The notes below the pieces were generated by a model. The model was not told the origin of the DNA, ran no database searches, and saw nothing but the letters and a program-made list of their open reading frames with translations. From positions 75,778,300 to 75,842,299 of the forward strand of contig CM049314.1 of the NCBI GenBank assembly GCA_026874595.1: a stretch of DNA of 64,000 bases, read 5' to 3'. Position 1 is the stretch's first letter. Every line of letters starts with the position of its first letter. The stretch is from Sipunculus nudus. Lineage: Eukaryota; Annelida; Sipuncula; Golfingiida; Sipunculidae. This document shows, in pieces, positions 1-64,000 of this stretch. The position numbers were made by a program, and so were the translations under genes.

Positions 1-600
1 GTGGAAGTTGGTTTCCGAGTGCTGGTTGACGAGTGATCTTGTCCCAGCGCGGGCATGTCTTTTCACAAACAATGACCAGGACTGCTATTGGCCGGTATTT
101 ACTTCCGGTTTGCAGTGCCTTATGGTCGCCCCAAATCTTTCTTGATATAATATTTAATGGAGTTTTTAGTCCAGTTAGAATACGGATAGGGATGTTTGTA
201 ACATATATTTACTAATCTTGACCCTTCTTGTCAAAGTGAGGTCCTCTGTAATCAAAATTCAAAATCTAGCGACCTTGAACTTCCGCCCTCTTGTAAGCAG
301 TGCCGCCATATTGGATATTCGCCCTCTCCTATAGTTACTTCCGCGTCTTCATAAACTGGTTATACTGCAGATAGAATTAAAATACTTGTTTCAAATGAAT
401 CTGCTTATTTACCTAGGTCCTCACGCTGCCGGCTATGGGACTCCATACGTTAAGAGTACCAGATTTCCCAGAACACAGTCTTACTTTAATAATCGCCCAG
501 TGCCGCCGTACTAATAACGATGACCACCCTCCAAGTATTCTCACTATTTGTCGGGACAGTTTTTAACTCTCTGATTTTGGTTATCATTACCTTTTTTTCA
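1..600. other. Unassigned sequence, no gene recognised
   Basis: No convincing coding region or repeat family was recognised. The first 500 bases are less AT-rich than most of the window and include a short stretch around 270-350 with repeated CCGCC and CCGCCATATTGG motifs, which could be promoter-like. There is no other support for a promoter. Confidence 0.3.
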
Positions 601-647
601 ACCAGGCATGTCTTGGGATTTAAATATTTGTGTATATACTAGTATTA

Positions 648-663
648 CCCCCCCCCCCCCCCC
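648..663. repeat. Poly-C tract
   Basis: A run of about 16 C. Similar C or G runs occur near 2,850, 5,200, 14,005, 31,343, 44,605, 61,925 and 62,540. Those at 2,850, 14,005 and 44,605 fall at the same internal position of the HL1 repeat unit, after ATTCTGG. Confidence 0.9.
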
Positions 664-719
664 AGTATCGTTTCCTTTTATTGACGCCCAACACACAAAA
701 CAAACACAGATGGTGTGGC

Positions 720-1124
720 GTGCATAAAATTATTATCTGCTTGGGGCAGAGTAATTGTATATTTTTCATGAAATTTTCTAAGTTGAGGAGTAGTAAAACG
801 GTCAAACCTGGACGAACCGCAAACGTGATCTGTAACTGGTCATTATCTGCTCACACCAAAAATCAGGCCAATATCTGCAGGCATCGCGAAAAAAGTCCGG
901 ACATGTGTGTTGAGGAGTAGTAAAACGGTCAAACCCGGACGAAGCGCGAACTCGATCTGTAACTGGTCATTATCTGCCCACACACCAAAAATCAGGCCAA
1001 TATCTGCAGGCATTGTGAGAAAAAGTCTGTACAGCTGTTTGAATTCCGAATGACGGAAGGAGGGAATGACGGACATGAGTAAAACTATATGCCCAGGCCA
1101 CTTTGTGACGGGGGCATAATAAAA
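720..1124 (-). mobile_element. HL3 Helitron-like element, truncated copy
   Basis: This stretch matches the intact HL3 copy at 32,228-33,930: the CATGAAATTTTCTAAGTT unit start, the CTGTAACTGGTCATTATCTG core, and an end made of GACGGA repeats followed by GTGACGGGGGCATAA. The last is a one-base variant of the HL3 subterminal repeat GGCGGGGGCAT. About one and a half 180-bp units are present. The hairpin end is missing, so the copy is broken on its low-coordinate side. Short open frames here simply translate the repeat. Confidence 0.75.
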
Positions 1125-1415
1125 CTGGTCAAAATTCAACTTTAACCAGATTTTGAGGCGGCTTTTGAGTACTTGCCGAAATTCTTCTTCGTAGTTCAAA
1201 GTTGATACCCCATTTATCCAAGCCTGTATACTTTGATATCATGCACGCTCTTGTTACCTCCCGTATATCGAGCCACATCTGAATAAGAGAATAAGTGCAC
1301 ATGGGCCATGATGCTCAGCTGAAATGCCGAAGGGGGGAGGGGGAGGGAGAGGGTTACAGCAGGTCTGCATAGACACACAAGATATTAAATTATTTTCAAC
1401 ATTGCTTACATTAAA

Positions 1416-2181
1416 ACTAGGACCCAAAGGTCTCGACGCTGAGCTGAATATGTCTATAAGGATATTTATCAGATTTTTTAAAATATGGGTCCTGTGATCA
1501 GTTAAAACTAAAATCTCTATCCAAACTGCACAAGTCATCAATAAACTAATTTGTGAATGCATAGGCCATGTGACTTTGTCCAAGTGACACCAAAATCAAA
1601 GGAAAAACTTTATCTATTGGCAGGTGCGCGATATGTTGAAGACGGAAGGATTGCGATGAAATGTTTTACTTAAACTGCATCCACAATCTTTTTAAAGAAG
1701 TGGGCCATGTGATCCTGACCTTTGATCTCTGGATCCTGGAATCAACAGAGTCCTTACTTTAGTGGCGGGCAATATTAAGGTCAAGTTTGAAACCAATATT
1801 CAAATCATCAGGAATCTATTATGTGGATAGATGGCCCCTTGACTTTGACCTTTGACTTTGTGTCCCCAAAATCATGAAGTTTCTTCCACTATTGGCAAGT
1901 GAGCAATACCTAGACGATGGATGGCTTGCGATGAAATGTTTGGCTCAAAATACATCCACATTCAAAGGATTTTGACCTTTGACCTCATTACTCTAAAATC
2001 GAAAGGGTTCTTCCATTATTAGTGGGTCATATATTATATAAGTCAAAATTGAATCCAATATGTCAATCCAAAGTGGTATCATCATCCGGAAACAAATTTG
2101 ATAGACATACAGGAAGACGAAAAAGGGAATAGACGGTGTGATAAATATACGGCATCCGCTTTTTCAAGCGGGGCCCTAATA
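1416..2181 (-). mobile_element. HL1-variant element rich in ACCTTGACC-like words
   Basis: Begins with a decayed HL1 terminus (ACTAGGACCCAAAGGTCTC, then GCTGAGCTGAATATGTC) and runs through sequence with repeated words such as TTTGACCTTTGACC. It ends near GGCATCCGCTTTTTCAAGCGG, a 6-bp stem hairpin. The same order of sequence recurs at 20,377-21,200, which supports a dispersed family. No coding capacity was seen. Confidence 0.5.
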
Positions 2182-2250
2182 TGCACACAAAGTTTCAGGG
2201 CACAGATGAAACCACAGTAACGAATCTGATATTAACAATATAATTTGGAA

Positions 2251-3070
2251 ACAAGTGACCCATGCGCCATAACACTCAACTGGTTACGAATTTTATCATC
2301 CGAATGCCAAATTTTGTAGGAGGTATCGCCATTCAACCGAAACTTAGCTCAGAGGTAATTGATACCACTTACAGAGACCTTATTTAAGGTTTCTCAGGAA
2401 ATTTTTCATGGACTTCCCTGGATGAAAAGTTAGAAGATTCTAGGTGCAATGGTTTTAATTTGTGCCCTGTTATCAGACAACCACATAATTTAAGGGCCTA
2501 AAAATTGTGAAAAAGTGTAAAATTCGAAAAAAAAATCAGGGTGGTACAATCAGTCTGCAGGAACATGATGAAACACTTGATGTTGAATATGCATTCAAAG
2601 GACCATGTTGATTGATGCATTAGTTGGTCAGATACTGGATATTTTGTTACAAATTTTTAACCTTTCTGCGGTGGAGGGGGTTTCATCTAAGCCCGAAATC
2701 CTTAAAGTTTGGAAAATCCAGGTGGCGATGCCAGTCTGCAGTAAATAATGAAACACTCCATGATCAAAAATTTGCATGGAAAAATTATGATGATCAATGC
2801 ATTAGTTTCAGATACCGCAGCTTTTGTATCAAATTTTTTTATCATTCGGGGGGGGGGGGGGATTTTAGAACCCCTTAGCTCACAGGGTATGGATAACAGA
2901 GACCAAATTTCCGGTTTCCAAGGAGATGTTTAAGGACCTCCCTGGATGTAAAGAAAGAAGAAGCCAGATCCAGCGGTTACGATTTGTGCCTGGCTAACGG
3001 ACGAACGGACAGACAGACGGACCACGGACAAAGGGTGATGGCTATAGCTCAGATGACTTTCAGCTTAAAA
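2251..3070 (-). mobile_element. HL1 Helitron-like element, inner copy
   Basis: Starts with ACAAGTGACCCATG, a variant of the HL1 hairpin end. It contains two HL1 unit starts (GGTGG..CAGTCTGCAG near 2,537 and 2,720), a G13 run at the usual unit position, the GACGGACAGACAGACGG tract and then ATAGCTCAGATGACTTTCAG. The final subterminal repeat is cut short (CAGCTTAAAA), so the 5' end of the element on the minus strand is damaged. Confidence 0.65.
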
Positions 3071-3131
3071 CACCAAAATTAAAAAGTGCCATTCCTAGAT
3101 CTTAGTTGAATTTCAGTCAGCTGAGCTAAAA

Positions 3132-3958
3132 ATTGATTTTTGATTATTAAATATGTTAAAATAAACAGAGATTTGGACAATCAAAGCTGATCCATTTATT
3201 TCACACTCTGCTAAAGCAAAAAAAGAAAAATTCTTTCCATTAGATCCTTATTTTATTTTTTTTTATATCAAATCTTTTTCAAGTTTTTAAAATTTATAAA
3301 TGTGCAATATAAAATATATACCTGACTATTTAAGTTTATTCACAATTACTAAATTGCATCATCATTTATCCCTCATTTAGCTCGTACAGAAACGCACTAT
3401 GCATAGATGTATTTTTTTATCACAAGAATATATATACATTTTATAAACATAAATATTTTATAAATTTGCAAAATAATAAACATGTAATTTGATTCAGAAT
3501 TCAATATTCTAAATTGCATCATTATTTATCAATAATCGGCTCATTTTATCATATTATGCAATTAATCAAATGGTTTTTAATAAAATTTAATTAATCAAAA
3601 ATATTTACCATCTTTACCTCAGAATTACTCCTTGTATAAGTATCTACAGTTTTTTTTTATATTTGAGTTATGTATAAGCTGAGTGGAAACAGCTTAACAG
3701 TTAAGAAATACAGTTCAAACAATAACAATTATTGCCTTACACTCCGTGAATATTGCTGTGTGTAGGGCGAAGGGGGTGGGGGCTGATATCAGAATTAATG
3801 TACACTTGTGACAGCTGGGCCAAAAAAATGATATGTTGTGCAAGTTTGAGTGCACCGCCCCCTAGTGGCCAATTCTGGAAACTGACCAATACGGAACTGA
3901 CCAACATGCTTGCCGAAATCGAAGATTTCCAGCAAGCAATTATGCTGATAACTTACAA
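3132..3958. other. AT-rich unassigned sequence
   Basis: Very AT-rich up to about 3,720, with no recognised repeat end. The open frame at 3,753-3,977 runs into the next HL2 copy, so I do not treat it as a gene. Confidence 0.4.
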
Positions 3959-4800
3959 ACAAGACCTACAGGCCTAATGCGAACCAGTGCAATGGTTTAT
4001 ACATCAGGTATAATTCTTCAATGCTGGTTCATTACTGTTCAAGGAGGCCTACATGTCCTGTATACGATGAAGGTATTAGAGATTGATACATATGCCCAAT
4101 AGCAGGCTGATATCCCCTCCTTAGAAATAAGCAGGGACATACACGGTGAAAAAATTATTGAAGGTGATGCCACCAGTCTTGTGAACGAGAAAGCCATCAC
4201 AGACGCATGGACAGGTCAAAATATCAGGCTGATACATCAAAATTCTGGAGTTTGATTCACTGGGCTTTCCAGGCTTAGGTGAGAAAGGCAGTTGCCCCGG
4301 GTAAACTGTGACAAAATGCTGGATCAAGCTACTGCACTGAGTGATCTCTTGACCTGCACCTGGCTAGACTGTGTAAACTTTGACCTGTACCTGGCTGCAC
4401 TGACTGAACTCTTGCATAATCTGACATGGTTGGCAGTTTGCCAAAACTAATTGATCCAGGTTGACCTTAAGTTCGAAATCTGATACAGTGTGCAGTCTGT
4501 CATAGCAATAAATAGAATGCAGCTATTGAACTGAATGACCTCTTGACCTATTCCTGGCTACACTGAGCTAACCTTTGACCTGTTGCCTAATCTGATACAG
4601 TTGCCTGTCTTCTAAAGCTATCAACTGATCCAGACTCACCTTTGGCTTGTTACAAAATCTGAAATAGTTGCCAGTCTGAAATTTGAAATCTAGTGGCATA
4701 ATGTTATAGATGCTGATAAACTGGTACCAGGCTTGCTTCACACAGCTTACATTTATGGTAAAATGACTCGATTCAATCTCCATAATTCAGCCAAAAATAA
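3959..4800 (-). mobile_element. HL2 Helitron-like element, truncated copy
   Basis: The low end is diagnostic: ACAAGACCTACAGGCCT followed by AATGCGAACC. The HL2 body follows, including the 32-bp CTGCACTGAGTGAACTCTTGACCTG-type repeats at about 4,330-4,590. The copy stops near 4,800 after ATAATTCAGCCAAAAAT, so the whole array and subTIR end seen in complete copies is absent. Confidence 0.75.
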
Positions 4801-4930
4801 TTTTTTTTTTCAATAAAAGGTATACGTTATATTGAATACTGGGCGGATCTAATGCAGCTGAGCCCATTTTGGGTCGCCGGTTACAATTTGAGGAAAAGGG
4901 TTATTTCTATTCAGTAAACACCAAGATGTG

Positions 4931-5406
4931 TTGACAGGATGTTTTTTTTTTTTTTTTTTTTTTAATAATTTTTTTTTGTGGAGGTAACCGCCTCCATTTT
5001 TTTAATGCTGACTTAACTAAGTCTTAACTAAGTATGTACATCTGCAGAGTTTCCATTTCGGTTTGGGACTACTTGACAGGGCGGTAGCACTCGCTTCCTA
5101 TCATTTTTATATCCTGGTGTCACCCAGGCCCGGTGTCTACCGCACCTGCGGGTCCTGGGTGTATAATCATCCCCATTGCTGAGTCATAACACCGAGGACC
5201 CCCCCCCCCCCAAAGACGCACTCGTATGTGAGTGATACACGGCTGTAGGACACAGCCTTCCCATTAAGCCTGCAGAGCGCTCACCCTGGGTAGGGGCCGA
5301 CCGTGAGAAACCTCACCGCCTCGGCTGAGATTCGAACCCACGATCTCCCGGCTTTGAGTCCTGCGCTCTACCCCTGAGCCACAGAAGCCGGATTGACAGG
5401 ATGTTT
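4931..5406 (-). mobile_element. tRNA-derived SINE with 14-bp target duplication
   Basis: The element occupies 4,945-5,392 on the minus strand. It begins with a tRNA-like head (GTGGCTCAGGGGTAGAGCGC, then GGGTTCGAATCTC) and ends in a long poly-A, seen as poly-T at 4,942-4,963. The 14 bases TTGACAGGATGTTT occur at 4,931-4,944 and again at 5,393-5,406, a perfect target-site duplication. The body carries a C10 run and short inverted repeats. Such elements are copied by LINE machinery and are non-coding. The head is internal to a repeat with flanking duplication, so it is not a functional tRNA gene. Confidence 0.9.
5327..5381 (-). promoter_or_regulatory. SINE internal RNA polymerase III promoter (A and B boxes)
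   Basis: On the minus strand the A box reads TGGCTCAGGGGTAGAG (within 5,363-5,381) and the B box GGTTCGAATCT (within 5,327-5,339). Both match the type 2 polymerase III consensus and their spacing fits a tRNA-like head. Whether this copy is transcribed cannot be told. Confidence 0.8.
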
Positions 5407-8105
5407 GTAAACTAACTCCAGCCCTGCCACAGGCCTGTCAATCACTCTGCCCCCAGCCCTCACCTGGGTCAATCGCGAGGTGCAAGTGTTTAATTAATGC
5501 ATGGGCCAAGTACCTCCGTGCACGAGGTGGCATGAACTGATGGTCGACGTTTAATAGCCCAATCTAATTAGCTGAGCATACAACTGATAAGCTATGGAGA
5601 ACAACCCTAACTCTAGCTAATTAGTGTGCAAGCAAGCCCGTCCTTGTGAATGATCTGTTAGTGTCATTGGCCTTTCTGTTTTTTTTCGGGTATGTTACGC
5701 CGAAACACAAATTTTTCACTTGACATCATGTTATTTCTGATATATCCTGAGCTTATCAACAGATACGTAAAATTACTTAATAATAAGCTGCTTCATATCC
5801 CTACTATAACGTGTATGATATTCATACTTTCAACATCGCAACAAATAAATATTACGCCAATACCAGACGAAACTACGATGGGCCGACGACGCAAATCCCG
5901 AATGCCACTTGAAAAACTGCAGCATGATGAATGATATCAAGAAGTCTCAGCGGGCCGAACCTACTTCCTTGATCAAACTGATGGCCAGCAACGATGAATC
6001 GTCAGATGACGGCATCTCTACGTTTACGCATGAAGAAAAATCGGTGGCCGACACCTATCGACTTTGCAGTGTTATGAACTTAACGCGCTATGTTAGCCGC
6101 TGTTGTAACAACATCTATTTTATTTAGATGCACCTTCGGATATGTGCATTCAACCAGAGAGATCTAATTGACTAATTACTAATGGACACTAATTACTATA
6201 CACACAGTTATTACGAGGTCAGTTATAACTACGCTGATTGTTAAATTTGTTGCCATTTATAGATTCCATGTAAATAAACCTTCTTATAAGATAATCGGGC
6301 TACTTCTGTGACTTGAATGTGTGTGCATGATGTATGAATGTTACAAACCATCGTCTTCCTATTCAACCCTCCAATAAACAATAAGTTCAAATTTCACATA
6401 TGACTTGTCTGTGTATGGGAGATTTGTATGATCGTTATAAACTCGTCTCTATTGTCAACTCCCAAATACCTATAATGTATGTAAACCCTGAAAAGTAAAT
6501 CAATCTTCGTTCTCCTTGAATGGCCATAGATCCCGCTCCCCTTGTTCCTGTGTGAACACGCGGTTACCTATTAGGCCCGGCTATGCACCTGTTTAGCCGC
6601 GGGTCCCGGTTGTCGGGTGCCTAGCGCACCTTGGCACTCGGCCAAAACTGTAAGCTCCGCCTACTGAAGTCGATGCACGTGGTGTTTGACACGTCGATGG
6701 CGTGACAGGTCAAACTTTTATCGTTTTAACACGTTTTTAAAACAAAATAGTCAATTAATCCATGTTATTATAGCATGGTTTGATAAGAACCACCGTCTTG
6801 ACCAAATTCATGTGACTGTCAACATGTAGTTGTGGTTAGTTACGTGTGTAGGACGAATGATCTCTACGAATATAGTTTTTGGCTATTTTCTCGAAACATC
6901 ATTTCACCTGAACACCTTATCTTTAGAGCGTTATTTCTCAGTACTTGTCCGAAACATACCATCTTTGATATATGTAATTGTTAATATGTCTTCCAAAAAG
7001 CGTTTTTTTTTATTTTACGCCTATACTAAATTTGAAGGATTTTATTAGGGTAAAAGTAAGAAATTAAATGATTTGTGAAGATTTCAAAATTAAATATTCT
7101 GTAAAATCGTAATTTTAAAACTTAACTCAATAAACAAAAAAAAAAACACCTGGGGATTATTACCTAAATTCTCGATTTTTTAAAGAAGATTTCCTGTATC
7201 TGCTTTAGTTGTGCTGGAATAAACGGTTTTTTTTGTTAAATATTAAAATTAAATTAAAATTCTTACAAATTCAAACCTATTCCTAAGAAACAAAGTTTAT
7301 TATCACCAAACTATAGAGAATTTTTTTAGCTTTCAGAAAATGTATACTTTAGGGGGAATTAAAGCGTTAGATTGTTCAATGCAAAGGAAAAACTGAAACA
7401 AAGTCAGGTCAGATGGGGGGACCAGTCCTGCCACCTTAATAACGGACGCCCCCAGGCTCATCTGCCAATCACGAAGCAGCATATTTGACTCCGCAAACTT
7501 TCGGGTTTAAAACTCTACTGAGTCTGTTTTTGTGACCAGGGATTAAGCTCTCCATGGCTGAATTAAGTCACCTTACCTACCTTGTTATGTCGGTTTAGTT
7601 TCATATGCAACTCGACTAAGAGAGTTTGACAACTCTCTGTTTTATTAAATATTCCATTAAACAGGTTTGGTTTGTTGTTTGTAAAGATTGATTTAAGTAG
7701 ACATCATCCAGTTCAAATTTTCACCAGAATTAGAAAATAAACTACAATATGACATTAAAATGCACCTTCTGACATAAAATGCCCCGTATAAACCTTGCCA
7801 AACGACTCCATTTTTTTAAGTGACCACCTGAATATAAAAACCTCACAAGACCGCCTAAAAAAGCGACAGCTTTATCAAAATCCAATTGGTAGTCATAATT
7901 TTGAGGTTTACTGTACTAGCATATCTTTTAACGAATATGAAACGTCAAGAAATACTATCCCTTCTTACCGTTATACACTCTCTGAATTTTCGGATGAAAA
8001 ATGAAGAGGCTAGGTCGCTATCGTAAACTCTTCGGTTTTCCACATAACTGCTTCTATGATCGACTACTCTGCTCGTGCTAGATGCTAATGCGGTTGCTGT
8101 AAGTA
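5407..8105. other. Mostly unassigned DNA, weak ORFs only
   Basis: No gene is recognised. Two overlapping short frames at 5,692-5,934 and 5,909-6,127 are the most gene-like: the second is polar and acidic (SSDDG, THEEKS) and is followed by AATAAA near 6,271. They have no recognisable domain and are in different frames, so they are not called. Around 7,770-7,920 the text has the style of an ancient short DNA transposon (GACCACCTGAATATAAAAACCTC and GAGGTTTACTGTACTAG). That is a weak impression. GC-rich sequence at 6,530-6,680 has no match I recognise. Confidence 0.3.
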
Positions 8106-8283
8106 ACAAGAGACCCATGGGTCTTGACGCACAGCTGACTAGCATGAAACATACGCCTTACATTTACAACAGAAACTTAGTCGTATGAAAGCCAAATTGA
8201 GATAAACTTCAGATGTAATCTTAACCTTTGACCTTCTGACAAAAATGTCAACAGTGAAGACTGAACTTATGACTTGTCAATAT
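8106..8283 (-). mobile_element. HL1-type terminus that leads into a minisatellite
   Basis: ACAAGAGACCCATGGGTC followed by GACGCACAGCTGACTAG is an HL1-type hairpin end with its subterminal repeat. About 170 bp later it passes into the 26-bp minisatellite, so this element probably used that minisatellite as its central array. Its other end was not found after 15,482. Confidence 0.6.
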
Positions 8284-8402
8284 GAGCTGTACAAGAGAAG
8301 AATCAGATCAAGCTGATCAAGAGAAATCTAACATTAAGCTGTACAAGAGAAGATTAAGATCAAGCTGTACAAGAGAAAAATAACATAAATCTGTACAAGA
8401 GA
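8284..8402. repeat. 26-bp minisatellite, left part
   Basis: About 4.5 units of ATCAAGCTGTACAAGAGAAG plus AATAAG or AATAAC. The same array resumes at 14,908, so the two parts are one array split by the HL1 element between them. Confidence 0.85.
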
Positions 8403-9932
8403 ACAAGTGACCCATGGGTCATGACGCTCAGCTGACTGGGAAGAGATTCGCAAAAGGAAATTTTATCATCTGAATGGTAGTATATACCCATTCAACTGAA
8501 GCATCAAACAGGTTAACCAACAGGCCAAGATTGTGTCTGTATTTATATATCTCAAAAACAGAGAAAAAATGCGTAAAAAATACAGGTGGCTCCAAGATTC
8601 TGCAGAAACTAATAATAAGACTTAAAGGTCAATATGCATGCAAAGAATCATGGTGATCTCTGCATTAGTTGCTCAGATACTTTAGCTTTTGTATCAAATT
8701 TTCCATTATTCTGAGGGATACTTCGGAGTCCTATAGCTTGAAGGATATGGGTAACGAAGACCTAATTCAGGTTTCCACAGACATATTTCATGGGCCTCCT
8801 TGCATGACACTAATGAAGATTCTAGGTCCAGTTGTTACAATTTGTGCCATGTAAACAGATGACAGCATCCTTAAAGGTTCCAAAAATAGAGAAAAAAATT
8901 CGAAAAATTGAATAAAATATAGGAGGCACCACCAGTCTGCAGAAACTGAAGAAACACTCCATAATCAATATCCATGCAAAGAATCATGGTGATCTCTGCA
9001 TTAGTTGTTCAGATACTTCATCTTTTGTATCAAAATGTTCATTATTCTTAGGGATACTTCGGAGTCCTATAGCTTGAAGGATATGGGAAACAGAGACCTA
9101 ATTTCAGGTTTCCACAGACACTTTTCATGGGCCTCCTTGTATGACAAGAATGAAGATTCTAGGTCGAGTTGTTAGGATTTGTACCCTGTTGACAGATAAC
9201 CACACCTTTAAAGGTCTCAAAAATTGATAAAAAAAATTCGTAAAGATTTGAAAAAATAGACGTGGCGCACCCAGTCTGCAGAAACTGATGGAATATCTCA
9301 TGATCAATATGTATGCCAAAAATCTTGACCATCAGTGTTGTATAATTGAGATACTGCAGTTTTTGTATCAAATTTTTCATTATTCTGGGAGTATTTTGGA
9401 GCCATACAGCTTAAAGGATATGGGTAACAGAGACCTAATTTCAGTTTTCCATGGAGACTTTTCATGGGTCTCCCTGTGTGTCAAGAAAGAAGATTCTGGG
9501 TCCGGTCTATACGATTTGTGCCCTGTTAACAGATGTTCATATCTTTAAAGGTCGCAAAAGTAGAGAAAAAAAATTGTAAAAAAAAAAAAACGAAAAAATG
9601 TAGGTGGTGCCACCAGTCTGCAGAAACTGATGAAACATTCCATGATCAATAATCATTAAAAAAATTATGGTGATCTCTGTATTAGTTGTTCAGATACTTC
9701 AGCTTTTGTATCACATTCTCCATTATTCGGAGCTATACTTTGGAGTGCCATAGCTCAAAGGATATGGGTAACAGAGACCTAATTTCAGGTTTCCATGGAG
9801 ACTTTTCATTGGTCTCCCTGTGTGTTAAGAATGAAGATTCTAGGTCCAGTCGTTACAATTTGTACCCTGTTGACAGATAACTACATCCTTAGAGATCTCA
9901 TAAATAGAGAAAAAAACTGTAAACATTTGAAA

Positions 9933-12900
9933 ACAAGGCCTACAGGCCTAATGCGAACCTGTGCAATTTGATTACACCAGGTTTAATGCTTCAATGCTGG
10001 ACCATTACTTTTCAAGAAAATGTGTAACATGTATATGAACATTGCAAGTACTGAACACTTAGAACAAAAAACAATTAAACAAGCATCACTGCTGCAATTC
10101 TGGCATGGGTGCACACAACACAGAAACTAGGATATGGGTAGTCAACAAGTGACTATGTGTATCCTCCAAAATCAGAGTGGGAAAGGTGAAGTGAGGCATG
10201 GATTGAGTGGCAAGGGGAAATAGAGTGAGGTGTGTTGCATAATAGCCTGGATGTCTGCAGCCGAAATATGTATGTAGGTTGCGCCACCTACCACAAAATC
10301 CAGAAAGCTGTCCAAGATGTATAAACATGCAAAATTTTAGGCAGATAAGTCAAACCACTACTGAGATATGAGTGATTTTAGCCCACGGCAGACAAACATA
10401 TGGACACTGTGCAAAAATGGTGGCAGGTGGCGCCACCAATTTTGTGTATGATTGAGAGATATGTGAGATCTATCCACATGCAAAATTTCAGGGGGATATG
10501 TCAAACCAGTCCTGATATATAAGCCTGAATGTGTGCAGCGCATACATGAATATAGGTGGCGCCACCTGCCAAAAAAATCCAGAAAGCTATCCAAGATGTA
10601 TAAACCTGCAGAATTTTAGGCTGATAAGTCAAACCGATACTGAGATATGGGTAATTTTAGCCCACGGCAGAAAAACAGACGGACGCTGTGCAAAAATGGT
10701 GGCAGGTGGCACCGCCAATTTTGTGTATGATTAAGAGTTATGTTAGATCTACACATGTGCAAAATTTCAGGGGGATACGTCAAACCAGTTCTGAGGTATC
10801 AGCCTGAATGTCTGCAGTGTATACATAAATGTAGGTGGCGCCACCTGCCACAAAATCCAGAAAGCTATCCAAGATGTATAAACCTGCAAAATTTTAGGCA
10901 GATATGTCAAACCACTGCCTATTATGAGTGATAATATCCCACGGCAAACAAACAGACGGACGCTGTGCATAAATTATTGCAAGTGGCGCCACCGCTTTTG
11001 CGTATGATAAAGAGCTATGTGAGATCTATAAACATGCAAAATTTTTGCCCAATCGGTCAAATGGTTTCTGAGATATGAGCTTGGATGTCTGCAGCATAAA
11101 TTTGAATGTAGGTGGCGCCACCTGTCATAAAACCTAGAAAGCTGTCCAGGATGTCAACACATGCAAAATTTCAGATGGATAAGTCCAACCAATGCAGAGC
11201 TATGAGTGTTTTTATCCTAAGGCAGATGAACAGATGAACGCTGTGCAAAAATGGTTGCAGGTGGCACCACCATTTTTAGTGTATCTTATAAAGCTTTCCA
11301 AGGGCTACATTTGTGCAAAATCTTTAGCCTTATCGGTTCCCGAGATATGTGGGTTTGTGTGTGGAAACATACGCACAAATGGACGCTAAGCAGAGAGGAA
11401 AGGTCAGAGGTCAATGAAAAATGAGGGCGCACCAGTTTACATGTGACTGATAATAATTCCGAATTTAAAAAAAAAATTCTGCTTAGTTGTTATAAAGAAG
11501 TTCTCTGGAAACCTATGCGGCGATGGCGGCAGCGTCAGCGTCTGACTGAAATCATAGTATCCGTAAAACTCTGTTTTGGCGGATACAATGATTGTAGCTG
11601 GCATGACCAGTCTTATATACAACGAAGAGATATATAAATATGCCCAATGTCAGACTGATATGTCAAACCCCTCCTGTGTAATAAGCAGGGACATACACTG
11701 TGCAAAAATTATTGTAGATGGCGCCACCAGCCTTGTACACTATAAAGCTACCCGATATGTATAAACATGCCAAATTTTAGGCTGATGTATCAAATTCCTC
11801 TGTAGAAATAAGAAGGCGCATACACTGCAAAAGTCAATGTTGGTGGCACCACCTGTCTTATAAGAATACAAACATGTCTTATGTGAATACCATCAAAGAC
11901 ACATAGACAGGTCAAAATATCAGTCCAATAAATCAAACTTCCCAAGAGTTTGATGCACTGGGCTGACAAGGCTTAGGTGAGTAAGGCAGTTGCCCCCGAG
12001 TGACCTGTGACAAATTGCTGCCTCAAGCTACTGCACTGAGTGAACTCCTCACCTGCACCTGGCTTGACTGAGTGAACTTTTGACCTGTACCTGGCTGCTC
12101 TGAGTGAACTCTTGACCTGTTGCATAATCTGACAAAGTTGGCAGTCTGCGAAAGCTATAAATAGATTTAGGCTGAACTTTGGTACCAAATATGATGCAGT
12201 GAGCCAAAGCTATAAATAGAATGCAGCTACTGCACTGAGGAAATCTTGACCTATACCTGGCTGCAGTTCTTCCAATCCTGGCACTGTGCCAAAATTATTT
12301 ATAGAGCTGACATCATCTTGCCTAATGGCCAACATCAAGGCACTGGCAATCTGCCAATGGTAAACCAAGTGCTGCCATCTATACACAAAAGTGGTCCCTA
12401 CTTGAAATAACTTTGAAATTTATTTTTCCAATACAAAATGCTTTTCAGCTGACTTTTTATAAAAAAGAAATCAGGAATATACGTAAAATTATTACGGATT
12501 CATACTGAATGCAAAATAAAATACAGATATATCTCACTGATGGCAAATTCTTGAATTAAGTTGAGTAGGGATACCAATAATTTATAATCAACGTTCAGTT
12601 GTCTTTACATAGCCACAGAGAGCTGAATATCCTTGATTGTAACATTGCCTGGTATGATGAATAACTTAAATCATAAATTTAAAATTTTAAAAGCTTTTAA
12701 AAAAATTTTTCTGTCAATATTAACTAAAGATAACCTGAAATCTAAATGTCTAGTGGCATGATGTAATAGATGCTGATAATATGCCAGGCTAGATGAAACA
12801 GCATAACACAGCTAACATATATGGTAAAATGACTCAATTCATTCTCCATAATTCAGCCAATAATCATTCATGTGGAACCATTAATGACAATTATTATAAG

Positions 12901-13864
12901 AATTATGGTAGGGATTATTCTTGTAAAATATTTAACAAACTGGCTCCAGTGACATCAGTCGAAAAACGTTTCGCAGGTTTATAACTCATAAAGGAAGATA
13001 CAGCAAACTGGCTAAGTTCAGCTTCCCGTAACCAAAATGCACTGAACCAAAACCATTTGAACAAACTTGAATTATCAACATCTGAGGATAATTAATGTGC
13101 AAGATTTAAGAATTTGGCCCAGTGGTTTTTGAGAAGAAGATATTTGTAGCCACTGAGCTAAAATGGGCTGTTATATATGGCATATGATCAAATTCAGCTT
13201 CCAATAACTCAGCCAAAAGTCACTGAAAAGAGACCATTTAAACAAACTTCAGAAAGCACTACCCTAGGATCATTTCTGTGCGATATTAAACATTTTGGCC
13301 ATATGGTTCCAGAGAAGAAGTTTTTTGTAGCCCTCAGTGTGATACAGGCAATGTCGACCCTGTACAAAAAAGGCCGATGCAGGTGGCGCCACCAATACCT
13401 CAATTTCAAATATGACCTATGTGACCAACATTGGCATAAAATTTGGTGATGAAAGCTCCAGCCGTTTCTGAGATTTAAATTTTAATACGCTTTTTTGCAC
13501 AGTTAACAAAGTTCAACCTGCTGAAACTCAGCCAAAAATCTCCAAACTGGAACCATTCGAAATACTTGAGAATAATTGTTCCAGGGATTATTTCTGTGAA
13601 AAATTTTTAACAAATTGGCTGGACAGTTTCGGAGAAGAAGATTTTTAAAGCTTTTCTTGCTTTTTCCCTATAAAATCTAAGAAAATGCAGTTAGAAAAAA
13701 AATAAACAAAATCCGATATAGTTTTATGGATGACTGATTATTTGCAAAAAAATTGGTGATGCTAGCTCCTGCCGTTTTTGAGATAGCTATGGTTAACGTA
13801 CAGACGACGGACGACGCACGACAGACGTCGCCGCACCATCACATAAGCTCACAGGTTCGCTAAA
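9933..13864 (-). mobile_element. HL2 Helitron-like element, copy A, both ends present
   Basis: Low end ACAAGGCCTACAGGCCT (stem AGGCCT/AGGCCT), then GCGAACCTGTG. High end CACAGGTTCGCTAAAA. The 11-bp subTIRs match exactly. The flanks are HL1 unit sequence: removing the copy restores TTTGAAAA joined to ATACAGGTGGC, the normal HL1 unit junction. The body has the 32-bp CTGCACTGAGTGAACTC repeats near 12,030, A-rich conserved blocks, GGTGGCGCCACC at about 13,382 and a GACGACGGACGACGC tract near the high end. An HL5 element is inserted near the low end. Confidence 0.9.
10126..11587 (-). mobile_element. HL5 Helitron-like element, both ends present, four 279-bp units
   Basis: Low end ACTAGGATATGG, hairpin GTAGTCAACAAGTGACTAT, then GTGTATCCTCCAAAA. 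High end TTTTGGCGGATACA. Minus-strand reading therefore ends in a hairpin, a 9-10 base spacer and CTAG followed by T. Four tandem units of about 279 bp have GGTGGCGCCACC (or GGTTGC..) near 10,277, 10,555, 10,834 and 11,111, with a second palindrome half a unit away. It is inserted in HL2 after CACAACACAGAA and before ATGATTGTAGCTGGC. The uninterrupted form of that site is visible near 56,194. Confidence 0.9.
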
Positions 13865-14907
13865 AATACAGGTGGCAACACCAGTCTGCAGGAACTGATG
13901 GAACACCTCTTGATGAATATATATGCCAAAAATCATGACCATCTGTGTTGTAGTTATTGAGATGTTGCAGTTTTTTTTTTTATCAAATTTTCCATTATTC
14001 TGGGGGGGGGGGGGGGTAATTGGGAGCCCCACAGCTCAAAGCATATGGGTATCAGAGACCTTATTTGAGTTTCCATGGAGACTTTTCATGGGTCTCCCTG
14101 TGTGTCAAGAATGAAGATTCTAGGTCCATTCTTTACGATTTGTGCCAAGTTAACAGATGTTCACATTTTTAAAGGTCTAAAAATAGAGAAAACAATTCGT
14201 AAAAAAATCGAAAAATACAGGTTGCGCCACCAGTCTGCAGAAACTGATGAAACATCTCATGATCAATATGTATGCCAAAAATTATGACCATCAGTGATGT
14301 AGTTAATGAGATATTGAAGTTTTTGTATGAATTTTTTTTACTATTCTGGGGGGTACTTTGGGGCCCCATAGCTCAAGGGATTTGGGTAACAGAGACCTAA
14401 TTTCTGGTTTCTATGGAGACTTTTCATAGGTCTCTCACTGTTTCAAGAATGAAGATTCTAGGTCCATTCTTTACGATTTGTGCCCTGTTAACAGATGTTC
14501 ACATTTTTAAAGGTCTCAAAATTAGAGAAAAAAAAAATCGTAAAAAAATGAAAAATACAGGTGGCGCCACCAGTCTGCAGGAACTGATGGAACATCTCAT
14601 GATCAATTTGTATGCCAAAAATCATGACCATCAGTGATGTAGTTAATAAGATATTGAAGTTTTTGTATGAAATTTTAGACCATTCTGGGAGGTACTTTTG
14701 GGCCCAATAGCTCAAAGGATATGGGTAACAGAGACCTAATTTCTGGTTTCCAAGGAGTTTTTCATCGACCTCTCAGAATGTCAAGTTACAAGATTCTGAG
14801 CCCTGCGGTTACGGTTTGTGCCAGGTTAACGGACAGACAGACAGACGGACGACGGACAAAGAGTGATCGCTAAAGCTCAGCATGACTGAAAGTCAGCTGA
14901 GCTAAAA

Positions 14908-15481
14908 ATCAGATCAAGCTGTACAAGGGAAGAATAACATCAAGCTGTACAAGAAAAGAATAAGATCAAGCTGTACAAGAGAAAAATAACATCAAGCTGT
15001 ACAAAAGAAGAATCAGATCAAGCTGATCAAAAGAAAAATAACATCAAGCTGTACAAGAGAAGAATAAGATCAAGTTGTAAAAGTGAAGAATAAGATCAAG
15101 CTGTACAAGGGAAGAATAAGATCAAGCTGTACAAGAGAAAACCAACATCAAGCTGTAAAAGAGAAAAATCAGATCAAGTTGTACAAGAGAAAAATAACAT
15201 CAATCTGTAGCAGAAGAGAAAAATATCAAGCTGTACAAGAGAAAAATAACATCAAGCTGTACAAGAGAAGAATCTGATCAAGCTGATCAAGAGGAAAATA
15301 ACATCAAGCTGTAAAAGAGAAAAATAACATCAAGCTGATCAATAGAAAAAAAAAGGATCAAGCTGTACAAGAGAAGAATAACATCAAGCTAGTCAAGAGA
15401 AAAATAACATCAAACTGTACATGAGAAGAATAAGATCAGGCTGTACAAGAAAAGAATAAGATCAAGCTGTACAAGAGAACA
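14908..15481. repeat. 26-bp minisatellite, right part, about 22 units
   Basis: Tandem ATCAAGCTGTACAAGAGAAG with AATAAG or AATAAC spacers, with scattered variants (GATCAAG for GTACAAG). A 64-codon open frame at 15,083-15,277 merely translates it. Units vary by a few bases, so the array is not freshly homogenised. Confidence 0.95.
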
Positions 15482-15829
15482 AAATAAGAAGTTCAAATAA
15501 TGGCGACAACTTATATGCATATTAAAGTGTTAATGCGAAATGCTCAAAGGTGTCAGGGGACACCCTCTTTAATATTAATAAGCAGGACCAACAGATTATG
15601 AAACTGCAAAAATATTTAATATGAATGCAAATGCACGGTTCCCCTACCAGACTGCTAGACTTTAGCCATATTTTTTTGTAACTTTAATTTAGGAAATAGA
15701 ACAATAACAAAACTATTGAGTTTATGTGAGGATCAATATGAATGAAGTCAATATGATAAGGTTGAAAATCACATACAAATTTCCGACTTTGATTACATTA
15801 AACCTTTCTGAATGGCACATTGCGCGAGA
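15482..15829. other. Unassigned sequence
   Basis: AT-rich with no recognised repeat end or coding region. It may be the remainder of the element whose terminus lies at 8,106. Confidence 0.3.
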
Positions 15830-17176
15830 ACAAGTGGCGCATGGGCCATGATGCTCATCTGAATTCAGGGAACCTTGAACAATGGGTAAATGGGATCCCA
15901 GAAAGCTTAAAAACATGTCTTTTGCTTAAAACCTTAGAAATAGGTTACAGAGACCTTAGTCTACAACCAAGTTGCTACCATTTATGCCCATGTGACTAAT
16001 AGTGTGTTGAATCATTTTTTTTTTTCACAGCTTGCAGAATATAGTGCAGAGTGACGTTATTTCAGGTTTCAGAGAAATTTTTATATGAACATCCCTGGAT
16101 CTTAATCAAATTAAACAAGGGACCCATGGATCACGGCGCTCAGCTGAAGATTGAAAGTTTTGAAAATTGCAAAATATGCAAAATATTCTATTATAATGTT
16201 TTTCATATATAAGCATATGAGAAGCTAAGAGGAAAGAGGCCCTTCTACTTGGTTATAGTAAAGTTCTAAATATATGATTGCAAAACTAATACTCTAACAA
16301 GAATGTCATGAAGAAAAACAGTAAAGGGTTTGAGATACTGTGATGCATATGAAAAATTTACAGATGGACAGCCAAGTGGACAAAAGGGACTAATAACTTT
16401 ATTTCACTTTAAAGAGAATATGCATTTAAGTTTATATAAAAGCCCATTTTTTTTAGCATATCCTCTTTTTCCATTAATCGTTTTATCAGATTCATTTTTT
16501 TTATTTACAAGTTTTATAAATTTGTAATAAAAAAAATCTGAAAATATAAGTTAAAATATCAATATTCTAAGTTACAGCTATATATTTCTTGGCACCGCAG
16601 GTGCCATAGTATCCCCAGATAATTACCCCCAGCCCTTGATAAGATGCATCTTACCTGTAAGTCTGGTGACTGTACCAATACTTTGTTTTTGAGTTATTGC
16701 CATAATTTCATTTTAACATTATCGCTGCTGTGACCTTGAAAAAAAATGTATCAAGGTCATCCATGTTCAAATTTGACCTAGCCGTTGATAAGATGCATTA
16801 AATTTTGGATTCGTAGGTCCAACGATTTTAAAACATGCCCTGTTAACGGCCGGTCGGCCAGACAGACGACGGACAAAGGACCATGACTATAGCTCAGATT
16901 ACTTATAGTCGGCTGAGCTAAAAATTCTAGGTCCAACTGTAACCAATAATGCATATTTGTCTTATATTGAGCTCAAATCATGTTCTCTCACATACCTTGC
17001 TGGATAAAGGTCACTCTGACCTAATTTCAATTTCACAAGGATATTTGCCCAAGACCTCCAAGCATGTACAGTGAGTAGATTATAGGTCTAACGGTTACGG
17101 TTTGTTCCCTATTAACTACCAGGCTACTTCATTTGAAGGTCTCAAATATAGACAAAAAAATGGATAAAAAAATAAA
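15830..17176 (-). mobile_element. HL1 element fragment, hairpin end plus partial body
   Basis: Starts ACAAGTGGCGCATGGGCCATGA then GCTCATCTGAATTC, an HL1 terminus in which the stem has changed from TGAC/GTCA to TGGC/GCCA, so pairing is kept. HL1 body follows, interrupted by another element at 16,115-16,924, and the text resumes with ATTCTAGGTCCAACTGT. It runs up to the next HL1 terminus at 17,177. The remainder is not recognised. Confidence 0.7.
16115..16924 (-). mobile_element. HL1c element (HL1 subfamily), both ends present
   Basis: Low end ACAAGGGACCCATGGATC and GCTCAGCTGAAG. High end AGCTCAGATTACTTATAGT followed by CGGCTGAGCTAAAA, preceded by GACAGACGACGGACAAAGG. The first 400 bp match the element at 42,319. 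Inserted in HL1 body: the flanks GATCTTAATCAAATTA and ATTCTAGGTCC join into a normal HL1 body sequence. It has no 340-bp array, so HL1c is a short relative sharing only the ends. Confidence 0.8.
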
Positions 17177-17596
17177 ACAAGTGACCCATGGATCATGACG
17201 CTCAGCCGACTGACATGTTGACAATATGTCCTTGGCAACTAATTAAGATATGAAGGTGCCATCATCGTTCATGCATATTAGCTTCAGTTCATCAAGACCC
17301 TTAGGCACACATAATTTTGATGACAATCAAACCAGTCTTTCCTGAGTAATCTGACATTTTGTGTATATTTTGCATTATTTCTTGGTTGCTCAAACATACC
17401 CCGAAACACTGAGAATATAGGGCACTGTGACCCAAATTTAGGTTTTTGGGGAGAACTTTTGAGGAAATCTCAGGATTTCAAGTAAGAAGATTCTGGGCCC
17501 ACGGTTATGATTTGTGCCCTACTTTGGAATCAAATTTTCAATTATTCTAGGGGGTGCTTATAAGCCCCATAGCTGGGAGAATATGAGTAACAGAGA

Positions 17597-17916
17597 CAGG
17601 GTTCCCATTCAAAACCTGAGTATGGATTTAAGAACCTTTTACGGACTTTTAAGGACCATATCCTTCAGATTTCATGGACCAATCTGGTTAATTTGATGAA
17701 TTTGCAGAGCAGGGTTCTTTTGAAATACCAATCACTCATGGTTGACTTTGTAAGACTTATTTTTGGTGAAAAAAATACCATTTACTCATGGTTGCTATAG
17801 AGAAAAAATATGACTAGATACTTTATTTAGATAGGTCTTAATTATATTTGTTTTTTCAACTCATCCAAATTACATATGACACTGATAAATAAAGAGGCCT
17901 CGTTTTTATTTATATG

Positions 17917-17969
<53 letters not shown>

Positions 17970-19954
17970 TGCCGGTTGTTGCCATATACTTGTATAGATA
18001 TGTCATTACGTTTGGAGTTCATTCCCGTATATAATACATGGCTAAGCTTGCATCTTTTTATTAATTAAATCAGTCCAGTAAATTTACCGATCTATAAACA
18101 GCGTTTAGCCATAAACCCGTAATGTTGTGACTCGACTGCATGAAACGCTTCCAGCCCCTCGATCGCCTGGCCCCATTTTCCCCCGAGCAACCTCAATTTC
18201 CCGCCAAAATCAAAGACCACGTGCACCCCCAGTCGCCACGGTCAAGTACAAACTTTTGGATAACTTCCTTTGATCGAGTTCACTGAATATACGCGAAAAG
18301 CAAGGCAGTGGCAAATTTGATACGATGAAATAATTGCTGATGCTCTATTGTGAGGTTGCAAGCCGCGAGAGTGACCAATTTCCACTTTGAAACCCTTGGA
18401 TATCCTGCTGTATAAGCACGACCTACTGCAAGACTGCAGGTGTACCCGCCAAAGAGGGAGGCATTTCTAAAGAGAGCAGGCGAACTTTGACGTTCAAAAA
18501 TTTAAGTGAATACGCTTGGAAAAATGCATAAGGATGACACTGACATCGTTTAAAGAGCAGACGGTAATACGTGGCCAAAACAAGTTCCGAAATGCAACAG
18601 CAATATGATAAGAATTAATTGACGATCGACATAATACAATTCTTTATACACAGTATTCGGTGATATACAACCTAGTCCTACCATTACCGACACCGATGTA
18701 CACTCCACCCTGGTTGCATACGCGGCCACAGTATGTATTTCAGAACTTTCATATTCGAATCCATTTTATAGTCCTACAGAAATTAAACGAGCATCTGCTT
18801 AGCCTCTATAGCCCGCTATTTTAACGCAAAACATTTAAAGCGCAGACTTATATAAATAGCTATCTGTAAGCTTGCCGATCTATCTACGAAATTGTAACAC
18901 CTCTGAATTTTCCCCCGCTCCACTTTTCCGAAGCAGGCATAAAGTTTAATGCCATAAATTTGACAAATTTTTATTCATTCATGTAACTGATTTAACAGTC
19001 ATCCATTAATTTAATTAACTATGAATTATACAATGGTCATATGAGCCCGAAAAATGTCCTTGACCACAAAGGAGGCAAATATGTCAATGTAATATTGCAC
19101 AAGACTGTCCACTTAATATATTCAAATTTAAGAACTAGAGAGACCAACTTTCAAAACTCGTATCAAATCCTATTCGATGTCTTCCTGGAACAATTCAGCT
19201 CATCAGTGTGTCGATGTATGCAGAAGGAGCCTTAATTAGAGTTCCAGAAAACGCACGTCAGTCGAATATAAACATCAATATTTAGTTCAACTTCAAATTT
19301 CAAGCACGTTTCCAAATATATACCTATCATGCCTTCAAGTACCTTTAACGGTACGGGCCCTGCTATATCCTTATAAGAGTCAAGCAAAATAATTAACTTT
19401 TTAACTTAAAAGTGTTGTCAATATTCATACATTAACCTGCATAGGATACTTGAAACTGAAAAAAAGACAATTGATATTTAAGGACGAAATGCTTTCAGGT
19501 TTAAGTCAGAGTCTCTGGAATTTTATCTACTTAATTTGTATGTCGACAAACACAGAGCTTAGCGGGATCGTAGGCGCGTCGTTACTTTCAGTTCCCAACA
19601 AAGTTAATGAGCTCCGCCGACATGCAGAAACTGCAGAGGTTACATGATTTCGGAAAAGGGTACAGCAGAGGGAAATAATAAATTACTGCTCTTGTGGTGG
19701 GCCTATGGAATAGGCTAATAATCTGAAACTATTGGTAGATTACAACTCGCGGCCGTACAGTCCGACTATTAACTTTTCAAATAACTTTATTCATCATTCA
19801 CATGTGATAAACGTAATAGTGCAATCTGGCAAAATTTAAGGACTTTTATGGACCTCTGGCAATATTTCTGAAAATTATGGATATCTAAGTACTTAAATTC
19901 TGCAGTTTTGAATTCCTGGACTTTCTTGGTTTTTAAGGGCACGTACGTACCCTG
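17597..19954. mobile_element. DNA transposon with CAGGGT ends and 5-bp target duplication
   Basis: Starts CAGGGTTCCC and ends GTACGTACCCTG, flanked on both sides by AGAGA (17,592-17,596 and 19,955-19,959). Removing it and one AGAGA restores GTAACAGAGACCTAA, the conserved HL1 sequence, so this is a documented insertion into HL1. Termini beyond the first six bases do not match each other well, so the inverted repeats are short. The interior has a (TA)n tract, a GC-richer block near 18,100-18,450 and no recognised transposase. It is probably non-autonomous. The superfamily is not assigned. A second element at 39,515 shares the ends and the 5-bp duplication. Confidence 0.75.
17920..17967. repeat. 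(TA)n microsatellite
   Basis: About 24 TA dinucleotides, inside the CAGGG-ended transposon. Confidence 0.95.
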
Positions 19955-20200
19955 AGAGACCTAAGGTCAGGTTTCCAAGGATATTTTTCACAGATTTCGC
20001 TGGATGTCAAGTCAAACGATTCTAGGAGCAAAAGGCATGATTTGTGCCCTGTTAACAGATGACCACTGCTTTAAAGGTCGCAAGAAGAGAGGGAAAAAAA
20101 AACAGTAGAAAAAAATCCATGTGGTACCATCAGTCAGCGTCAATGCAAAGAATCCTGGTGATGAATGCATTAGTTGTTCAGATACTTGACCTTTTGTTAA

Positions 20201-23200
20201 ACAAGGCCTACAGGCCTAATGCGAACCTCTGCATTGGGAAATACACCAGGTATAATGCTTCAATGCTGGACCATGAATTCTCATGTATATGAACAATGCA
20301 GGTACTAAACATTTTGAATAAGAAACAATTACACAAATATCACTGCTGAAATTCTGGCATGGGTGCACACAACACAACCAGGGACTCATGGGTCTCAACG
20401 CTCAGTTGAATTTGTCTATAAGGATATTTTGAAAGAAATTTTTCAGAACGACAGTCCTGTGACCTTAAACAATGACCTTGTGACCAAAAAATCTTAGAAC
20501 TTAATATCCTTGAACTTGCAGCAATAGGACTATTGTAACAATCTTTTAAAAAGTGACCTTGACCAGATAACCAAAAATTCTACAGGTTTCCTCACTTTGG
20601 GCAAATAAGCCATTTGTGAACGTTGGAAAATTCAGGATGAAAAGTTTGATTTACAGTGCATGCACAATCTTTTTAAAGATGTGGCTTCTGTGACCTTCAA
20701 CTCAGATCGCTGAACCCTGAAAATCAAAATGAATTTACATATGTGGTTGGTCATTATTAAATCAAGTTTGAAGCCAGTCTGTCTTTCCAAAGCAGAAATA
20801 TCATCCATAAACTAATTTGTGAATGGATGGGCCCTGTGACCTTGACCATTGACCTATGACCCAAAAATCAAACAGAATCTTCCCCTAGTGGCAGGTTAGC
20901 AATATCTTGAAAATGGAAGGTTTGCGATGATAGTTTTGCTTCAAATGTATACACATTCCTTTTAAAGAAATGGGTCCTGTGACGTGGTCCTTTGACCGTT
21001 GGACCCCAAAATCAACATGGTTCTTACTTTAGGGGTAGGCCATTTATAAGTTAAGTTTAAAACCAATATATCAAACTTAACTGGAGTTATCATCTGGAAA
21101 CTAATTTGTGTGGATGGACGGATTGACAGACAGACAGACATACAAACAGACAGACTGACAGACAGGGTGATTAGTATAGGGCATCCACTTGTGATCAATA
21201 AACACACCTGGTTTAGGACACCAGATGTAATGACAGTTGAGAAACTGACATGACTGTTGTCATTTTATAGTAAATAAATAGAAAAATATTTGTTGAAATA
21301 GGAAAAAATATAGGTGGTGCCACAACGTTTCAGGAACTGACAAAACTAGTCAAGGTTAAAATTCAAGGCAATATTCATGACAAACCATGCATTAATTATC
21401 AAGATATTAGAGTTTTTGTTTCAAATTTTTTACTATTCTGGGGGTACTTTCAAGCCCCATAGCTCGAAGGAAAAAGGTTGCAGTGACCTTATTTCAGGTT
21501 TCCAAGGAAATTTTTAATTGACCTCCCTGGATGTTCATTTAGAAGTTTCTAGGACCAGCTGTTACGATTTGTGCCCTGTTAACGGAGGGACGAACATCCA
21601 GACGGATGACGGACAAAGCGCCATTCCTATACCTCAGTTGACTTACAGTTGGCTGAGCTAAAAATGATTTTAGCTGGCACCACCAGTATTGTATACAACA
21701 AAGCTACCACAGATATATACATATGCCCAAGTTCAGACTGATATATCAAACCCCTCCTGAGAAATAAGCAGGGACACACACTGTGCAAAAAATTATTGTA
21801 GGTGGCACCACCAGTCTTGTATACGACAAGTATACGATAATTAAAATACGATAGGTATAAATATGCCCAATTTCAGGATGAAATATCATCAATTATTGAT
21901 ATAATTAACTATGATTAACTATTGATATAATTCCTCAATAGAAATAAGCAGGCACAAAAGTCACACACTGTGCAAATGTCATTGTAGGTGGTGACACCTG
22001 TCTTGTGAACAAGAAACCCATCAAAGACCAATAGACAGGTCAGAATATTAGGCCAATACATCAAACTTACCTAAGTCTGATGCATGGGGCTGATCATGTT
22101 AGGTGAGAAAGGCAGTTGCCCCGAGTGAACTATGACAAATTTGCTAGCTCAGGCTACTACACTGAGTGGACTCATGACCTGCACCTGGCTAGACTGGGTG
22201 AACTTTTGACCTGTACCTGGCTGCACTGAGTGAACTCTTGACCTGTTGCCTAATCTCATACAGTTGGCAGTCTGCCAAAGCTATAAATAGATTGGCTCCA
22301 CATGCAGCCCTGAGGGGCATGACACCCATGAGATGATCACATGCTGCCGATGAGGTGACCACATGCTGCCCATGAGGTGTTCACATGTCACCCATGAGGG
22401 GATCACATGCCTTGTGCTTGGCTGCACTGACTGAACTCTTGACCTTTATCTGGCTGCACTGAATGAACTTTTGATCTATTGCCAAATCTGAAACAGTTGG
22501 CAGTTTCTTAACCTATTTAAATATACAGACATGATCTTGGCCTGTTGGCAAATCTGTTTACACATACTGAGAGACTTTGGCTAAAATGCTTTTTTTCAAG
22601 CTGAAATATTCATCAACTTTTTTTTTATTCAAAATATCTAGAATAATCAAAGATTCAGGTCTTTCATTGTTAAAGGTCCAATAATTCTACCAAAAATCAT
22701 TCAAGTAACCTTGAACAAAGGCCACCTAAGAATAATGTTTGTGCCATGGAACAGAAGTTATAATTGAAACAATAATTTTGTAGAAGAACAGTTTTGCAGA
22801 TCTCAGTTTGAGTTAGAAATAATAATGGCCATAAGACCAATTAAGTTTTTCTGATATGATTGAAAGAACCATGTCCTATGATAATTCTTTTGAAATATTG
22901 AACGATTCAACTTGACAGTTTTATCATAAACATTTTAAGCTGAAAGAGGCTAAAATTATGAGGTTTTTGCCCATAAAAAAACAGTTCAATATAGGTGGCA
23001 CATCAAATCTGCAACTTCAAATATGAGTCATGTGAACAACATTTGCACTGGCATAAAATTTGGTGATGATAACTCTGGCCGTTTTTGAGATTGTCATTTT
23101 AGTATGCTTTTTAGACAGATAACAAGGTTCAACTTCCTGTAATTCGGCCAAAAATCACCGAACTTAAACTTGAACCATTTGAACAAACTTGAGAGAAATG

Positions 23201-24627
23201 GGATAAAAGAATATTTTTGTGAAATATTGAACAAATTGGCTTGACTGTTTCAGAGGAGAAGATTTAAAAGGTTTTTTTTAGCTTTTTCTCTATAAAATCT
23301 AAGAAAATGTCAATTTTTTCAGATGGCTAATTTTTTGCATTAAATTTCATGATGCTAGCTCCACTCATTTTCGAAATAGTATGGGTTTACGATACCTGTG
23401 ATTGTAAACATTGCCTGGCATGAGAAATATCTAAAATCATAAATCTACATTTTTTAAAAAGTTTTTAAAAAACATTCTTGTCAATATTAACCAAAGATAA
23501 CCTGAAATCTTAATGTCGGGAGCATGATGTAACGGATGCTGATAAACTGGTTCCAGGCCAGATGTATCTGCTTCACACAACTAACATATATGGTATAATG
23601 ACTCAATTCAATCTTTATTATTCATTAAAAATTCATTCTTTGGAACCATAAAAGACAATTATTATCAGAATTATTCAGGGGATTATTCTTGTAAAATATT
23701 AAACAAATTGGCCTCAGTGGCTTCAATTAAGAAACGTTTTGCAGGTTTATAACTCATATGGGAAAATAAAGCAAAATGGCTAAGTTCAGCTTTCAATAAC
23801 TCAGCCAAAAATCACTGAACCGAAACCATTTGAACAAACTTAAATTATCAACATCTAAGGATAATTAATGTGTGAGATTTAAGAATTTGGCCCAGTGGTT
23901 TTTGAGAAGAAGATCTTTGTAGCCACTTAGCTAAAATGGGCTGTTATGGCATATGACTAAATTCAGCTTCCCTTAACTCAGCCAAAATTCACTGAAGTGA
24001 GACCATTTGAACAAACTTCAGAAAGCACTACCCTTGGATCATTTTTTTGCGATATTAAACAATTTGGCCAAATGATTTCAGAGAAGAAGTTTTTTTGTAG
24101 CTGTCAGTATGATACGGGCACTGATGACCCCCGTTCAAAAAAGGCCGATGCAGGTGGCGCCACCAATACCTCAATTTCAGACATGACTCATGTGACCAAC
24201 ATTGGCATAAAATTTGGTGATGACAGCTCCAGCCGTTTCTGAGATTGTAATTTTAGTATGCTTTTTTGGACAGATGACTAAGTTCAACTAGCTGTAACTC
24301 GGCCAAAAATCACCGAACTTAAACCATTCGAAAAAACTTGATAGAGATTGTTCCAGGGATCATTTTTGTGTAATATTGGACAATTTGGCTGAACAGTTTC
24401 GGAGAAGAAGATTTTTAAAGCTTTTTTTAGCCTTTTCTCTATAAACTCTACAAGAATGCAGTTAGGCAAAAAATAAGCAAAATCCGATGGAGTTTTTTAG
24501 ATGACTAATTTTTGCAGAAAATTTTTTATGCTAACTCTTGCCGTTTTCAAGATAGTATGGGTTAACGTACAGATGACGGACGCCGGACGACGCCACACCA
24601 TCCCATAAGCTCACAGGTTCGCTAAAA
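20201..24627 (-). mobile_element. HL2 Helitron-like element, copy B, both ends present
   Basis: Low end ACAAGGCCTACAGGCCT then GCGAACCTCTGCATT. High end GCTCACAGGTTCGCTAAAA. It contains an HL1-variant insertion at 20,377-21,663, a 22-bp minisatellite of CCCATGAGGTGATCACATG type at about 22,310-22,410, the 32-bp repeats near 22,150-22,250, and the conserved array region near 23,780-24,000. The flanks are HL1: CTTGACCTTTTGTTA joins TTTCTACTATTCTGGGG. This insertion is not next to the GGTGGC palindrome, unlike most. Confidence 0.85.
20377..21663 (-). mobile_element. HL1-variant element nested in HL2 copy B
   Basis: Low end ACCAGGGACTCATGGGTCTC then GCTCAGTTGA. High end CCTCAGTTGACTTACAGTT, GGCTGAGCTAAA. 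Its first 800 bp match the variant at 1,416-2,181, and its last 350 bp are one HL1 unit starting with GGTGGTGCCAC near 21,314. It sits between CACACAACACAA and ATGATTTTAGCTGGC, the same site in HL2 that HL5 used at 10,126. Confidence 0.75.
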
Positions 24628-25404
24628 AATTTCTACTATTCTGGGGGGTTTTCTGAGCCCCACAGCTTGGAAAATATTGGTGACGGAGACCTAATATAGG
24701 TTTCCAAGAAGACTTTTTATGGGCCTCCCTGCATACCTAGATAAAAGATTCTAGGTTCAGTCATTACCATTTGTGCCCTGTTAAAACATGACCACACCAA
24801 TAAAGATCTAAAAAAAAAAACAGAAAAAAAATCGTAAAAAATAAAAATATATAGGTGGCACCAGTCTGAAGAAACTAATGAAACATTAAATGACCAATAT
24901 CCTTCGAATGATTAATGGTGATCAATGCATTGGTCGTTCAGATACTTGAGCTTTTGTATCAAATTTTTCATTATTCTAGGGGTAACTTCTGAGCCCCATA
25001 GCATGCAGAATATCAGCGACAGAGAACTTTTTTCCTCAGGACACTTTTCATGTGCCTCCCTTTATGTCAAGATACAAGATTCTAGGTTGTCATTCCAGTT
25101 TGTGCCCTGTTAACAGATGACCACATCTTTAAAGGTATCAAAAACTGAAAGAAAATTGTTAAAAAAAAATAAACAAGGCCTAGAGGCCTAATGCGAACCT
25201 GTGCATTGGGAAATACAGCAGGTATAATGCTTCAATGCTGGACCATTACTTCTCATATAATGAACAATGCACGTACTAAATATTATGAATAAGAAACAAT
25301 TACACAAACATCACTGCTGAATTCTGGCATGGGTGCACACAACAAAAAAATGATTGTAACTGGCACCACCAGTCTTGTATACAACAAAGCTATCAGAGAT
25401 TTTT

Positions 25405-25705
25405 ATGTCAGAGACGAGATTGAAATCGAGGCGGATTTTAAATTTGCCTAGACGAGATTGCGATTGTGATCTCGCCTAGGCGAGATTACAACTGTGATCT
25501 CGCCAAGACAGATTTTAAACTCGCCTAGACGAGATCACAATCGCAATCTCGCCTAGGCGAGATTAAAATCCATCATGGAGCAGGCCAGGATTTTAATCTC
25601 GTCTAGGCAAGTTTAAAATCCATCTGGTATCATCCGGGCGAGTTTAAAATCTGCCTGATATCACTTAGGCGAGTTTTAAATCTGCCTAGGCGAGAATAAA
25701 ATAGT
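25405..25705. repeat. Cluster of inverted repeats built on CTCGCCTAGGCGAG
   Basis: The 14-bp perfect palindrome CTCGCCTAGGCGAG and near copies recur several times, alternating with ATTTTAAATC-type words. Sequence around 25,440-25,486 is inverted at about 25,519-25,562 with only a few mismatches, giving a hairpin arm of about 40 bp. The block is confined to this stretch. It is either the end of the inserted element that follows or a separate insertion. Confidence 0.75.
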
Positions 25706-25722
25706 GATCTAATCTAATTTTT

Positions 25723-26920
25723 TAATATATTTTGCATAGTAATTGACATTTTTCAATTAAAAATGTTTTGAGTCAGATTTTCAATATTTTAACACTGAAT
25801 GGTTATGTATAGTTGACAGGTAATATATTTATTAATATTTACAGAATATTATAATATTAATGTAATAATTAATATTATTTTTGGAAATGGATTTTTTTCA
25901 TTATACAGTTTTATTAATATAGTTATGTATAGTTCACAAGTAATATATCTATTAATATTTACAGATATTATATTATTAATGAAATAATTTACATTATTTT
26001 TTATATTTATATTTTTATTAATAAACTAAGCAATAAGAAACTTACATGGGTATGGTATACGGCATATTTAAGTGATATATGATGTGGGCTGCTGCTGATT
26101 ATTTACATAATAATTTTGTTTTCATTATTAATTTGAAGTGAAATTGGTATTAGTAATATTAATAATATAGTAATTTAAAAAGACAAAAGGAGACTGAATA
26201 TAACTCATTTATTATATAACAATATAATTCAATGCATGTTCACATCCATAAACGATCTATTAATCTATGAATCTAGAAATCATACCTTTTTTGATATGAT
26301 ATAATACTGTACAATGTGTAATATACTCTTTAAATAGTGAAGTAATATCTATCTGTCTATCTAGCTATAATCTAGCTATCTAATCTAGCTATCTAGCTAT
26401 CGATCTATTGAACTATGATTGGTTCAATATGCAAGTGGATGACTTTTTTCTCCTAGATTTGCTCTTCATAAATTTATCTCATAAATATGCTTCAGTATAC
26501 CTCTTGTTACTCCCTAATTGCCATATATTAAATACAATTACATTTTTGTGTGTGTAAAAATTATTGGTGATTTTTACAACTCCAAGGTTGTTAAGAAAAC
26601 TGGGAAAAAAATAAAGATTAATTAATTTTCAGCAAATAATTGGTATGATATGAATGCTGAAGACCACATGAATCACATCAAAGGTGCAAGTAATAATCAA
26701 TGAATACCAAAAATAAAAATCAAAATTAATGTTAATTATTACATTAATAATTATTACATTACTGTACAAATTAATGTTTATTATTACAATAATATTATAA
26801 TATTCTGTAAATATTAATAAATATAATACCTGTGAAGTATATATAACCAATCAGTGTTAAAATATTGAAAATCTGACTGAAAACATATTTCATATGTCAA
26901 TTACAGTGCATAATATATAA
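25723..26920. mobile_element. Putative non-autonomous DNA transposon with long inverted repeats
   Basis: The left arm (TAATATATTTTGCATAGTAATTGACAT, AGTCAGATTTTCAATATTTT, then ACACTGAATGGTTATGTATAG) is repeated inverted at about 26,740-26,920. The arms run roughly 150-180 bp with moderate divergence. Part of the left arm is also repeated directly at about 25,918-25,990. The interior is AT-rich with no recognised protein. No clear target duplication was found, so the exact ends and superfamily are open. Confidence 0.6.
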
Positions 26921-29345
26921 GAAGTTACCTCTAGCCTGTTGTCAAATCTGAAATAGTAGCCACACCATTGCATGAGCTTATACAGGCGCCCAGCCCTGAG
27001 GGGAATGACACCCATGAAGTGATCACATGGTGCCCATGAGGTGTTCACATGTCACCCATGAGATGATCACATGCCTTGTGCTTGGTTGCACTGATTGAAG
27101 TCTTGACCTATATCTGGCTGCACTGAATGAACTCTTGATCTATTGCCAAATCTGAATTGGCAGTTTCTCAACCTATTTAAAGATACAGACACAATATTGG
27201 CCTGTTGGTAAATCTGTTTACACATACTAAAAGAATTTGGCTAAAATGCTTTTTTTTCAAGCTGACATTTTCATAAACTTTTTATCAAAATATCTAGAAT
27301 AATAAAAGATGAAGTCCTTTCATTGTAAAAGGTCCAATAATTATGCCAAAAATCGTTCAAGTAAACTTGAACAAAGGCCACCTAAGAATAATTTTTGTGC
27401 CATGGAACAGAAGTTATAATTGAAACAATAATTTTGTAGAAGAACAGTTTTGCAGTCCACAGTTTGAAATAGACATGATAATGGCCATAAGACCAACTTA
27501 AGTTTTCTGATAAGACTGAAAGATCCATGTCCTAGGATAATTCTTTTGAAAAATTGAACAATTCATTTTGACAGTTTCATCATAAACATTTTAAGCCGAA
27601 AGAGGCTAAAATTCTGAGGGTTTGTCCATAAATAAACAGGTCCATGTAGGTGGCACCACAAAATTTGCAACTTCAAATATGAGTCATGTGACCAAAATTT
27701 GCACAATACTTGGTAATGCTAGCTACTGACATTTCTGAGATTACACTGTCAGTATGCTTACTTGGCCAAATGACTGTTCAAATTCCTGTAACTCCACTAA
27801 AATTCATCAAATGCAAACCATTTGAACAAACTTGAGAGGGCCTGCCTATGGGAGCATTTCAGTAAAATATTGAACAATTTGGCTGGACTGTTTACAAGAA
27901 GAAACCTTTTAAAAGTTTTTCAGCTTTTTCCCTATAAAATCTAAGTAAATGAAGATAGCCAAAAAATAATCCCACAATATTGGTATGTGACAGATTCTTG
28001 CATTAAATCTTGGGATGGTAGCTCCTGCTATTCCTGAGATATTATGGGTTAATGTGCAGATGACCAATAACCCCCATACAAAAAAAGGTCAATGCAGGTG
28101 GCGCCACCAATACCTGAATTTCATATACCGGTATGACTCATGTGACCAACACTGGCATAAAATTTGGTGATGATACCTATGGCTGTTTCTGAGACTGTCA
28201 TTCTAGTATGCTTTTTATGACAGATGACTAAGTTCAACTTCCTGTAACTCGGCCAAAATTCACCAAACTTGAACCATTTAAACAAACTTGAGAGAGATGG
28301 CATAAAAGATTATTTCTGTGAAATATTGAACAATTTGACTTGACCGTTTAGGAGGAGAAGATTTTTAAAAGTTTTTTTTTTAGCCAAAAATCACTGAACT
28401 GAGACCATTTGAACAAACTTCAGAAAGCACTACCCTAGGATGATTTCTGTGCGATATTAAACAATTTGGCCATATTGTTTCAGAGTAGAAGTTTTTTGTA
28501 GACGTCAGTATGATACGGGCACTGATGACCCCTGTACAAAAAAGGCCGATATACATGGCGCCACCAATACCTCAATTTCAGATATGACTTATGTGACCAA
28601 CATTGGCATAAAATTTGGTGATGTTAGCTTCAGCCGTTTCTGAGATTGTAATTTTAGTATGCTTTTTTGGACAGATGACTAAGTTCAACTTCCTGTAACT
28701 CGGCCAAAAATCACCGAACTTAAACCATTCGAAAAAACTTGAGAAAGGTTGTTCCAGGGATCATTTCTGTGAAATATTGGACAATTTGGCTGAACAATTT
28801 CAGAGAAGAAGATTTTTATAAAATCTAAGAAAATGCAGTTAGCCAAAAAATAAGCAAAATCCGAGTTTTTTAGATGACTAATTTTTTGCATTAAATTTGG
28901 TGATGCTAACTCTTGCCGTTTTCAAGATAGTATGGGTTAACGTACAGACGACAGATGACGGACGCCGGACGACGCCACACCATCGCATAAGCTCACAGGT
29001 TTGCTAAAAAATACAGGTGGCGCCACCAGACTGCAGAAACGGGTGAAAAATTCCATGATCAATATCCATGCAAAGAAAAATGGTGATCAATGCAATAGCT
29101 GTTCAGATACTTGAGCTTTTGTATCAAATATTCCATTATTCTTGGGGGTACTTTGGAGCACAAAACTCACAGGTTAAGGGTAACAGAGACCTAATTTCAG
29201 GTTTCCAAGGAGACCTTTCATGGGCCTCCCTGCATGTCAAGAGAGAAGATTCTAGGTCCAGTCGTTACGGTTTGTGCTTGGTTAAAGAATGGACAGACGA
29301 ACAGCCGGACAGACAGACTGCCGCCGGACAAAGAGTGATTCCTAA

Positions 29346-30181
29346 AAATCCCTTGCCACGTATTTTTAGTACTAACAGTTCACTGAATAATTTTTTTTTC
29401 TTGTGTGGCCAAATCAAAGCTAACATCACCTGCGCAGCCCAATACTTCAACTTTCAGTCTGTAGTAGGTGTCTGTCCATGCAATTGGATGGATCCTGATG
29501 GCAAATACATCAATTGGGAATTCAAGCATTTTGATGACCGTAATCCTTTCACTTGACCTGAGGAAGGCCTGTCAACAAATAAAACACTGCATTGTAACAG
29601 AAGTTTTCAGATACACTAGATGAAGGATAAATGATTTATGGCTATTTTAGAGTCTTGCTAGCAATCTTGGACGCCGTTTTGAAATAACAATCCTCCAAAA
29701 GGCTGATTTTCTTAGATGTTTAGTAGGACTGAAACGATGCATAGCAAGCCCTCGATTCAATTGTAATTGATTATTAACCTCTGCATAGATTCATTTTATT
29801 ATTTCCCTTTCCCAAAGTTCATTGTGAGCTCTCAAATTTGACAGAGTCATTTGTATTTTTGAAGCTCTTTCTCGCGTTTGTGCCCTAAATCAACTTTCAA
29901 CACTACACCATTGGCCCAATCCACTTACATAGAAACATATACGGCAATGACAAACAGAGGGATAGCTACATTTTTCTTTTTTAGTGGCTGGAAATTATTA
30001 TGATCCATTTTGGCAAAAATATCTTTTATATTTCTTTAAAGTCTGAAATTTTATACTTTATTACTGAAATTTCAATCAAGGGGAAAGAATCAATAACCTA
30101 AATGCGAGTCTTCACAATTCACAAGGCTAATTTTTTTAGTATGTTGCTCCCAGTATTTAACAGTGCAAAACTGTAAAAAAA
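29346..30181. other. Non-repeat sequence with a weak coding-like tail
   Basis: After the broken HL1 end the text is not repeat-like. The forward frame up to the stop at 29,554-29,556 reads smoothly for about 65 codons with a mixed, protein-like composition (CGQIKANITC, NWMDPDGKYINWEF). AATAAA follows at about 29,579. A pyrimidine tract ending near 29,402 could serve as an acceptor. I recognise no family and find no partner exon, so this is only a candidate 3' exon. The upstream half of the same open frame is HL1 repeat. Confidence 0.25.
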
Positions 30182-30558
30182 AAAGGGACCCATGGGTCAC
30201 TGTGCTCAGCTGAAGTTGACCTTGAGGGTAAAAATCTAAAATAATATCAAATGGAGATTAACTGTGAGAGGAAGAGGTAATATAGGCCATGTTTGGTTTA
30301 TATGATTGGTTTGTATTGATGAGCAAGAAATTGTTGCAAATAATATTTTGACCTAACACATGTGTTTCCTAATATGTTCTACCCTTTTTACGTAATAAGC
30401 GCCCCGGGCGCTCTCAAAATTAATTTTTTCCAAATATTTTTTATACCCTTATAAGCGCCCATCTGCCAGCTTCCAAAATGCGTTACAATTCTCTAATTTA
30501 ACACTGCCGCTTGTGTACACGTGTTTGACTTCACAGCACATTCAGGACAATTCACAAA
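30182..30558 (-). mobile_element. HL1-type terminus and short flank
   Basis: AAAGGGACCCATGGGTCACTG then GCTCAGCTGAAG is a clear HL1c-type hairpin end at 30,182-30,220. Only about 50 bp of similarity to other copies was seen. The rest of this stretch, with GCGCCC words near 30,400, is unassigned. Confidence 0.6.
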
Positions 30559-31180
30559 AACTGACTATAAGTCTTCTGAGCTATAGTCGTGGTCCATTGT
30601 CTGTCCGACGGTTACATTGGCACGTTATGAAACCGTTAGACATACGAATCCAAAATTTAGAATACTGTTAGATGTCCCAAAGATCTCCTACCAAACTGAA
30701 AATTGGGTCACTGCGACTTTGTTCCTTTGAAAAATTAAGGAAAAACCTCATCTGTTTTCCTTAATATTTACCAGAAGTTTTCTCCCATATATTTCATATA
30801 CACATGCTAGAAATTAAATCCTTTCAGTGAAGTTATGGGCCTGATAATAATGCACTTTGTAAAAAATCTGGAAAAATATTTACTCACTTAACATGAAGAT
30901 TTTTGAAGCTAGAGAGTTTTTTCCAAAGTGTATATATTTTTTCATTAAGATTCAATTGTTTAGCCAAAATTAGATCATAATTTTGTAAATTATTTTAGCA
31001 TAAAGTATAGTTATTAGCATAAAAATAAAATCAGTACCCTAAATTTTGCCCATCTTTGACCATTGCATTTTTTTTCTGTGAGTACTATTGAATTAATTTT
31101 CACAGCATGTAAAAATAAGTATTTAATTAATTTAAAATCTGAAATTTGAAAATAAAAGCTTGAAAATTAGGCTAGTTATG
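30559..31180 (+). mobile_element. HL1c element fragment in the opposite orientation
   Basis: The sequence ACTGACTATAAGTCTTCTGAGC followed by ATAGTCGTGGTCCATTGTC is the reverse complement of the HL1c high end at about 44,100-44,155. The match continues through ACGTTATGAAACCGTTAGAC and TTTTGCCCATCTTTGACCATT to about 31,080. This is the only Helitron-like copy I found on the opposite strand. The hairpin end is not seen. Confidence 0.75.
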
Positions 31181-32227
31181 GAATTTTTTGTTGAGGCTCT
31201 ATTGTAGTCACTTGGTTTGTCCAGATACAGGTAGCTAGCCCAATCCTGGTCACTAGAAATCAGCTATGCCAGGGTTCCTGATTTGTTACAGTCACTGGGG
31301 GAGATCCCCTGCTGTGATAGGTGTACAGTTATTCTCATGAGCCCCCCCCCCCCCCTACACCATGCAGTAATTGTTATTAATTGCACTGATTTCATTAATT
31401 GTAATGATATGCCAATATGCAAATCTTTCGTTGAAAAAGTCATTCAAGTTGTATTCTGGAAGATGCCTTGTTGGGTTAATGTAGCATTTTTAATGAAATA
31501 AATTTTCTTTTAAATAATTTTTATACAATTAAAATAGAATAAGAACCATCAGTATACTTAAATGTATAAAATATAAAGCAAATTATGGATAAATATAGGC
31601 ACAATATAAAATTGTGAAATTTGAATCAAGTATTAATTTTATATATTTATTGTTTTGCAAAATTAAAAGATATATTTTTTAGTGGTAAAAAAAAATAAAT
31701 ATATACATTTGTATGCATGATGTGGTGTTATCTGACAAGATTGAGATTAATGATGATACAATTTAGAATTATGAATCAACTTATAGATTGAGATATATGT
31801 TAAATTGGAAATGTATTGAAATATAAACTAAAAATTAAAAAAAAAATATGTGATAAAAAAATGAGGATCTAATACAAACATTCGTTCATTATTTTTCTGC
31901 CTCAGCACAGTAGGAGACATTAGTTTTTATTGCAAATGTGTAAAATATATTTAATTTAAAACATAATTGGATTAGAAAATAAAATTTAATTAACACAGGA
32001 GAATGGAACAAAAAGTGATCAGCTCTGTCTGTCCATCATCTACCCATTATCATTAAATATATATTAATTATGAAATTATTCCTTTAAACACTGTTGAAAT
32101 AACTTTCATATGCGGTATGTGGATAGATTAAATCTATCAAAATCTGAAACTTTGAAGCAACTTATATATTCAGTTGTGTAATATTGCAGATGTTGCAGAA
32201 GATTGCAGAAGAAGGCCTGTAATAAAC
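31181..32227. other. AT-rich unassigned sequence with a poly-C tract
   Basis: No gene or known repeat. A C run lies near 31,343-31,354. From 31,500 to 32,100 the sequence is extremely AT-rich and low in complexity. Confidence 0.4.
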
Positions 32228-33930
32228 TAGATGTGTCGGAACGACACGAATGCCCCCGCCTGGGGCAAATGAGAAACATTTGTTAAATTTTGTAAATTTT
32301 TTTAAGTTCAGGAGGTGTTGTATGGTAAAAAGTAGGTCAACTGGGGCAAAATGCAAACTCGATCTGTAATGGGTCATTATCAAGCAACACACCAAAAATC
32401 AGGCCAGAATCTGCAGGCATTGTGAAAAAAAGTCCATACATGTGCATTTTTCGTAGAAATTTCTGTCTTTCATGAAATTTTCTATGTTCAGGATCTGTCA
32501 TATGGTCAAAAATAGGTTAACTGGGACAAAATGCGAACTCGATCTGTGAGTGGTCATTATGCGCGCACAGACCAAACATTAGACCAGTATCTGTAAGCAT
32601 TGCATTGCGAAACTAGAATATTAGCAAAAGCTGATAATCAGTTATAAATTTAAATTGGAGAGGTATGTACCATGTTTCATAACAATCCACCAAATGCTTC
32701 CTGAGAAATAAGCTCCTAAGTATTTTTCTATACTAAGCTCTGTGACCTTGAAAAGTAGGTCAAGATCACCCATCTTTGAACTTGACCAAGATTTTGTAAA
32801 TATAATGCAATAGCACTGAAGAAATGAAGTTCCTGTATTGAATATCTTTGGAGATATCCTGCACAAAAGGCCAAATTGAAAAATCCGATAAAATTTCATT
32901 AAAAAATCAGAAATTGCAGGTGGCGCCACCAAAATTGTGCAGCACGTACAGACCATCAGACCCAATGATTATAGAAAGTTTTGTGAACATCCACACAATG
33001 GTTCCTGAGATATAAGCTTCTGAGTGTTTTTCTATAATCAGCACTTAAATGTAGAAAATGGGTCAAGGTCACCCATCTTCGAACTTGGCCGAGATTTTAT
33101 CGATATACATCTTCACTGATGAAATAAAATTCCAACGGTGAATCCTTTTAGAGATATCCAGCTCACAAGGTAAAAGTTAACAGACGCGGAACAGACGGAC
33201 TGACGGACACCGGACAGACAGATGGACGGACGGGCAGACGGACAGCTTGGGTGACGACAATAGCCCATGAGCCTATGAGCTGACGGCTTAAAATGGCTGT
33301 ACATGTACATTTGTCATGAAAATTTCTATTTTTCATGAAATTTTCTAAGTTAAGGAGCCGTAAAATGGTCAAAAGTAGGTCAACCTGGACGAAACGCGAC
33401 CTCGATCTGTAACTGGTCATTATCTGCCCAAAAACCAGAAATCTGGCCAATATCTGCAGGCATTGCGAAAAAAGTCTGTACATGTGTATTTGTCATGAAA
33501 ATTTCTTTTTTTCATGAAATTTTCTAAGTTAAGGAGCCGTAAAATGGTCAAAAGTAGGTTAACCTGGACGAAACGCGAACTCGATCTGTTACTGGTCATT
33601 ATCTACCCACACACCAAAAATCAGGCCAATATCTGCAGGCATTGCGAAAAAAAGTCCGTACATGTTTATTTGTCATGAAAATTTCTATTTTTCATGAAAT
33701 TTTCTAAGTTAAGGAGCCGTAAAATGGTCAAAAGTAGGTCAACCCGGACGAAACGCGAACTCAATCTGTAACTGGTCATTAACTGCCCACACACCAAAAA
33801 TTAGGCCAATATCTGCAGGCATTGCGAAAAAAAGTCCGTACAACTGTTTCATTTCAGAATGACGGAATGACGGAATGACGGACATGGGTAAAACTAAATG
33901 CCCCGGCCACTTTGTGGCGGGGGCATAAAA
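32228..33930 (-). mobile_element. HL3 Helitron-like element, both ends present
   Basis: Low end CTAGATGTGTCGGAACGACAC holds a perfect 6-bp stem (GTGTCG/CGACAC) and is followed by ATGCCCCCGCC. The high end is GGCGGGGGCATAAAA, so the 11-bp subTIRs match exactly. Three units of 180 bp start at about 33,312, 33,491 and 33,671, plus diverged units near 32,260-32,600. A GACGGAATGACGGAATGACGGAC tract precedes the high subTIR. An HL4 element is nested inside. There is no coding capacity beyond chance frames. Confidence 0.9.
32612..33293 (-). mobile_element. HL4 Helitron-like element nested in HL3
   Basis: Low end ACTAGAATATTAGC, then AAAAGCTGATAATCAG. High end ATGAGCTGACGGCTTAAAA, preceded by GGACGGACGGGCAGACGGACAGC. 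The flanks GCATTGCATTGCGA and TGGCTGTACATG are the HL3 unit interrupted in GCGAAAAAAAGTCCGTACATG. One palindrome GGTGGCGCCACC lies at about 32,919. The terminal hairpin is decayed compared with the copy at 49,475. Confidence 0.75.
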
Positions 33931-34255
33931 ATAACCATTCTAGAAAGCATGAAGCACCTGTAACATCAACAACTGATAGTATTTGTCCAGAGAGAATTGA
34001 AGCATTAACAGCCCCGGTAGACATCTTGCATTTGGTGGCAGTAGGGAGTGTTATAATCACAGTTAACTGCAGGTGCAATCTATGGACTCCACAATGCTTC
34101 AGTCACTGAAAAAAAAGCAATTGAGGAGTTCATTCTTATGGGCTAGTAATCGAAGTGCCATGTCATCGTGTATGTCAGTGTGCAAGCCAGCTGACAGCAT
34201 CCGCATTCACTGGACTCGTTAACATTAAACGCGGTTAATACGGCACCATATGAGA
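33931..34255. other. Unassigned sequence between elements
   Basis: A forward frame at 33,912-34,109 has a fairly protein-like stretch (HEAPVTSTTDSICPERIEAL) but begins inside HL3 and matches no family I know. Not called as a gene. Confidence 0.25.
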
Positions 34256-36590
34256 AAAGGGACCCATGGGTCCCGGTGCTCAGCTGTTATATATGATCAG
34301 AAAATATGATTTGAAAGTGAGGCACGTGCTGGTTTTGTGTGGTAATAAAGCTGTTTTATGAGTTGTGGAAATAACTTTGAAATTTATTTTCCCAATACAA
34401 AATGCTTTTCAGCTGACTTTTTATAAAAAAGAAATCAGGAATACATGTAAAATTATTACGGATGCATACTGAATGCAAAATAAAAATACAGATATATCTC
34501 ATTGATGGCAAATTATTGAATTAAGTTGAGTAGGGATACCAATAATTTATAATCAACGTACACTTGTCTTTATATAGCCAAAGAGAGCTGAATATCCATG
34601 ATTTTAACATTGCCTGGTATGATGAATAACTTAAATCATAAATCTATTTTTTAAAAGCTTTTAAAAAAACTTTCTTGTCAATATTAACCAAAGATAACCT
34701 GAAATCTAAATGTCTAGTGGCATGATGTAATAGATGCTGATAAACTGGTGCCAGGCCAGATGTAACAGCATCAAACAGCTGACATAAATAGTAAAATGAC
34801 TCAATTCATTCTCCATAATTCAGCCAAAAATATGATTCATGTGGAACCATTAATGACAATTATTATAAGAATTATTGTAGGAATTATTCTTGTAAAATAT
34901 TTAACAAACTGGCTTCAGTGGCATCAGTCGTAAAACGTTTTGCAGGTTTATAACTCATTTAGAACGATACAGCAAACTGGCCAAGTTCAGCTTCCCGTAA
35001 CTCAGCCAAAAAGCACTGAACCAAAACCATTTGAACAAACTTGAATTATCAACATCTGAGGATAATTAATGTTTGAGATTTAAGAATTTGGCCCAGTGGT
35101 TTTTGAGAAGAAGATCTTTTTAGCCACTGAGATCAAATATGCTGTTATGGCATATGGCTAAATTCAGCTTCCCATAACTTAGCCAAAAGTCACTGAAAAT
35201 AGACCATTTGAACAAACTTCAGAAAGCACTACCCTAGGATCATTTCTGTGCGATATTAACATTTTGGCCATATGGTTTCAGAGAAGAAGTTTTTTGTAGC
35301 CCTCAGTGTGATACAGGCACTGATGACCCTGTACAAAAAAGGCCGATGCAGGTGGCGCCACAAATACCTCAATTCAGATATGACCTATGTGCCCAACATT
35401 GGCATAAAATTTGGTGATGATAGCTACAGCCGTTTCTGAGATTTAAATTTTAATATGCTTTTTTGCACAGTTAACAAAGTTCAACCTTCTGTAACTCGGC
35501 CAAAAATCTCTGAACTGGAACCATTCGAACAAAGTGGAGAAAGGTTGTTTCAGGAATCATTTCTGTGAAATATTGGACAATTTGGCTGGACAGTTTCGGA
35601 GAAGAAGATTTTAAAATCTTTTTTTAGCTTTTTCCCTATAAAATCTAAGAAAATGCAGTTAGAAAAAAATAAACAAAATCCGATATAGTTTTTTGGATGA
35701 CTGATTATTTGCAAAAAATTTGGTGATGCTAGCTCCTGCCGTTTTTGAGATAGCTATGGTTAACGTACAGACGACGCACGACAGACGACGCCGCACCATC
35801 GCATAAGCTCACAGGTTCGATAAAAATTTCAAGACAATATGCACATTTTTATGGACATCCCTGGATGTCAAGACGGCAGATTCTAGGTTTTGTAAGTTTT
35901 GTACCCTGTCTGACTGTCTGGGTGCTTAAAAATGTTTTGGCCAGTAAATAGGTCATCTAATTTCAAGTTTCCATTGAGATTAACCCAGATGTTTATGCCG
36001 GTAGCACGCAATCATGGTGATAAATGCATCAGGTATACATATACGGGGGCTTTTGTATCAATTTTGCAATTAATCTAGGGGTATTTTCGAGCCCCATAGT
36101 TCAGAGGATATAGATCGCAGTGACCTAATTTCAGGACCTCAATAGGTGTAACCTTAGAAGGTTCTAAGTCTAGCGGGTACAATTTGTGCCCCATCTAACT
36201 GACTGGGTGTTTGTTATCATGTTTTCTGGCTGTAATTCGCAAAATGTAGGTCACTATGACAAAATTTTAGATTTTCAAGGAGATTGGCCTTAGCCTGGGA
36301 CCTCCCCTCATGAAAAATAAGAAATTTCTTGGTCTAATGGTTACGATTTGTGCCCTGTTAACACACGAACTGCTTCATCTGAAGGTCTGAATAATAGAGA
36401 AAAAATGCGTAAAAATAAGAAAAAAAAACATTTCGCAACACCAGTTCTAGGGATAATGATGAAGCACTCCACGATCAATATGCATGGAAAGAATCATGGC
36501 AATCAATGCATTAGTTATTCAGATATTAGAGCTTTTGTATCAAATGTTTAATTTTTCTAGGGGGTATTTACAAGCCCCATAGCTGGAAGG
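34256..36590 (-). mobile_element. HL1-type element fragment enclosing an HL2 piece
   Basis: Low end AAGGGACCCATGGGTC then GGTGCTCAGCTG, the same subfamily as 57,991 (both continue with TATATATGAT and GGTTTTGTGTGG). HL1 body resumes at 35,825 with CATCCCTGGATGTCAAGA and AGATTCTAGG and continues to GCCCCATAGCTGGAAGGATG near 36,590. The high end is missing. Confidence 0.65.
34365..35824 (-). mobile_element. HL2 Helitron-like element, copy G, hairpin end missing
   Basis: Begins inside the HL2 body at AAATAACTTTGAAATTTATTTT, matching copy A near 12,400, and runs to CACAGGTTCGATAAAA. It includes one 177-bp-type unit, GGTGGCGCCACAAATACC near 35,350 and the GACGACGCACGACAGACGACG tract. Strongly similar to copy A throughout. 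Confidence 0.85.
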
Positions 36591-37277
36591 ATGATGAATA
36601 TGCCTGTAGAATTCCTAATTTTCTCACATCTGAACTTATCAGACATGTGAATTTGGATTTTGGTCTCTCTATATTTTGACTCAGAAAGATCTATAATTTG
36701 TCCCAAAACTCCTGTCAACCTCATTTGTGGTGATATTTCTTACAAATTTATTTTGTCCATTACTACAAAATAGCTGTTATTAAAGGAGCTCATGTAGCTA
36801 TATGATCATTTATAAAAGTATGAAATACGTATATATTTATATATATTATGAGGCGGGACGGTGCTGACCTGTCTATAAAGAGCTCCAAAAACGATGGCAT
36901 CATTTCAAGTGGACATACCCGTCAATCCATGTAATGCTGGAGGGAAGTATATGTGATGTAATGAAGGTGTGACCTACAAATACCACTGTGACGTCATATC
37001 TATGAAACATCAAAGAATGCAGTTTTAGATTGTCACTGAGATGTTGCAAGACCTTACGTTTGTTCAGTCATATTTCTTTTTGCCTTTTAGGTAAATAAAG
37101 GTAAGCATAAGTTGCTTTTTCAAAATTATCACAACAGGATTAGTGGAAAGGAGTACAGTTTCATTAGTTACAAATTGTGCCCTGATAACCAATTTTATAT
37201 AAATTTTTATCATCTAAGGACTTTTTTAAGGATATGTAAGGATGTACACTTGTACACTATATTGTTGTATACTTAAA
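36591..37277. other. Unassigned sequence
   Basis: AT-rich, with no recognised terminus or coding region. Confidence 0.35.
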
Positions 37278-38399
37278 ACAAGAGGCCCATTGGCCATGAC
37301 GCTCAGTTTATTTTGACTGGGTGCTCATTTCTTCTATTGGTGATATATATTGTCTGTGAGAATAGCCTATGGCTAACTTTACTCTATTAAAAAATGGACA
37401 GAAAATATAAATTTAAGGACTCATAGGACACTTGCCCAGGATCCCCCCGGATATAGGTCCTAATTTTGGGTTTGTAAGGAGAATTGCCTAATTTTGGGAT
37501 TTTAAGGAGAATTGCCAAGTGTCATTTGTACCTGATTGTCATATTAGAATAGGCTAGGTCTAATGGATACAATTTGTGCCCCGTCTGACTGCTAAAAAAT
37601 CATGTTTCTGGCCAGTAGCTTGCAGAATATAGGTCACCATGACCATATTTCTGGGTTTCAAGTATATTTGCCTAAAACCTCCCAGGATGTTGCGTAAGAA
37701 GATCCTAGGCCTAACGGATACAATTTGTGCCCCATCTGATTGTTTAGGTGCATATATGACATCATGGTGACCTTATTTAAGATTTCCACGGACATTTACC
37801 AAGACGTCTCAGAATTCTATAATAGAAGATTCTAGGTCTCACAAATACAATGTGTGCCCATCTGACATTCAGGGTGCTCAAAATCATTTTTTTTGGCCCG
37901 TAGGTCACAAAATATTGGTCAACATAACCTAATTTCCGGTTTCCAAGCAGATTTGTCTAGTTCCTCCCATGATACTGTGTTAAAAGATTCTAGGCCTAAC
38001 AGATATGATCTGTTGTCATCTGACATACAGGTTGTTCATACATCTGCTTCCTATAGGTCGCAGAATATAGGTTACAGTGACCTAATTTTTAATTTCCAAG
38101 AACATTTGCCTAGGACCTCCCTTAATGTCACGTTGGAGGATTTTAGGCCTAAGGGATAAAATGTGTGCCCTGTCTGACTGTCTGAAATCATATTTTTGGC
38201 CCGTAGGTCACATAGTATAGTTAACTATGAACTTATTTGGGGTTTCCAAAGAGAATTGCCAAGGACCTCCCTGGATGTACGGTTAGAAGTTTCTAGGTCT
38301 AACGTTTATTTGTGCCCGGTCAACGGACGGACGGCCGGACGGACGCCGCACAAAGGGTGATAGCTAATGCTCAGATGACGTACAGTCAGCTGAGCAAAA
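37278..38399 (-). mobile_element. HL1-type element, both ends present, next to a coding exon
   Basis: Low end ACAAGAGGCCCATTGGCCATGAC then GCTCAGTTTATT. High end CGGACGGACGGCCGGACGGACG, GCTCAGATGACGTACAGTCAGCTGAGC. The hairpin bases changed in a paired way (GGCC/GGCC against GACC/GGTC in other copies). The body has three or four HL1-like subunits marked by GATTCTAGG or GTTTCTAGG. It ends 28 bp from the discoidin exon at 38,427, so the insertion lies in the intron beyond that exon's donor. Confidence 0.8.
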
Positions 38400-38426
38400 G
38401 AATGACATGTTCAGCACTCTGCTCAC

Positions 38427-38573
38427 CCTGGTACTGGTTTGTTCTCGATACAAGACAAAGGCGGTGCCATGTTCGTGATAAACACATGACATCTGATAGA
38501 CTGTGACGACACCACCATCATCGCCCGGCTCTGTGATTATTCCTGATAGTCTCATTCTCGTTCCAAAATTAAC
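38427..38573 (-). CDS. Single exon of an F5/8C (discoidin) domain protein
   Basis: On the minus strand a pyrimidine-rich acceptor (TTACTTTGTTTCAG) precedes an open stretch of exactly 49 codons, and a good donor (CAGG|GTGAGC) follows it. Both boundaries are phase 0. The translation opens FGTRMRLSGIIT, continues with GDDGGVVTVYQM and ends LYREQTSTR. This follows the order of the core of an F5/8 type C domain (a hydrophobic strand with LG..R.TG..T, then DGG.WVT.Y...YS..G..F..Y). Such domains bind lipids or glycans on secreted or membrane proteins. What is unusual is VV where the conserved W would stand in WVT. The partner exons were not found, so the gene could be live or a remnant. It is in any case the only host coding sequence I can defend here. 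Confidence 0.6.
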
Positions 38574-39509
38574 CTGAAACAAAGTAATCTTTTAGATATA
38601 ATAGGTCCATGTATAATATAGTTGGCTTGACCAATGATGTGTTATCTTATCAGCTACAATTCCATGTTCTGAAATACTGTGGCTTGCTTCATATTCCCGA
38701 GGTTAAAATTTATTATTTTTTAATTTGTCATTGTTTCGTTTTCCTTTTTACGTGGTCTCCTAATAAAATAAGCTCAAAAGATTATCAATGTTTCTTAGAA
38801 TATTTATAATAAATAAATATATGTGCACAAATCATAACCATTGGGCAAGGACCCAAGTGAACAGTAAACGAGTTGAAATTATTGTTCATTATTTTCGGAT
38901 CTGATATCATTTATAATAGTTATCTGATAAGGGTAAGATACATGATCTATTATCATTTCATTTATTTTTCTTCTTTTCCCTTTTGACTAGATTTCAACGA
39001 TGGGGCTTCTCGTTCGTGAGGGTTTGATTTTGCAATTATTTCCCTCTTGTGGTTCGTGAGACGTGAATATCGCGAATTTGGAACTCTATGAAAAAAAAAG
39101 GCAACCATGGGATATTCGGTATAAAGACCTGGTGAGGGTCTGGCTCATGATCCGGGTCAAGGAAGGAATCTTCATAAATGTGCAGTCACATATGCATAAC
39201 TGAACATGGGAATATAGGCTGATTAATAGATTGAATGCAAACACTTGCTGGGGAACTTATGCTCCAATAAACTTACGAATATGGGGCCAATATGTGAATG
39301 AAAACACGGGTTGCTACGTACCTCAAAGTTAGCACCATATAAGGATCTATATTTTATTAAGAAGAAAATATGTCTGAAGTTAATGGTATCTCTTTCATCT
39401 CATTAAAGTCCATTTAATTAGACTTAAGTCCCCTAACGCTGCAGTATACAAAACGTAGGTTATATAAAAAGAACTTTTAATGAATTTTCTAAGGGTATAC
39501 TTTTTGTGT
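38574..39509. other. Probable intron or flank upstream of the discoidin exon
   Basis: No further exon of the domain was recognised on the minus strand. A decayed MITE-like or unique text fills it. The forward frame at 38,609-38,809 has no recognisable content. Confidence 0.35.
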
Positions 39510-40031
39510 ATATCCAGGGTTCATACGCTTATCATGAGAAAAATTTCAAGCACTTTTTAAGGACCTGAAAAGAATTTTCCAGGACATCAAAATTTATGGA
39601 CGGTCAGTGCACCTTCACCTATGCATGTTGCCGACATCGAAAGGCTTGTAACACAAAATGCAAAAAATATTTATAATGAGATGGACCATATAGTGTGATA
39701 AAAAGGCTAGGAAATGACTCAGAAAAGTAACAAATTTAACCGAAATCTACACCAACAGCAATTGATGCGCTTGTGATTTACCCTTCGGTATAGCCAGTCA
39801 CGGTTTAAATACAACGGCCCATTTTTTAACTTTACATTCAAAATGATCACTCGATCATCTTTGGCATGACCTTAACAGATTTAACTAATCTGATAACGAG
39901 GGTCTAAAACCTATAATATCTTGAATAGGGATCTCTGATTTGCCGACTAGCTCAAACTTTAGCAAATTATATGCTCCGGCAGAAAGGGTGCCGAAAAACA
40001 CCGACAGTTCGGAGATCGTGGGGGGTATTCA

Positions 40032-40733
40032 GGGTCTGTCTAAAACGCGGAGAATCCGCGGAGAGATGGAGAATTCGCGGAGAATTTGCGGAGAGTTTTT
40101 ATTTGCAATGATACTCTTAAATACACATTAAAATCACTTAATATCTGCAACTATATTACTCTTAACATATTCGTTCACTGTTACATGACCAAAATAATTT
40201 AAAATCTGTACATTCACGTAACATTCAGCTCTCTCTGTTGTTTGGGCAAGCAAGTTCTTCTCCGATAAGATTTTATTTGTGCCACGCCAGTGACAACGAA
40301 TAGCATCAGGAGACTGTAGGCCATTTGTCATTGCAAATGCAGTTGATTTTTGTTTCATTCCAGCAATTAAACAAATTGAACATTTTAAACAGAGTTTGAT
40401 GCAAAAGCACTTGGTCTCTTAAATTTAATTGTTTCAGTGCAGGGATGAATTTGTTTACACCATTTACTATCATATGATAAAACAATTTTCTCCTAGAATA
40501 CCAAAGCCTAAATATAATGCAACTGTAACCATTGGGACTGAATGTTAATGTGGCTTAGGAGAGTGTTCGAAGACAAGGTTGGGTTTGATAAAAAAAGAGT
40601 AATAAGTGGTTTCATTTAAAATGTGCATTTGTCTTTAAAATAAATAAAACGATCAATGAAATGGTTTTGTGAAGATTGTACAAATAATTTCTTTACTATT
40701 GCTGTATGTATGTGTACATTGTGCTATATTTTT

Positions 40734-40769
<36 letters not shown>

Positions 40770-41466
40770 GTACTTTGTATCGTTATGATCAGAAAGAAGT
40801 TTGGTGTATTTTGTACAGACTATAAAAAATATAATTCTTAACTGTAATCACAATATATATATATTTACTATTTTTTCTTTTATTTTATATAATCCTTATG
40901 CCAAGTTGATTCATTAGCTTAAAGGTAAACTCATTGTTTGTGTAAAAAGTCAAATGTTTGTGTTTCATTTTTATTTGTGCATGTAAATTGGGTCCATTAA
41001 TTCACTCTAAATGGTGATAGTGTTTTTTTATCTATCAATAACTGTAGGTAAAAGTATATGATTAATTTCTTATATTATATATTTCGTTCACCACCTGTAA
41101 ATTTGATACACCTGCATGGTTTTGTTATGGTTTGCACAATAAACTGTTGAAAATTAATTTAAGAGTGTTGCGGTTTCGTGTTAAGATCTGTCAGTGTCGG
41201 CTGGTGACTCAGACGGGTATTACATTTTACGTAACACATTCACCGGGGGGTGAGTCCACATTGTTAAGCATAAAATGCTCAGTTATATACAGATTTTTCA
41301 ATTATTTCGGTAATTTAACAGTGCGCAAAAATGTTAAGTGTAATATAGTTGGAGATTTTAAGTGATTTAAAGTGTATTTAAAAGTATCATTGCATATAAA
41401 AACTCTCCGCAAGTTCTCCGCGAATTCTCCATCTCTCCGCGAATTCTCCGCGTTTTAGACAGACCC
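40032..41466. mobile_element. Mutator-like non-autonomous transposon, about 200-bp TIRs, 9-bp duplication
   Basis: Left end GGGTCTGTCTAAAACGCGG and right end CGCGTTTTAGACAGACCC are inverted. The similarity continues for about 200 bp at each side (through AGAGTTTTTAT, CAATGATACT, ACTATATTAC, CTTAACAT), ending near 40,235 and 41,265. GGGTATTCA is present directly outside both ends (40,023-40,031 and 41,467-41,475). A 9-bp duplication with long inverted repeats is typical of the Mutator superfamily. The outer TIR has three to four copies of GGAGAATTCGCGGAGA-like words. The 1.0-kb interior encodes nothing recognisable and has an ATT microsatellite at about 40,740-40,770. Confidence 0.85.
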
Positions 41467-41475
41467 GGGTATTCA

Positions 41476-42137
41476 TTCAAGTTTCCAACGGCATAAAAAT
41501 CAATAAAAGCCTGAAATATGTTACCCTTATACGATATTTGGGTATAGTATTATCAAATTATTCAAAATAATACTATTCAAACTTCGTATCAGCTCGTTTA
41601 ATATGACGACCTTGTCGTGCACGAGGTTTCTGCCGTTCACCGCCAAGTCACTTACCGCACGTGTCAACAAATGGCCGGGCAACACCTGTGAAGGCTGTTA
41701 TCTAACGATCACAGACGAAGCCAGATTTCTTTTCAAACCTGTCAATATTTGATTAAAACTAACAATGTGAAATCTTATTTTAAAAAACTCTTATTGGCGA
41801 GCTTTATGCAATCGTTATGCAGGGCAAGGAGGGGGCCGATGCTGGAAGTTGTATATGTCGCTGATCACTCTTTAAACTGCCAGCGTACTATGCTAACAAA
41901 CGGCTATCAAAAAATTTGATTTCCCCCATGGATCCCAGTCTTTTACAAACTGACGCCAAAGAATGTGAAAAAAAGTCAGTACCTGCCAAACACCTTAACC
42001 TATTTCGGACAAACAGTATTTATCCTTAATTGGATTGACCCCGCGTGTAAACTGTATTTCGCTGATCAGTGGTCTTACGGAGCTAACAAATGACGATCAC
42101 AGCGCGTACACGTGGAATGCACAGGTACTAAGATAAA
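41476..42137. other. Unassigned sequence
   Basis: Less AT-rich than its neighbours (for example 41,600-41,740) and without a recognised repeat. Two related phrases (TCGCTGATCA..., GCTAACAAA...) occur near 41,855 and 42,060. No coding region is convincing. Confidence 0.3.
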
Positions 42138-42318
42138 AGAAGTGACCCATGGGTCATGATGCTCAGCTGACTGGAAGAGATTCGAGAAAGGAAATTTTAT
42201 CATCTGAATGGTAGTATGTACCCGTTCAACTGAAGCATCAAACAGATTAACCAACAGGCAAAGATTGTGTCTATATTTATATATCTCAAAAATTGAGAAA
42301 AAAAAGTTTAAGGAAAAA

Positions 42319-44166
42319 AAGGGACCCACGGGTCACGGCGTTCAGCTGAAGTTTGAAATTTTTGCAAATGCAAAATATGCAAAATATTCTATTGTAATGT
42401 TTTTCATTTATATAAGCATATGAGAAGTTAAATGGAAAGGGACCCTACTATTTGGTTAGTAGTAGATATAGTAAATATATGATTGCTAACTAATATTCTG
42501 ATAAGACTGTCATGAAGAAAAACAGTAAAGTTTTGAGATACTGTGATGCATATGAAAAATTTACAGATGGACAGGCAAGTGGACAGAATGGACTGATACC
42601 TTTATTTCACTTTCAAGGGAATAATGCATTTAAGTTTATATATAAGCCTATTTTTTTTTAGCATACCCACTTTTTCAATTAATAGTTTTTATCTGAATAA
42701 TTTTTTTTCATTTACAAGTTTTATAAATTTGTAAAAAAAACTGAAAATATAAGTTAAAATATTATAATTCTAAGTTACAATCAGTATATATCCAGAGTGT
42801 AGCTCATATTGGGTCATATCATACATACACATTTGTTTTATTATTTTTAAATCACAAATGTTTAAACTGAATTTAAAAGAAAATAATGCCACAACATTCA
42901 TTGAATCACTATTAAAAAGTTTTGCACACTGGGGTTTTCAGTTCATGCTTTATTTTATTCACCGAAATAAAAGATTCAGTAAATCTGATAAAATAAAAAC
43001 ATCTTTTCAAATAAAGTATACTAACTGTTGGTTGAATTAGGGATAAACAATATCACTGTGCTTATTACTATTTCAGCTATAATTGATTACTGGAATTAAT
43101 AGTCAATTTCACACCTGGTGAAGTTTTTACTCTTGTGAAGTAAGGAATTACTTATCTGATGAACATCCACACTTTCATACCAATACACCACTTTGTGGAC
43201 ACAGATAAATGTGTTCTTTAACCATTGTAACCCTGGTGGTACAATACAAAATCTAAAATGTAGCATAGCCAAGAATAAAATAAAATAAAATACAGAAAAT
43301 TATAACATTCATCTAGTTAATGCACCATCGGGGGGAGGGGGAGGAGTGCAGGGCAGAGGGGAAGCCTGCTAGTAGTGGCCAAGCTGAGCCAAGGCAAGCT
43401 ACCTGGGGTGGGCTACATCTAGCTGGGCTAGATGTAAACAACACTATACATTGTGTATGAAAACTTAAATAAAAGCTACTCTGTTCAATCAATTCCTTTG
43501 AAATTTCAGATTTTAAAAGGTTAAATCCTTATGTATGTATGCTAAGAAAATTAAATCAACAGTGCTTACAGGAAAAAAATGTGCCATTGCCAAAGTTGGA
43601 CAAAATTTAAGGTATTGATTTTTTATTCATGCTAATATCTTGAAAAATTTGCAAAATTCAGATGTAATTTTACGGTAAACAATTGAATCTTGATTAAATA
43701 ATTTATATTCCTGAGAAAAAAGTCTTCAGCGCCAGAAATTCTCAATTTAGGTGAGAAAATATATTTCCTGATTTTTTAAAATTGAATTATTTTTGGGCCC
43801 ATTACTTCAAAATAATACCCAATACTGACCTATTTTTAGTAGGTTTATAGAAAATGTATGGAAGAATATAAATATTAAATTTGATCAAAAACAGATAAGT
43901 GGTTTTGATATTAGACAGCCTTGAAGTATAACAATGGCTCTTTTTATGGAAAACGGAGGTTTTTCCTGCATATCTCGAAGGAATGAAGTCCTAATGACCC
44001 AATTTTTTGTATGGTATAGGTTTTGGGGACATCTAAAGGTATGCAAAATTTTGGATTCGTACGTCTTACGGTTTCAAAACGTGCCCTGTTAACGGACGGA
44101 CGGCCGGACGGACGGACAATGGACCACGACTATAGCTCAGATGACTTAAAGTCAGCTGAGCTAAAA
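42319..44166 (-). mobile_element. HL1c element, both ends present, nested in HL1
   Basis: Low end AAGGGACCCACGGGTC then GGCGTTCAGCTGAAG. High end CGGACGGACGGCCGGACGGACGG, AGCTCAGATGACTTAAAGTC, AGCTGAGCTAAAA. The first 470 bp match 16,115-16,590 and the last 600 bp match the inverted fragment at 30,559. It stands at AAGGAAAAA before ACAGGTGGCTCTACC, the HL1 unit junction. The middle (about 42,800-43,500) has no counterpart in the window. Confidence 0.8.
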
Positions 44167-44752
44167 ACAGGTGGCTCTACCAGTCTGCAGAAACTAAAAA
44201 AAACACCTAATGGTAAATATCCATGCAAAGAATCATGGTGATCTCTGCAGTAGTTATTCAGATACTTAAGCTTTTGGATCAAATTTTCCTTTATTCTGAG
44301 GGATACTTCGGAGTCCTATAGCTTGATGGATATGGGAAACAGAGACCTAATTTTAGGTTTCTTCAGACATTTTTTATGGGCCTCCTATCATGACAAGAAT
44401 GAAGATTCTAGGTCCAGTTATTACGATTTGTACCCTGTTGACAAATAACCACATCTTTAAATGTCTCAAAAATAGAGAAAACCCAGTCTGCAGAAAATGA
44501 TGGAACACCTCATGATCAATATGTATTCCAAAAATCATGACCATCACTGATGTAGTTAATGAGCTATTGAAGTTTTTGTACGAATTTTTTTTGTACTATC
44601 CTCGGGGGGGGGGGGGTACTTTCGGGCCCCATAGCTCAAAGGATATGGGTAGGTCCAACGGTGTCAAAACGTGCCCTGTTAACGGACGTCGCCGGCCGGC
44701 CGGCCAATGGATCACGACTATAGCTCAGATGACTTATAGTCAGCTGAGCTAA
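44166..44752. repeat. Tandem duplication of about 587 bp including an HL1c end
   Basis: AAACAGGTGGCTCTACCAG starts at both about 44,166 and 44,753, each time directly after the HL1c terminal hairpin and AGCTGAGCTAA. The duplicated segment therefore carries a second copy of the terminal sequence at 44,651-44,752, preceded by CGCCGGCCGGCCGGCC. This looks like unequal exchange between neighbouring units. Confidence 0.7.
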
Positions 44753-45712
44753 AAACAGGTGGCTCTACCAGTCTGCAGAAACTAATAAAAACACCTAATG
44801 GTAAATATCCATGCAAAGAATCATGGTGATCTCTGCATTAGTTGTTCAGATACTTAAGCTTTTGGATCAAATTTTCCTTTATTCTGAGTGATACTTCGGT
44901 GTCCTATAGCTTGAAGGATATGGGAAACAGAGACCTAATTTAAGGTTTCTTCAGACATTTTTTAGGGGCCTCCTAGCATGACAAGAATGAAGATTCTAGG
45001 TCCAGTTTTTACGATTTGTACCCTGTTGACAGATAACCACATCTTTAAATGTCTTAAAAATATTGAGAAAACCGGGTCTGCAGAAACTGATGGAACACCT
45101 CATGATCAATATGTATGCCAAAAATCATGACTATCAGTGTTGTAGTTATTCAGATACTGCAAGTTTTGTATCAAATTTTTCATTATTCTGGGTCTTATTT
45201 TGGAGCCATACAGCTTAAAGTAAATGTGTAACAGAGACCTAATTTCAGGTTTCCATGTAGACTTTTCATGGGTCTCCCTGTGTGTCGGAAAAGAAGATTC
45301 TAGGTCCAGTTGTTATGATTTTTGCCCTGTTAGCAGATGTTCATAAAAATAGAGATAAAAAAATTGTAAAAATTAAAAAAAAATACAGGTGGCGCAACCA
45401 GTCTGCAGAAACTGATAAAACACTCCATTATCAATATCCATGCAAACAATTATGGTGATCTCTGGATCAGTTGTTCAGATACTTCAGCTTTTGCATAAAA
45501 TTTTCCATTATTCTGAGCTGTACTTCGGAGTGCCATAGCTCAAAGGATATGGGTAACAGAGACTTAATATCAGATTTTTCAATGGAGACTTTTCATGGGT
45601 CTCCCTAGAATGAAGATTCTAGGTCCAGCCGTTACGACTTGTACCCTGTTGACAGATAACTACATCCCTAAGGTCTCAAAAATAGAGATAAAAAAAATGT
45701 AAAAATTTGAAA

Positions 45713-48480
45713 ACAAGGCCTACAGGCCTAATGCGAACCTGTGCATATGGATATACACCAGATATATCGCTTCAATGCTGAACCACTACTTTTCATATAT
45801 ATGAACAATGCAAGTACTAAACATTTTGAACAAGAAACAATACACTAACATCACTGCTGAAATTCTGGCATGGGTGCACACAACACAAAAATTATTGTTG
45901 GTGGCACCACCAGTCATGTATACGACAAAGCTATTTGACATGTATAAATATGCCCAATGTCAGGCTTATATATCAAATTCTTCCGTAGAATTAAGCAGGC
46001 ACATACACTTGGCAACACCTGTCTTGTGAATTAGAAAGCCATTAAAGACACCTAGACAGGTCAGAATATCAGGCCAATACATCGAACTTACCTTGAGTCT
46101 GATGCACGGAGCTGATCAGGCTTAGGTGAGAAAGGCTGTGGCCCCGAGTGTACTGTGACAAATAACTTGCTCAGGCTACTGCGCTAAGTGAACTCTTGAC
46201 CTGCACCTGGCTAGACTGAGTGAACTTTTGACCTGTACCTGGCTGCACTGAATAAACATGAGGTGATCACATGATACTCATGAGGTAATCACATGCTACC
46301 CATGAAATGATCACATGCTGCCCATGAGGTGATCACATGCCTTGTGCTTGGCTGCACTGATTGAACTCTTGACCTAAATCTGGCTGCACTGAATGAACTC
46401 TTGATCTGTTGCCAAATCTGAAACAGTTGGCAGTTTCTCAACCTATTCAAGAAACATACACAATCTTGACCGGTAATGTAACTCTGCTAAAATTTATCCA
46501 ACACAAACCATTTGAACAAACTTGAGAAGGCTCGCCTCTGGGATCATTTCTGTAAAAATATTGAACAATTTGGCTGGACTCTTTACAAGAAGAAGAAATT
46601 TTTTTTCAGCTTTTCCCCTGTAAAATCTAAGTTAATGCAGATAGCAAAAATAAGCGGAATCCATCAACATTTGATATGTGACTGATAATTGCAAAAAATT
46701 TGGTGATGGTAGCTCCTGCTATTTCTGAGAAATTATGAATAGTGTACAGATGATATGTAATATCATAAATCTACACTTTAAAAAAGCTTTAAAAAAACAT
46801 TCTTGTCAATATTTTCCATAGATATTCTGAAATCTAAATGTCTAGAGGCATGATGTAATGGATGCTGATAAACTGGTGCTAGGCTAGATGTATCTGCTTC
46901 ACACAGCTAACATATATGGTAAAATGACTCAATTCAATCTTTATAATTCAGCCAAAATTCATTTTTTGGAACCATAAAAGACAATTATTATTAGAGTGAT
47001 TCAGAGAATTATTCTTGCAAAATATTAAATAAACTGGCCTCAGTATTATCAGTCGAAAAACGTTTTGTAGGTTTATAACTCATATGGGAAAATACAGCAA
47101 AATGGCAAAGTTCAGCTTCCCATAACTCAGCCAAAAATCATTGAACCAAAACCATTAGAACGAACTTGAATTATCAACTTCTAAGGATAATTAATGTATG
47201 AGATTTAAGAATTTGGCCCAGTGGTTTTTGAGAAGAAGATTTTTGTAGCCACTCAGCTAACATGGGCTGTTATGGCATATGACTAAATTCAGCTTCCCAT
47301 AACTTAGCCAAAGTCACTGAACTGAGACCATTCGAACAAACTTGAATTATCAATATCTAAGGATAATTAATGTGTGAGATTTAAGAATTTGGCCCAGTGG
47401 TTTTTGAGAAGAAGATTTTTGTAGCCACTCAGCTAACATGGGCTGTTATGGCATATGACTAAATTCAGCTTCCCATAACTTAGCCAAAGTCACTGAACTG
47501 AGACCATTCGAACAAACTTGAATTATCAATATCTAAGGATAATTAATGTGTGAGATTTAAGAATTTGGCCCAGTGGTTTTTGAGAAGAAGATTTTTGTAG
47601 CCACTTAGCTTACATGGGCTGTTATGGCATATGACTAAATTTAGCTTCCCATAACTCAGCCTAAAGTCACTAAACTGAGAGCATTTGAACAAACTTGAAT
47701 TATCTGCACCTAAGGATAATTAATGTGTGAGATTAAGAATTTGGCCCAGTGGTTTATGAGAAGAAGATTTTTGTAGCCACTTGGAAAATGGGCTGTTATG
47801 GCATATGACTAAATTCAGCTTCTCATAACTTAGCCAAAAGTCACTGAACTGAGACCATTTGAACAAACTTCAGAAAGCACTACCCTAGGATCATATCTGT
47901 GCGATATTAAACAATTTGGCCATTTCGTTTCAGAGAAGAAGTTATTTGTAGACGTCAGTATGATACGGGCACTGATGACCCCCGTACAAAAAAGGCCGAT
48001 GCAGGTGGCGCCACCAATACCTCAATTTCAGATATGACTCATGTGACCAACATTGGCATAAAATTTGGTGATGATAGCTCAGGCCATTTCTGAGATTGTA
48101 ATTTTAGTATGCTTTTTTGGAAAGATGACTAAGTTCAACTTCCTGTAACTCGGCAAAAAATCACCGAACTTAAAGCATTCGAACAAACTTGAGAGAGATT
48201 GTTCCAGGAATCATTTCTGTAAAATACTGAACAATTTGGCTGAACAGATTCGGAGAAGAAGATTTTTTGAAGGTTTTTTATCTTTTTCCCTTTAAAATCT
48301 AAGAAAATGCAGTTAGCCAAAAAATAAGCAAAATCCGATAGAGTTTTTTAGATGACTAATTTTATGCACAAGTTTTCGTGATGCTTATTCTTGCCGTTTT
48401 CAAGATAGTATGGGTAAACGTACAGACGACGGACGACGGACTACGCCACACCATCGCATAAGCTCACAGGTTCGCTAAAA
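45713..48480 (-). mobile_element. HL2 Helitron-like element, copy D, both ends present
   Basis: Low end ACAAGGCCTACAGGCCT then GCGAACCTGTG. High end CACAGGTTCGCTAAAA, with matching 11-bp subTIRs. Flanks are HL1: AAAAATTTGAAA and AAACTGGTGGCAGAACCAG. It carries the 22-bp CATGAGGTGATCACATG minisatellite near 46,258-46,345 and four units of a 177-bp tandem array. Compared with copies A and B, the early part of the body is deleted. Confidence 0.9.
47111..47820. repeat. 177-bp tandem array inside HL2 copy D, four units
   Basis: Units start with TTCAGCTTCCCATAACT at 47,111, 47,288, 47,464, 47,641 and 47,814. The second and third units are almost identical over their full length, while the outer units differ at many positions, so expansion of this array looks recent. 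Copy F has three units (59,914, 60,092, 60,269, 60,445), and copies A and G have one. Confidence 0.9.
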
Positions 48481-49474
48481 AAACTGGTGGCAGAACCAGT
48501 CTGCAGAAACAATTGGAACACCTCTTGATCAATATGTATGCCAAAAAATCATGACCATCAGTTTGTAAATATTGAGATGTTGCAGCTTGTTTTTATCAAA
48601 TTTTCCATTATTCTGGGGGGGTAATTGGGAGCCCCACAGTTCAAAGGATATTGGTAACAGAGACCTTATTTCAGGTTTTCATGGCGACTTTTCATAGTTC
48701 TCTCACTGTGTCAAGAATGAAGAATCTAGGTCCAGTCTTTACGATTTCTGCCCTGTTAACAGATGTTGACATTTTTTAGGTCTCAAAAATAGAGAAAATA
48801 ATTCGTAAAAAAAAAAATAAAAAAATTCAGGTGGCGCCACCAGTCTACAGGATCTGATGAAACATCTCATGATTAATATGTATGCCAAAAATCATGACCA
48901 TCAGTGATGCAGTTAATGAGATTTTGAAGTTTTTGTATGAAATTGTTTTTTACTATTCTGGGGGGTACTATCGGGCCCCATAGCTCAAAGGATATGGGTA
49001 ACAGAGACCGAATTTCTAGTTTCCACGGAGACTTTTCATAGGTCTCTCAGTGTGTCAAGAATTAAGATTCTAGGTCCAGTCTTTACGATTTGTGCCCTGT
49101 TAACAGATATTGACATTTTTAAAGGTCTCAAAAATAGAGAAAAAAATTCGTAAAAAATCGAAAAATACAGGTGGCGCGACCAGTTCTCTGGTACTGATGA
49201 AACATCTCATGATCAATATGTATGACAAAAATCATGACCTTCAGTGATGTAGATAATGAGATATTGACTTTTTTTAATGATTTTTTTTACTTTTCTGGGG
49301 GGTATTTTGAGGCTACATAGCTCGAAGGATATGGGTATTTTCATGGACCTTTCAGAATGCCAAGTTACAAGATGCTAGGTCCAGTGGTTACGATTTGTGC
49401 CTGGTTAACGGACGGACAGACGGACAAAGAGTGATTGCTATAGCTCAGACGACTTTCAGTCAGCTGAGCTAAAA

Positions 49475-50490
49475 AACTAGAATATCAGCAGAAGCTGACA
49501 GAAGCTCTCAGCCAACAGTGTTTATAGGCGGTAACAGTAACAAGTACGAAATATTTGTTCTCACATGGATGTATATCTGTACATGTCTCAGTTATAAATT
49601 TAAACTGGAGAGGTATGTACCATGTTTCATAACCATATGCTTCCTGAGAAATAAGCTCCTAAGTTTCTCTATTATAAGCTATATGACCTAGAAAAGTAGG
49701 TCAAGGTCACCCATCCTCGAACATTACCAAGATTTTGTAAATATGCATCAGCACTGAGGAAATGAAGTTAATCTGTTAAAACCTTTGGAGACATCCTGCT
49801 CACAAGGCCAGAGTTGAAAAATCCAGGAAAAATTCATTAACATCAGAAATTGTAAGTGGCGCCCCTTTCCTTGTGCAGCAGGTACAGACCATCAGTCCTA
49901 ATGATCATAGTAAGTTTTGTAAAAATCCACCCGATAGTTCCTAAGAAATAAGCTTCTAAGTGTTTTTTTCTATTATCAGCTCTAAAACGTAGAAAAATAG
50001 GTCAAGGTCACCCATCTTCGAACTTGACTGAGATTTTGTCAATATACATCTTCACCGAAGAAATAAAATTCCTACGGTGAATCCTTTTAGAGTTATCCAG
50101 CTCACAAAGCCAAAGACAAAAAATCCGAGAAAAATTAATTAAAAATCAGAAATCGTAGGTGCTCCCCTCCCCCCCTACTAGTGAAGCAGGTTCAGACTAT
50201 CAGTCCCAATGATCACAGTAAGTTTTGTGAAAATCCACCCATTGGTTTCTGAGAATAAGTTTTTTTCTATAATCTGCTCTAAAACGTCTAAAAGTAGGTC
50301 AAGGTCACCCATCTTCGATCTTGACCGAGATTTTGTCGAGACACATCTTCACCGAAGAAATAAAATTCCTACGGTGAATCCTTTTAGAGATACCCCGCTA
50401 ACAAAGTAAAAGTTAACGGACGGACGGACAGGCGGACGGACAGCTTGGGTGACGACAATAGCCCATCAGCCTAAGGGCTGGGGGCTAAAA
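49475..50490 (-). mobile_element. HL4 Helitron-like element, both ends present
   Basis: Low end ACTAGAATATCAGCAGAAGCTGAC has a 5-bp stem (TCAGC/GCTGA) and is followed by AGAAGCTCTCAGCC. High end AAGGGCTGGGGGCTAAAA matches it in reverse complement at about 9 of 11 positions. Units of about 300 bp are marked by CAAGGTCACCCATC and by CAGACCATCAGTCC near 49,700, 49,990 and 50,300. The GACGGACGGACAGGCGGACGGAC tract lies just before the high end. It starts directly at the HL1 high end, so HL4 entered the HL1/host junction. Confidence 0.8.
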
Positions 50491-50889
50491 AACGCAACCC
50501 ATGGGTTTTAAAGAGCTTTTATATGTACCTCAGGGGAAATCTCCACGATCTTTCCAGTAAAGCAGCTCACTTACTATTTGATAATAAACATAGTTAATAC
50601 CCTCATATGTTAACTTGTTACATCGTCACTTTCACTGCCCAGTCTCACATATCCACGATTGGGTTAATTCTATTTCATACATTTGATTGACGTAGAGATG
50701 ACCGAAAGTCGAAATTTAAATACCAGGTATGCATACACACAACATACACCAACCTCTTTCACAAAATTTTATTTTTCAAGCACTTTTCCAAACCACTCTC
50801 TCTTTTTAAGCACTACCAGCCCTTGAAATTTAAATAACTAAGTTCAAGCACTTTCCAAGGTTTTCAAAGTGCGTACGAACCCTGATATC

Positions 50890-51297
50890 GATTAAATAAT
50901 ATGGTTATTTTGGCGAGTTAAAAATAGAAACACCGATGCTCATGACGTCCTGGTAGTGCCTCGCGCGTGTATGAAAGACCAATTTTGATTGTGGACTACC
51001 CGCCTTGTTCTGTCCTTCGATATTGATTAATCTGGCTACAAGGTGGTTAGTGAACCATGCGTTCTCAAGTACAAACGTTTTGGAAGATCAGAAGTCCCAT
51101 CTGGCCGGTCAGCTGAGACTTAGCATTGGTTGGAGACCGAAAATTTGCTCTGATGACTTAAAGCGCCATCTTCTGTATTTTCAGGAGTGCAGCACTAGCA
51201 TCCTTGGTATGTGTTTATGTGTAAACCTCAATAATTAATTAATATCATTTTTGATTTCTGAAAGTAATATATATTGGAGAAGGAGTAAGAACAATTA
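50890..51297. other. Unassigned sequence with a possible exon-like ORF
   Basis: A forward open frame covers 51,005-51,238, and a donor-like GTATGT lies at about 51,208. The protein has no recognisable domain. It is not called as a gene. Confidence 0.2.
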
Positions 51298-52558
51298 AAG
51301 ATAAGATAAGAAAAGATATACTTTATTAATCCCAAGCCGGGAAATTACATTGTGTCCAAACAAATATATAAAGAGATATTTATAATATAAAAGGCCTGAT
51401 TTAAATATACCAGAATTCACCATAAAGCACTATAAACCAGCCCCAAACCTGACTGGGTACAACAAACATGAATTACTTATTTGAAAAGTGTAAACACATA
51501 AAATTCCTTTCATGCACGGACAAGCACATATACAATACACATAAAAACAGACGGACGTTCCATGTTAAGCAAAGAGGAGAGGTTTGGTATCGTCTGACTT
51601 AGTTCAGCAAACTTTTGTCTGATTCAGTTGTTTATGTCACCAAGATTCCTAATAACTACTTTCCCCATCTTTTTTATTAACTGGTACAGTTTATTCTGTT
51701 TTTCGTGATACCACCTTAGTATACAATACCGAAGTTTAAAAACTCTATTCAATAGACAAATAAAACAAATAATGCAAATCGGATTCAACCTCAAAAGATC
51801 TTAATTTGCGTAAAAAAAGTAACGAATATTTACTTTTGTACATATCATATTCACATGCTCACCCAAGCTCAGCTGACTGTGAATAACTAAACCTAAATAT
51901 TTATACTTCCTAACTCGTTCCACCATTTACCCTTTTAATGTAATAAGTCCATGACCACTCTAAAATCTAAGATGAGTTCCTTTGTTTTTTATATGGTTAA
52001 GGTAAGAAATTTGCATCACGCATTTCACAAAAAAGATCTATTTGTTGAATATAGTGTGATCGGCCTTTCTAATGGTGTTTTGTGGAAACTTTAGTAATAT
52101 GGAAACTTTACTAATGAACATGATGGATGATGTGTCCAGTGAGCAATGCTAGAGAGAGCACAGTCCCCTAAAGGGCTCCAGTGTTCTTACATAGCATATT
52201 TGAGGTTGCAGAAACAAGCTTTATATACTGTGTCCGTTTTGATAAGTAATTAAAAATCCAACCAAAAGTAGATGGTAAAACATTCACATTAACCAGTGTT
52301 TAACACAAAAGATGCGGTTGAATATTAGTGAATGCACTTGAGAAATCGAAAAACAATACTCTTATGCAAGTTCCGGTATTTTCAAGTAGCTGTACCATGA
52401 CTGTAAAAGATAGAACTGCGTCATCGACACTTCGCTCGGGGCGGTAGGCAAACATAAGAGGATTAATGTAATACCTGGCTTGAGTTAAAATATCTTGGAT
52501 TACATCTCGTTCATAATATTTTGATATACATAACGTTAGCGCTACCGGTCGGGGATCA
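51298..52558 (-). pseudogene. 5'-truncated non-LTR retrotransposon (CR1/L2-like RT), dead
   Basis: The minus strand encodes the start of a LINE reverse transcriptase: DDPRPVALT, FAYRPERSVDDAV and, after about 85 codons, motif A FFDFSSAF, then after stops a motif B remnant NTGAL*GTVLS. The open part is 52,555-52,296. Further down the frame is full of stops and the YADD-like motif is not seen. The 3' end has ATTAATAAAGTATATC followed by a TATCTT-type tail, as in many CR1/L2-group LINEs. The clade is not firmly assigned. Nothing here could be active. Confidence 0.8.
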
Positions 52559-52570
52559 TCTTATGTTTCT

Positions 52571-53506
52571 TTGGAACTGGTACAATATACCAGTTATTAT
52601 AGATCTTCTGAAAAAAAAAAAACTGGTTTCATTGCTTGTATCGATTTTAAAACAGCATTTGACGCTTTGGAATAGGACTTTATTATTAAATCTTAAGAAA
52701 CTTTCAATTTTGGCAATGATGCAATCAGATGGGTCAAGACATTCTACAAGAAAAATTTTCATGTGTAATAAATGAAAACTCGAAGACATAATACAGAAAT
52801 AAAATGTATAAAATTAGATAATAACTATGAAATCAAACTTGTTTAGTATGCAGATGATTAAACACTACGGAAGGACATTGACTCGAGACAGAAAGTATTT
52901 CAGCTCCTTAAAGAATTCAGCGTGGTATCTGGCCTAAAAATCAACCAAAATAGAACAAAAATAATGTGGATTGGATCAAACCAAAACAGGAAAGATAAAC
53001 CTCTAACAGGTATATGGACTTCTAAATTTAAAATTTAAGGCATTATCTTTAATCATAACAAGCATAAAATGATTGGAGAAAGCTTAAGACCTGAAACTGA
53101 TGTAGCTAACAACACTTTTGCCTTATGGAAAACAAGGAACCTCACTTTAAATGGTAGAATAGTTTTGGCCAAAATTTGGGTTACTCAAGATTTCAGATGA
53201 ACTATCGGTTATAGATGTTCCAAAATGTTAATTCAAAGAAATAAATAATCATTATTATTCCTTTATTTGGAGAGGTAACCCAAAGGGTAGGAAAAAGAGA
53301 CATTTTGAATTTAAGTAATGAAGAAGGGGGTCAAAAGATACTTAATGTCCTATGTATGGTTGATGCACAGAATTTTTTTTACGAAGAGATATATATCAGG
53401 CAAAAACAATGATTTTGTGAGAAAGTATCTCCATTCTATTAAGGCATGATGTCAGTGTGGGAAAATATTCGCGAAATTAAACACTGCGACATCAAATGAA
53501 ACATTA
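52571..53506 (+). pseudogene. 5'-truncated L1/Tx1-like LINE reverse transcriptase, dead
   Basis: The forward strand encodes L1-type RT in broken frames: CIDFKTAFDALE (motif A, near 52,638-52,675), FGNDAIRWVKTFY, the catalytic YADD at 52,847-52,858 with a stop codon on each side, then SGLKINQNRTKIMWIGS and RNLTLNGRIVLAKIW, and FLYLERG before the end. Stops and frameshifts are frequent, and motif B (QGCPLSP type) is deleted. HL2 copy E is inserted at its right edge, so the element is older than that insertion. Confidence 0.85.
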
Positions 53507-53808
53507 ACAAGGCCTACAGGCCTAATGCGAACCTGTGCAGTGGCATATAATACAACAGGTATTATGCTTCAATGCTGGATCATTACTTTTTCAAAGACGT
53601 GTAATATGTTCATGAGCAATGTAAATACTAAACATTTGAACAAAACCAATAACACAAAAATCACTACTGAAATACTGGCGTGGGTGCCCACAACACAAAA
53701 CTGATTGTAGTTTGCGCCACCTGTCTTGTATACAACAAAGCTATCCTAGATGTACACATATGCCCAATTTCAGGCTGAGAAATAAACAGGGACATAAACT
53801 GTGCAAAA

Positions 53809-54707
53809 ACTAGAATACAGGTAGTCGACAAGCGACTACGTGTATCCGCCAAAATCAGAGTAGGACAGGTTAAGTGAGGCATGGATTGAGTGGCAAGGGG
53901 AAATAGAGTTACATGTGTAACATATAAGAATGGATGTCTGCTACGTAAACATGGTTGTAGGAGGCAGCACCTGTTATTTGAACGAGAAACTATCCAAGAT
54001 GTATACACATGCAAAATTTCAGGTTGAAAAGTCAAACCACTGCAAAGATATGAGTGATTTTATCCCACAGCAGACAAACAGATTGAAGCTGTGCAAAAAT
54101 GGCTGCAGTTGGCGCCACCATTTTTGTGTATGTTATAAAGCTATCCAAGGGCTACATTTGTGTAAAATTTTGTCCTGATTGGTCGAACGAGTCCAGAGGT
54201 TTAAGCATTGATGTCTACAGCCTGAACGTGAATGTAGGTGGCCCCACCTATCATAAAATCAAGAAAGCTATGCGCGATGTATACGCATGCCGAATTACAG
54301 GTAATTTGGTCAAACCACTGCAGAGATATGAGTGATTTTAGCCCAAGGCAGACAAACAGATGGACGCTGTGCAAAAATGGCTGCAGGTGGCGCCACCATT
54401 TTTGTGTATGTTATAAAGCTATCCAAGGGCTACAATTGTACAAAATGTTTTTCCTGATCGGTCAAACGGTTCCCGAGATATGTGGGTTTGTGTTGAAACA
54501 GACGCACAAATGGACGCTGGGCAGAGAGGATAGGTCAGAGGTCAAGGCCAATTGGTTTGGCACCAGTTTACATGTGACCCGATAATTTGTGTAAGTTTTT
54601 GATAAATCTGTGCAGTAGTCTCAGACGAGTTCTCCGGAAATGAACGTGGTGGCAGCGGAAACCGGTCAAAAACATAGTATCTGCAAAACTTCGTTTTGGC
54701 GGATACA
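53809..54707 (-). mobile_element. HL5 Helitron-like element, both ends present
   Basis: Low end ACTAGAATACAG, perfect hairpin GTAGTCGACAAGCGACTAC (7-bp stem) and TGTATCCGCCAAAA. High end TTTTGGCGGATACA, so the 14-bp subTIRs match perfectly. Two 279-bp-type units are present with GGCCCCACC and GGTGGCGCCACC variants near 54,110, 54,240 and 54,386. The flanks ACTGTGCAAAA and ATTATTGTAGGTGGC reproduce the HL2 phrase seen uninterrupted near 11,700 and 21,781. Confidence 0.9.
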
Positions 54708-55980
54708 ATTATTGTAGGTGGCACCACCAGTCTTATATACGACAAAAAAATTCGATATGTGTATATGAGCACAATTTCAGGCTGATATATAAAATGCCTA
54801 CTACGAAAAATAAACAGGTACATACACTGGGCAAAAGTCATTGTAGGGGGCTACACCAGTCTTGTTAACGAGAAAGCCATCAAAGATGCATGGACAGGGC
54901 AAAACATCAAGCCAATACACCAAATTTCTCTTGAGTCAGGTGCACTGGGCTAACCAGGCATAGGTAAGGAAGGCAGTTGCTGGCTCCAGCTACTGCACTG
55001 AGTGAACTCCTGACCTGCAACTGGCTGCACTGAGTGAACTCCTGACCTGTATCTGGGTTCACTGAGTGAACTATTGACCTGTTGCATAATCTGACACAGT
55101 TGGCAGTCTCCAAAGGTATAAATAGATCCAGACTATATCCATTAGAATAATAAAAAATGCAGTCATTTCATTGTTAATAATTGAATAATTTAATAATTGT
55201 CCAATAATTCTGCCAAAAATCATTTCAGTGAACTTATACAAAGGCCTCCTAAGAATCATTTTTGGGCAATGTCACAGAAGTTGAAACCACAGGTTTACAG
55301 AAGAGGACTATTCCAGCCCAGTTTGAAATAGACTAACTTATGGCCCCAAGACCAACTCAAGTCATATATGACTCTACCAAAACTCAATGAACACAATCTA
55401 TTCATATACACTTGAAAGGAACTTACCCGAGGATAATTCTTGTGAAAAATTAAATTACTCAGCTTGACAATTTCATCATAAAACATTTTTAATTTGAAAA
55501 TGGATTAAATTATGAGGTTTTTGACCGTAAAAAAAATTGTAGTTGGCGCTAAAAACGGCATTTCAAGTATGAGTCATGTGACCAACATTTGCATAAAACC
55601 TGGTGATGCTAGCACCTGTAGTTTCTGAAATTGTTATGTTAATATGCTTATTGCCGAAATGACTAAGTTCAAATTCCTGTATCTTGGCCAAAATTCATCA
55701 CACCAAAACCATTTGAACAAACTTAGGAGAGCTTGTCTCTTGGATCATTTCTGGATTATTTCTATGAAACAGTTTGGTTGAATGATTTCAGAGGAGGAGA
55801 TTTTGAAAGTTTTTTTTATCTTTTCAACTTAAATATAAGATAATGCAGGTGGCGCTACCAATCCCACAAAATTTTATATGTGACAGAGTTCTGCATATTA
55901 TTTAGAGATCTTATTTCCCGCCATTCCTGAGAAAAGATGGTAAAATGTACTGACCCTCGTATAAAAAGGTTGATGCAGGT

Positions 55981-56541
55981 GGCACCACCAATACCCCAAT
56001 TTCAAATACAATTCCTTCAGGCCTTATACGGACCTTGTAGATGGGATATGCGCCAGGTATAATGCTTCAATGCTGGACCATAACTTTTCAAGTACAAGTG
56101 TAACATGTATATAATCAATGCAAGTACTAAACATTTTGAACAAGAACCAATTACACAAACATCACTGCTGAAATTCTGGCATGGGTGCACACAACACGAA
56201 AATGATTGTAGCTGGCATAACCAGTCTTGTATATGACGAAGCTCTAAAAGATATATACATATGCCTCATTTCAGGTTGAGATATTGAACCCCTCTTGAAA
56301 AATATGCAGGGACATACAAAATGCAAAAACTGTTGTAGGTGATGCCACCAGCCTTGTATATGACAAAGCTATAAGAGATGTAAACATATGCCCAATTTCA
56401 GGTTTATATATTAAACTCCTCTTGAGAAATAAGCAGGGACGTACAAAGTGCAAAAAATATTGTAGGTGGCACCATCGGTCTTGTACATGACAAACTATAA
56501 GAGATGTGTACAAATGCCAAATTTCAGGTTGATATATTGGT
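55981..56541. repeat. Tandem duplication of about 561 bp in the HL2 complex
   Basis: GGCACCACCAATACCCCAAT and the following 25 bases, TTCCTTCAGG included, occur at 55,981 and again at 56,542. The copies then continue in the same order with diverged HL2 low-end sequence. Confidence 0.7.
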
Positions 56542-56762
56542 GGCACCACCAATACCCCAATTTCAAATACAATTCCTTCAGGTCTTATGCGGACCTGTGA
56601 GACGGGATATACACCAGGTATGATGCTTCAATGCTGGACCATAACTTTTCAAGAACATGTGTAACATGCATATGAACAATGCAAGTACTAAACACTTAGA
56701 ACAAGAAACAATTAAACAAACATCACTGCTGAAATTCTGGCATGGGTGCATACGACACAAAA

Positions 56763-56947
56763 ACTAGAATATGGGTAGTCAACAAGCGACTACGTGTATC
56801 CGCCAAAATCAGAGTGGGACGGGTGAAGTGAGGCATGGTTTGAGTGGCAAGGGGAAATAGAGTAAGGTGTTTTGCATAATAGCCTGGATGTCTACAGCCA
56901 AAATGTGTATGCAGGTTGCGCCACCTACCACAAAATCCAGAAAGCTG
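56763..56947 (-). mobile_element. HL5 fragment, hairpin end only
   Basis: ACTAGAATATGG, GTAGTCAACAAGCGACTAC and TGTATCCGCCAAAA mark an HL5 low end, but the sequence breaks off at CAGAAAGCTGGATACAAAG and returns to HL2. It is inserted after CATACGACACAAAA, the same HL2 site used at 10,126. The stem has one A/C mismatch, intermediate between the two other copies. Confidence 0.8.
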
Positions 56948-57990
56948 GATACAAAGTGCAAAATTATTGTGGGTGGCGCCGCCAGTCCAGTATATGACAA
57001 AGCTATCTGATATGTAGAAACATGCCCAATTTAGTCTAATGTATCTATTTCCTACGGAAAACGAGTAGGCACACACACCGTGTTAAAGTCATTGGGCAGG
57101 CGACGTCTGTCTTGTCAACGAGAAAGCATAACAAGGTCAAAATATCAGGCCAACTTATCAAACTTCTCTTGAGTTTCTTGCACTGGGCTGACCTGGCTTC
57201 GGTGAGAAAGGCAGTTGCCCAGAGTGAGCTGTGACAAATTGCTGGCTCATGCTTCTGCACTGAGTGAACTCTTGACCTGCACCTGGCTAGACTGAGTGAA
57301 TTTTTAACCTGTACCTAGCTTCACGGAGTGAACTCTTGACCTGTTGCATAATCTGACACAGTTGGCAGTCTGCCAAAGCTATAAATAGATCCAGACTGAC
57401 ATTTGGCGCCAAATCTGATGCGGTGGACATTCTGCCAAAGCTAAAAATACAATGCAGCTACTGCATTGAGTGAACTCTTGACCTGTTACCTAACCTGATG
57501 CAGGCAGTTTACAAAAGCTATTATAAATCCAGGCTGGCCTTTGACCTGTTGCCAGATCTGAATTACTTGGCAGCCTGCCAAGCTATTTACAAAATCAGAC
57601 ACAATCTTAGCCTGTTGGTAAATCTGTTTACACATACTGAAGGACTTTTTGCTAAAATGATTTTTTGATTTCAAGCTAATGTATTCATAAGATTTTTCAT
57701 TTAAAAGAAAATCAGAATATGCAGTCCTTTTATCTTTAAAAGGGTTTTATAATTGTAACGAAAAAAAATAAGTAACCTGAACAAAGGCCACCTAAGAACC
57801 ATTTAAGAGCAATGCTACATAAATTGAAACAACAGTTTTGCAGAAGGAGACGATTGCAGCCTTTAGTTTGAAATAGGTTGATTACTAATGGTCTCAAGAC
57901 TAACTTTCTATGACTCTTCCGAAAATCAATGAACCCAACCTATTCTTATACAAAAAAAAATCCTTTCCTAGGATATTCTCTATTGAAAAA

Positions 57991-58331
57991 ACAAGGGACC
58001 CATGTGTCAGGGTGCTCAGCTTCTATATATGATAAAAAAATATGATTTGGAAATGAGGCACATGCTGGTTTTGTGTGGTAGTAAATATTAAGCTGTATTA
58101 TGAGTTGTTCGTGTTTAGCTTACGTATCATTTTTATAGTATCTTTGGAGACAGGGAAGAGGATTGATTTCATTTATTTTATTAACAAATGGAGTGCTATT
58201 GCCACACAGATTTTGACTTGGCCATTGAACTTATAAGAAGCACATATAAGAGTTTAACTATTTATTAAAATTAAATAACAAATATTGTGCTAAATATAAT
58301 TTTCATAATAAGAGAATCATATGATTTTTTA
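57991..58331 (-). mobile_element. HL1-type terminus fragment
   Basis: ACAAGGGACCCATGTGTC then GGGTGCTCAGCTTC. The next 100 bp match 34,256-34,364 closely. It follows HL2 body at TATTGAAAAA. The rest to 58,331 is AT-rich and the high end was not found. HL2 copy F is inserted at its right side. Confidence 0.65.
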
Positions 58332-61108
58332 ACAAGGCCTACAGGCCTAATGCGAACCTGTGCATATGGATATACACCAGGTATAACGCTTCAATGCTGA
58401 ACCAATACTTTTCATATATATGAACAATGCAAGTACTAAACATCTGAACAAGAAACAATACACAAACATCACTGCTGAAATTCTCGCATGGGTGCACACA
58501 ACACAAAAATTATTGTAGGTGGCACCACCAGTCTTGTATACAACAAAGCTATTTGACATGTATAAATATGCCCAATTTCAGGCTGATATATCAAATTCCT
58601 CCGTAGAATTATGCAGGCACATACACTTTGCAAAAGTCATTGCAGATGGCGACACCTGTCTTGTGAACGAGAAAGCCATTTAAGACACATAGGTCAGAAT
58701 AACAGGCCAATACATAAACTTACCTTGAGTTTGTTGCATTGGGCTGACCAAGCTTAGGTCAGAAAGGCTGTTGCCCCGAGTGTACTGTGACAAATTACTG
58801 GCTCAGGCTACTGCACTGAGTGAACTCTTGACCTGCACCTAGGTAGACTGAGTGAACTTCTGACTTGTACCTGGCTGCACTGAGTGAATTCTTGACCTTT
58901 TGCATAATCTGACACAGTTGGCAGTCTGCCAAAGCTATAAATAAATCCAGACTGACCTTTTGCCTGTTGCCAAATCTGAAATAGTAGCCACACAATTGCA
59001 TAAGCTCACAGATTGGCTCCATATGCAGCCCTGAGGGGCATGACACCCATGTGGTGATCACATGATACTCATGATGTGATCACATGCTACCCATGAGATG
59101 ATCACATGCTGCCCATGAGGTGCTCACATGACACCCATGAGGTGATCACATGCCTTGTGCTTGGCTGCACTGATTGAACTGTTGACCTATATTTGGCTGC
59201 ACTGAATGAACTCTTGATCTGTTGCCAAATCTTAAACAGTTGGCAGTTTCTCAACCTATTCAAGAAACATACACAATCTTGGCCTGTTATGTAACTCTGC
59301 TAAAATTTATCAAACACAAACCATTTGAACAAACTTGAGAGGGCTCGCCTCTGGGATCATTTCTGTAAATTTCTGACCGTTTAGAAGAATAAAACTTTTA
59401 AAGTTTTTTCAGCTTTTCCCCTGTAAAATCTTAGTAAATACAGATAGCAAAAATAAGCTGAATCCATAAACATTTATTTTGTGACAGATAATTGCATAAA
59501 ATTTGGGGATGGTAGCTCCTGCTATTCCTGAGAAATTATGAGTTAGTGTACAGATAATATCTAATATCATAAATCTACATTTTTAAAAGCTTTTAAAAAA
59601 CATTATTGTCAATATTTTCCATAGATAACCTGAAATCTAAATGTCTAGAGGCATGATGTAATGGATGCTGATAAACTGGTGCTAGGCTAGATGTATCTGC
59701 TTCACACAGCTAACATGAATGGTAAAATGACTCAATTCAATCTTTATAAATCAACCAAAATTCATTCTTTGGAACAATAAAAGACAATTATTATAAGAAT
59801 TATTCAGGGAATTATTCTTGCAAAATATTAAACAAACTGGCCTCAGTATCATCAGTCGAAAAACGTTTTGTAGGTTTATAACTCATATGGGAGAATACAG
59901 CAAAATAGCAAAGTTCAGCTTCCCATAACTCCGCCAAAAATCATTGAACCAAAACCATTTGAACAAACTTGAATTATCAACTTCTAAGGATAATTAATCT
60001 GTGAAAATTTAAGAATTTGGCCGAGTGGTTTTTGAGAAGAAGATTTTTGTAGCCACTTAGCAAACATGGGCTGTTATGGCATATGACTAAATTCAGCTTC
60101 CCATGACTCAGCCAAAAGTCACTGAACTGAGACCATTTGAAAAAACTTGAATTATCAACATCTAAGGATGATTAATGTGTGATATTTAAGAATTTGGCCC
60201 AGTGGTTTTTGAGAAGAAGATTTTTGTAGCCACTTAGCTTACATGGGCTGTTATGGCATATGACTAAATTCAGCTTCCCATAACTCAGCCAAAAGTCAAT
60301 GAACTGAGACCATTTGAACAAACTTGAATTATCAACATCTAAGGATAATTAATGTGTGAGATTTAAGAATTTGGCCCAGTGGTTTTTTTTAGAAGATTTT
60401 TGTAGCCACTTAGCTAAAATGGGCTGTTATGGCATATGACTTAATTCAGCTTCCCATAACTTAGCCAAATGTCACTGAACTGAGACCATTTGAACAAACT
60501 TCAGAAAGCACTACCCAAGGATCATTTCTGTGCGATATAAAACAAACAGGCCATTTCGTTTCAGAGAAGAAGTTATTTGTAGCTGTCAGTATGATACGGG
60601 CACTGATGACCCCCGTACAAAAAAAAGCCGATGCAGCTGGGTGGCGCCACCAATACCTCAATTTCAGATATGACTCATGTTACCAAAATTGGCATAAAAT
60701 TTGATGATGATAGCTCAAGCCATTTCTGAGATTGTAATTTTAGTATGGTTTTTTGGACAGATGACTAAGTTCAACTTCCTGTAACTCGGCCAAAAATCAC
60801 CGAACTTAAACCATTCAAACAAACTTGAGAGAGATTGTTCCAGGAATCATTTCTGTAAAATATTGGACAATTTGGCTGAACAAATTCAGAGAAGAAGATT
60901 TTTTTAAGCTTTTTTAGCTTTTTCCCTATAAAATCTAAGAAAATGCAGTTAGCCAAAAAATAAGCAAAATCCGATAGAGTTTTTTAGATGACTAATTTTA
61001 TGCATAAGATTTCATGATGCTAATTCTTGCCGTTTTCAAGATAGTATGGATTAACGTACAGACGACGGACGACGCCACACCATCGCATAAGCTCACAGGT
61101 TCGCTAAA
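58332..61108 (-). mobile_element. HL2 Helitron-like element, copy F, both ends present
   Basis: Low end ACAAGGCCTACAGGCCT then GCGAACCTGTG. High end CACAGGTTCGCTAAAA. Its order of parts is that of copy D: 22-bp minisatellite at about 59,045-59,155, three 177-bp units at 59,914-60,445, and GGTGGCGCCACC at about 60,641-60,652, followed by the GACGACGGACGACGCC tract. Copies D and F share the same internal deletion and so form a subfamily. The flanks are not HL sequence on the right (ATAAATGTAATATATTC). Confidence 0.9.
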
Positions 61109-62050
61109 AAATAAATGTAATATATTCACTTTGGACTACTTTCACATCAATCTACACACTAGACAAAGGAGGAATCTAGATTAATATTATCAACTGCATG
61201 CCTTTGTCTATCATACATTTCCTTCATATGACCCCTAATGATCAGTAACGAATAATATGATTTATTTTTTTTATTATTAAAATGGAACTGAAAAATACCA
61301 TAGGTGACTGCATGGTGTTATTTGGAATATGTGACATTCTATCCATCCATACAAGATTCTTACATCATCAGAAACTGCAAGTTAAATACCTGTTACTCAT
61401 CATCTAACAAAATCCTTTTCTATTAATTTTTCTTTAATTTGTTATTAAACACCAATAAAAATTTATTAATTTATTGTTTATTTTTATGTTGTTGGTCAAA
61501 CAACTACTAGATGAGTTAGGTTGGACACCTGGATCAATGTAGCTGGCCATAAGCTGCCTGGCTGCCCCAGTGTATGCCTCGCCTCAAGCATGCATAATTT
61601 GCTGAAAGTTCAACAAGATCAACATACATTCATACATAATGCCAACGGACAGAAACTTGATGTATGACTTGGGTTTATAGAAACTGGGATGAGACCCAGA
61701 GGCTGACAAGAGATACAAAACCCCTAGAGACATGTATCTCATAAACAAACATTTACAACACTTTAATTGCTACTAAGACAACAGACAACAACAAAAAGCA
61801 TCCCAACAAAGGAACAGACTTGGCAAGTGGGTCACTGATTGTCAAATTCGGTATATTGAACCAATGGTCAGTCATGTTTAACAATTTCATGCTCTACAAC
61901 CCACTGAACAAAATTATGTCGATTCCCCCCCCCCCCCCCCCCCCTCAGGAAATTTTCCATGAGTGTTTTATATATATACTTTGAAAAAATCCGCTCAACA
62001 GTTTTACAGTCATCGTGTTATAAGGGCCACATCACGACATCAACAGGGAT
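61109..62050. other. Unassigned sequence with poly-C tract
   Basis: No gene or repeat family recognised. A C20 run lies at 61,925-61,944. The tract ends where Ty3-type protease remnants begin. Confidence 0.4.
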
Positions 62051-63960
62051 GCCCATTGTTAGATTACACTGTGGTGCAGCTAGTCTACAGCTCTTATTGA
62101 CACTGGGCGGCTTGCGTTGATGCGGCATGATTTATTCATTAACCTTAAAAGATAAGAATAAAAACCTCACATTGGAGGAACTCCAGTTCGTCACAGGGAC
62201 TGGTAGTTACTGGTATAACCTATGTGTTATTTTCAAATCTTGACACTAGGTCACGCCTCTTCATGGTACCAGACCTACCACATGATCTCATCTTAGGCAG
62301 TGACATCCTGAACGGTGGCTGTGCCGATCTTGACCGTGACAATTTACCTTAACATGGTATTGATATGTGTTCAAGATTACACATGAATATATCGGAACAT
62401 CAACTTAAATCTTTATCACAAGGCCGGGCTATGCCGATGCAGACCTGGATCACATGCTGAGACAGTTCAGTGATGTGTTCGCATCATCAGAGGAGAAAAT
62501 GTCTATTTCAAGCTAAGCCCCATTGAAGTTAGGACAAATGGGGGGGGGGGGGGAAGTTCCCTTATAGAGTTCCCCTGGAAAAGAAAAAGGTGCTTGACCA
62601 CGAAGTACAAAGCTAACTCAAGGAAGTGCATGATCAGTAGACCCAGTAGGTTACCTTTCAATAGTCCTGTGGTCATGGTCAGGTAGACAAACCGGATGCA
62701 AACAATGAAAAAAGATGCTTAGTTCCACTGGGGCCAAAAGCATAAAGTCGCTGCCAAAAAGTTAAAAAACCTACTTGTCTCACCACAGGTGATGGCCTAT
62801 CCACATCTTGAAAAGCCTTACCACCTGTACACTGGTGCGTCAAATGTGGCAATAGGCGCTAGGCTGGTCAAACTTGATGACAATAACACAGAAAAAGTAT
62901 TTGAGTATGTGTCACGCACACTTTACACAGCTCAGCGTTATTACTCTACCCTGGAGTGTGAAGGCCTGGCTGTTATGGTTACCCTTACAAAGCTAAGGCA
63001 GTATCTCCAGGGTAGCCAGTTTACACTCTGCACTGACCACAGACTTTTACAGTCTGTCTGTTTACCTCAAAGATAAAGAATAAAACAGTGTTTAAGAAGG
63101 GCTACTTGAATGAAAAAGCAGATATGTTTTCCTGACTACACAATTCAAAGCCGATACCACCGGTGCCAGAGCCACCAGTCAGCCTGTGTATCAACGGGAG
63201 CAGTAAAATTGGTAGACCTCAAGGAAGTGGATGAAACTAAGATCGTATTCCTGTTACAGCATGACATGTGTCTGATTATATCACTTTGGATGGTATTATC
63301 GAGGCTTAAAGATTACAGTTCCCAACACTCAAACGAAAAGGTCAAAAGGGCAACCCATATCTCACACTGATTGATGAAGAACACGTTATCTTCCGGTCAC
63401 CTTACAAGGTGCGCCACAGTACCGAAGGCTTCTTATGCCACCTTTTACCAAGAGAAAGTCATAAAATGCACATCTTCAGCTAGGCCATCAAGGGGTTAAA
63501 AAAAATTTATATGGTGGATGAAGCATACGTTTCCTGGGTTTAAAGGTCAGTACATTGGGTCATTCACTACTGCCCAGAACGCTTGCAACTAACTCTGACC
63601 AATGAGAGGGTCCCCAAAGTGATGTACAATTGGCTCACAACCGTTCCCGCTTCGAAGCAATAGGGAAGTCACCATATCTGGTTGTATTAGGGAGACATCC
63701 AAAAGTTTCATTACGCCACATTGATCCTAATATGGCTTATACATTAAATGATAGAACACAGAGAATGCACAGCATCTGGCTTGATACTCAAGTCCACATT
63801 TAAGGAAGCCGCGTACCAGACAGACTGAGATCTGAAAGACAGGCCAATGCACCAGATCTGGCGGACAATACTGCAGCCCTATTTAAAGCTGTGATTTCTA
63901 TGATATTTACTGCCAAACGTGACCCTAAGTTTTGATTACACAGCAACGTAACACTACATG
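62051..63960 (+). pseudogene. Degenerate Ty3/gypsy-type retrotransposon pol
   Basis: Remnants appear in the normal pol order but in changing frames. The protease has the active-site DTG at 62,099-62,107 and DLILGSDIL at about 62,285-62,311. The RT amino-terminal part has RQFSDVFASSEEK and PYRVPLEKKK near 62,460-62,595, and most of the RT including its catalytic centre is deleted. The RNase H region is intact as a frame at 62,789-63,076. The integrase has a zinc-finger remnant LGHQGVKK near 63,480-63,510 and the distal SPYLVVLGRHP near 63,672-63,705. G14 lies at about 62,540. No LTRs were identified, and the right end may run beyond the window. A dead, old insertion. Confidence 0.85.
62789..63076 (+). 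pseudogene. RNase H domain remnant of the Ty3-type pol, catalytic Asp lost
   Basis: An open stretch of 95 codons aligns to the RT-linked RNase H of Ty3/gypsy elements: KPYHLYTGASNVAIGARL, RTLYTAQRYYSTLECEGLAV, LRQYLQGSQFTLCTDHRLL. The usual TDAS reads TGAS, so the first catalytic aspartate is replaced by glycine, while the glutamate in LECEGLAV and the aspartate in CTDH remain. The frame stays open although everything around it is broken. That is probably chance or recent decay, as it has no start context, partner domains or splice sites. Confidence 0.85.
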
Positions 63961-64000
63961 TCACAGACAATACCAGCAACCTGTGGCAATGAATAAAGAA

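Follow-up and report, generated by a model that had tools for sequence, protein, structure and literature searches.

Helentron-type elements of Sipunculus nudus favour A-runs beside a shared array palindrome as a minority landing site

Results

The window analysed here, a stretch of 64,000 nucleotides from Sipunculus nudus, contains at least 16 left ends of repeated elements, belonging to HL1 (3959, 9933, 20201, 25173, 45713, 53507 and 58332), HL2-type (8403, 16115, 20377, 30181, 34255 and 42317) and ACTAG-type (10126, 53809 and 32612) elements. They represent non-autonomous Helentrons (HINEs) that carry tandem arrays in their centre, the array units measuring about 337, 177 and 127 bp in the window. 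Read by eye, subterminal inverted repeats of about 11 bp are present in HL1 (GCGAACCTGTG / CACAGGTTCGC) and HL2 (GCTCAGCTGA(C) / (G)TCAGCTGAGC), the terminal palindromes AGGCCTACAGGCCT and GACCCATGGGTC lie a few bases from the element end, and GACGGAC-type stretches precede the right end. In the published orientation the elements begin with TTAG at the 5' end, and finish with CTTGT or CTAGT at the 3' end; their target on the transposed strand is TT, corresponding to AA on the strand used in the preliminary description. As regards target-site duplication, the two flanks, once joined, can be aligned over the junction in 8 of 20 elements (in the case of L055 only within an AT repeat), with the A-tract leaving 1-2 bases undecidable. 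The canonical Helitron signature (A^T insertion and TC...CTRR ends) does not fit these elements, whose target is AA/TT.

The elements are nested within one another. An HL2-type HINE (8403..14905, ends placed by eye), hosted by a 26-bp minisatellite, forms the outer element of a three-level nest; the published HINE layout places it on the minus strand, whereas it had been described as lying on the plus strand. Its array is interrupted by an HL1 element (9933..13863, minus strand, both junctions read), with the host palindrome GGTGGCAACACC (13871..13882) 7 nt past the insert, and this HL1 element is in turn interrupted at the start of its array by an HL5 element (10126..11588, minus strand, junctions read, last base ambiguous), past which lies a degenerate host palindrome with four mismatches, GCTGGCATGACC (11597..11608). 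An HL2-like element (20377..21661) sits within HL1, 11 nt ahead of the variant GCTGGCACCACC (21673..21684). Three further inserts occupy HL2 arrays: an HL1 element (25173..29007) lies 8 nt from GGTGGCGCCACC (29016..29027), an HL2 element (42317..44164) 5 nt from the variant GGTGGCTCTACC (44170..44181), and another HL1 element (45713..48478) 7 nt from the variant GGTGGCAGAACC (48486..48497). Finally, an HL5 element (53809..54708, last base ambiguous) within an HL1 array precedes GGTGGCACCACC (54717..54728). These last five inserts are likewise on the minus strand, with their junctions read.

At all seven sites, read on both sides, the host array returns in register past the insert with a run of A's followed by the palindrome, and the sites are thus genuine nested insertions of Helentron-type elements, as had been proposed, with HL1, HL2 and HL5 elements all found at the palindrome in HL1 and HL2 hosts. 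The gap from the end of the insert to GGTGGCGCCACC or a variant is about 5-11 nt over the seven sites (about 10 nt for the two HL5 inserts, given their ambiguous last base). The spacing of 3-8 bases given in the preliminary description is close, the distance from the end of the A-run being about 2-8 nt, but its count of at least four insertions elsewhere set the denominator too low, seven of the at least 16 left ends being at the palindrome. Those elsewhere include an HL1 element within an HL2 array (20201..24625, minus strand), away from the palindrome; by eye, this insert and the one at 16115 also have array-like repeats as hosts, entered at another part of the unit. The palindrome motif is abundant in the window, with 50 matches at up to two mismatches against 0.43 expected from shuffles, and is common to several otherwise different arrays.

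The preference for palindrome-flanking A-runs is also observed genome-wide. GGTGGC lies within 18 nt of 257 of 5896 HL1 3' ends, compared with 35 for the control hexamer TTCTGG. Corrected for motif supply, which for "AAAA, up to 17 nt, GGTGGC" comprises about 103,000 sites on one strand (103,123 reverse matches; 57,669 in the companion search), the comparison yields an odds ratio of 4.1. Among same-orientation insertions into HL2 arrays, 10 of 17 fall inside the 18-nt zone against an expected 15-22%, a tally in which L029 is scored as an array insertion despite an element-tail match and L101, in register but degenerate, as "other". Likewise, 15 of the 140 insertions sampled lie at the palindrome, whereas among A-run ends nearby the figure is 31 of 1364. 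For HL2, 1848 of 39,632 3' ends have GGTGGC no more than 18 nt away, a count left out of the case for the preference, since a single junction string predominates among the 100 matches listed. These matches include 62 places separated by 6 kb or more, 40 of which supplied the HL2 flanks used, all of them plus copies at 0.1-1.7 Mb on C1. As the listing appears to comprise forward matches alone, it was kept out of the strand comparisons.

The genome-wide enrichment proposed as a check in the preliminary description thus outlasts correction for host abundance in three ways (motif supply, position within the array unit and local A-runs), at about 3- to 7-fold, and the three corrections support a palindrome-adjacent site preference. 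It is improbable, therefore, that host abundance alone brings A-run-seeking elements by chance into common arrays of A-run and palindrome, even if the supply of such sites is large and palindrome insertions are few. Palindrome landing is a minority habit: landing in one another's arrays, as the preliminary description proposed, holds for the minority of insertions counted above, and 39 of 100 HL1 insertions carry neither a window repeat nor an element-end motif in their 450-bp right flank.

The hosts of the insertions and the divergence of insert and host bear on whether they were separate events. The hosts of HL1, assessed at 20 selected loci and three window copies, are HL2-type by motif in 15 of 23 cases and of other types in eight, and the identity of an insert shows no correlation with that of its host (Spearman 0.02 for 78 pairs, 0.05 for 105). 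Since the hosts comprise several array families and the divergence of insert and host is uncoupled, the palindrome insertions look like independent events. The copying of one or a few composite nests many times over, which would deprive the junctions of independence, would account for the recurrence of one HL2/HL1 junction, 82-92% identical, at numerous loci and for the single junction string repeated heavily among the HL2 matches listed; given the host variety and lack of identity correlation in HL1, we regard it as very improbable. Amplification of a single composite nest was accordingly set aside for HL1 on the basis of those 23 copies.

Insert orientation follows that of the host almost invariably: of 48 inserts hosted by Helentron DNA, 46 are oriented like their host, against 55% expected. 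Agreement extends beyond the nests' immediate junctions: HL2 copies lie on the strand of HL1 copies at distances of 10-100 kb in 31 of 35 cases, compared with 9 of 22 for the B-box control, but the corresponding figure for HL5 against HL1 and HL2 beyond 30 kb reaches only 37 of 60 (P 0.09). On other chromosomes strand agreed in 10 of 13 informative stretches, a stretch being informative if it held 150 bp of Helentron DNA, a threshold that was not prespecified; one of the seven uninformative stretches was discordant. Helentron families share strand over tens of kb, with sharing across families shown on C1.

Near-constant host orientation, together with landing before the palindrome, hints at capture of single-stranded DNA, perhaps at replication forks. 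The strand domains could instead be nests growing one way, each insert copying the orientation of its host irrespective of fork direction. The 46 of 48 matching inserts, and the window, itself a nest spanning tens of kb, are what such growth would produce. HL1 copies with neither window repeats nor element-end motifs in their right flank nevertheless match the strand of HL2 copies 10-100 kb distant in 18 of 20 cases, but that of HL5 copies in only 14 of 24, and we place one-way growth somewhat short of an even chance.

Whether the palindrome is recognised by its fold or its sequence was addressed through predicted folding. For three array palindromes the energies run from -2.2 to -3.6 kcal/mol (the value of -3.6 includes a second hairpin), about like those of the terminal hairpins of HL1 (-4.0 kcal/mol) and HL5 (-3.5 kcal/mol), with the HL2 terminal oligo at a mere -1.3 kcal/mol. 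In the 140 sampled 3' flanks, A occupies the second and third positions past the insert in 97-99% of cases. Of the sampled insertions, the 116 away from palindromes and terminus-like words showed no hairpin enrichment, which speaks against a general structure rule and leaves room for an effect that is sequence-specific or due to the A-tract. No general palindrome preference was thus found, and the earlier proposal that palindrome structure guides targeting is weakly upheld, through the likeness in folding to the HL1 and HL5 ends. The elements may instead prefer an A-tract abutting GC-rich DNA (a melting boundary or nucleosome edge), or the word GGTGGC, for instance via a bound host protein, with folding irrelevant. 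The 116 flanks agree with this, as does the fact that several used sites are imperfect palindromes; the sharing of one palindrome by otherwise different arrays, though not a direct test, points the other way, and we judge the odds to lean against a preference of this kind.

Discussion

The best explanation for these results, to which we assign a probability of about 0.45, is that the Helentron Rep captures single-stranded T-runs beside a hairpin like the element's own 3' end. Among T-runs, those after a short GC-rich palindrome are favoured about 3- to 7-fold, above all those after GGTGGCRCCACC in the arrays of several Helentron families. The 3' terminus of HL1 consists of a small hairpin (AGGCCTGTAGGCCT), then TGT and a T-run; the Rep (HUH) nuclease would recognise this terminus, and Rep would mistake single-stranded array units consisting of a palindrome, a few bases and a T-run for its own terminus, with strand transfer taking place there. 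The newcomer would take the orientation of its host because the terminus match is directional. From the anatomy of the elements, their in-register insertions, enrichment, uncoupled divergence and orientation bias, and the strand sharing on C1, we infer mimicry of the 3' end, the role of Rep and that of a replication fork, which would possibly supply the single strand; coupling of insertion to the fork is plausible, if unproven. Points against this explanation are the small share of palindrome insertions, the 116 flanks lacking hairpin enrichment, the weak fold of the HL2 terminal oligo, and the strand figures for HL5 and for the other chromosomes.

Separately, HL1 3' ends are found directly beside an HL1 left end, within about 31 nt, in 25 of 5896 cases against about 0.3-0.6 expected, and nine of the 25 are fused as GCTAA-CAAGG. 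As the order of the two members is undecidable, such pairs are merely compatible with terminus mimicry.

A bolder extension, which we consider unlikely as a whole, is that the Helentrons of Sipunculus nudus insert into single-stranded DNA at forks, that the fork direction of a region fixes their strand, that the strands of thousands of copies preserve a fossil map of how forks run in the germline, and that palindromes act as decoy 3' termini that catch newcomers and build one-way nests. On this view the repeated palindrome may also mark the place from which arrays start and grow, as the array of HL1 copies read by eye seems to start at the A-run ahead of it. The authors of the Helraiser study name lagging-strand DNA as one possible single-stranded substrate (PMC4778049). 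How Helitrons and Helentrons find their targets, and where their single-stranded DNA comes from, are questions on which a terminus-like landing site bears. Combined with the strong same-orientation rule, it provides a signature that can be counted in any Helentron-rich genome. If strand domains do follow forks, the elements would record the direction of replication at no cost in species that lack replication maps.

Several known systems share parts of this behaviour. Nested plant LTR retrotransposons were reportedly found, in a 2019 paper, to nest in specific regions with palindromes as targets; palindrome targets and nesting are alike, whereas the retrotransposon integrase and target duplications differ. 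The IS200/IS605 family (IS608) uses a single-stranded target, with an orientation that tracks replication direction (reviewed in PMC5371812). The likeness is one of working, without evidence of kinship, and these elements are bacterial, use another transposase and excise. Canonical Helitrons follow the same rolling-circle logic as the Sipunculus elements, with a 3' hairpin acting as terminator in Helraiser (PMC4778049) and adjacent head-to-tail copies in maize (PMC2267711), but they insert between A and T and have TC...CTRR ends, in contrast to the AA/TT target described here. Helentrons and HINEs, such as Cg_HINE of Crassostrea gigas and DINE-1, are described as having subterminal inverted repeats, a terminal palindrome, a GTC-type microsatellite, a central satellite-like array and insertion at TT or T-rich sites, into repeats (PMC7492417; PMC4067079). 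The inverted repeats, palindrome, array, microsatellite, TT target and repeat hosts of Cg_HINE and DINE-1 all match the Sipunculus elements, while the portions of these two reports available to us state neither a palindrome-adjacent preference nor a same-orientation rule. Genome-wide, the Sipunculus nudus elements occur in both orientations, as do the oyster HINEs (PMC7492417).

Nested insertions at array palindromes

The window (G000 C9:75778300-75842299, in a genome of 1.43 Gb whose types of repeat would fit a bivalve-like animal) contains a nest of non-autonomous rolling-circle elements from three Helentron-type (HINE) families, HL1 (ends ACAAGGCCTACAGGCCTAATGCGAACC to GCTCACAGGTTCGCTAA), HL2 (ACAAGGGACCCATGGGTC...GCTCAGCTGA to AGTCAGCTGAGCTAA) and HL5 (ACTAGGATATGGGTAGTC to TTTTGGCGGATAC). 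HL1 and HL2 have inverted subterminal repeats and a palindrome a few bases from the left end, and the central arrays, with units of ~337, 177 and 127 bp, contain GGTGGCGCCACC or variants of it. Passages of the published HINE description place a subTIR and GTC-type microsatellite at the 5' end and a subTIR and palindrome at the 3' end (PMC7492417). Judged by this layout, the true direction of the window elements is opposite to that of the preliminary description, so that its A-run is the T-run where Helentrons insert and the terminal palindrome is the elements' 3' palindrome.

The seven insertions previously placed just before a palindrome (9,933, 10,126, 20,377, 25,173, 42,319, 45,713 and 53,809) were borne out: at each, the host array resumes in register after the insert, and its palindrome follows ~5-11 nt later. 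The window has at least 16 left ends in total, these seven among them, and 8403-14905 forms a three-level nest of HL5 inside HL1 inside HL2. Among 20 HL1 elements outside the window with both flanks retrieved, joining the flanks restored a window repeat in 8 (L055 only via an AT repeat). Four of the 20 are palindrome-site elements: L024 and L032 rejoin, and in L012 and L040, where the chosen left end may be another copy's, the joined flanks fail to span.

Other structures were observed in the nest. A 588-bp unit that includes the beginning of an array and an HL2 3' end is duplicated (44165-45071; copies 95% alike). One HL2-like end (30561-31164) has the reverse orientation to the remaining elements and matches 43484-44155 inverted, and a ~1.4-kb element has inverted ends of ~183 bp, 90% alike (40032-41466). 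Within the HL1 copy at 25173-29007, a palindrome-rich GCCTAGACGAGAT block (25400-25700) and an inverted pair (25715-25881 and 26768-26927, 86%; spanning 25715-26927) look like another mobile element. A ACTAGAATATCAGC left end directly follows an HL2 3' end at 49473, and nine HL1 copies genome-wide are exactly fused head to tail (GCTAA-CAAGG), the arrangement that circles or concatemers would give.

Enrichment over host supply

Of 5896 exact HL1 3' ends genome-wide, 257 have GGTGGC within 18 nt, versus 35 for the control hexamer TTCTGG. Relative to the supply of AAAA followed within 17 nt by either motif (103,123 and 57,669, respectively, as reverse-strand counts with one count per motif deduced there), the odds ratio is 4.1. 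In an unselected sample of 140 insertions, comprising the first 100 listed HL1 3' ends (C1 0.16-15.7 Mb) and 40 HL2 3' ends, a palindrome with up to 3 mismatches lies within 32 nt of 15 (HL1 12/100, HL2 3/40), against 31 of 1364 A-run ends located farther out in those flanks (4.7-fold, P = 6.7e-6); alternative cut-offs and an AAA-word null gave enrichments of 2.7- to 7.2-fold. Within HL2 arrays, 10 of 17 same-orientation insertions fall within 18 nt before the palindrome, a zone holding 15% of A-runs (P = 5e-5) and 22% of AAA words (P = 0.001). The enrichment persists once host abundance is taken into account, the opposite of the outcome named in advance as refuting, and the supply, array-unit and local A-run corrections all agree.

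For independence of events, we compared 20 copies picked from the HL1 palindrome-site list and three window copies, hosted by HL2-type arrays (15/23) or other arrays (8/23). Median identity over all pairs is 0.86 for inserts and 0.75 for hosts, and the two are uncorrelated among HL2-type hosts (Spearman ρ = 0.02, 78 pairs; 0.05, 105 pairs). Behind HL2 3' ends, the junction string AAATTGAAAAAATACAGGTGGC recurs in many of the 100 matches listed, suggestive of the amplification of a single composite; because of this over-representation, HL2 counts were left out of the independence test.

The earlier proposals that the palindrome or its structure guides targeting, and that arrays serve as a landing site, hold in part. 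Palindrome-site insertions are enriched, but they comprise only about one insertion in ten. Hairpins of at least 5 pairs were not enriched at 116 other insertions, whose flanks are neither palindrome sites nor carry left-end-like words (6% beside the insertion versus 6-11% farther along the flank), which argues that the element needs TT rather than a hairpin. A palindrome makes insertion more likely, be it through structure, sequence or the AT/GC boundary. Folding energies are -2.2 to -3.6 kcal/mol for three array oligos, with a second hairpin contributing to the -3.6, and -4.0 (HL1), -3.5 (HL5) and only -1.3 kcal/mol (HL2) for the terminal hairpins.

Orientation and probable strand domains

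Insert orientation matches that of the host in 46 of the 48 sampled insertions into window-like Helentron DNA (HL1 33/35, HL2 13/13), compared to 55% expected from A-run supply (P < 1e-9). Both in the window and across C1 0-16 Mb, HL1, HL2 and, more weakly, HL5 share a strand over tens of kb. On C1 0-15.6 Mb, using the HL2 copies among the matches listed, strand agreement at 10-100 kb is 31/35 for HL2 with HL1 (shift-test P = 0.0005), 59/76 for HL1 with HL2 and HL5 (P = 0.0065) and 44/64 for HL5 with HL1 and HL2 (P = 0.004), the last dropping to 37/60 at 30-100 kb (P = 0.09). A tRNA-type B-box word, used as control over the same region, lacks such agreement (9/22). Pairwise HL1-HL2 agreement, in mixed-strand lists only, has decayed to roughly 50% by 0.8 Mb. 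Among HL1 copies with neither window repeats nor end motifs in the right flank, 18/20 still agree with HL2 at 10-100 kb, but only 14/24 with HL5. On other chromosomes, following a plan set beforehand in all but the 150-bp threshold for informative stretches, 8 kb located 30 kb from each of 20 HL1 anchors agreed in strand at 10 of 13 informative anchors (one-sided P = 0.046); of the remaining seven, six had no Helentron match and one had a discordant match below 150 bp. Given these long-range, clean-flank and other-chromosome counts, strand domains likely exist; they are not absolute and are strongest for HL1 and HL2. Their importance may exceed that of the palindrome preference.

Proposed mechanism and comparison with known systems

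A putative Rep must recognise a hairpin, a few bases and a T-run at the element's 3' end, and may also accept array units built in this way while they are single-stranded. Such acceptance of terminus-like array units is the economical reading of these insertions, and would explain site, short spacing and orientation together.

Nested LTR retrotransposons have reportedly been found to target palindromes in one study. In the titles and abstract openings surveyed, we found no report of a palindrome-adjacent target preference, or of fork-oriented insertion, for Helitrons or Helentrons; most subscription journals lay outside the search, so this is no proof of absence. Several components are already known, at least from parts of the sources cited: central arrays, TT insertion and insertion into repeats in HINEs (PMC7492417; PMC4067079), self-insertion yielding composites (PMC5148889), head-to-tail neighbours (PMC2267711) and the 3' hairpin as terminator (PMC4778049). 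A replication fork, as putative source of single strands, would add a regional strand bias, a scheme for which passages on IS200/IS605 provide a bacterial precedent (PMC5371812).
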